From a virus, in IMG/VR virus record IMGVR_UViG_3300028198_000317, positions 1-25,142 of that record: 25,142 nt of DNA; one strand, written 5' to 3'. This document shows positions 1 to 25,142 of this stretch, piece after piece. Each line of letters begins with the position of its first letter. The stretch's first letter is position 1. Under the pieces are notes generated by a model. It saw nothing but the letters and a program-made list of their open reading frames with translations. It was not told where the DNA came from and did no database searches. The translations under genes and the position numbers were made by a program.

Positions 1-934
1 GTCTACCATATTTTAACACAGCATCCGCCACATCGCCAACCGTTTTGTCCCATTCTGGAAAAGCGACGCTCCATCCAAATTCTGTTGCTTGGTCTACCAA
101 TTTCTGTCCGGGAGCATCTCTGTCTGGCACCACAATTACCTGTCTACCAAGTCCATCAATCAACTCTCGCTGTGTGTCATTTATCTCCGAACCCAATATG
201 CTTACACCAGAAACGGATATGGCATCGAATGGTCCTTCCGTTACTATTACGAACTTCCTGGTCCAGTCCTGTGCGTCCATGTTGAACACATACCCAGGCC
301 ACACGTCTGTGTAGTATTTGACACCATCTGATTCTTCAAACATCCTTCCCGTGAATCCAACAACATCGCCTCTCCAGTAGAATGGTATCAGCAATCTCTG
401 ATGCACGTCCCATATCTTGTCAGGAGAGTACATGAAGTCGTACCAGTCAGCACCTATGCCTCTACTCTCTAGATATTTCAGTAATCCGTCTATCTTCTTC
501 CATTGTGGTTCTGTGAGATCGTTCCCCACATACTTCTCTAGCCACACATCCAGTTTGTGTGCATTCTTGGGCAGTGTCTTGTTCTTGAATGTTACAAATT
601 TCTTCTTCTCATACTTTACATCGAGCTCTTCCTCACGCATGGCTTCTATGGCCAACTTACGTATGGTGTCCTCGGGTATACCTATGTAACTCATAAACTG
701 TCTCATCTTGAAGGTCAGTTTACGTCCTATGACATAACTTGTCTTAAAGCCACAATTGAAACAATGGTAACTCACTGTGCCGTCTGCACTAGTCATAAGT
801 CCGCCGCGTTTCTTCTTGTCAGCAGTCTCACCGTTGTAAACACAACAGGGTGCATTGAAACTGATCCATCCGCTCGGGGTCTTCTTTCTGTTTGCAGGCA
901 GGCTAGTCAGAATTGTATTCTGTATAAGATTCAT
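1..934 (-). CDS. DNA primase (gp61-like), 3' end missing
   Basis: Makes RNA primers for lagging-strand synthesis alongside the replicative helicase. The frame is open from an ATG at 934 to the window edge, giving 311 codons. An N-terminal zinc-ribbon-like region has Cys30/Cys31 and Cys58/Cys61 (HCFNC). A TOPRIM domain follows, with the catalytic Glu in VTEGPFDA (about 231-238) and the metal-binding pair in PDRDAPG (about 270-276). Zinc finger plus TOPRIM is the DnaG/gp61 primase layout. The product lacks its C-terminus only because the window ends. The start lies 13 bp after the stop of the structural candidate, so the two may share a transcript. No clear Shine-Dalgarno is seen. Primase identity is secure; equivalence to T4 gp61 rests on the neighbourhood. 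Confidence 0.88.
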   Translation of the reverse strand, partial: MNLIQNTILTSLPANRKKTPSGWISFNAPCCVYNGETADKKKRGGLMTSADGTVSYHCFNCGFKTSYVIGRKLTFKMRQFMSYIGIPEDTIRKLAIEAMREEELDVKYEKKKFVTFKNKTLPKNAHKLDVWLEKYVGNDLTEPQWKKIDGLLKYLESRGIGADWYDFMYSPDKIWDVHQRLLIPFYWRGDVVGFTGRMFEESDGVKYYTDVWPGYVFNMDAQDWTRKFVIVTEGPFDAISVSGVSILGSEINDTQRELIDGLGRQVIVVPDRDAPGQKLVDQATEFGWSVAFPEWDKTVGDVADAVLKYGR

Positions 935-947
935 AATCTATACTATT

Positions 948-1751
948 TTACTGTCTATATAGGATTTTGTCAATCACGCCAGTGTTACCACTGTCGTTAC
1001 CCCAACTGAATCTCACACTATGGTAAACGCCTGTGAAGTTGAAGTTGGATACTGATGTAGAATCTGAGAAAGAGTTTGCAGTAGATCCTGCACCTTCCAT
1101 GGTAATATCAAAGTAATCTGTGTTGCTCGGTGAAGCACTCATTGTTCCTTGCACCCTCAAAGCACCTGAGAAGTTCTTTGTGTACACTGCAATAGTGTGC
1201 AATGCCTTATTGTTATTGATTCCTGGTCTAGCATCTATGGATCCTGATGTGTATGTTAGTGGACCTCCTGATGCTGTGAAACTAGAAACACTTGTGCTCG
1301 CTACAAATTCAGGATAAGCACCATCCATCAACTCTACTGTTCCGGCGGCCGCATATCCTGTGTCTGCATACGTTATTTCTCTACTACCATCCGATTTTAC
1401 TTCACGTACAGAGAAGTTGTAGAACTTTGCATCCAATGGTAATAAGTCACCTTCTGTGATTGTACAACTAGCATTACCTTTTGTGCTAACAGTTGATCCA
1501 TCATCTAATATGCTCAATGTCTTTGTGAGAACTGCTTTTTTGCTCTCCGAATCTATCATGTTGAACTCGTAGGTCTTTGATGTGATGTCCTGTGCCTTCT
1601 GATCTTCGTTTTTGAACGTGAATGACACTGGGTTTGATACCCCTCTATGCAGTGTTAGGCGCCTATCGTACACTTTTGAGTTCCTCCCGGCATAACCATT
1701 TATGTAGGCTATTACCAATTGATTTATTAAATACCTTTGTATTGTTTGCAT
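948..1751 (-). CDS. Putative virion structural protein (baseplate/tail Ig-like)
   Basis: The 267-aa product is rich in Ser, Thr, Gly and Asn and looks beta-stranded throughout, as in phage tail, baseplate or fibre-associated proteins. An N-terminal stretch (about 28-110; starts KVYDRRLTLHRG, with SFTFKNED further on) resembles the Ig-like N-terminal domain of BppU-type baseplate proteins, where a polynomial-like 'material property' module precedes a variable C-terminal part. The C-terminal half (about 125-267) has the repetitive SVSSFTAS/SGSIDAR style of a receptor-facing or decoration domain. A T4-type late promoter motif sits 17-24 bp upstream, which fits late expression of a virion part. 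No enzyme motif is visible. The family assignment is by pattern only, and whether it is baseplate, tail or head decoration cannot be decided here. Confidence 0.55.
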   Translation of the reverse strand: MQTIQRYLINQLVIAYINGYAGRNSKVYDRRLTLHRGVSNPVSFTFKNEDQKAQDITSKTYEFNMIDSESKKAVLTKTLSILDDGSTVSTKGNASCTITEGDLLPLDAKFYNFSVREVKSDGSREITYADTGYAAAGTVELMDGAYPEFVASTSVSSFTASGGPLTYTSGSIDARPGINNNKALHTIAVYTKNFSGALRVQGTMSASPSNTDYFDITMEGAGSTANSFSDSTSVSNFNFTGVYHSVRFSWGNDSGNTGVIDKILYRQ

Positions 1752-1767
1752 AATACATATTTAACAG

Positions 1768-1775
1768 TATTTATA
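1768..1775 (-). promoter_or_regulatory. T4-type late promoter (TATAAATA)
   Basis: Read on the minus strand, this is an exact TATAAATA, the T4 late-promoter element recognised by the gp55 sigma factor with gp33 and the gp45 clamp. Initiation about 6 bp beyond the box would give a leader of roughly 10 nt before the ATG at 1751. It is the only exact copy I found that sits properly ahead of a gene, and it precedes the structural-looking gene, as expected. Confidence 0.7.
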
Positions 1776-1783
1776 GATATAGA

Positions 1784-2158
1784 ATGAACGAAATTTTTAA
1801 CACATTGAGAGACAAGTTCCCATTCCTAAGCCTGATCAGAAAGGGAGATTTGGAGTATGTGGGCATCGTACAGAACGAGGACACCAATGTTATCAGTTTC
1901 TATGACTATGGTAGACTTATGCTACCCGCAGACAAGATGAGATTTCTTAAATGTGGAGAGACTTGGTGGCATGAGTCAAACAGGAAACTTCCGATCAATA
2001 TTTTCCTTAAAGGAGAGTTCAGATATTTTAGGACTACTCTTGTAACATTAAATTCCAAAGATGTTGAGATTGTGCATGGCCCTACAGTAAGGCTATCAGA
2101 TATTTCCAAAAAACGTGTTAAGCGTAAAACAATACAACTTGTTAGAAGACCTACCTAG
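1784..2158 (+). CDS. Conserved-type phage protein, unknown function
   Basis: A 124-aa basic-tailed protein with no recognised domain. It begins with a short helix and KFPFLSLI, then a beta-rich core with aromatic pairs (TWWHESNRKLPINIF, about 66-80), and ends in a very basic stretch (KKRVKRK) that could touch nucleic acid. From memory, similar small proteins occur in marine T4-like phages, where they are annotated as hypothetical; I cannot check this. It is the only plus-strand gene in the first 7.7 kb and is transcribed away from the structural gene. Its stop codon lies inside a terminator hairpin, so it is probably a single-gene transcript. The ATG at 1784 is the first in frame. Confidence 0.7.
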   Translation: MNEIFNTLRDKFPFLSLIRKGDLEYVGIVQNEDTNVISFYDYGRLMLPADKMRFLKCGETWWHESNRKLPINIFLKGEFRYFRTTLVTLNSKDVEIVHGPTVRLSDISKKRVKRKTIQLVRRPT

Positions 2159-2170
2159 TCTTCTTTTTTT
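2144..2170 (+). terminator. Rho-independent terminator overlapping the stop codon
   Basis: AGAAGAC (2144-2150) pairs perfectly with GTCTTCT (2158-2164) across a 7-nt loop. A run of T continues to 2170. The TAG stop of the upstream gene (2156-2158) is in the loop and the first base of the 3' arm, so the hairpin forms partly from coding sequence. This is a compact, convincing terminator for the 1784-2158 gene. Confidence 0.8.
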
Positions 2171-2180
2171 CCGGAAGTAT

Positions 2181-2247
2181 AGACCCTGTTGTAATATAGT
2201 GTAATGTCAAAGGATTATCTGGCTGATAGCCATATGGGTCTTTTTTT
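2181..2247 (+). other. Structured non-coding stretch: second terminator or small RNA
   Basis: AGACCC at 2181-2186 pairs with GGGTCT at 2236-2241, which runs straight into a T tract ending at 2247. Inside is a perfect small hairpin, GGCT-GAT-AGCC (2221-2231). Closing pairs, an internal hairpin and a terminal T run could be a backup terminator for the plus-strand gene or a short stable RNA of about 65 nt. The 49-nt interior is long for an ordinary terminator. It lacks tRNA features (no T-arm GTTC). The rest of the gap up to 2289 is T-rich and shows nothing else I recognise. Confidence 0.35.
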
Positions 2248-2289
2248 GAAGCGGAGTTTCTTTTAGTACGTTTTTTGGATTTTCTTTTT

Positions 2290-2880
2290 TTATATTTTTG
2301 ATGGTGCATCAAAACTATATTTAGCTCTGCTGATTAAATTCATCTGTACCACAATGGCCTGTGCATATGCCACAGCATGTGACTTCTTGAAGAAATATGA
2401 TCCATCTGTTGGTTTGATCCACACCTCTTTCATTATGTCTATCCAATCCTTGTATGTGAGATATCTCTTTGCCGGACGTATCATGGCTAACACAGCCGCA
2501 AGTTGTTCTATGGTTCGCGGTTCCAGTTTGGACACTATGTTGTAATGGCCATTCAGGTGAAAAAGGTTTTCTACCACCTTTGGATCCTTCAACATATCCC
2601 AGTCGGGCTCCTGTATCATCAGTTCCACAAGTTCCTGTTCGGATTTTACGTCCTTGTATATGTTCACGTTTAACATGTCTATCTTGAAGTATCCCCGGTC
2701 CTCTGCATTCTTGTAATCTAGAGAGGCATGTCCAGTCACAGGATGTTCCGGGACGGAATGAAAATAAACTCCAGTTTTGTGTTTCTCACTTTTTCCGTTT
2801 TTAATCATAGATGCTGGTGTGTGTTTGAATAATTTCAATGTGTTGTCTCTGTCAAAAAAATCTATATCTACATCAGGCAT
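2290..2880 (-). CDS. Miniature DnaE-like (C-family) DNA polymerase core
   Basis: This 196-aa protein reads like the catalytic core of bacterial DNA polymerase III alpha, cut out of a protein of about 1,100 aa. It starts MPDVDIDF, matching the PDxDxDF palm motif that carries two catalytic Asp. KHKTGVYFHS and HPVTGHASLDY follow, in the place of KHAGGVVIA and HPVTQFDK. FKIDMLN matches KFDFLG, which carries the third catalytic Asp. FHLNGHYN corresponds to FQLESRGM, AAVLAMIRPAKR to ALVALFRPG, and FKKSHAVAYAQA to FNKSHSAAYAL. The PHP domain, most of the fingers and the beta-clamp and OB regions are absent. All three acidic positions appear kept. I believe similar short proteins exist in T4-like cyanophages, with unknown role. 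Its start overlaps the preceding stop (TAATG), and it is last in the replication operon. Confidence 0.65.
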   Translation of the reverse strand: MPDVDIDFFDRDNTLKLFKHTPASMIKNGKSEKHKTGVYFHSVPEHPVTGHASLDYKNAEDRGYFKIDMLNVNIYKDVKSEQELVELMIQEPDWDMLKDPKVVENLFHLNGHYNIVSKLEPRTIEQLAAVLAMIRPAKRYLTYKDWIDIMKEVWIKPTDGSYFFKKSHAVAYAQAIVVQMNLISRAKYSFDAPSKI

Positions 2881-3113
2881 TAGTGTACACTTCCTTTGCC
2901 TTTCTCTGCGTGTTTGATCATCTTATCTCGTGATCCCGGTTGCAACACTTCTAATACGTCAAGAAGTTTTTTATAGCCGTCTGTTTTCAACATATCTTTA
3001 TTCACCCTTGGCATTATTACTCTTCCTACAGATCCGTCTTCTTTGATTATCACAGCACAGTCTCCATCGTCAAATTCTAATCGATCAGTTACTTCTAAAT
3101 CTATTTTAGACAA
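2880..3113 (-). CDS. Small hypothetical protein in the replication operon
   Basis: 77 aa, unrecognised. The N-terminal half (about 1-36) looks like beta strands with many acidic residues (DRLEFDDGDCAVIIKEDG), followed by a helical segment (DMLKTDGYKKLLDVLEVL) and a basic tail. There is no catalytic signature. It overlaps the zinc-finger gene upstream by 8 bp, and its TAA shares a base with the ATG of the DnaE-like gene (TAATG), so the three are probably translationally coupled. A role near the replisome is inferred only from context. Confidence 0.65.
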   Translation of the reverse strand: MSKIDLEVTDRLEFDDGDCAVIIKEDGSVGRVIMPRVNKDMLKTDGYKKLLDVLEVLQPGSRDKMIKHAEKGKGSVH

Positions 3114-3789
3114 TCTTGGCCTCTCTTGCTGTGTCCTGAACCAACATGTGATCAGCAGGATAGCTCTTCAACTTGCTCGGCCAGAAACTTGTGTTTATAA
3201 ATCTTTCAATCATTTGTAATTGTTCGTCGTTAAATGATTTTAACATCCTTTTGCCTGCGTTGCAACCTAGCAACAACCAAGGACTTATCTTTCCCTGCTG
3301 TATGTGTTGTACCGCTCTGTTGGTGTTGACAAGTCGGAAGTAGTCTGACCACTGTGCGTTCTGTTCACCCGCCCAGTCCATCATTGTTGTGATGCTTCTC
3401 TGTAGTGCGGCTTCTACTGGTTCCGACTTCAATGCTTCGATAAGATATGTCTCATATAGATCATCTCTCGACCAATGATCCAATTTAATTTTTGATTTCA
3501 AAACGAACTCTATGTATTTGTCTGGATACAATGGATTGATATGCATAATGGATCTACCAAACTTCACGAATGCATTGTAGTATGGACTCTTGACGAAATC
3601 GTCGTATGTCTTTGTTTTAGAGTTGTGCTGGTGTATCTGATAGAATCTTTGGAAAACCATGAACGCATTCACTACCCACTTCTCATCTCTTTGCAGATAT
3701 CTTCTCTTAGGTTCGCACAGGTGTACCTGCAGTGTTCGTTCCTTGGCAAACTCCTTGCCACAATATGTGCATTTATTTGTCGATGCCAT
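3106..3789 (-). CDS. Zinc-finger protein of the replication operon, unknown role
   Basis: 227 aa. Its N-terminus has a C2H2-like finger: Cys7-x2-Cys10, then His23 and Cys25 (CTYCGKEF ... LQVHLC). The rest is mainly helical with many aromatic residues (for example YYNAFVKFG, LDHWSRDDLYETY) and a conserved-looking SPWLLLGC near 169-176. From memory, proteins of this kind are widespread in marine T4-like phages and have no assigned function. The finger suggests nucleic acid or protein binding. It overlaps the gp62-like gene by 17 bp and sits in the same operon as the clamp loader subunit, so it may be a replisome or transcription accessory factor. Confidence 0.68.
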   Translation of the reverse strand: MASTNKCTYCGKEFAKERTLQVHLCEPKRRYLQRDEKWVVNAFMVFQRFYQIHQHNSKTKTYDDFVKSPYYNAFVKFGRSIMHINPLYPDKYIEFVLKSKIKLDHWSRDDLYETYLIEALKSEPVEAALQRSITTMMDWAGEQNAQWSDYFRLVNTNRAVQHIQQGKISPWLLLGCNAGKRMLKSFNDEQLQMIERFINTSFWPSKLKSYPADHMLVQDTAREAKIV

Positions 3790-4225
3790 GTGCCTCTATT
3801 AGTTCTTCTAGTTCTCTGTCTGTAATCACTTTGTCCAATGTCTCTAGGTCCGCTTCTTTCCATGTGGGGTATATGGTCTGAAGTTTCTTAAGACTCTTGT
3901 TGGGCACACGTTTCATTGGTTTCAACCATGGATGGAACTGCTGTGTCTCTGCACCACACATAGCAGTCAGTATCCATAACAGTTTCTTGTGTTTGCCCAG
4001 TGTAAAGCAGTGTTTGTTCACACACTCGTTGACCATCTCTATGTAGTGTTCTACGTAGAACGGATCTTTGGATGACACGTTGGAAACATATCTCATCAAC
4101 ATGTATGGTGAGTATAAGGATTTCTCCTTGTCATCGATCCTGTCGAAGTAGTCTTTGTTCCGGAAGTCAACGGCTTTTAGTCCGTTCCTTAGATCAAAAA
4201 ATTTTCTATTTTTTTCTGCTGGCAT
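3773..4225 (-). CDS. Clamp-loader subunit, gp62-like
   Basis: 150 aa, shorter than T4 gp62 (187 aa). With gp44 ATPase, gp62 loads the gp45 sliding clamp onto primer-template DNA. The pattern fits the 'bacteriophage clamp loader A subunit' family: an all-helical protein with SPYMLMRYVS (about 39-48), a short segment on which partners are counted (FYVEHYIEMVNE), and GKHKKLLWILTAMC followed by a Trp/Lys-rich turn (HPWLKPMKRVP). Compare T4 QFPECMPAVYAMN and the GKRYGKWAK turn. No ATPase motif is expected or present. It overlaps its neighbours by 17-20 bp. The gp44 and gp45 genes are not in this window, which is unusual because gp62 is normally adjacent to gp44; they would have to lie elsewhere. 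The assignment rests on pattern and context. Confidence 0.6.
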   Translation of the reverse strand: MPAEKNRKFFDLRNGLKAVDFRNKDYFDRIDDKEKSLYSPYMLMRYVSNVSSKDPFYVEHYIEMVNECVNKHCFTLGKHKKLLWILTAMCGAETQQFHPWLKPMKRVPNKSLKKLQTIYPTWKEADLETLDKVITDRELEELIEAHGIDK

Positions 4226-4439
4226 ATCTTAGTGCAAACATTGTGCAATCTTTTGCTGTTGCAAATGTTAATTTTAGTTTCTTGTTCTTGTGTTGTAAAC
4301 CTGAAAATTGGAATTTGTGTTTCTTGATGAAGTCAAAGAAATTATACATCCAATCCTCATCCATCCACACAGCAATTTTGTTACTGGTTATCATTATTGG
4401 TGCGTCGATTGTTATTGATTTTCTACCAGACTGAGCCAT
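4206..4439 (-). CDS. Small basic hypothetical protein (start moved to 4439)
   Basis: 77 aa, unrecognised. The frame is open up to 4502, but the ATG at 4439 is preferred. It begins MAQSGRKSITI, is preceded by an AGGTGG ribosome-binding site about 5 nt upstream, and reduces the overlap with the gene before it from 80 to 17 bp. The protein is basic, with KKHKFQF and HKNKKLKLTF, and looks like an alpha/beta mini-domain (strand, helix with MDEDWMYNFFDF, two strands, helix). Lys-rich strands suggest contact with nucleic acid, but no family is recognised. It lies between a 167-aa unknown and the gp62-like gene. Confidence 0.65.
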   Translation of the reverse strand: MAQSGRKSITIDAPIMITSNKIAVWMDEDWMYNFFDFIKKHKFQFSGLQHKNKKLKLTFATAKDCTMFALRYASRKK

Positions 4440-4926
4440 AGTCCACCTGTTCACACTGTCTCGAGATGTCCTTAACGAAGTAGGCACACATGGGTTTTGC
4501 ACCGTTGTTCAATGGCACAGCCAACATCTGTCCTGATTTGATTTTAGGGAAATACCATTTTACCTCTGTGTAGATATCTACTACATCTATAGGATAGAAA
4601 TCTGGTTTAGGACTAGACAATGGATTAAACGTGAATGCATCAAACCCTCTGTCATTGAGACTTGTAATTGGTAATACATGCATCTCAGATTGTCCTGCTT
4701 CACCTATCAACATCTTCCAGTCAAGCGGCATCTTTATTTTATGAGGTCCTATTTCTAATACTGCCGCTGGAGCATTGAAGCTCTCAAGAAATATTAACGG
4801 TATGTAGAAGAAGTCTGGATTGCTTGGATCGGAGTTATCTAGGACAGCGAATCTAAGATTCTCATCTACCCATTCGGGTATTTTTTCTAACCTATATGTC
4901 CTGTCATCAAGTGTAAGGATTTTCAT
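4423..4926 (-). CDS. Hypothetical protein downstream of uvsW
   Basis: 167 aa, not recognised. The sequence looks globular and beta-rich, with acidic patches, several Trp and Tyr, and many Pro turns (LSSPKPDFYPIDVVDIYTEV near 103-122). There is no membrane segment and no motif for nucleotide binding or metal ligation. Its start overlaps the uvsW stop by 20 bp, so it is expected to be co-expressed with the helicase. It may be an accessory or regulatory protein of replication or recombination, but only position supports that. Confidence 0.65.
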   Translation of the reverse strand: MKILTLDDRTYRLEKIPEWVDENLRFAVLDNSDPSNPDFFYIPLIFLESFNAPAAVLEIGPHKIKMPLDWKMLIGEAGQSEMHVLPITSLNDRGFDAFTFNPLSSPKPDFYPIDVVDIYTEVKWYFPKIKSGQMLAVPLNNGAKPMCAYFVKDISRQCEQVDYGSVW

Positions 4927-6370
4927 AATTTATCTTTTCTATATTATACGGATAATTGGCCTCTTTGTAAAACTTTTTCCTCGCTCCTAAGTGTCTTTTT
5001 GCAAACTTACAAGAACTGGTAATGTCCCAGATCTGTACACTGTCCTTGTCTTCTGCTTTCCTGATCCCACGTCCTATACTCTGTATGACCCTCACGAACG
5101 ACTTGCCTGGCTCTATGAGAACAAGATTAAAAATCCTAGGAATATTAATACCAACAGCGGCCACTCCATATGTGGCGATAATAACTTTATTTGTTGCAGT
5201 AGATATTTCATCATATTGTTCCTTTCTGTCTGTGTTTTTGGTTGCTCCGGACACGAACACTGCGTCATCGATCTGTTCTTCTAAGATCTCACCTGCGGAG
5301 ATCCTATCCACAAGTATTAGTGTGTTACCCGAACTTGATATGTCTTTGATTGTGTTGGCAACCCACTTCATTCTAGTCTTATCTGTGGTTAGCCATTTTA
5401 GTTCTTCTGCATACGTCTTGAACTGAGGATGGTCTTGTGTTTGCAAAACATTCACGTGGCAATTTGCTAAAACACCTTTGTCTTGTAGTTCGCTAGCCTG
5501 TATTCTGTTGGACACATCTCCTATGCTACATTTTAATCCCATGAATTCATAATCTGCTTTTGGCACGGTTCCTGTTAGTCCCCAACGTATACCACAGTGT
5601 GCGAATGGTCCTGTTAATAGTCTTTTCAGTACATCTGCCTTGGCCATGTGCACCTCATCGATTATTACTGTGTTGATTCCTTGTATTGCTTCTAGGAAAT
5701 CAGTTGTATGCTCGTCCTTGCTTTTCTTTTCTAGTACGTTTAGTGACTGCCATGTTGCAATCGTGTTGAACCTACCTAACTCTTTTCTGTCGCCATAGTA
5801 CACACCCACGTCTAAGTTACAAGCAAGAAAGTCCTCTTCTGTCTGTGTGACAAGACTCTTGTTTGGAACAATAGTCAGTGTACGACCGTAAGGTTCAACC
5901 ATTTGGCACAGTGCCGCTGTGATAATTGTCTTACCTGCACCTGTGGCGATCTCCTGTATACTCTGTGGATGTTTTATGAATTTGTTTATTGTCTCTACTT
6001 GATAGTCTCTTAATACTATTGGTTGCCCTGCCGCCGGATGATTCTCCGGCCATTTTATGTGGGATAGATAGTTTTTATCTACTTGTTTAAATTCGAAATT
6101 GTGTTGCTCTCTTTTGTCCTCTACATCTATGTACACTCCTCCCTCATCCAGTATAGGAAGTATTTGGTCAACTAGGTTCAGGTAGGTCGTACCACCCAGA
6201 CCAAAGAAACTGACCTTACCATCCCATCTCCCTAACTTGACTGCTGGTAGATGCCTTGCATATGGTATCTCGTATTTGAATTTGTTAGATAATTTCTTAC
6301 GCCATTCGAGGCTGAGGTTTTCGAACTTCACGTTCACCTCATCTTTTATTACTAGTTTACAACTGCTCAT
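4907..6370 (-). CDS. uvsW: UvsW DNA/RNA helicase (SF2)
   Basis: T4 UvsW is a superfamily 2 helicase that unwinds branched DNA and R-loops. It helps switch from origin- to recombination-dependent replication and rescues stalled forks. The product is 487 aa against about 503 in T4. Visible motifs are Walker A ATGAGKT (142-148), the DEVH box (238-241), TGT of motif III (266-268) and QSIGRGIR of motif VI (430-437), all in the correct order and intact. The first ~100 residues form the small N-terminal substrate-recognition domain (basic, KLVIKDEVNVKFENLS...). It starts one base after the stop of the 452-aa gene and overlaps the next gene by 20 bp, so it is central to the operon. Confidence 0.93.
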   Translation of the reverse strand: MSSCKLVIKDEVNVKFENLSLEWRKKLSNKFKYEIPYARHLPAVKLGRWDGKVSFFGLGGTTYLNLVDQILPILDEGGVYIDVEDKREQHNFEFKQVDKNYLSHIKWPENHPAAGQPIVLRDYQVETINKFIKHPQSIQEIATGAGKTIITAALCQMVEPYGRTLTIVPNKSLVTQTEEDFLACNLDVGVYYGDRKELGRFNTIATWQSLNVLEKKSKDEHTTDFLEAIQGINTVIIDEVHMAKADVLKRLLTGPFAHCGIRWGLTGTVPKADYEFMGLKCSIGDVSNRIQASELQDKGVLANCHVNVLQTQDHPQFKTYAEELKWLTTDKTRMKWVANTIKDISSSGNTLILVDRISAGEILEEQIDDAVFVSGATKNTDRKEQYDEISTATNKVIIATYGVAAVGINIPRIFNLVLIEPGKSFVRVIQSIGRGIRKAEDKDSVQIWDITSSCKFAKRHLGARKKFYKEANYPYNIEKINYENPYT

Positions 6371-6371
6371 A

Positions 6372-7730
6372 TTAAAGTTTTACTATTATGTGATCATGCC
6401 AATCCCAACTACTCGGTTGGTGATCACTATAATACAACTTTTTTGGAAGATTTTCAAGCATTCTTTTTAGATTGTCTGTGCCAGTGGCATAATAACCACC
6501 ACCCAGGGCGACTAATGATGTCTTTGGTTTTACCTTGCTCTTGATTAATGCTCTAGGTATCCTGTTTCTCACGAATATAATTTTCGTTTGTTTATTGATT
6601 AATTTAAACTGTTTACTCATTTGATGTAACTCATACAAGTTTTCAAAGAACTCTTTTGATTTTTGATTATCCAAGAGATATGTTCTTTCGCTGTTAAAAC
6701 GTTCCAGGTCCTTTTTATAGATAGGCTCTTTCACATCAAACCCCCAACTACATTCATTCAATAAGTCAACACCGTGTGCCTTAAATGCGTTCATCCATTC
6801 CCAGAAGTCTTTGACATCATCTTCCATATGTATGTCACCACTTACGGGCATCACTAGAGGAAAGCAATCCAATTCTACCAATCCTTTGACAACTTCATTC
6901 TTGCTGAACCCTTTTGAGTCTATCCATAACTTGTGGTAATTGTTGTGTGCCACTTTGTGACCAATCATGGTCTCTGCTGGGACATCAATGCCTTTGGTTG
7001 ATATATTGAAGTTCTTCAACGAGTCTACTTGTTCCAGTGCTGTTTTATTTTTTAAATTCTCATTCCAATATTCTTGTAGTGATTCAGGGGCATTGTCTAA
7101 CACAACTTCGCCTGCTATCAATCTTGCTGTGGGTTTACGATGTCCTAGCACTTGTTTTTTTATCTCTTCATAATCGTCGAGCAAACTTTCGTCCATAAAC
7201 TTGAAGTCATATCTCACTGCAATCAATGTCAGATAGTAGGCAGTAACATCGCTGTGTTGGAATGTCCATCTCTTTTTCTCACCGTCATACAATGCATACA
7301 TACCAGGCAAGTCACGTTTGTCTTTCATACAACGTATCAGTTGTATTACTTTCTTGTGATATGGGAATCTCATCTCTATCCTGACAATGTTGTCATCGTC
7401 TGTGTACTTCTCTATTACTTTGTCAAAACTTATTACTCTAAATTCATCCTCGTATACTGGATTGTCTAATAATTTTTTGATGTCCATTCCGTGTGCTTGG
7501 AACTTGGTCAGGTATCTTTTCAATATTACAAGTGCCAGTCTGGCCTGTTTCTCTGTCCAAGCATACTGTGATTCTGCCAAAGATCTCACTGTGTCGTAAT
7601 CTTTTGGGTGTGGCTTGATTACGGCTGTATTTCCTATCATTGACGGATTTGCCCAAAAATAATCATTATATGCTAGTATTTTAAGTGCTTCGTTAATTGT
7701 TTTTGGTAAATCTGTGTGCATTTCTGTCAT
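6372..7730 (-). CDS. 452-aa protein, possible HARP-like domain, first gene of operon
   Basis: Unknown function. Residues about 115-160 read IVRIEMRFPYHKKVIQLIR ... KKRWTF, the pattern of the HARP module of SMARCAL1-type annealing helicases: strand, FPY, helix, then a 'W.F' strand. The T4 UvsW N-terminal domain is reported to have a related fold. No Walker A or DEAD box is present, so it cannot be a helicase by itself. The N-terminal 110 residues are helical (LAESQYAWTEKQARLALVIL). The C-terminal part (about 280-452) alternates strands and helices, ending with GGGYYATGTDNLKRML and HDHIIVKL. It lies 1 bp before uvsW, so the two are surely co-expressed. I infer a DNA-binding partner of UvsW; the HARP similarity is tentative. 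Confidence 0.6.
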   Translation of the reverse strand: MTEMHTDLPKTINEALKILAYNDYFWANPSMIGNTAVIKPHPKDYDTVRSLAESQYAWTEKQARLALVILKRYLTKFQAHGMDIKKLLDNPVYEDEFRVISFDKVIEKYTDDDNIVRIEMRFPYHKKVIQLIRCMKDKRDLPGMYALYDGEKKRWTFQHSDVTAYYLTLIAVRYDFKFMDESLLDDYEEIKKQVLGHRKPTARLIAGEVVLDNAPESLQEYWNENLKNKTALEQVDSLKNFNISTKGIDVPAETMIGHKVAHNNYHKLWIDSKGFSKNEVVKGLVELDCFPLVMPVSGDIHMEDDVKDFWEWMNAFKAHGVDLLNECSWGFDVKEPIYKKDLERFNSERTYLLDNQKSKEFFENLYELHQMSKQFKLINKQTKIIFVRNRIPRALIKSKVKPKTSLVALGGGYYATGTDNLKRMLENLPKKLYYSDHQPSSWDWHDHIIVKL

Positions 7731-7752
7731 GGTATTTTAGATAATTATTAAT

Positions 7753-7780
7753 AGTATAACATAATTGGTAAAACTGTCAA
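7753..7780 (-). promoter_or_regulatory. Sigma70-type promoter of the uvsW operon
   Basis: Read on the minus strand, the region has an exact TTGACA -35 (7780-7775), a 16-bp spacer and a TATACT -10 (7758-7753) preceded by TG, i.e. an extended -10. Initiation near 7746 gives a leader of about 15 nt before the ATG at 7730. This is the strongest host-type promoter seen in the window. Its -35 lies just inside the leader of the divergent SprT-like gene. Confidence 0.7.
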
Positions 7781-7782
7781 CC

Positions 7783-8262
7783 ATGAAAAAAACGAAACAT
7801 AAAACGGTAAATGTAAGGAAACAACTCAAAGCCAGGTTGGAAAACACTGCGACTAGGCATAAAAACAAAGTTAGTTTCAGACCCACAGAACAACAAGTCT
7901 ATCATTGGTTTGGTGTAATAAACAGAGGGTTATTCAACAGTAGATTACCAAGAGTTCCAATTTACATTAAAAGGTTACACAAAGATTGGGGCAGATGTGT
8001 GGCCGACTGGGACAACAGAAAATGCAGAAAAGGAACTTTTGATCAAAGAATAATTCCTTACAACAAAACAGAAGTATTTCATTACATCGAAATGCATTGT
8101 AAGTTTCCTACTTGGAAAGATTTTATTGAAACTCTTGCACACGAAATGGTGCATCTTTATCAGATGTCATGGTTAAAAGATCCTTATTCAAATCATAATA
8201 AGAATTTCTTTGCGTGGAAAAACAAGTTTAAACTTGCAGGTTTAGGCTTATCAAGGTGTTAG
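7783..8262 (+). CDS. SprT-like zinc metalloprotease
   Basis: 159 aa. The SprT-like family includes small zincin proteases, and the human member SPRTN cuts DNA-protein crosslinks. The zinc motif HEMVH is at 120-124, set in ETLAHEMVHLYQM, with a likely third ligand His138 (SNHNKNFF). WGRC (69-72) is a typical SprT element. The N-terminus is very basic (KKTKHKTVNVRKQLKAR), which suggests DNA binding. The C-terminal zinc ribbon of bacterial SprT is missing. An in-frame TTG at 7765 adds six residues, but the ATG at 7783 is preferred. It is read toward the glycan island and overlaps its last gene by 12 bp on opposite strands. Substrate unknown: crosslinked proteins on phage DNA or a host protein are both possible. 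Confidence 0.82.
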   Translation: MKKTKHKTVNVRKQLKARLENTATRHKNKVSFRPTEQQVYHWFGVINRGLFNSRLPRVPIYIKRLHKDWGRCVADWDNRKCRKGTFDQRIIPYNKTEVFHYIEMHCKFPTWKDFIETLAHEMVHLYQMSWLKDPYSNHNKNFFAWKNKFKLAGLGLSRC

Positions 8263-8997
8263 AACCTTTTCAAACTCTTTGTAATTAATAACTCGACTGT
8301 TACCTAAGTCAGTGCCTGTTTGGAGATAGTTTAAATAATCTGGAGGATTATCATGTACCACGGTATAGTTCACGTACGGTCTCATCTTCAACATATCTCG
8401 TAAATGTTTTAGCCATCCTTCGAATATCTTATCATCATTTCGTTCTCCATAATTTTCTGTGTCTTGGTATATGTTGTTGAGTTCGCCTTTGCCGTATTCC
8501 CTGAAGTCAAACCCTAGTAGATATATGTTCTTGTGTCCGTGTACCCCCGCTGTCCAAAAAGCGGCGTTACCTGATATCCAGTGTGGGTTGTTGGGTATCA
8601 GGTGTATCATGCCCTTGCTCTGTTTCCTATTGACTTCCAAGGCCGGTCCATAGTGTACGGTCTTCAATCCAACTTCGTCCTCCACCATCTTCATTGACAT
8701 CTTGGTGTCCACCGAAAAAATAAAGTCCGGCATGAAATCTCTGTACAGTGCATTACAACCGTAAGTCTGTCCTGTTGCTTTTAACTTGTTAAGATCAAAT
8801 CCTTTTCGTGATGGCCCGTTGCCTATACAGTACGCATTTCCTCTAGGTACTGCTTTCACTTTGTCTTCGAAGTATCCTGTTTCTTGTGTACGTTTTCCCT
8901 TACGTATTATGGTGTTCAAGATAATAGTTTCACCGGTGTACGGTTCCCACTTAATAGGGTCTATCTCTTTTCTTCTACCTATCTGTATAGTTTTCAT
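8251..8997 (-). CDS. DUF115/MptE-like or sialyltransferase-like protein
   Basis: 248 aa. The N-terminal third has CIGNGPSRKGFDL (57-69) followed by TYGCNALYRDFMPDFIFSVD (78-97). This Rossmann-like signature is shared by DUF115/MptE-like proteins and by CstII/Cst-I-like sialyltransferases in phage and surface-polysaccharide clusters. Such proteins modify or transfer sugars using a nucleotide-activated donor. The mid-section has HLIPNNPHWISGNAAFW and the strand-turn YLLGFDF (about 159-165), with a Gly-Asp-Phe arrangement seen in that fold. It is the last gene of the ten-gene minus-strand run and overlaps the methyltransferase gene by 23 bp. The precise activity cannot be told. A glycan role is inferred from the island. 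Confidence 0.6.
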   Translation of the reverse strand: MKTIQIGRRKEIDPIKWEPYTGETIILNTIIRKGKRTQETGYFEDKVKAVPRGNAYCIGNGPSRKGFDLNKLKATGQTYGCNALYRDFMPDFIFSVDTKMSMKMVEDEVGLKTVHYGPALEVNRKQSKGMIHLIPNNPHWISGNAAFWTAGVHGHKNIYLLGFDFREYGKGELNNIYQDTENYGERNDDKIFEGWLKHLRDMLKMRPYVNYTVVHDNPPDYLNYLQTGTDLGNSRVINYKEFEKVLTP

Positions 8998-9544
8998 ATT
9001 CTAAAATTGATACTCCGTCATTTTGTGATAATAATTTATAATTTTTTTCTTGTAAAAAGCCAAGTAACTTTTTTTGTGAAGGCGATTGTTTGTAATTTTT
9101 GATATTGTAATTATTAGTTTCTCTGCCCACCCCAATAACTATGTCGTTATCATTGTGATCTTTGTGCCTTACATGTAATATATTTGATTTTACTTTTTTG
9201 AGTAGTGTCTCCAATTCCGATCCCCAGAGCTCCCCCATTAGGCATATTACTGCGTGTAAAAAAATAATGTCCACATGGAGATCAGATGGCAAATCATTTA
9301 TACTTTCATATAGATTTGTGTGAGGATTAAATCTTTTACAATCTAATCTGTGTTCCTGATCTGGTTCCACACCGTGTGTGGTTATACAGTTAAACTCCTT
9401 TCTTGCCTTGGCATTGAGAATGCCTTTCCAGATACCAACGTCGAGACATTTTTTATTTTGTAGAATTTCTTTACTCGGTAACCATGTGGTGTTCCAGTGG
9501 CGTTGGCAAGTTTCATAGTGTTTGCGAATCTTCCTTAGGTTCAT
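8975..9544 (-). CDS. SAM-dependent methyltransferase-like (start moved to 9544)
   Basis: 189 aa from the ATG at 9544, which overlaps the previous stop in the classic ATGA form. The longer frame to 9586 would overlap the neighbour by 46 bp and is not needed. CLDVGIWKG (33-41) is the glycine-rich SAM-binding motif I, followed by VEPDQ (motif II acid). The region from 95 to 115 (VDIIFLHAVICLMGE) fits motif IV of class I methyltransferases. The C-terminus is AT-rich and Lys/Asn-rich, unlike its GC-richer neighbours, which hints at later acquisition or loss of constraint. Probably methylates a sugar. The target is unknown, and a degraded, inactive domain cannot be excluded. Confidence 0.55.
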   Translation of the reverse strand: MNLRKIRKHYETCQRHWNTTWLPSKEILQNKKCLDVGIWKGILNAKARKEFNCITTHGVEPDQEHRLDCKRFNPHTNLYESINDLPSDLHVDIIFLHAVICLMGELWGSELETLLKKVKSNILHVRHKDHNDNDIVIGVGRETNNYNIKNYKQSPSQKKLLGFLQEKNYKLLSQNDGVSILEYENYTDR

Positions 9545-10413
9545 TTGATATATTTCTCCTCTAATCTTGCTCGAATCCTGGTCCATGGAAGTCCCTGCTC
9601 TATCTCATCTTCGAACCATTCTGTGTATGCCAGTTTGTTTGCCCATGTCAGCCTGTTGGGCATGGCCGGTGTGTTGATATCTGCCAGTTTGATGTTTCCC
9701 ACATCATGGCACAGGCTCGATTCCGATACGAACACAGGTATGCCCTTCATGACCGCCTCCATGGCAGGATTACTAGAATGGTTTACAACCGCCCACGTCC
9801 TCTCTAGTGTGGCCTTGAAATCTGTGTCGTCGTAGGTCCTATAATCTCTTTTAGGCAATCTCACCTTCACATTTTTAAATTTATTCTCATCAAATGTAAT
9901 CGTGTTACGAGGATGTGGCCTTACTAGTATCGGCCGTGTTGTGTATTTTCGTATTTCCGTTATCTGTTGTTCGATCCATGTAGACATTCTAGGAAGTCCC
10001 TTCCATTGTTCTGATGCATCGTGTTGTCCGCAAATCACTATTAGGTCACCGGTAGGATTCCATGGACGTAATTCATATTTGAACAAAGGCCAACGTTGGT
10101 CGTCAAACGTTTGATTGGCAAAATCTGCGTCTCTGTTTATACCGTTAATGCCTATCTTGAAACTGAGATTTCTACGCAGTCCCCCGACTTCTATAACGAT
10201 TACTGGTTTACCTTGGCTCCTGTATCTTTCCCATATTGATTTGTAACTTTGCATCCTGCCTCGCCACAGCACACTCCAGATCACTGCAACATCGCCGTTG
10301 GTCTCTTTGTTTACATAGACTTCGTCTCCCGAAGTCTGCATAGATTCTATAAATTTCTTAAAGATCGTTTTGCTGTTCTGTGGACCATGCGTGGGCCATG
10401 CTTCTACTTTCAT
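9541..10413 (-). CDS. Capsule-type glycosyltransferase (KpsC/KpsS-like), paralog A
   Basis: 290 aa, with the C-terminal half of the 'capsule polysaccharide biosynthesis' GT-B-like family. ILVRPHPRN (162-170) is followed by TWAVVNHSS (206-214) and AMEAVMKGIPVF (217-228), the hallmark pair in which the conserved RPHP and the small-residue SNPAMEA loop form the donor site. HDVGNIKLADIN and a C-terminal WANKLAYTEWF complete it. The N-terminal half (VAVIWSVLWRGRM) is the acceptor-side Rossmann domain. KpsC/KpsS members transfer Kdo or related sugars. The donor here is unknown. It shares a base with its neighbour (TAATG at 10413), is one of four paralogs in the window, and keeps the RPHP motif. Confidence 0.62.
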   Translation of the reverse strand: MKVEAWPTHGPQNSKTIFKKFIESMQTSGDEVYVNKETNGDVAVIWSVLWRGRMQSYKSIWERYRSQGKPVIVIEVGGLRRNLSFKIGINGINRDADFANQTFDDQRWPLFKYELRPWNPTGDLIVICGQHDASEQWKGLPRMSTWIEQQITEIRKYTTRPILVRPHPRNTITFDENKFKNVKVRLPKRDYRTYDDTDFKATLERTWAVVNHSSNPAMEAVMKGIPVFVSESSLCHDVGNIKLADINTPAMPNRLTWANKLAYTEWFEDEIEQGLPWTRIRARLEEKYIK

Positions 10414-11276
10414 TATATTTTTCTCCAGTAGTCTAGGTCTTTTATGTCTTGGCCGGCCCCTTTGAAGTCTTTCATTTTGCTTTTGCCTTCTGCCTTCCTA
10501 TTGCCTTTGAAATGATCCATGTACAGTCCTAATTCACTGTTTATGAATACGTGGTGTCCTCTAACGCCTTTCCAATAACCTATGTCGTTTACTTTTACGT
10601 TTTTCTCTTTTTGATATTTTTTTGACAAATGCCATAACGTAGAGCAATCTGTCCACTCAATTAATTCAAATATTTTGTCAGACACATACAGGTCTTCCCA
10701 GTCCTTGGTGTAGTTTTGTATTTCAGGATGATTTAGATTGTATCCTACGAATCCACATTCTGGATACTTTCCACCGTCACTTAGGTTTGGATTTTCCCTA
10801 CCCAAGTAAGTTAACATTGAATCACTGGGCAGTAGTCCTTCAAAGAACTCTTTTGGTATTGGCCTAAAGGAATATGTGTCAGCATCCAACCATATTAGGT
10901 AATCATAACCTGCAGAATTTTTTATTGCATGAGTTACACAAAAAACTTTGTTTGCAAATCTCACAGCATTCCAAAGGAAAGATCCTTTAGGTGCCATGGG
11001 TATTGGTCTACGTACACCATTTGGTATTTCGTTTATTTCACCGTTTGCCACAGGATCGTCTTTGTACTTGTTCTTAAATTTTAACAACTCGGGTTGTACA
11101 TTGTGTACGTCTAACCATTCTACTCTAGCATGTTCAAAAATATCTTGTGATTGTGCTTCGTGGTATACAACAATCTGTGTGTCTCCAGGCCAGTGTTGCA
11201 ATACACTATCTACTGCTCTCCTGGCATACTCGTTCCAGGTGCCCGGTTTGTAAGATGTTATAACTTTAATTTTCAT
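10413..11276 (-). CDS. Glycosyltransferase, GT-A type with DAD motif, copy 1
   Basis: 287 aa. The metal-binding DxD motif is DAD at 131-133, set in YDYLIWLDADTYSF, as in nucleotide-sugar-dependent GT-A enzymes (GT8/GT32-like). FLWNAVRFANKVFCV (100-114) and LTYLGREN with GGKYPECGFVGYNL flank it, and a metal-ligand His is likely in the C-terminal YMDHFKGN (about 263). Sugar donor unknown. Copy 2 (15697-16587) is a close paralog: identical in the first 13 codons, very similar from about 100 on, but divergent between 14 and 65. This suggests duplication followed by divergence or recombination in the N-terminal part. It overlaps the capsule-type gene by one base. Confidence 0.75.
   Translation of the reverse strand: MKIKVITSYKPGTWNEYARRAVDSVLQHWPGDTQIVVYHEAQSQDIFEHARVEWLDVHNVQPELLKFKNKYKDDPVANGEINEIPNGVRRPIPMAPKGSFLWNAVRFANKVFCVTHAIKNSAGYDYLIWLDADTYSFRPIPKEFFEGLLPSDSMLTYLGRENPNLSDGGKYPECGFVGYNLNHPEIQNYTKDWEDLYVSDKIFELIEWTDCSTLWHLSKKYQKEKNVKVNDIGYWKGVRGHHVFINSELGLYMDHFKGNRKAEGKSKMKDFKGAGQDIKDLDYWRKI
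10738..10967. repeat. Two conserved DNA blocks shared with GT-A copy 2
   Basis: Two stretches within GT-A copy 1 are identical at the nucleotide level to copy 2. 10935-10967 (33 nt, encoding AVRFANKVFCV) matches 16237-16269. 10738-10760 (23 nt, encoding ECGFVGYN) matches 16040-16062. Such long identity, including synonymous positions, points to recent duplication or conversion. Confidence 0.75.
11239..11276. repeat. 38-bp direct repeat, copy 1 (GT-A start)
   Basis: Thirty-eight bases, encoding the first 12 residues MKIKVITSYKPG plus two bases of the next codon, are identical to 16550-16587, the start of GT-A copy 2. The two are in the same orientation, 5.3 kb apart. They could support homologous recombination that deletes or duplicates the five genes between them. 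Confidence 0.85.
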
Positions 11277-11292
11277 GATATCGATATTTAAT

Positions 11293-12921
11293 CTACGTAG
11301 TCATATTATATTTTTTAATCCAGTCACTTACAATCATTGCTGGTATATTTGCTTTACCGGATTTGTTCCACCAATGTTGTAAAGGCACTGTCCATCCTGT
11401 TTTCATTTTGTTTACGATAACATCTGGCAATAGCCCTTTGTACGCAATCTTAGTCAAAAGTTTTGTGTCTCCTTTATCTTTTCCAATTTTCTCATCACTG
11501 TGAATATTCATGCAATATTGCATAAATGTTTTTGTTGCTAAAGGGAAACGGCCTTCCATACTGTAGGCCATTCCATATTTGTCATTCCTCATTAAAAATT
11601 CTTCAGGAACCTGTGCCACACAATCAAGTGCCATGTATGATCCTATAGGATCACCCGGATTCCACAAATCTTCGGGATAGCATTTAAGTAGTTCGTTACG
11701 TAGGATAGTTTTGTCGTATACTTTTATCGGACGTTTTATTCTGTTGATCCATTTATCTATAATGTCTGCCCAGCAAGTGAATTTTTCTTTTCTAAGTTTC
11801 CAATATTTTGGATACCCGCCCAATACCTCATCTCCCATATCTCCTGCCATTGTTACCACTATACCGTTGTCATGCAACACTTTATTGGTGTAACAATACA
11901 TTGCAAGGCTTGGATTGTACACAGGTTGTTCTATGTAGTATATCGAATCGTTCCAATATTGCTCTACTATTTTAGGAGTAATGGTTACTTCAGTATGATT
12001 AAAATTATTAATGTTTGCCAATACTTTGGCACAATCGGCATCTTCGTTGTGATCGCCGTCCTTTGGATGTATGTAGTTTGGTTCCATTCTATTAGTAAAA
12101 GTATTTGCTTCTCCCAACACATTTCTTAACTCGTATGCCACCAAACTCGAGTCTAGTCCACCACTTAAAAATACACCAATTTTTCTTCTTCCAATACTGG
12201 CCATTTTTATAGATTTTTGTGCTATTGTTTTAAATTCTTCTAGATTAAACTTTTTGTTTGAATTAGGTTTAATGAATACTCTTTTTGTGTTTGTGATTTT
12301 TTTATTTGTAATATCGTAAACAATAGTTTCTCCCGCCAATAACTTTTTAATTCCTGTAAAGAAAGTGTTACGTAACGGATTTATTCCTGTGGTAGTCATG
12401 CAACCTAATGCTAGTTCATCTTGTTTCCTGCTACCAGGCACTTTGTCTAACATTCCTTTTATCTCAGAGCCAAACACCAAACCCTCTTTTATTTCTGCAT
12501 AGTACACAGGTTTCACACCTGCATGGTCTCTGCTTAACGTAAGTGTGTTCTTATCGATTTCGTAGTAAGCAAAACCGTGCATAGAATCTATCTCATCAAT
12601 AAATGACAGTCCAAATTTATCCAACCCCCAAGCAAGTAATTCTGTATCACATCCTGAAGTGTCGGTGAAGTCTTTGTACTTTCCTTTTAATTCGTAATAG
12701 TTAAAGATCTCTCCATTGTATACAAGTTTGTTTCCTTTGGGAGTAGTCCACGGCTGTGTTGCATTATCTGGTTCACCCATTATGCTTAACAAGTTATGAC
12801 CCAACGTTATTTTTTCGTTATGCCAAACACTTGAACCGTCAGGTCCTCGGTGTTTACATATATCTATAAATTCATTTATAAATTTTGGATTGTGTTCGGT
12901 TATACCGTATATACCACACAT
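11293..12921 (-). CDS. asnB: Asparagine synthase (glutamine-hydrolysing), AsnB-type
   Basis: 542 aa, near full length (E. coli AsnB 554). The N-terminal class II glutaminase domain begins MCGIYG with Cys2 as nucleophile and has CKHRGPDG (22-29), YNGEIFNY (68-75) and SGCDTELL (89-96). The C-terminal ATP pyrophosphatase domain has SGGLDSS (253-259) and a KTGWTVPLQHWW end. Its textbook reaction makes asparagine from aspartate, ATP and glutamine. In sugar clusters, AsnB-like proteins also amidate uronic acids or other glycan carboxylates. The ORF overlaps the capsule-type gene (TAATG at 12921) and sits mid-operon, so an amide-bearing glycan is the likely product. AT-rich sections suggest separate acquisition. 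Confidence 0.88.
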   Translation of the reverse strand: MCGIYGITEHNPKFINEFIDICKHRGPDGSSVWHNEKITLGHNLLSIMGEPDNATQPWTTPKGNKLVYNGEIFNYYELKGKYKDFTDTSGCDTELLAWGLDKFGLSFIDEIDSMHGFAYYEIDKNTLTLSRDHAGVKPVYYAEIKEGLVFGSEIKGMLDKVPGSRKQDELALGCMTTTGINPLRNTFFTGIKKLLAGETIVYDITNKKITNTKRVFIKPNSNKKFNLEEFKTIAQKSIKMASIGRRKIGVFLSGGLDSSLVAYELRNVLGEANTFTNRMEPNYIHPKDGDHNEDADCAKVLANINNFNHTEVTITPKIVEQYWNDSIYYIEQPVYNPSLAMYCYTNKVLHDNGIVVTMAGDMGDEVLGGYPKYWKLRKEKFTCWADIIDKWINRIKRPIKVYDKTILRNELLKCYPEDLWNPGDPIGSYMALDCVAQVPEEFLMRNDKYGMAYSMEGRFPLATKTFMQYCMNIHSDEKIGKDKGDTKLLTKIAYKGLLPDVIVNKMKTGWTVPLQHWWNKSGKANIPAMIVSDWIKKYNMTT

Positions 12922-13901
12922 TACATTCCTAACTTTTCTTTGAATCTTTTAAATATTGTGCCGTCTCTAATTTCTTTTTCACTCCACAATTTATAGCCAA
13001 GGTCATTGAGCCATTGCGTCCTATCTGGATATTCTGGTGTTTCTATGTTGTTAAGGTTCTTGTTTGCTACAGGCCAACTCAGTGCAAGATCTGAAGTATT
13101 GAATGTGGGAATTCCACGAACACACGAGTCAACACCGGCAGTAGAATTGTGTGTAACAACAGCATGACAGTTGGCTATTGCTTCTTGGAAATGGAATCTG
13201 TAGTATTTTTTCTCATCACCTTGAAAATATTTTTGACCAATGTGTACTTCTACGTCTTCGGGAAATTCGTTCTTTCGTTCTTCTATGTTGACAACGTGAT
13301 TAGGATGTGGCCTCACAATAAATTTTCTATCTGTTATGGGTCTTAATTTTTCATACACTCCATGGAACCATTCAATGGGATCGAGATCGTTCATGCTCCA
13401 GTTGTCCTTGGGTTGTAGAACAAACATGATAGGATCTTCTTGATCAGATTTCCTCCATGGATCATTTTTAATATTCCACCTGGCCTTCGCGGCCTCCCAT
13501 CTATCAGGAGGACTGTTGTCTGACAAGAAGTCTCCGTTGTTCATGGGTGAAAATAACGAAACCCTCCAATGATGCTTTGGCCCATGCACATTACCAAAAC
13601 TTGAAAGTAATCCACCGTCAAATGTTATTATCTTGATTCCTTTTTTCTTTGCACGTTCCACCAGATCCCGTCTACGTCCTTTGGTGTGATGCTTCTGATT
13701 GCTACCACCATAACCAAACATGCAACCAATTGGGTGTGTGGGTTCCATTTCGTCTTTGGTCCATTCTCCTGTTTTTGTTTCGTTAACCATGATTGGTTCG
13801 TCACCACAGGCTTCTATTCCTTCGGCCATGTATTTTAACAGATCGTAACTTGCTCCTCTACGTCTGTCTTTCACTGTCCTTCTAAATATTTCAACTTTCA
13901 T
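12921..13901 (-). CDS. Capsule-type glycosyltransferase (KpsC/KpsS-like), paralog B
   Basis: 326 aa, the longest of the four capsule-type paralogs. RPHPNH (197-202) and THNSTAGVDSCVRGIPTF (250-267) carry the family signature, preceded by the beta strand CHAVV. The N-terminal Rossmann half has a glycine-rich MFGYGGSNQK (61-70) and a run rich in Arg/Lys, with IITFDGGLLS (91-100) as the second strand-loop. The insert between 100 and 160 explains the extra length over paralog A. It overlaps the next gene by one base and the preceding one by 11 bp. The donor sugar and whether it is a full transferase are unknown. Confidence 0.62.
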   Translation of the reverse strand: MKVEIFRRTVKDRRRGASYDLLKYMAEGIEACGDEPIMVNETKTGEWTKDEMEPTHPIGCMFGYGGSNQKHHTKGRRRDLVERAKKKGIKIITFDGGLLSSFGNVHGPKHHWRVSLFSPMNNGDFLSDNSPPDRWEAAKARWNIKNDPWRKSDQEDPIMFVLQPKDNWSMNDLDPIEWFHGVYEKLRPITDRKFIVRPHPNHVVNIEERKNEFPEDVEVHIGQKYFQGDEKKYYRFHFQEAIANCHAVVTHNSTAGVDSCVRGIPTFNTSDLALSWPVANKNLNNIETPEYPDRTQWLNDLGYKLWSEKEIRDGTIFKRFKEKLGM

Positions 13902-14706
13902 CTAGTATCCTCCAAGCATATCCGTTTCTTAATTCTTCTGCTGTAAATTGACCGTATGCCATTGAATAGTATAAAGGTTCTCGATCAATGTAGCAAGGAT
14001 TTTCTATTTTAGAGAAATCTGTTTCTGATATAGGTGCACACGCATTGTGAGGATCAGTGAAGCACGGAATGCCTCTAGTGGTTGCTTCTAAAGAGATATT
14101 GGAGTTGTACGTCACAACAGCATAAGCGTCATTCCAGTCTATGGGACCACTTGGTTTACTGTCATCTTTACCAGTGACTATCATTCCCCCGTTTGCATCA
14201 TGTCCCATGATAGGGTTGTACCCTTTGTTCTTTACAATGATAGGTCTGTCTGTGTTGTCCTTCAGTGTTGCTAATGTTTTGTCTAGCCAGTCATGTACAC
14301 CAAAAAATTCCTTCATAGCATTGGACGGTGGACACACTATTATGTTCTTTCCGTCCTTCTTCCATGGGTGTATAGGCCATGGGAATGAATTTTTAAAACG
14401 ATCATCTGGCCTGTCCTCTTGCCAGTTCTTCAAATGACTATTCTTTACAACCTTAACATAGTAAGGGTTGTTCCTCGTTTCTCCCCAGTAAGGTCTGTCC
14501 ATGTAGTAGAAATCTATGTTATTTTTCTCTGCCCATTTGTACACGAGATGTGTGCCACGCAGTACACCAAACATCACTGCTTTTGTGCAATCCGTCTTGT
14601 TTATGATTTCAATTGGTGCGAGTTTCTTGGCTCCTGGTAAACCTTGTGCGGCCCAATCAACATATTTTTCTGTGAGTGCCCTATTAGTGGAACTAACGTA
14701 GATCAT
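13891..14706 (-). CDS. Capsule-type transferase relative, paralog C (no RPHP)
   Basis: 271 aa. AYAVVTYNSNISLEATTRG (194-212) matches the C-terminal signature of the capsule-type family, but where A and B have RPHP, C has RPIIVKNKGYN (154-164). Its N-terminal half has YYMDRPYWGETRNNPYYVKV (67-86), closely matching YWFADTPYFGRFDNN in paralog D at 18377, so C and D form a subfamily of their own. The donor site has therefore changed, suggesting a different substrate or an inactive fold. C-terminal AYGQFTAEELRNG is near identical to D (AYQQFTPEEIENG). It overlaps the Gmd gene by 14 bp. Confidence 0.55.
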   Translation of the reverse strand: MIYVSSTNRALTEKYVDWAAQGLPGAKKLAPIEIINKTDCTKAVMFGVLRGTHLVYKWAEKNNIDFYYMDRPYWGETRNNPYYVKVVKNSHLKNWQEDRPDDRFKNSFPWPIHPWKKDGKNIIVCPPSNAMKEFFGVHDWLDKTLATLKDNTDRPIIVKNKGYNPIMGHDANGGMIVTGKDDSKPSGPIDWNDAYAVVTYNSNISLEATTRGIPCFTDPHNACAPISETDFSKIENPCYIDREPLYYSMAYGQFTAEELRNGYAWRILDES

Positions 14707-15676
14707 GGGATAGTCTCTTTATGTCTTCGTTGACCATCAAAGCAACCATGTCTTTGAATTCGGTCTTAGGTTCCCATCCTAATTTTTCTTTTGCTTTGGC
14801 ATATGACCCATGTAGTGCGTGTACTTCTGCCGGACGTTTGAAACGTGGGTCAGACTCAACGTATTGCTCCCAATTATCGATACCAGCAGTTCTAAAAGCA
14901 TGAGTAAGTAATTCTCTAATAGAATGTTGCACTCCTGTGCATATTACGTAATCTCCCGGATCTTGTTGTTGCACCATGGTGTACATGGCTTCAACAAAGT
15001 CGCCAGCAAATCCCCAATCTCTTTTTGCATCTAGGTTTCCCAGTGTAAGTTTTTTTGCAAGTCCTAGTTTAATCTTAGCAACACCGTCTGTGATTTTTCT
15101 TGTGACAAATTCTCTACCCCTAATAGGTGATTCGTGATTGAATAAAATTCCATTTGAAGCATGTATGCTATAACTTTCTCTGAAGTTGACAGTCATCCAG
15201 TAGGCATAAAGTTTTGACACGCCGTATGGAGAACGCGGTTGGAACGGCGTTTGTTCGTTTTGTAAACCGTCAACATTTGAGTTACCGTAGAGTTCACTGG
15301 TACTTGCTTGATAGAATTTTGTAAGTGGATTTTGATTTACTATTGCATTAAGGATGTTCAACACACCCATGGCATTTACTTCCGTTGTCTGTTTGTTGAG
15401 ATCCCAACTGGCTCCCACAAAACTCTGTGCGGCAAGATTGTAAAATTCGTTTGGCCTGATCGTTCTTACCAAGTGGTTCATGTTGGCATCGTCTGTGATG
15501 TCGCCTGTGATCAGTTCCACATCGTTTTGTATTCCAAGATAATCGAGATTTGATAGATTTGGATTGCTGTACCTTTTTACCAAACCATAGACTTTGTAGT
15601 CTTTTTCTAATAGGTGTTTGGCTAGGTAAGGACCATCTTGTCCAGTCATTCCTGTTACAAATGCAATTTTTTTCAT
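14693..15676 (-). CDS. gmd: GDP-mannose 4,6-dehydratase
   Basis: 327 aa. Gmd converts GDP-D-mannose to GDP-4-keto-6-deoxymannose, the branch point to GDP-fucose, GDP-rhamnose, perosamine and colitose. NAD(P)-binding TGMTGQDG is at 8-15. The active site STSELYG (125-131) and YGVSK (151-155) contribute the Ser/Thr-Tyr-Lys set. FNHESPIRG (179-187) and RDWGFAGDFVEAM are specific to Gmd. Length is slightly below the usual 340-370. It is the committed step for the island's 6-deoxy sugar, and the next reductase or epimerase is expected nearby; the epimerase at 19832 is a candidate, though not obviously of the fucose synthase type. Spacing to GT-A copy 2 is 20 bp. Confidence 0.92.
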   Translation of the reverse strand: MKKIAFVTGMTGQDGPYLAKHLLEKDYKVYGLVKRYSNPNLSNLDYLGIQNDVELITGDITDDANMNHLVRTIRPNEFYNLAAQSFVGASWDLNKQTTEVNAMGVLNILNAIVNQNPLTKFYQASTSELYGNSNVDGLQNEQTPFQPRSPYGVSKLYAYWMTVNFRESYSIHASNGILFNHESPIRGREFVTRKITDGVAKIKLGLAKKLTLGNLDAKRDWGFAGDFVEAMYTMVQQQDPGDYVICTGVQHSIRELLTHAFRTAGIDNWEQYVESDPRFKRPAEVHALHGSYAKAKEKLGWEPKTEFKDMVALMVNEDIKRLSHDLR

Positions 15677-15696
15677 TTAATGTAATTATGTCTAAT

Positions 15697-16587
15697 TTAA
15701 CTTGGTGGTACTTTTTTCCAGTAGTCTATGTTTTGTAGGTCAAAGGATGCGTTAGGATTGACACGGAAATCATTTCTAGCAGACGTACCGTGGAGTTTTC
15801 TCTTGCCTTTGAAATGGTCCATGTACATTCCCAATTCACTATTGATAAAAACATGATGACCTTTCACTCCTTTGTGATATCCTATGTCGTTCACTTGTAT
15901 ATTTTTTTCTGCCCTGTACATTTTTGACAAATGCCAAAACACGTACGAATCATGCCATTCGAGAATTTTAAATACATCGCCTGTTGTGTAAAGTCGCTCC
16001 CAGTCGTTTATAAAGTTACGGGTCTCTGGATGCTTTAGGTTGTATCCTACGAATCCACATTCCGGATAAACACCCCCGTCACCTAACGTTGGATTTTCTC
16101 TACCTAGATACGTAAGCATGGTTTCTTCTGGTAATAATTTTGAGAAAAACTCTAATGGCACAGATCTGAAAGTGAAAGTGTCTGCGTCTATCCACAGCAC
16201 ATAATCGTATCCGTCGGAGTTACGCACTGCATTGACTACACAAAAAACTTTGTTTGCAAATCTCACAGCGTCCCAAAGAAAAGAATCTTTATCTTTATCC
16301 AACCCCTGTAAGTTGGGCGACCTTCTTACACCACCTTCGATCTGTTTAATTTTGCCATTTGCGGTTGGGTCGTCTTTGTACTTGTCTTTGAATTTGAATA
16401 GTTCTGTCTCTGCTTGTGTTAGATCAACACACGTTATTCTATCGTCAACGTCCTTTGGTTGTTGTTCTTCACAGTAGAGAAATATATCCACCTCCGGAGG
16501 AAATTGTTCGACCATGGAGTGTATTCCCCGTTTGGCGAACGATCCCCAAGTGCCCGGTTTGTAAGATGTTATAACTTTAATTTTCAT
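15697..16587 (-). CDS. Glycosyltransferase, GT-A type with DAD motif, copy 2
   Basis: 296 aa from the ATG at 16587. An upstream in-frame TTG (16593) adds two residues but overlaps the previous stop, so the ATG is preferred. The DAD motif is at 134-136 (LWIDADTFTF). FLWDAVRFANKVFCV is nearly identical to copy 1, as are LTYLGRENP, YPECGFVGYNL and GHHVFINSELG. The N-terminal 14-65 region differs. An insertion near 93-101 (LQGLDKDK) is present only here. As a paralog, it may use the same donor with another acceptor, so that two enzymes build successive linkages. It starts 2 bp after the GT61 stop. Confidence 0.75.
   Translation of the reverse strand: MKIKVITSYKPGTWGSFAKRGIHSMVEQFPPEVDIFLYCEEQQPKDVDDRITCVDLTQAETELFKFKDKYKDDPTANGKIKQIEGGVRRSPNLQGLDKDKDSFLWDAVRFANKVFCVVNAVRNSDGYDYVLWIDADTFTFRSVPLEFFSKLLPEETMLTYLGRENPTLGDGGVYPECGFVGYNLKHPETRNFINDWERLYTTGDVFKILEWHDSYVFWHLSKMYRAEKNIQVNDIGYHKGVKGHHVFINSELGMYMDHFKGKRKLHGTSARNDFRVNPNASFDLQNIDYWKKVPPS
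16040..16269. repeat. Two conserved DNA blocks shared with GT-A copy 1
   Basis: 16237-16269 (33 nt) and 16040-16062 (23 nt) are identical to blocks in GT-A copy 1 at 10935-10967 and 10738-10760. Both encode conserved protein segments (AVRFANKVFCV, ECGFVGYN), but even synonymous sites are unchanged, so relatively recent exchange is likely. Confidence 0.75.
16550..16587. repeat. 38-bp direct repeat, copy 2 (GT-A start)
   Basis: Identical to 11239-11276 at all 38 positions, covering the start codon and first 12 residues of the second GT-A gene, in the same orientation. Confidence 0.85.
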
Positions 16588-16589
16588 TG

Positions 16590-17672
16590 TCAATCGAGAT
16601 ATTTAAGTAGGTCCGGAACATCGATTTTAAAATTTATTAGATCGCTTAGTCTCTTTATACCTTTGGGTTTTTTGCCACCTTCCAGTTTTATTGGCACTGT
16701 GTTGGCCAAGTATAGTTCGTGTTTTAATCCTAGGTGGTGTGAAAGTATTGGATAGACTTTTTTATGAATCATTTTGGTGTCTTGTATTTCAATTACTTTT
16801 GTTCCTGGTTTACACCAAAGTAGATTGACCAATCCTGCCCCATGGGCCGCGACAATGTGTGTTGCTTCCGCAAATGTTTTCATTTGTTCTCGTATGGTCA
16901 TTGTTTCTAATACAACTGTTTCCCATCCTTTCAGGGCCAGTAACAGTTCATCAGAATTTGTCATTCTTCTTGTTTTTGCTCCCGGACGTAGCACCACAAT
17001 CTTTCGATATGGTTCTTTGACCTCATGTCCGTGCAGACCTTTGAAGTGTCTCAGCCATGGTGCCAGATGAGGAGTAATCACTCCATCCTTTGTATTACTA
17101 GCACTGGGCACTAGTAAATGTTTGAACTGCCATGTTTCATTTTTTGGCATGACCAGTACTTTTATCTCAGGAAACAATTCCTTGATTATTTTCTTAAAAT
17201 ATCTACTCTCGTTTGCCAACACATAGCAGTATTTTGTGAAATCTGTGGACCAGCGTTTCTCTAACAGTCTGAATTTTGATATCACGTCAATCCAAATGTG
17301 CCATGGGTTGTTCACACTTTCCTCATCAATGGGCAACCACACATACATATATTTCTCATGGAAGTGTTGGCTGACGGGTGGCAGATCTGCCTGTACTTCG
17401 TCCCCCCACTCTTTCCAGAGTTTGTGTGTCTTGTCTGGTTTATTCCTACGTTGATCCGTGAGGCCCCAGATATAATTGGTTATCAATTTCTGTTGATAGG
17501 TAACAAGTAATGGGCAAGTATGCACTTTGCAATCATGGAATTCGGCAACAAACGTTGGTAAACTTGTAAAATTTGGATCTATCTCTTTGTGGTAGGGAAC
17601 GGTGTAGTTGTAACTGGTATCAACAGTCTCCCACTTGTCTAAAAAATATTTGATTGAATCTATGTTCTTCAT
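16590..17672 (-). CDS. GT61-family (DUF563) glycosyltransferase
   Basis: 360 aa. Residues 275-296 read AAHGAGLVN followed by LLWCKPGTKVIEI, the signature of DUF563/GT61 enzymes (plant xylan arabinosyl- and xylosyltransferases, animal EOGT, many bacterial polysaccharide enzymes). KIVVLRPGAKTRRMTN (224-239) supplies the conserved Arg near the donor site, and the C-terminal LEG(G)KKPKGIKRL is basic. No membrane segment is seen, so it works in the cytoplasm on a nucleotide-activated sugar. It is the first gene of the ten-gene minus-strand run, with a promoter candidate starting about 16 nt before the ATG. The donor is unknown. Confidence 0.82.
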   Translation of the reverse strand: MKNIDSIKYFLDKWETVDTSYNYTVPYHKEIDPNFTSLPTFVAEFHDCKVHTCPLLVTYQQKLITNYIWGLTDQRRNKPDKTHKLWKEWGDEVQADLPPVSQHFHEKYMYVWLPIDEESVNNPWHIWIDVISKFRLLEKRWSTDFTKYCYVLANESRYFKKIIKELFPEIKVLVMPKNETWQFKHLLVPSASNTKDGVITPHLAPWLRHFKGLHGHEVKEPYRKIVVLRPGAKTRRMTNSDELLLALKGWETVVLETMTIREQMKTFAEATHIVAAHGAGLVNLLWCKPGTKVIEIQDTKMIHKKVYPILSHHLGLKHELYLANTVPIKLEGGKKPKGIKRLSDLINFKIDVPDLLKYLD

Positions 17673-17674
17673 GA

Positions 17675-17703
17675 TTGTATTTTGCCAGTAAGTATACTAT
17701 AAT
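17675..17703 (+). promoter_or_regulatory. Sigma70-like promoter for the plus-strand glycan run
   Basis: TTGTAT (17675-17680), a 17-bp spacer and an exact TATAAT (17698-17703) give a good sigma70 layout. Initiation near 17710 would leave a very short leader to the ATG at 17713, or 15 nt to the alternative ATG at 17725. Confidence 0.55.
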
Positions 17704-17723
17704 TATTGTATTATGTTAACCAA
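17696..17723 (-). promoter_or_regulatory. Divergent sigma70-like promoter for the minus-strand run
   Basis: On the minus strand, TTGGTT (17723-17718), a 16-bp spacer and TATAGT (17701-17696) form a moderate match. Its -10 overlaps the TATAAT of the plus-strand promoter, so the two would compete. The start site near 17689 lies about 16 nt before the ATG at 17672, a leader length similar to that of the uvsW operon promoter. Confidence 0.4.
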
Positions 17724-18402
17724 TATGTTCATTAATGGTTGTTCGTTCCTTACTACCAGACCAAGAGATAATGTACACACTCACTGTGGACTAGAATTGG
17801 CCAAACTTATGGAATTAAATGTCGCAGTAAATCTGGCCGGAGGAGGCAGGGGATCAAAAAGAATGATGTGGACTACTAGAACATGGTGCGAGAAGTTTCC
17901 CGAACAAGCAGAAAACTGTTTCTTCTTGATAGGATCCAGTGGAGGAAACAGATTTGATTATCCTACCAGTGATGGATACAAAGCACATAAATTTCCTACA
18001 ATGAAGACTACTTGGAAAACGTGGGATCCTAATAGGGATGAGCACACAAAAAGTTTTACAAAATACCTATTCAGAGCAGGAATGGACTTAGATCAAACCA
18101 CACAGATAGAATCAACACTGGCGTTGTTAGATTTGCAAGACTATTTTAAAAATAAAAATTATCCATATGTGTTTTACAACACACTGTCTGACGCAGACAT
18201 AACAAACGAGGACATAAAGTTTATGTTTGACAAGATTGACAAGAAGAGATTTTTCAAACCGGACACCAGTCATCTGGATTACACTGTTGCAAACAAGCAA
18301 GAATGCAAATCCGGAGACCCCCATCCTAGCACCGAAGGACACAAGGATTGGGCAAGACAACTTAAAGAATTCATAGATGCTAACAATTTACGCACCATTT
18401 AA
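17713..18402 (+). CDS. SGNH/GDSL-type hydrolase
   Basis: 229 aa. The pattern of an SGNH esterase or lyase is present: block I NGCSF (8-12) with Ser as nucleophile, an Ala-Gly-Gly-Gly loop AGGGRGS (42-48) for the oxyanion hole, and block V DPHPSTEGH (202-210) giving the catalytic Asp/His. FFLIGSSGG (about 70-78) holds the third block. In glycan clusters such enzymes remove or transfer O-acetyl groups. The ATG at 17713 adds four residues (MLTN) before MFINGCSF; the ATG at 17725 is an equally plausible start and fits the promoter better. It is the first gene of the plus-strand run and overlaps the next by 26 bp. Confidence 0.68.
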   Translation: MLTNMFINGCSFLTTRPRDNVHTHCGLELAKLMELNVAVNLAGGGRGSKRMMWTTRTWCEKFPEQAENCFFLIGSSGGNRFDYPTSDGYKAHKFPTMKTTWKTWDPNRDEHTKSFTKYLFRAGMDLDQTTQIESTLALLDLQDYFKNKNYPYVFYNTLSDADITNEDIKFMFDKIDKKRFFKPDTSHLDYTVANKQECKSGDPHPSTEGHKDWARQLKEFIDANNLRTI

Positions 18403-19189
18403 TAATAGAAACAGTAAAGCATGGGAAGTTTTCAACGGTGTTGAGAAATCATGGCCGGATCAGATTACAAAGTTAGACAATGCTGTGGAAAAAGATCCAG
18501 TCAGCAACAGCATGTTCTGGGGATTCGTTGGCAACAACAGAGAGATGGTACAAAAGTTAGATGCACGTAATCATACATATTGGTTTGCAGACACACCATA
18601 CTTTGGAAGATTTGACAACAATAATTTGAAACCAGACAATCACTACTGGCGTATTTGTAAAAATACAATCCATGTTCCTTACCTGAAAGATTGCAAAGCA
18701 GATAGATTTGAAAAATTTGGTATGAAGATAAAGGCACCAAACTTTGCTGGTAAGCATGTTTTAGTTTGTCCTAGTTCCACAGGCATACACCAATACTTGA
18801 ACAGACCCAATTGGACAAACGAGACAATAGAACAGATTAAGAGATACACGGACAGACCTATCAAACTTCGACACAAGCCTAGGGGCAGGGGTACATCAGG
18901 ACCAAGTGAGGCAACGGTACCCCTATCCGAGGATCTCAAAGAAGCGTGGTGTGTTGTAACAAGTTGTTCCATAGCGGCGGTTGAAGCAATCTGTGAGGGC
19001 ATACCGGTGTTCTGCGATAACATAAGTTTTGCTGTAGACGTTGGCAACGTGGAACTATCGGATATTGAGAATCCTTATTATGGCGGTCCTGAACCTTGGC
19101 TGTACAGCCTAGCATACCAACAGTTCACTCCCGAAGAGATAGAAAACGGCACAGCAGTAGAAATACTAATGGACAAAGGAATACTATGA
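18377..19189 (+). CDS. Capsule-type transferase relative, paralog D
   Basis: 270 aa. TSCSIAAVEAICEGIPVF (195-212) is the capsule-type signature. Like paralog C it lacks RPHP and has RPIKLRHKPRG (160-170) in its place. WFADTPYFGRFDNN (69-82) and the tail AYQQFTPEEIENG mirror paralog C, so these two form a subfamily split between the two divergent runs. NVELSDIENPYY shares the NIKLADIN position with paralog A. The start overlaps the SGNH gene by 26 bp, and the stop overlaps the next ATG as ATGA. A sugar transferase role is inferred, but loss of the RPHP loop leaves the activity uncertain. Confidence 0.55.
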   Translation: MLTIYAPFNNRNSKAWEVFNGVEKSWPDQITKLDNAVEKDPVSNSMFWGFVGNNREMVQKLDARNHTYWFADTPYFGRFDNNNLKPDNHYWRICKNTIHVPYLKDCKADRFEKFGMKIKAPNFAGKHVLVCPSSTGIHQYLNRPNWTNETIEQIKRYTDRPIKLRHKPRGRGTSGPSEATVPLSEDLKEAWCVVTSCSIAAVEAICEGIPVFCDNISFAVDVGNVELSDIENPYYGGPEPWLYSLAYQQFTPEEIENGTAVEILMDKGIL

Positions 19190-19812
19190 AGATAGAAAAA
19201 GTAAATGACTTTTGGGTGCCATCGAATGATATACACATAGAACAATGGAAGTCAGGAGCACCATTTACACAGAACAAATGCCTCAACAAGTTTATAAAAT
19301 ATTGCGAGTCACAAACTAAAAAAATGAAAACAGTCATTGATGTTGGTGCGTGGTGTGGGACATGGTCAAAAGCCATCGAGCCGTTCGCTAAAAAAGTAAT
19401 TGCTTTTGAGCCTGACAAAACACATTTTGAATGTTTACAACGTAATTGCACTATAAATTGTACACCAAGAATGGAGGCTGTTGGGTCTCAACTACAAGAA
19501 GTATCACTAACTGAAGATGACTTCACACAGGCAAAGCGGGTTGATAAAGAAGGCAATATACGAATGACCACTATTGACAGTATGGAGTTTACAGATGTTG
19601 ATATGATAAAGATTGATGTTGAAGGTTATGAAATGGAAGTGTTAAAAGGTGCAACAAAAACTTTAGAAACTGTAAAATATCTGATGATAGAATTAAACAA
19701 CAACACCAAAAAATATGGCAGTAATAATCTTGAAATTGAAAAATATTTAAAGTCATTAGGCTTTAAGGTATTAATGGATCATTGGCCTGACAAAGTTTTT
19801 TACCGTGCATAA
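19186..19812 (+). CDS. FkbM-family methyltransferase 1 (start moved to 19186)
   Basis: 208 aa. FkbM-family enzymes O-methylate sugars and other hydroxyls using SAM. Motif I is VIDVGAWCGTWS (50-61), the acidic motif II is FEPDKTH (74-80), and the family block IKIDVEGYEMEVLKG is at 141-155, which places the protein in FkbM with confidence. The frame is open back to 19096, but the ATG at 19186 is preferred because it overlaps the previous TGA as ATGA and the extra 30 residues lie in another gene. This protein and the one at 21593 may methylate different positions. Confidence 0.87.
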   Translation: MKIEKVNDFWVPSNDIHIEQWKSGAPFTQNKCLNKFIKYCESQTKKMKTVIDVGAWCGTWSKAIEPFAKKVIAFEPDKTHFECLQRNCTINCTPRMEAVGSQLQEVSLTEDDFTQAKRVDKEGNIRMTTIDSMEFTDVDMIKIDVEGYEMEVLKGATKTLETVKYLMIELNNNTKKYGSNNLEIEKYLKSLGFKVLMDHWPDKVFYRA

Positions 19813-19831
19813 CTTAAATTAAATACTCAAA

Positions 19832-20836
19832 ATGAAAATTTTTATAACAGGTGTCGCAGGATTTTTAGGTTCTCACCTAGCAGATTTAATGATATCAGAA
19901 GGCCACACTGTTGCTGGTAATGATAACATGATTGGTGGATACACAGACAATGTTCCCCAAAATGTAGAGTTCCATCAAGTGGACTGTTGCGATTTAGAAA
20001 ACATGACGAAGGCCATGGAAGGCTGTGACATTGTTTATCATACCGCCGCAACAGCATACGAAGGACTGTCAGTATTTTCTCCTGTGCTTGTTACAAGAAA
20101 TATATTCGAAGCGTCCGTGACAACCATTACAGCGGCCATAAGAAACAAAGTTAAACGTATTGTGTATTGTTCAAGTATGGCGAGATATGGTCATCATGAT
20201 GAGTTGCCTTACAAAGAAACTTACGAATGTCGTCCCCAAGATCCATACGGTATTGCAAAGAAAGCCGGAGAAGATGTGCTTAAAAATTTATGTGAAACGC
20301 ACGGAGTTGAGTATGTAATCGCTGTGCCACACAACATTGTTGGACCAAGACAGAAGTATGATGATCCGTTTAGAAACGTTATGTCTATTATGTTGAACAG
20401 AATGTTACAGGGCAAACAACCAATCATATACGGAGATGGTGAACAGCAAAGATGTTTTAGTTACATAGACGATTGTTTATATTGTCTGAATGCACTTGCG
20501 TTTCAAGACAATGTGGTTGGAGAGGTTATTAACATAGGACCAGACGAAGAACCTATAACAATCAATGAGTTAGCGGAGGCCTGTGCAAACGAAACAGGAC
20601 TGAACCTAGATCCTATACATCACAAAGATAGACCCAAAGAAGTCAAACTAGCAGTGTGTTCATCAGACAAAGCAAGGGATTTACTAGGTTATAGTACAGC
20701 AACCAATATGCGACAGTCGGTGAAAAAGACAGCGGAGTACATAAGGACTAGGGGTACCAAAAAGTTTCAATACCATCTACCATTGGAAATTATTAATGAC
20801 CAGACTCCAGATACCTGGAAGAACAAGTTGATATGA
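19832..20836 (+). CDS. NAD-dependent sugar epimerase/dehydratase
   Basis: 334 aa, extended short-chain dehydrogenase. NAD-binding GVAGFLG (7-13), catalytic-region SSM (114-116) with Tyr139 and Lys143 (PYGIAKK), and HNIVGPRQ and GDGEQQRCFSYIDD (about 204-217), typical of nucleotide-sugar epimerases. It looks closer to UDP-hexose 4-epimerases than to GDP-fucose synthase: there is no fucose-synthase Cys motif that I can recognise. Since Gmd is in the same island, it could still act on a GDP-sugar intermediate. The product is unknown. It lies 19 bp after the FkbM gene and overlaps the next start by 4 bp. Confidence 0.82.
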   Translation: MKIFITGVAGFLGSHLADLMISEGHTVAGNDNMIGGYTDNVPQNVEFHQVDCCDLENMTKAMEGCDIVYHTAATAYEGLSVFSPVLVTRNIFEASVTTITAAIRNKVKRIVYCSSMARYGHHDELPYKETYECRPQDPYGIAKKAGEDVLKNLCETHGVEYVIAVPHNIVGPRQKYDDPFRNVMSIMLNRMLQGKQPIIYGDGEQQRCFSYIDDCLYCLNALAFQDNVVGEVINIGPDEEPITINELAEACANETGLNLDPIHHKDRPKEVKLAVCSSDKARDLLGYSTATNMRQSVKKTAEYIRTRGTKKFQYHLPLEIINDQTPDTWKNKLI

Positions 20837-21546
20837 TTTCTTTCTGTTGTCCATCTAGAGGCAGGCCCGAACTTGCAAAAAGGTTAGTTGACACAGCAAC
20901 GCAGACACAAAAAGGTGACACCGAGTTTCTTTTTTATCTTAACGACGATGATGAAAAATTAGAACAGTATAAGGATCTACTAGACGAAAAGCATTATACT
21001 GTAGGACCAAATCAATCGACTTGCTACAGTTGGAACTTGATGGCCGATAAGGCCTCGCACGATATAGTAATGCTTATGGGCGACGATGTACAGGTACAAA
21101 CGCAAGGCTGGGATCAACTTATTGCAGACGAATTTCTTAGGTACGAGGACAGGATCTTAATGGTAGTACCAAGCGACGGCAGGAACAAAGGCACTAAGAA
21201 GCACGGTGATGAGACAATGCTCTGGCCAGATCAACCATTGCCGTCGGCTCACTTCGCCGTGCATAAGAATTGGACCAATACGTTAGGCTATCTTGCTCCA
21301 CCGTTTTTTTGGCATTGGCACGTGGACACGTACACACAGAAAGTTGCACGTAAATTGAACAGATGTCTCTATTTGCCAACAGTAACATTCAAAGCCAAAA
21401 AAATTATTAACGACAACGCAGGGAAACAAATACGTAAGAATCTAAACATTAATGAACGGGATAATTTTGTTTGGAATAAAGTAAGACAGAGATGTTTACA
21501 AGCAGACGTACTTGCGTTAGAACAAAAAATAAATCAACCTATGTAA
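20833..21546 (+). CDS. GT2-like glycosyltransferase
   Basis: 237 aa. MISFCCPSRGRPELAKRL opens in the style of GT2 enzymes, followed by a candidate metal-binding NDDD (37-40) and a second, MLMGDDVQ (80-87), where GDD would serve as the metal-binding DxD equivalent. A His-rich segment, PPFFWHWHVDTYTQ (around 156-169), could close the active site. No membrane span. It is the last gene of the plus-strand run. The acceptor is unknown; GT2 is the best guess over a GT-A family of its own. Confidence 0.65.
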   Translation: MISFCCPSRGRPELAKRLVDTATQTQKGDTEFLFYLNDDDEKLEQYKDLLDEKHYTVGPNQSTCYSWNLMADKASHDIVMLMGDDVQVQTQGWDQLIADEFLRYEDRILMVVPSDGRNKGTKKHGDETMLWPDQPLPSAHFAVHKNWTNTLGYLAPPFFWHWHVDTYTQKVARKLNRCLYLPTVTFKAKKIINDNAGKQIRKNLNINERDNFVWNKVRQRCLQADVLALEQKINQPM

Positions 21547-21585
21547 AAACAGTGCTTGTTTTCTTTCATTATAAAATGGCAATTG

Positions 21586-21604
21586 AATGTGTTTATACAT
21601 TTTT
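21586..21604 (+). terminator. Weak hairpin between convergent genes
   Basis: AATGT (21586-21590) pairs with ACATT (21597-21601) over a 6-nt loop, followed by a short T run. The stem is short and AT-rich and overlaps the stop of the minus-strand FkbM gene. It may end the plus-strand run weakly; I put little weight on it. Confidence 0.3.
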
Positions 21605-22141
21605 AACCATGAGATAATCCATATTCATCATTTTATCAATACCTTTGCATTCATACCCCCATTCTTTTAATAATTCGACTGCATCAAGATTACCTTTGTT
21701 TTGCTCTACTACTATTACAGGAAAATATTTTTTGATTGTTTCTTCACTACCTTTGATTGCTCTCAGTTCATAACCTTCGATATCGTATTTTATGAAACCG
21801 ACATTTTTGTAATTAAAACTATCAAGTGTTTTGATAGGAACTTTGACATTTCCATTGTCCTTTATCCTGCCAACTTTGTTACTGGTAGTAAATGAATGAC
21901 CATTTTGTTCTCCAATACCACAAACAGTGTAGGTAAATTTTGTAATGTCTTTCACATTGTTTTGGAATTCTTTAATTTTATTCCTGAAATCGAAAGCAAA
22001 AATGTGTTGGAAATCCTTCTCCATCTGTGCTGAGAATCCACCTTCCCTACAACCAACATCAATGCCGACTGTCCCTCGTTGAATATATGGTTTCGCCATG
22101 GCGTATGTCTCTCGCATACTTCTTAAATGTTGCTCGTCCAT
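21593..22141 (-). CDS. FkbM-family methyltransferase 2
   Basis: 182 aa. Motif I IDVGCREGGFS (27-37), acidic FAFDFRN (48-54), and IKYDIEGYELRAIKG (117-131) mark an FkbM-type SAM methyltransferase. It differs strongly from the copy at 19186, so it is not a recent duplicate. It is more AT-rich than most neighbours. It converges with the plus-strand run 46 bp away and is the last gene of the third minus-strand run. The substrate is probably a sugar hydroxyl. Confidence 0.83.
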   Translation of the reverse strand: MDEQHLRSMRETYAMAKPYIQRGTVGIDVGCREGGFSAQMEKDFQHIFAFDFRNKIKEFQNNVKDITKFTYTVCGIGEQNGHSFTTSNKVGRIKDNGNVKVPIKTLDSFNYKNVGFIKYDIEGYELRAIKGSEETIKKYFPVIVVEQNKGNLDAVELLKEWGYECKGIDKMMNMDYLMVKNV

Positions 22142-22180
22142 TATAATTTTTTCCCTATTTTACGTAATTTCAAAATGTAA

Positions 22181-22609
22181 TTATCGCAATTTAGACAGTA
22201 ATGTTTGCCAGTGATCGTTTGTCATATCTATCTGCACCAATGGATGACGTATATATTTTCTATTTTTATGTATAAGTTTTATATTTTTTGATTTCGTTAC
22301 GAGAAATGTATTTGGTAGATATACTAGTTTTTTGTCATTCACACACACGTAGGACTGTGTGTTATCTGCACGTTCTTTGAAGAACCACAAACACATTATT
22401 TCTTTGTTAAAATCTATTTCAGAGAAATCATCTTTAAATTCAAAACCAATTCTGTACAGTGTATCAAATTCTTGCCAAGTCTTGTGATCAAAGTCATTTT
22501 GATTTTCATATAGTCTGTCATATTCTTTTGTGTCAAAAATATCCTGTGCATAGATATGTGTTATAGGATCTTTGAAGTAATGATTTGGTTTAAGTTTATC
22601 CCAATTCAT
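22181..22609 (-). CDS. Hypothetical protein in the glycan island
   Basis: 142 aa, not recognised. The start resembles small phage 2-oxoglutarate oxygenase-like proteins (HYFKDPITHIYAQDIFDTKEYDRL, 10-33) but no HxD or second His that would bind iron is seen, so this is not claimed. The rest is AT-rich and Lys/Asn/Asp-rich, with a strand-rich middle (SYVCVNDKKLVYLPNTF, about 86-102) and a C-terminal IRHPLVQIDM. Its start codon shares a base with the stop of the GT8-like gene (TAATG at 22609). Possibly a degenerate or very divergent enzyme acting on sugars. Confidence 0.55.
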   Translation of the reverse strand: MNWDKLKPNHYFKDPITHIYAQDIFDTKEYDRLYENQNDFDHKTWQEFDTLYRIGFEFKDDFSEIDFNKEIMCLWFFKERADNTQSYVCVNDKKLVYLPNTFLVTKSKNIKLIHKNRKYIRHPLVQIDMTNDHWQTLLSKLR

Positions 22610-23283
22610 TATGAACTGAATAGGTTAATTAGTTCTTTCTTCCAATCATCCGCGTACTCGCAATCTCTGTAACCGTCGAACCATGGCCCGCCTTCGGTGT
22701 AGTGTAGAATTTTAGGTGTGCCGTCTCTAGGTTCTTTGTACCACTCAACCAACCAATTGTATTCTAGCGGCAACGAACCTATCTCATTGTCATCCAACCA
22801 ACTGAACCTGTGTAGGAACTTTGGTGATTCTTCATTCAGCAAATCTGGTGTTAGGATTTTGTTCTTTGGATGTTCGCAGTTCCATAATACCATACTACTC
22901 CAGTTTTTTCTTGGATACACCGTTTGTGTTTGTCCATCCATTTTTGTTGTTTCTTTGGGTGTGTAGTCGTGTTGTACAACTACCACTGCTTTACTCGTAT
23001 CACAGTATTTCACAAGTTCGTGGCTTGGTATCTTCCACAGGAAGTCGCAATCACAGAACACTGCCCAACCTTTGAAGTCATTCATATAGGGCACGAAGAA
23101 TCTAGTGAACGTGAACTCTGTTGATGCCAACTTGTCCACAGGTCTGGTATAGAGTCCTTGGTCTCGCATTTGTTTTTGCTTGAGGGGGATAACTTCTGCT
23201 GACGGATCTCTACGCCTGATGCTGTGTTCACATACCTGGTATGCTATGTCTTCTCTACTGTCGTGCCCAACGTAAATTTTCAT
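22609..23283 (-). CDS. GT8-like glycosyltransferase (start moved to 23283)
   Basis: 224 aa from MKIYVGHDSRED. The longer frame (23319) would overlap the HAD gene by 40 bp, whereas the ATG at 23283 overlaps its TGA as ATGA. The metal-binding DxD is DCD at 78-80 (AVFCDCDFLW). STEFTFTRFFVPY (54-66) gives the conserved Arg-bearing helix, and HYTEGGPWFDGY near 196-207 supplies the C-terminal metal-ligand His, together a GT8/GT-A signature. Unlike the 10413/15697 pair, it is short and ends soon after that motif. Confidence 0.72.
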   Translation of the reverse strand: MKIYVGHDSREDIAYQVCEHSIRRRDPSAEVIPLKQKQMRDQGLYTRPVDKLASTEFTFTRFFVPYMNDFKGWAVFCDCDFLWKIPSHELVKYCDTSKAVVVVQHDYTPKETTKMDGQTQTVYPRKNWSSMVLWNCEHPKNKILTPDLLNEESPKFLHRFSWLDDNEIGSLPLEYNWLVEWYKEPRDGTPKILHYTEGGPWFDGYRDCEYADDWKKELINLFSS

Positions 23284-23909
23284 TTTCTTCCTGATAGTAA
23301 TTTGTGTATGCCTTGCCAATTACTTACACGTATAATATCAGGATGTTGTAAATCTTGATTGTATGGATGGTCTATTAATATGGGCTTTAAACCGTATTTG
23401 AGCCCGGCTACAGCGTTCTTAGGCTTGTCCTCGACCCAATATAGTCCGGTATCGTGGAACTCCGCTAATGCACTATCTTTGTCTGCTCCTGTGCCTAGGA
23501 TATGGTAATTTGTGAATATATGTTCGCCAAACAGTTCTCCCAATCTCTTCTTACGTAATTGCTGTCCGGGTATGTCTGATGTCTGCGATGTGATTGGTAT
23601 GAACGTCCACCCCTCGGCCGCCAACAGTTTGACCCATGTCTGTGATTCCAGCATCGGTCTTTGTGTTCCCATCCAAGCACTTCTATTAAATTCTCTGATC
23701 TCTTGTCTTATTGTATCTTTGCTGACTCCATACCTGATTGCCATGTCATATTCGCCCAGCATGTCTGGCAATTGTTTATATGGATAATATCTCGTTCCAC
23801 TTTCATCGAAATATGATCTCAGCGACATCCATTTAGAAAAATGGTGTTCCCATTCTAACAGCACACCGTCTACGTCTGTGAGTATTACTCTGTTATTTGA
23901 TATCGGCAT
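23280..23909 (-). CDS. HAD-superfamily phosphatase
   Basis: 209 aa. Motif I DVDGV (12-16) with nucleophile Asp12 and Asp14, motif II ITSQ (106-109), a likely motif III Lys in GADKDSAL (141-148), and motif IV VEDKPKNA (159-166) give the full HAD set. The helical cap between 20 and 95 is small (C1 type). Candidates are a nucleotide 5'-phosphatase, as found in phages, or a sugar-phosphate phosphatase for the glycan pathway. It overlaps the recombination-side gene at 23893 by 17 bp, so it may be an old core gene to which the island attached. Confidence 0.75.
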   Translation of the reverse strand: MPISNNRVILTDVDGVLLEWEHHFSKWMSLRSYFDESGTRYYPYKQLPDMLGEYDMAIRYGVSKDTIRQEIREFNRSAWMGTQRPMLESQTWVKLLAAEGWTFIPITSQTSDIPGQQLRKKRLGELFGEHIFTNYHILGTGADKDSALAEFHDTGLYWVEDKPKNAVAGLKYGLKPILIDHPYNQDLQHPDIIRVSNWQGIHKLLSGRK

Positions 23910-24381
23910 CTTCCATTCCTGCTACTCTCAACTTAACAATGTTTGTGATCTGCCATTGTTTTTGATCTAAACCTTTGGTGATGCCTAACCATTGATTCCT
24001 TATCAATGCAAAGTCATTAATGATTTTGTCCATGTCGACCACATCGTCCTCGCCGTCCACATACTTCTCTGCATCTCTACTTGATAAAGCTCTGTTGTAA
24101 TTTTCCAGGTATTTTCTAAAGGTCTTTGACCTTAACCTTCTTAATTCTATGTTTAGGTATTCTAGTATTGCTTCTAGTTGTTGTAGTTGACTGAATCTTT
24201 CTTCTACTATACCTGGTAGTGACGCACTGGCCCTCTCGAGGTTACCGTATATCTTGCACTGCTTCCTCGCCTCGAGCAACTCGTTGTCGAAGTATGCCAC
24301 GCAGTCTGGTATCTTGTCTAGGTTCCTGCTGACTTCGTTGTACCAATTAATCATCTTCGCCGTATCCGTCTGACTCTTCAT
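23893..24381 (-). CDS. UvsX-adjacent protein, UvsY-like candidate
   Basis: 162 aa, all-helical and highly charged, with coiled-coil-like runs (ERFSQLQQLEAILEYLNIELRRLRSKTF, 61-88). Its end, DDVVDMDKIINDF ... QWQITNIVKLRVAG, lines up with the T4 UvsY end, DVLKVDTSLQYW ... IKHIQDMRAFEAG. UvsY is the mediator that loads UvsX on gp32-coated ssDNA. Marine T4-like phages usually have a different-looking UvsY elsewhere, so this may be a related but separate family. It lies two genes from uvsX and overlaps the acidic 77-aa gene by 35 bp. The assignment is from pattern and neighbourhood only. Confidence 0.45.
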   Translation of the reverse strand: MKSQTDTAKMINWYNEVSRNLDKIPDCVAYFDNELLEARKQCKIYGNLERASASLPGIVEERFSQLQQLEAILEYLNIELRRLRSKTFRKYLENYNRALSSRDAEKYVDGEDDVVDMDKIINDFALIRNQWLGITKGLDQKQWQITNIVKLRVAGMEDADIK

Positions 24382-24580
24382 CTTCCTCGAACACGGTATT
24401 AACGGCTTCCTCTAGTTTTGGATCAAGTTCTGCTGATCCTTTGAGTACCTCATGATCTACTCCGATGTCCTCTAGACTCTTGAGTAAGTCGATCGCCATG
24501 TCTAACCTCTGTCGTTCAGGGACGTAATGTACGACGGAGTTCCATAAACGTTCAATGTCAGCGTGATCAAAATCTATCAT
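24347..24580 (-). CDS. Small acidic protein after uvsX
   Basis: 77 aa, strongly acidic, ending EEDEESDGYGEDD. The N-terminal half is helical (HADIERLWNSVV, YVPERQRLDMAIDLLKSLEDIGVD). Its ATG shares a base with the uvsX stop (TAATG), so it is translationally coupled. From memory, acidic proteins of this size follow uvsX in several marine T4-like phages with unknown role. The acidic tail could mimic DNA or bind UvsX or UvsY. Confidence 0.65.
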   Translation of the reverse strand: MIDFDHADIERLWNSVVHYVPERQRLDMAIDLLKSLEDIGVDHEVLKGSAELDPKLEEAVNTVFEEDEESDGYGEDD

Positions 24581-25142
24581 TATTTTTCTTTTTTAGTTTT
24601 TGTTGTTTCAACCTCGATGGGTGCGTCCGTGTCTTCTACTTCTGTGGGTACCTCTTCTTTGAACTCTGCCATTATCATATCTAATTTATCACCTACCCAT
24701 GCTTTTCTGAACTCAATGTGTTCTTTGCCCGCTTTATCAATGTATTTCAGTCTGTTACCTTGTTGAACCAACAGACCTTTTTTCTCAAAAAGATCAACCA
24801 AACCACTGTATGGGTTCATTCCTGTTTCATATGGAATCTTGACCTGTACACCTTCGAACGGTTTAGCATATCTAGTTTTCATTACTTTACAAGCGGCTCT
24901 GATACCCCTCACGTCAGTCACTTTATTGCCTGCTTCGTCTTCTTTCAGTTTTAATTTTTTCATAGCAACAACAATACTTGATGCGTAGATAAATCCTTGT
25001 CCACCTGATATCTTGTCATCTGGATCAAACATATCCTGTGATGCGTATGTGTGATTGGTTGCTATCAGTCCCACGTTCCAACTACCAAACATGTTCACAC
25101 AGTTTCTTACGAGTGCTGTCAAGGCCTTAGGCTTTCTACCCA
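24580..25142 (-). CDS. uvsX: UvsX RecA-like recombinase, C-terminal part
   Basis: The last 186 codons of a RecA/UvsX-type strand-exchange protein; the 5' end is outside the window and an internal TTG at 25122 is not the start. GLIATNHTYASQDMFDPD is the strand-plus-Asn/His element at the end of the ATPase core. GGQGFIYASS (41-50 of the fragment) corresponds to the T4 GGTGVMYSAD region (L2 loop). The segment MNPYSGLVDLFEKKGLLV (116-133) matches T4 IDPYSGLLDMALELGFVV. The acidic, Lys-ended tail (EVPTEVEDTDAPIEVETT) may bind partners such as gp32. UvsX drives recombination-dependent replication. Confidence 0.88.
   Translation of the reverse strand, partial: GRKPKALTALVRNCVNMFGSWNVGLIATNHTYASQDMFDPDDKISGGQGFIYASSIVVAMKKLKLKEDEAGNKVTDVRGIRAACKVMKTRYAKPFEGVQVKIPYETGMNPYSGLVDLFEKKGLLVQQGNRLKYIDKAGKEHIEFRKAWVGDKLDMIMAEFKEEVPTEVEDTDAPIEVETTKTKKEK

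Follow-up and report, generated by a model that had tools for sequence, protein, structure and literature searches.

A HARP-like protein with a putative degenerate helicase lobe, encoded directly upstream of uvsW in uncultivated phages, as a probable partner of the UvsW helicase

The gene considered here lies in a stretch of 25,142 bases (the window) from the uncultivated virus record IMGVR_UViG_3300028198_000317, on the minus strand and directly upstream of uvsW, whose ATG starts 1 bp past its stop codon. The open reading frame (7730..6372) is genuine, and its product, referred to below as the candidate partner, comprises an N-terminal helical region, a HARP-like domain and a likely degenerate RecA-like lobe. 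The features of the locus are as follows.

4907..6370, minus strand: gene of the UvsW helicase with which the candidate partner is paired, motifs intact
6371..6371, minus strand: single base separating the stop of the candidate partner (TAA, 6374-6372) from the uvsW ATG (6370-6368), with an ATGA overlap in relatives
6372..7730, minus strand: candidate UvsW-partner protein with HARP-like domain and putative degenerate RecA-like lobe (452 aa, ATG start)
6426..6968, minus strand: putative degenerate RecA-like (SF2-type) lobe, residues 255-435 (from structure matches, with motifs assigned by eye)
7212..7385, minus strand: HARP-like domain, residues 116-173 (strands 116-121, 146-149 and 154-158; helices 126-137 and 161-173)
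7494..7607, minus strand: N-terminal helical region, residues 42-79 (helices 42-52, 60-72 and 74-79), with T59-x-x-Q62 and Y73 (TEKQARLALVILKRY)
7731..7782, no strand: short divergent intergenic region between the candidate partner gene and a sprT-like gene (plus strand)

The initial annotation had taken the downstream neighbour to be UvsW, which is borne out by PHROG phrog_16 ('DNA helicase', E 2.9e-75), by the Pfam families ResIII and Helicase_C and by intact GAGKT and DEVH motifs; its closest annotated relatives are jumbo phage helicases, some of them UvsW by name. UvsY-like and UvsX-like genes lie at the opposite end of the window. The uvsX-uvsY pair is separated from the candidate partner-uvsW pair by about 15 kb (8251-23909) rich in glycan and surface-sugar genes (asparagine synthase, GDP-mannose dehydratase, glycosyltransferase 61, epimerase and FkbM methyltransferase), while in reference jumbo phages with the same module the distance from uvsX to uvsW is only a few kb. 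Right after uvsW, a 167-aa protein (4423-4926) belongs to a family of unknown function (phrog_11279), and genes of near-equal length follow uvsW in L303 and L315. A few genes downstream of uvsW, a conserved phage protein of 227 aa (3106-3789; phrog_11058) carries a weak N-terminal C2H2-like zinc finger. The 196-aa product of 2290-2880 has a PHROG match annotated as DNA polymerase (E 7e-67) and a very weak Pfam match to the finger domain of bacterial PolIII alpha, and resembles a polymerase fragment retained as its own gene. The 12 bases preceding the ATG of the candidate partner (7731-7742; TCTAAAATACC type) are strongly conserved among homologs using the same ATG, and show no obvious Shine-Dalgarno sequence in the homologs starting there.

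Apart from HARP (PF07443), no Pfam family is found in the candidate partner; the match covers residues 119-161 (E 0.0084, 16.1 bits, for a curated cut-off of 25 bits). When the whole 25-kb record was searched with PF07443 alone, this segment was the single place matched (E 7.9e-5, 17.4 bits). Of 37 close homologs, 35 have the HARP match at the same stretch, as do 6 of 10 divergent homologs, and no family match reaches the cut-off (19.7 bits for the best relative seen). The segment includes IVRIEMRFPYHKKVI (residues 115-129) and a W.F strand (RWTF, 154-157), and across 71 sequences of the marine family F122, P123, Y124, K126, K127 and W155 do not vary and F157 hardly does. The role of chance was assessed by running a profile of the segment, derived from 41 diverse family members, on three true HARPs and on 3000 shuffles of each. 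The mouse SMARCAL1 HARP (4o66) scored 8.9 bits (2/3000 shuffles as good), and the Bacillus phage HARP copies scored 8.5 bits (6/3000) and 15.0 bits (0/3000). In comparisons of profiles, P was 0.0017 and 0.0037 against SMARCAL1 and 0.00026 against the Bacillus phage protein, with agreement of the matched columns. At the level of sequence, the segment thus resembles true HARP domains beyond chance. An AlphaFold2 model of the candidate partner, based on 71 homologs (mean pLDDT 84.6), predicts for residues 116-173 the HARP order beta-alpha-beta-beta-alpha with a pLDDT of about 66-91. The HARP-like module that the initial annotation had placed at residues 115-160 is therefore supported by the predicted order of its elements, by its conservation in homologs, most of which repeat it, by the profile comparisons and by the chance test, in which hardly any shuffle of the SMARCAL1 and Bacillus phage HARPs scored as well as the true sequence.

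Besides this module, the family is marked by its N-terminal region, in which T59 (99%), Q62 (100%) and Y73 (96% of 70 diverse members) make up the motif that is best conserved across the wide family. The remainder of the chain suggests that the candidate partner is more than the HARP adaptor of the initial annotation, with apparently a degenerate RecA-like helicase lobe in the same chain. In the AlphaFold2 model, strands and helices alternate across residues 255-435 (267-271, 277-286, 292-296, 303-318, 359-374, 384-388, 393-398, 404-407, 419-426 and 430-435), with a pLDDT mostly of 85-96 across residues 200-340. Foldseek searches of the PDB return mostly SF1/SF2 helicases as top matches, led by XPB (8ebt/8ebu), Ssl2 (7o4i), Upf1, SNF2/BRM, DDX41, T4 UvsW (1rif) and Chd1; TM-scores are low, and since the best E value is 0.0022 and none falls below 0.001, the fold of the lobe is likely but unproven. 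Viral structure matches include a Bacillus phage HARP protein (E 8e-5) and a phage helicase (E 1.3e-4). By eye, a strand and helix (LWIDSKGFSKNEVV) stand at the motif-I position, where SNF2 enzymes have LADEMGLGKT, and lack GKT, and FPLVMPVSG stands at the motif-Ia position. Helicase ancestry of the lobe is suggested by the structure matches and the motif order, and the strand order reads as one lobe, not two. Neither Pfam nor PHROGs detects a helicase family in the candidate partner, and comparison of the family profile with a UvsW profile was negative. Walker A is absent in 150 of 150 family members (101 close and 49 distant), so that the statement of the initial annotation that the protein has no ATPase holds at the level of motifs.

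The association with uvsW is firmer than could be seen from the window. Every one of the 110 distinct close homologs whose flanks were long enough is encoded immediately before uvsW; the gap is -4 (ATGA overlap, n=23), -1 to +2 (n=86) or +6 bp (n=1), so that stop and start codons often overlap, and this position is kept in the wider family. A sprT-like gene is divergently oriented upstream of the candidate partner in 80 of 80 loci. The candidate partner diverges faster than UvsW (for a given set of distant pairs, about 55% identity versus 80% for UvsW), and gene order is unchanged around a relative of 42% identity on a MAG contig labelled Rickettsiales. The contig of one close homolog is binned with Candidatus Pelagibacter and may simply be a binned phage; a search of 398 genomes from the phylum of a Pelagibacter MAG yielded no HARP proteins, but as the controls were silent as well, this result is uninformative.

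Beyond these close homologs, 80 other uvsW loci were fetched starting from the uvsW of Sinorhizobium phage Phosso, and 72 of them were examined for the upstream gene. A gene of the same family precedes uvsW in 52/72 loci; its products mostly have 340-460 aa, and the gene typically overlaps uvsW by 4-14 bp. The profile of the marine proteins recovers 23 members of this wide family (E 7e-25 to 2e-11), whose members are 13-21% identical to the window protein and have in common the T-x-x-Q region and the HARP-like segment, as well as the lobe in longer members; a short subfamily matches the rest of the family with an E of 3.9e-15. When whole flanks were searched, a member was found in 57 of 86 loci (the 80 and six reference phages). 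No detectable member lies near uvsW in 24/80 Phosso-like loci (some contigs end upstream) or in five of the six reference jumbo phages (Paride, Atu_ph07, GAP32, slurp01 and Vibrio phage 2.275.O), from which it follows that UvsW can work without this protein. A 477-aa gene product encoded near uvsX in phage Paride was set aside by eye as a probable intron-type endonuclease. The family went unmatched in tblastn searches of 50,697 phage records with the window protein and three relatives and in PDB sequence searches with the window protein and two profiles; PHROGs gave no convincing family for the window protein or the wide family, and no paper describing the family was found in the openly accessible literature.

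In two jumbo-phage lineages the parts are encoded separately. The one match of the wide profile in Phosso is gp418 (212 aa, E 3.5e-18), which holds only the N-terminal and HARP part, and its counterpart on contig L315 (181 kb) is likewise HARP-only (E 1.6e-15). In both, this gene is followed by that of a 500-520-aa protein and then by uvsW. By eye, Phosso gp419 (500 aa) and its L315 counterpart (509 aa) show an SF2 motif order with a broken motif I devoid of GKT (ILCSKPERGRE, then LLIMAQPKFYAQW, ISSYGGL and STIVEELDHA). The proteins of 500-509 aa encoded directly upstream of uvsW at L315:2329-3855 and L081:4378-5880 are 22% identical to each other and have neither a Pfam match nor a convincing PHROG match. 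Aligned with an SNF2 helicase, the split dead-helicase protein has its motifs in register, with a P of only 0.063, and direct sequence comparison of this protein with the window lobe was not significant. These gene layouts place HARP module, apparent dead helicase and UvsW in two genes in the relatives of the window and in three in the split phages, and the separate occurrence of HARP and apparent dead helicase in the latter is an independent hint that the window lobe is helicase-derived.

Several known systems provide points of comparison. T4 UvsW has one N-terminal HARP domain and SMARCAL1 has two, as stated in PMC4666394 with reference to Mason et al. 2014; for SMARCAL1, the title of Ghosal et al. 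2011 has annealing-helicase activity dictated by the HARP domain, and UvsW too can anneal strands (Nelson and Benkovic 2007; both as cited in PMC3409536). The N-terminus of the window UvsW is not recognisable as HARP by sequence (115/3000 shuffles as good). The work of Mason and colleagues is also said to have found that HARP can substitute for the UvsW domain in fork regression. With SMARCAL1 the candidate partner shares the HARP-like sequence and element order, but the similarity is weak and below the cut-off, and it has one HARP instead of two and no active SNF2 motor in the chain. A small conserved gene adjoining uvsW is also known from T4: UvsW.1, a trihelical protein of 76 aa encoded beside the 3′ end of uvsW (PMC1524935, PMC7824862), is described by Iyer et al. 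(PMC7824862), who do not mention HARP, as a potential DNA-binding partner of UvsW and as occurring only in jumbo subgroup 2.2. The candidate partner, in contrast, is encoded upstream of uvsW, has about 450 aa, is alpha/beta with HARP and lobe and lacks the features by which UvsW.1 is defined; its family may take the place of UvsW.1 outside jumbo subgroup 2.2. In archaeal XPB-Bax1, the accessory protein, once bound, can open or close an XPB-type SF2 motor and stimulate or slow it, one Bax1 lowering and another raising XPB ATPase (PMC7293015). Bax1 is thus a case of such a motor being regulated by a bound accessory protein; it is a nuclease, whereas the candidate partner shows no nuclease and is proposed to carry a dead RecA-like lobe. 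A phage HARP protein without a motor is found in Bacillus phage vB_BcoS-136, where gp5 (L401:1986-2723, annotated as HepA-related protein) has two HARP copies, one of them above the Pfam cut-off. This is the protein whose structure matches the candidate partner, but no lobe is seen in it and no uvsW lies within the 5-kb stretch around gp5. It is encoded a few genes from a SprT-like gene, and the window gene likewise neighbours one. Finally, RecC of RecBCD and AddB of AddAB are catalytically dead helicase-fold subunits paired with an active motor, as proposed here for the pair with UvsW; they belong to nuclease complexes of another superfamily, and the likeness is one of function.

Taken together, the candidate partner is probably a dedicated partner of UvsW, combining a HARP-like domain with an ATPase-dead lobe, and the pair would act as a two-chain helicase for annealing and fork reversal. 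Its HARP-like domain would bind fork or junction DNA, and the dead RecA-like lobe would be a structural or regulatory element, probably a surface docking on UvsW. UvsW would give the motor together with the HARP at its own N-terminus. As T4 UvsW already has such a domain, the candidate partner most likely supplies a second HARP, not a missing one, and the two proteins together would have the content of SMARCAL1 (two HARPs, one motor). Heterodimer formation, fork DNA binding and the stimulation or targeting of UvsW are inferred from these features. A bolder reading, which we offer tentatively as quite possible rather than probable, is that UvsW (motor and one HARP) and a pseudo-helicase with the second HARP form an obligate two-chain split annealing helicase, the first of its kind, common among large uncultivated phages and, in jumbo phages, rearranged through fission or fusion of genes.

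Other explanations have to be weighed against a UvsW partner. The protein could be a HARP-type protein that binds specific DNA structures or anneals strands, working in the same recombination pathway as UvsW but never binding it, with gene coupling just matching the amounts of both. Motor-free HARP proteins are indeed known in phages, as seen with the two-copy gp5 that comes without a helicase, and phage replication modules often have tightly coupled genes. A lobe retained beside HARP without catalytic motifs nevertheless suggests a protein-binding role, and a position that is stable down to 13-21% identity, with the dead helicase of split genomes likewise beside uvsW, makes this separate action unlikely, though it deserves serious consideration.

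Less probable still is a negative regulator, the dead lobe docking on UvsW and keeping the motor inactive or timing the onset of fork reversal. Translational coupling and a dead-lobe partner would suit a regulatory subunit, with a precedent in the Bax1 that lowers XPB ATPase (PMC7293015), but the conserved DNA-recognition domain indicates targeting over plain inhibition. Finally, the likeness to HARP could be superficial, reflecting some other beta-alpha-beta-beta-alpha domain, for instance homing-endonuclease-like, in a protein of other function. Its supports are the Pfam HARP scores below the cut-off and the matches to LAGLIDADG endonucleases (E 0.05-1) given by a first, poor model (pLDDT 57, 37 closely related homologs), which were dropped. 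With the deeper alignment, however, helicases replace endonucleases as top matches, three independent HARP sequences match the same segment and the gene adjoins uvsW in every one of the 110 loci, so that this explanation appears the most improbable of those considered.

UvsW is the textbook phage helicase for fork reversal and branch migration, and it is usually studied as one chain. Should many phages regularly pair it with a HARP-bearing dead helicase, fork recognition and motor would become separable and testable piecewise, the two-HARP design of human SMARCAL1 would have a two-chain counterpart in viruses, and numerous unnamed genes adjacent to uvsW would acquire a testable function. The overlap with uvsW also provides a simple annotation anchor for a fast-changing family that is missed by Pfam, PHROGs and BLAST. 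In many uncultivated phages, the annealing-helicase job that SMARCAL1 performs as one protein may thus be split over two phage proteins.

Follow-up and report, generated by a model that had tools for sequence, protein, structure and literature searches.

The window analysed here, a stretch of 25,142 nucleotides of viral DNA, raises the question of what a phage does with a large block of glycan genes set among its recombination genes. This island consists of 19 tightly packed ORFs (8251-23909), with uvsX/uvsY on one side and uvsW on the other, arranged in three runs: ten minus-strand ORFs (8251-17672), five plus-strand ORFs (17713-21546) and four minus-strand ORFs (21593-23909), the last run continuing into uvsY and the first two diverging out of a 40-bp gap (17673-17712). 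The first-pass annotation had described a phage-borne glycan island of about 18 genes splitting the recombination core in three tight runs, two of them divergent, between uvsX-side and uvsW-side genes, and this layout is borne out by the ORF list and by flank matches to UvsY (PHROG, 2e-16), UvsW (3e-75) and primase (4e-37). Pfam also recovered the gmd, epimerase, asparagine synthase and two FkbM proteins of its enzyme list, as well as a GT61 protein, and the ORF that it called an SGNH hydrolase matches DUF6071, the SGNH label being a motif reading and not a Pfam name. No tRNA was found in the window, nor any Rfam match. The features are as follows, with frequencies referring to the 29 uvsX-uvsW intervals described below.

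8251-8997, minus: g8251 (c7), putative GT42/Maf-like glycosyltransferase, backbone; 29/29
8975-9586, minus: possible SAM methyltransferase (c28), cassette; Methyltransf_23 E 0.053, below cut-off; 4/29
9541-10413, minus: g9541 (c6), putative KpsC/WbbB-fold glycosyltransferase, backbone; 29/29
10413-11276, minus: GT10413 (c4), probable GT-A glycosyltransferase with DxD, backbone; c4 in 29/29
11293-12921, minus: asnB-like glutamine-dependent amidotransferase, cassette; Asn_synthase 7e-41 plus GATase; 20/29
12921-13901, minus: g12921 (c5), g9541-family glycosyltransferase, backbone; 29/29, RPHP in 29/29
13891-14706, minus: g13891 (c9), g9541-family glycosyltransferase, HP motif lost; 28/29
14693-15676, minus: gmd, GDP-mannose 4,6-dehydratase, usually with an extra c4 glycosyltransferase; Pfam 8e-117
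15697-16593, minus: second c4 glycosyltransferase, gmd cassette; 58% identical to GT10413
16590-17672, minus: GT61 glycosyltransferase (c3), backbone; Pfam 4e-21; 29/29
17673-17712, no strand: divergent promoter gap, sigma-70-like elements on both strands; 18/29 intervals tested
17713-18402, plus: DUF6071, SGNH-hydrolase-like (c11); Pfam 1e-8; 25/29
18377-19189, plus: g18377 (c2), g9541-family glycosyltransferase, HP motif lost, backbone; 29/29
19186-19812, plus: FkbM methyltransferase (c12); ORF listed from 19096, with the likely start at the ATG at 19186; Pfam 4e-16; 23/29
19832-20836, plus: nucleotide-sugar epimerase/dehydratase (c19), cassette with c18; Pfam 1e-47
20833-21546, plus: GT2-like glycosyltransferase (c18); Glycos_transf_2 0.002, below cut-off; PHROG glycosyltransferase 1e-28
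21593-22141, minus: second FkbM methyltransferase (c26), cassette; Pfam 4e-12; 4/29
22181-22609, minus: c14 ORF, no Pfam or PHROG match; 19/29
22609-23319, minus: c1, glycosyltransferase-like, backbone; PHROG 28018 1e-56; 29/29
23280-23909, minus: c0, HAD-like from a DxD motif reading, overlaps uvsY and is possibly part of the uvsXY operon instead of the glycan island; PHROG 420 (function unknown); 29/29

The comparison across related marine genomes proposed in the first-pass annotation was run, and the island recurs in 29/29 intervals, namely the window and 28 marine relatives, each read whole with all anchors; since the interval recurs in 28 other marine contigs, it is neither a chance arrangement nor an assembly accident. 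From 41 records searched for uvsX, 30 were fetched, eight without a uvsX match, two with a truncated match and G017 (its figures very close to those of G004) being left out, and G012 and G006 were dropped because uvsW is missing from the piece read. G009 and G010 do not differ in their anchor figures; both enter the tallies of 29 and the 18 promoter gaps, and G010 was removed from the pair-identity and co-occurrence analyses (28 left). ORFs of the relatives were called by a greedy longest-ORF script, so that some start positions may be incorrect and short genes overlooked. A backbone in fixed order is formed by eight families found in 29/29 intervals and a ninth found in 28/29. Likewise, among the 80 closest uvsW loci, the 32 with over 3.5 kb of upstream sequence all hold a g8251 relative, and uvsX, uvsY, uvsW or g6372 lies near 38 of 49 asnB loci, the other 11 falling outside this check; many uvsW, asnB and head-block GT42 loci are short fragments, and those poor in flanks were left uncounted.

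Cassettes occupy set positions in the island and comprise asparagine-synthase-like, sulfotransferase, oxygenase, FkbM methyltransferase and LicD genes, as well as gmd or an epimerase, each with a glycosyltransferase. Two c4 genes occur in four of the five intervals with gmd (5/28) and nowhere else, and c18 and c19 co-occur in 11 of 28, never separately and never with c17. Mosaicism was assessed in 56 interval pairs sharing at least 96% identity in uvsW, divergence being counted at less than 80% identity. By this measure GT61 had diverged in 79% of 56 pairs, g9541 in 62% of 56, the SGNH gene in 86% of 44 and FkbM in 97% of 29, as against 0% of 56 for uvsX and 0% of 55 for each of g4423, g3106 and the PolIII piece. 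The locus is organised like a bacterial serotype locus, with a near-constant glycosyltransferase set and exchangeable extras, and, as in serotype loci, strong internal difference is often seen between pairs with near-identical uvsW.

Regarding the origin of the island, the hyperplastic regions of T4-like cyanophages had been invoked earlier, and this setting is rejected because the best isolate relatives of UvsW are jumbo phages, Phosso (54%), PA5oct-type (52%) and Atu_ph07 (52%), whose hosts are Sinorhizobium, Pseudomonas and Agrobacterium. In Phosso and Atu_ph07 the island is absent at the corresponding place, and its GT42 profile found no match in either genome. The same set in a bacterial chromosome lacking phage genes was also sought, by way of the core glycosyltransferase and asnB, and none was found. 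In fact, the three contigs from bacterial genomes that carry the core glycosyltransferase all have phage neighbors (uvsW and primase in two; g6372 and an SprT-like gene in the third, which is cut short), and thus look like mis-binned phage contigs. Among 385 genomes of the class of the Pelagibacter MAG, the core glycosyltransferase gave a full-length match in that MAG only, with three partial ones, and the asnB query (E<=1e-80) likewise hit 1/385, the MAG itself. A bacterial chromosomal origin was rejected on these grounds, and host assignment was dropped since the MAG labels disagree (Pelagibacter, Rickettsiales, Verrucomicrobia).

Two enzymes of the backbone were modeled. The g8251 profile matches CstII/Cst-I weakly (E 0.005-0.016), and its AF2 model (pLDDT 76) resembles the GT42/Maf (DUF115-like) fold, with Maf 5mu5 (VIA Z 11.4, rmsd 4.3, 185 aligned) and CstII/Cst-I (VIA Z 10.8; 1ro8 rmsd 3.6, 169 aligned) tied as best, so that the model does not distinguish GT42 from Maf; HPPK 8sd5 comes next (Z 9.7), and the three Foldseek matches at E<=0.001 are all CstII (TM 0.40-0.47). 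Two of its segments, GNGPS and CN, can be aligned with CstII and contain residues that presumably bind CMP. The model of g9541 (pLDDT 82), the family member to which this assignment applies, is predicted to adopt a modified GT-B fold of the KpsC/WbbB type: KpsC is the best structural match (VIA Z 13.6, rmsd 3.5, 231 aligned), further GT-B structures rank behind it (Z 9-10.9, rmsd mostly >6), and 25 of 26 Foldseek matches at E<=0.001 are in line with the fold, although TM-scores are 0.30-0.54. Retaining Kdo transferases are described as having a QXXXD motif with the nucleophilic Asp and a (K/R)XHP CMP-binding motif (PMC10148158, PMC12887879). An RxHP motif of the latter type is found in g9541 and g12921 (29/29 each) and in none of the g13891 (0/28) or g18377 (0/29) sequences, in both of which P replaces the Q of QXXXD; the +4 position is S in g9541 (29/29), N in g12921 (29/29), A or S in g13891 (28/28) and G or S in g18377 (29/29). 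Because QXXXD is absent in all four paralogues, assignment to the classical Kdo transferases (GT99/GT107/GT140) was rejected. A link to CMP-ulosonates is seen around c1, which has KdsA/KdsB nearby in S-SCSM2R and an adjoining GT29 domain in DLP_6, and which is 49% identical to a cyanophage gene annotated as GT family 24. In GT10413/c4, D136 and D138 are invariant across 32 aligned sequences, and no credible relative was found in Pfam or the PDB.

A second GT42-like gene lies at 65290-65940 of a 196-kb relative, between the portal and the prohead-protease/major-head genes. Among the best 80 of 267 such loci, the portal gene is upstream in 71/71 and a protease, scaffold or major head protein gene downstream in 41/41 with enough flank, and the head-block profile recovers the island GT42 protein of 29/29 intervals (E 5e-30 to 8e-22); both genes are present on four contigs (G010, G431, G012, G004). 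Six other lineages were examined, and in three of them related glycosyltransferase sets lie within virion gene blocks: CcrBL9 has its set flanked by tail and endolysin genes, ct7QV12 one gene away from terminase, and ctDrO704 between major capsid and stabilisation genes. Mosig, S-SCSM2R and DLP_6 hold their related genes outside such blocks. An S/T-rich loop of the major head protein was considered as acceptor, and its conservation in 23 sequences shows nothing alone; a link to the published phiCbK glycoproteins was also dropped, the term 'glycosyl' being absent from the main text of PMC3556154.

We consider it somewhat likelier than even that the island encodes a glycan assembly line which works in the cytoplasm and decorates a protein of the virion, probably a head or tail component. 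This reading is supported by the fixed backbone, the contrast between flanks and island, the head-block paralogue and the glycosyltransferase sets among virion genes elsewhere, together with the Maf/CstII and KpsC folds, the CMP-ulosonate gene linkage and the lack of export or membrane genes. It is weakened by Mosig, S-SCSM2R and DLP_6, by the missing Kdo-transferase nucleophile in the g9541 family and by the Maf/CstII tie, and operon position alone does not prove a substrate. GT42-like enzymes act on lipo-oligosaccharide too, which also counts against it.

The strongest competitor is remodelling of the host surface, in which enzymes at the inner membrane face would modify LPS or capsule precursors for host export, an early receptor change blocking competing phages. 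In large marine phages, glycosyltransferase genes are commonly interpreted as modifiers of host LPS or phage DNA (PMC7029224, PMC12619734), the authors of the pelagimyophage survey favour O-chain modification (PMC7029224), and enzymes of the KpsC, WbbB and CstII types are described as building or capping bacterial LPS or capsule; serotype-like diversity would fit as well. However, Pfam scans of the 19 island proteins and 20 cassette representatives, which left out a few single-contig families, revealed no phosphoglycosyltransferase initiator, flippase, polymerase or exporter, and only 12 of 548 ORFs in the 29 intervals pass a crude hydropathy cut-off, ten of them barely, in agreement with the earlier remark that flippase, polymerase and membrane proteins are missing. 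Given also the GT42 paralogue in the head block and the related sets within virion gene blocks of other phages, we regard host-surface remodelling as unlikely, though the most serious rival; of the two guesses offered in the first-pass annotation, virion decoration is hence the one favoured.

Possible non-late expression would also suit host-surface remodelling. In the divergent gap, 17/18 gaps per strand score at least 9/12 for sigma-70-like elements (shuffles, 21-30%); window-wide, promoter words (50 found, 47.7 expected) and terminators (9 found, 11.5 expected) are at chance. A word that we take to be like the T4 late promoter has 34 sites in the 196-kb contig, where it precedes tail-sheath, baseplate and virion genes; 24/206 ORFs have a site within 70 bp upstream, about 1/34 sites being expected in such positions by even spread, and a scan of eight such ORFs gave virion annotations for five and no known function for three. 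The word precedes 3/548 island ORFs, a contrast for which the Fisher value (1e-12) is descriptive because the sequences are related, with slightly different distance limits on the two sides (70 bp; 8-75 bp) and 24 island ORFs used for G010 against 23 counted. This scarcity and the continuity of part of the island with the uvsXY run hint at non-late expression and weigh against virion decoration. Nevertheless, the word is also missing before control head genes (portal 0/47, head-block GT42 0/79, major head protein 0/35) and thus tells little about island timing either way, which weakens the timing argument.

A soluble, lipid-linked or exported product apart from virion and receptor, such as a storage glycan, small glycolipid or effector, is a further reading, but serotype-like variation suggests an exposed antigen and a paralogue sits in the head block, making such a product improbable. 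Least probable of all is DNA hypermodification, in which the glycosyltransferases would decorate a modified base and so evade nucleases, as phage enzymes do in other systems (PMC12619734): the island adjoins replication/recombination genes and the distant relative Phosso has a PF00303 gene, yet this thymidylate-synthase-type hydroxymethylase is found in 0/7 marine records (all fragments) and not in Atu_ph07, the enzyme types indicate glycan or protein glycosylation, and sulfotransferase, LicD and amidation cassettes would in our judgement be unusual for DNA.

Returning to virion decoration, we hypothesize that the conserved backbone glycosyltransferases, several of them putatively of CMP-ulosonate-transferase type, would build a core oligosaccharide from host-supplied donors such as CMP-Kdo or CMP-nonulosonate. 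Each cassette of sugar-nucleotide enzyme and glycosyltransferase would add one sugar, and others may trim the glycan by methylation, amidation, sulfation or oxidation. The head-block paralogue is a candidate for the initiating step, attachment of a sugar to a head protein, and particles of different 'serotypes' would result from varying the outer sugars. In its complete form the proposal is tentative and falls short of an even chance: a widespread marine jumbo-phage lineage would run a serotype system in which a head-block Maf/GT42-like enzyme starts a head-protein glycan, glycosyltransferases (among them a family of KpsC fold with a replaced nucleophile) and cassettes extend and vary it, and the particles are antigenically diverse in the manner of encapsulated bacteria. 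The first-pass annotation had recognized the island, its lack of export genes and, as one guess of two, the virion; its T4-like cyanophage setting did not stand, and it made no mention of a near-constant backbone combined with cassettes, of the capsid-block paralogue or of the CMP-sugar signature that the core glycosyltransferases show. A GT42/Maf-like gene fixed in the capsid block, together with a serotype-like locus of related enzymes, turns the virion into a definite acceptor that can be put to the test. If the proposal is true, marine phage particles would differ by surface sugar as bacteria do by O-antigen, with effects on adsorption, grazing, aggregation and antibody recognition, and a KpsC-fold family lacking the known nucleophile offers material for mechanism studies.

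Virion glycosylation in mycobacteriophages reportedly involves far fewer genes than the island, and we know of no serotype-like locus there. Their capsid and tail tube subunits reportedly carry glycans (Freeman 2023, via PMC12619734). Chlorovirus PBCV-1 is described as glycosylating its capsid autonomously, by means of virus-encoded glycosyltransferases, its major capsid protein bearing a core glycan that is conserved (PMC7826918), but it is a eukaryotic virus with N-linked glycans, whereas the island belongs to a phage and has GT42/KpsC-type enzymes and a putative glycoprotein product. Moraphages, likewise aquatic jumbo phages, have four core putative glycosyltransferases and predicted Bacteroidota hosts (PMC12619734). 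In pelagimyophages and cyanophages, marine myophages of another lineage, LPS-type glycosyltransferase genes likewise sit in a hypervariable region, which they share with tail fibres (PMC7029224). In contrast to Wzx/Wzy or ABC-type O-antigen and capsule loci, the island yielded no initiating enzyme, flippase, polymerase or exporter in the Pfam scans described above. The retaining Kdo transferases KpsC, WbbB and KrkA (GT107/99/140) resemble its enzymes in fold and, for two of four paralogues, in (K/R)XHP, but have the QXXXD nucleophile motif that all four paralogues lack. Flagellin glycosylation islands share with it soluble glycosyltransferases, sugar-nucleotide enzymes, FkbM, a Maf-type enzyme and high variability (Geobacillus, PMC5109656; Maf, PMC4065374), and flagellin is glycosylated in the cytoplasm (PMC4065374, PMC5109656), as proposed for the island; those islands are linked to flagellar genes and Maf 5mu5 has 632 residues, whereas the phage island is free of flagellar genes, is flanked by uvsX/uvsY and uvsW, and encodes a Maf-fold enzyme of 248 residues.

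In the window, a virus record of 25,142 bases, 19 island ORFs lie between uvsX/uvsY (23893-25142) and uvsW (4907-6370), both anchors being on the minus strand. They are arranged in three runs, two of which diverge from a 40-bp gap, and the glycan island that the first-pass annotation had described between these genes, with three runs and two of them divergent, is thus confirmed. All anchors were found in 28 of the 30 marine IMG/VR relatives fetched, giving 29 intervals with the window, in which the uvsY-uvsW distance is 11.3-19.0 kb. On the uvsW side are found:

7765-8262, plus strand, SprT-like gene (PF10263, 6e-7) at the island edge, on the strand opposite to its surroundings and present in 28 of 29 intervals
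Between the SprT-like gene and uvsW, g6372, outside the island

The G+C content of the window is nearly flat (0.35-0.43 in the island versus 0.36-0.45 outside), and composition therefore bears no sign of recent bacterial import. The T4-like cyanophage setting assumed earlier does not hold, as UvsW, which matches 3041 of 50,697 phage records, has its nearest isolates in jumbo phages: at 54%, Sinorhizobium phage Phosso (469 kb), and at 52% both the Pseudomonas PA5oct-type phages and Agrobacterium phage Atu_ph07 (490 kb). The gene order uvsX, uvsY, uvsW, DNA polymerase III piece, virion gene, primase is preserved in Phosso and Atu_ph07, and the best 80 of at least 598 marine IMG/VR relatives were kept, one of them of 196,581 bases. 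Because of these UvsW relatives, this gene order and the marine relatives, the source phage is judged from sequence to be a marine relative of jumbo phages and not a T4-like cyanophage. The uvsY-uvsW spacing is just 2.8 kb in Phosso and 6.0 kb in Atu_ph07, and island genes are absent from the stretches of both that were read. The DNA polymerase III alpha-like piece (196 aa, window 2290-2880) is a separate gene whose position is kept in both phages. Three MAG contigs (L199, L200, L201), whose bins carry the labels Pelagibacter, Rickettsiales and Verrucomicrobia, resemble phage contigs of the window's lineage and are probably binning contamination.

Clustering recovered eight island families in all 29 intervals, namely HAD-like c0, GT-like c1, c2 (g18377), GT61 c3, the probable GT-A glycosyltransferase c4, c5 (g12921), c6 (g9541) and GT42-like c7 (g8251). 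Family c9 (g13891) occurs in 28/29, a DUF6071/SGNH-like family in 25/29, FkbM c12 in 23/29, asnB in 20/29, the epimerase with its GT and another FkbM (c17) in 12/29 each, and gmd in 5/29. When the near-duplicate G010 is left out, as in all co-occurrence and identity-pair tallies (n=28), c17 (12 intervals) and the epimerase c19 (11) are mutually exclusive, none having both and five neither; the GT2-like c18 always accompanies c19 (11/11), and a double c4 is confined to four of the five gmd-bearing intervals. Between c5 and c4 there is either asnB or a sulfotransferase in some intervals and neither in others, and one interval has both; in relative G026 (L159) the asnB sequence is split over two ORFs (clusters 13 and 36), through either a gene break or a sequencing error. 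Further cassettes include two sulfotransferases, LicD, radical SAM, ferredoxin, more FkbM and DUF6071 genes and two oxygenase-like families; c16 matches a 2OG-oxygenase model, below the model cut-off, and c15 matches proteins of Synechococcus phage S-SCSM2R annotated as 2OG-Fe(II) oxygenases.

Flanks and island were compared in 56 interval pairs whose uvsW sequences share 96% identity or more. In the flanks, identity had a median of 98 for uvsY, 96 for g4423, 95 for g3106, 92 for the polymerase III piece and 90 for uvsX, versus 67 for GT61, 70 for c5, 69 for c6, 78 for GT42 and 43 for c9 (46 pairs) in the backbone, and 51 for SGNH (44 pairs), 52 for FkbM (29) and 65 for asnB (16). Divergence was milder in c1 (91), c2 (89) and the HAD-like gene (87), the epimerase remained at 93 (5 pairs), and g6372, outside the island, was variable too (87). 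In the simplest reading of these identities, gene exchange within conserved flanks would account for the island divergence.

The g8251 model built from 28 sequences reached pLDDT 76, against 40-60 for the four remaining models; its best VIA fits are a tie between the Maf flagellin glycosyltransferase at Z 11.4 (185 residues aligned, rmsd 4.3) and CstII/Cst-I at Z 10.8, and its three significant Foldseek matches are all CstII (TM 0.40-0.47). For g9541 (pLDDT 82), 25 of 26 Foldseek matches at E<=0.001 are KpsC, WbbB or KrkA, at low TM (0.30-0.54) and large rmsd, and VIA scored the KpsC fit at Z 13.6 (rmsd 3.5), ahead of further GT-B proteins (Z 9-10.9). Mutual profile matches unite g9541, g12921, g13891 and g18377 in one family. 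The KpsC/KrkA papers (PMC10148158, PMC12887879) give QXXXD as the nucleophile motif and (K/R)XHP as the CMP motif. The former is missing from all four families, which by this test do not belong to GT99, GT107 or GT140, and the sugar donors can therefore only be inferred; the latter is found in 29/29 g9541 and 29/29 g12921 sequences and is absent from g13891 and g18377. Going by the model, a KpsC-type fold, demonstrated for g9541 only, would be common to the four, which appear to retain the CMP site in part. S-SCSM2R carries, at L212:12111-13532, annotated KdsB (CTP_transf_3, 9e-34) and KdsA (DAHP_synth_1, 7e-45), enzymes of CMP-Kdo synthesis, separated by two genes from a c1 relative, and in phage DLP_6 a GT29 sialyltransferase domain adjoins a c1 relative; such linkage would support the inferred donors.

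Pfam scans of the window island proteins and 20 cassette representatives turned up neither an initiating transferase nor a flippase, polymerase or exporter. A hydropathy cut-off was exceeded by 12 of 548 ORFs in the 29 intervals, ten of them marginally (1.61-1.75); of the two clearly hydrophobic ones, one is a short ORF of doubtful status and the other, related to g6372, lies beyond the island. The earlier statement that flippase, polymerase and membrane protein are lacking therefore stands.

The island GT42 profile also finds a second gene in the 196-kb relative G010 (65,410-65,922, E 4.5e-26), within the following feature:

61327-67930 of G010 (L189), head block with portal, GT42-like gene, prohead protease and major head protein

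The order is portal (PHROG 9e-111), GT42-like gene, acidic gene, head maturation protease (7e-59), a conserved gene without assigned function and major head protein (2e-101), any "scaffold" here being a label by position only. Among the best 80 of 267 IMG/VR loci, a portal lies upstream of this gene in 71/71 with enough sequence, and its downstream side has a gene for protease, scaffold or head protein in 41/41 testable. Both GT42-like genes are found on one contig, 51-60 kb apart, in G010, G431, G012 and G004; the last three belong to a set of ten records, the other seven of which hold the head-block gene alone, and from spacing and orientation the island is expected past the contig end in each. 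With the same profile, neither gene was found in Phosso or Atu_ph07.

A late-promoter-like word, [ACT]ATAAATA, lies upstream of 24 of 206 ORFs in G010; of eight such ORFs scanned, three lack a known function and five encode proteins of the virion (tail sheath, baseplate wedge, baseplate hub, tail and virion proteins). Its single window copy (1775, minus strand) precedes a virion structural gene (948-1751), and it precedes 3 of 548 island ORFs in the 29 intervals. The head block itself lacks the word (portal 0/47, GT42-like 0/79, protease 0/70 and major head protein 0/35 starts), and its absence is therefore no mark of a non-late island. This control removes one point against virion glycosylation, and we keep our odds as before. 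Sigma-70-like pairs occur in the divergent gap in 17 of 18 tested intervals per strand versus 21-30% of shuffles, promoter-like words across the whole island being at chance level. Continuation of the uvsXY run leans towards part of the island being early or middle.

Pelagimyophages, cyanophages and moraphages are known to carry GT clusters, and PMC7029224 and PMC12619734 discuss host LPS, DNA or the virion as their targets. Neither the island locus nor a phage head block with a GT42-like gene had a literature match, in searches that preceded the head-block find and left most subscription journals outside their scope. We favour, with modest confidence, glycosylation of the virion. Among six lineages examined, picked from match lists and not exhaustive, the GT set lies within virion blocks in three. 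In Caulobacter phage CcrBL9 it directly follows tail and tail-fibre genes and precedes the endolysin, comprising two g9541-family proteins (4e-12, 7e-24), a c1 relative (2e-39), a methyltransferase, a GT9 and an annotated alpha-2,3-sialyltransferase that does not match the island GT42 profile; podovirus ct7QV12 has relatives of g9541, one gene away from terminase, and of c4, and in ctDrO704 a c1 relative is flanked by major capsid and stabilisation genes. The other three place it elsewhere: the set of Pelagibacter phage Mosig (c1, c2, c4, c9, FkbM) adjoins RuvC and ribonucleotide reductase genes, with its GT42-like gene standing apart, the S-SCSM2R c1 relative is near psbA, and DLP_6 has an endolysin nearby and no annotated virion gene within the 20.7 kb read. 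In Pelagibacter phage HTVC008M (L295:752-6900) the genes after a GT42-like one encode a Nol-like carbamoyltransferase and two 2OG oxygenases, a third oxygenase is nearby, and this stretch adjoins a gp41-loader gene. As alternatives to virion glycosylation, a change of the host surface is rather unlikely, some other product improbable, and glycosylation of DNA, one of the targets discussed for such clusters, very improbable. In its gene organisation the island follows the pattern of an O-antigen or capsule locus, in which a sugar-nucleotide enzyme travels with its GT and decorating enzymes are swapped.
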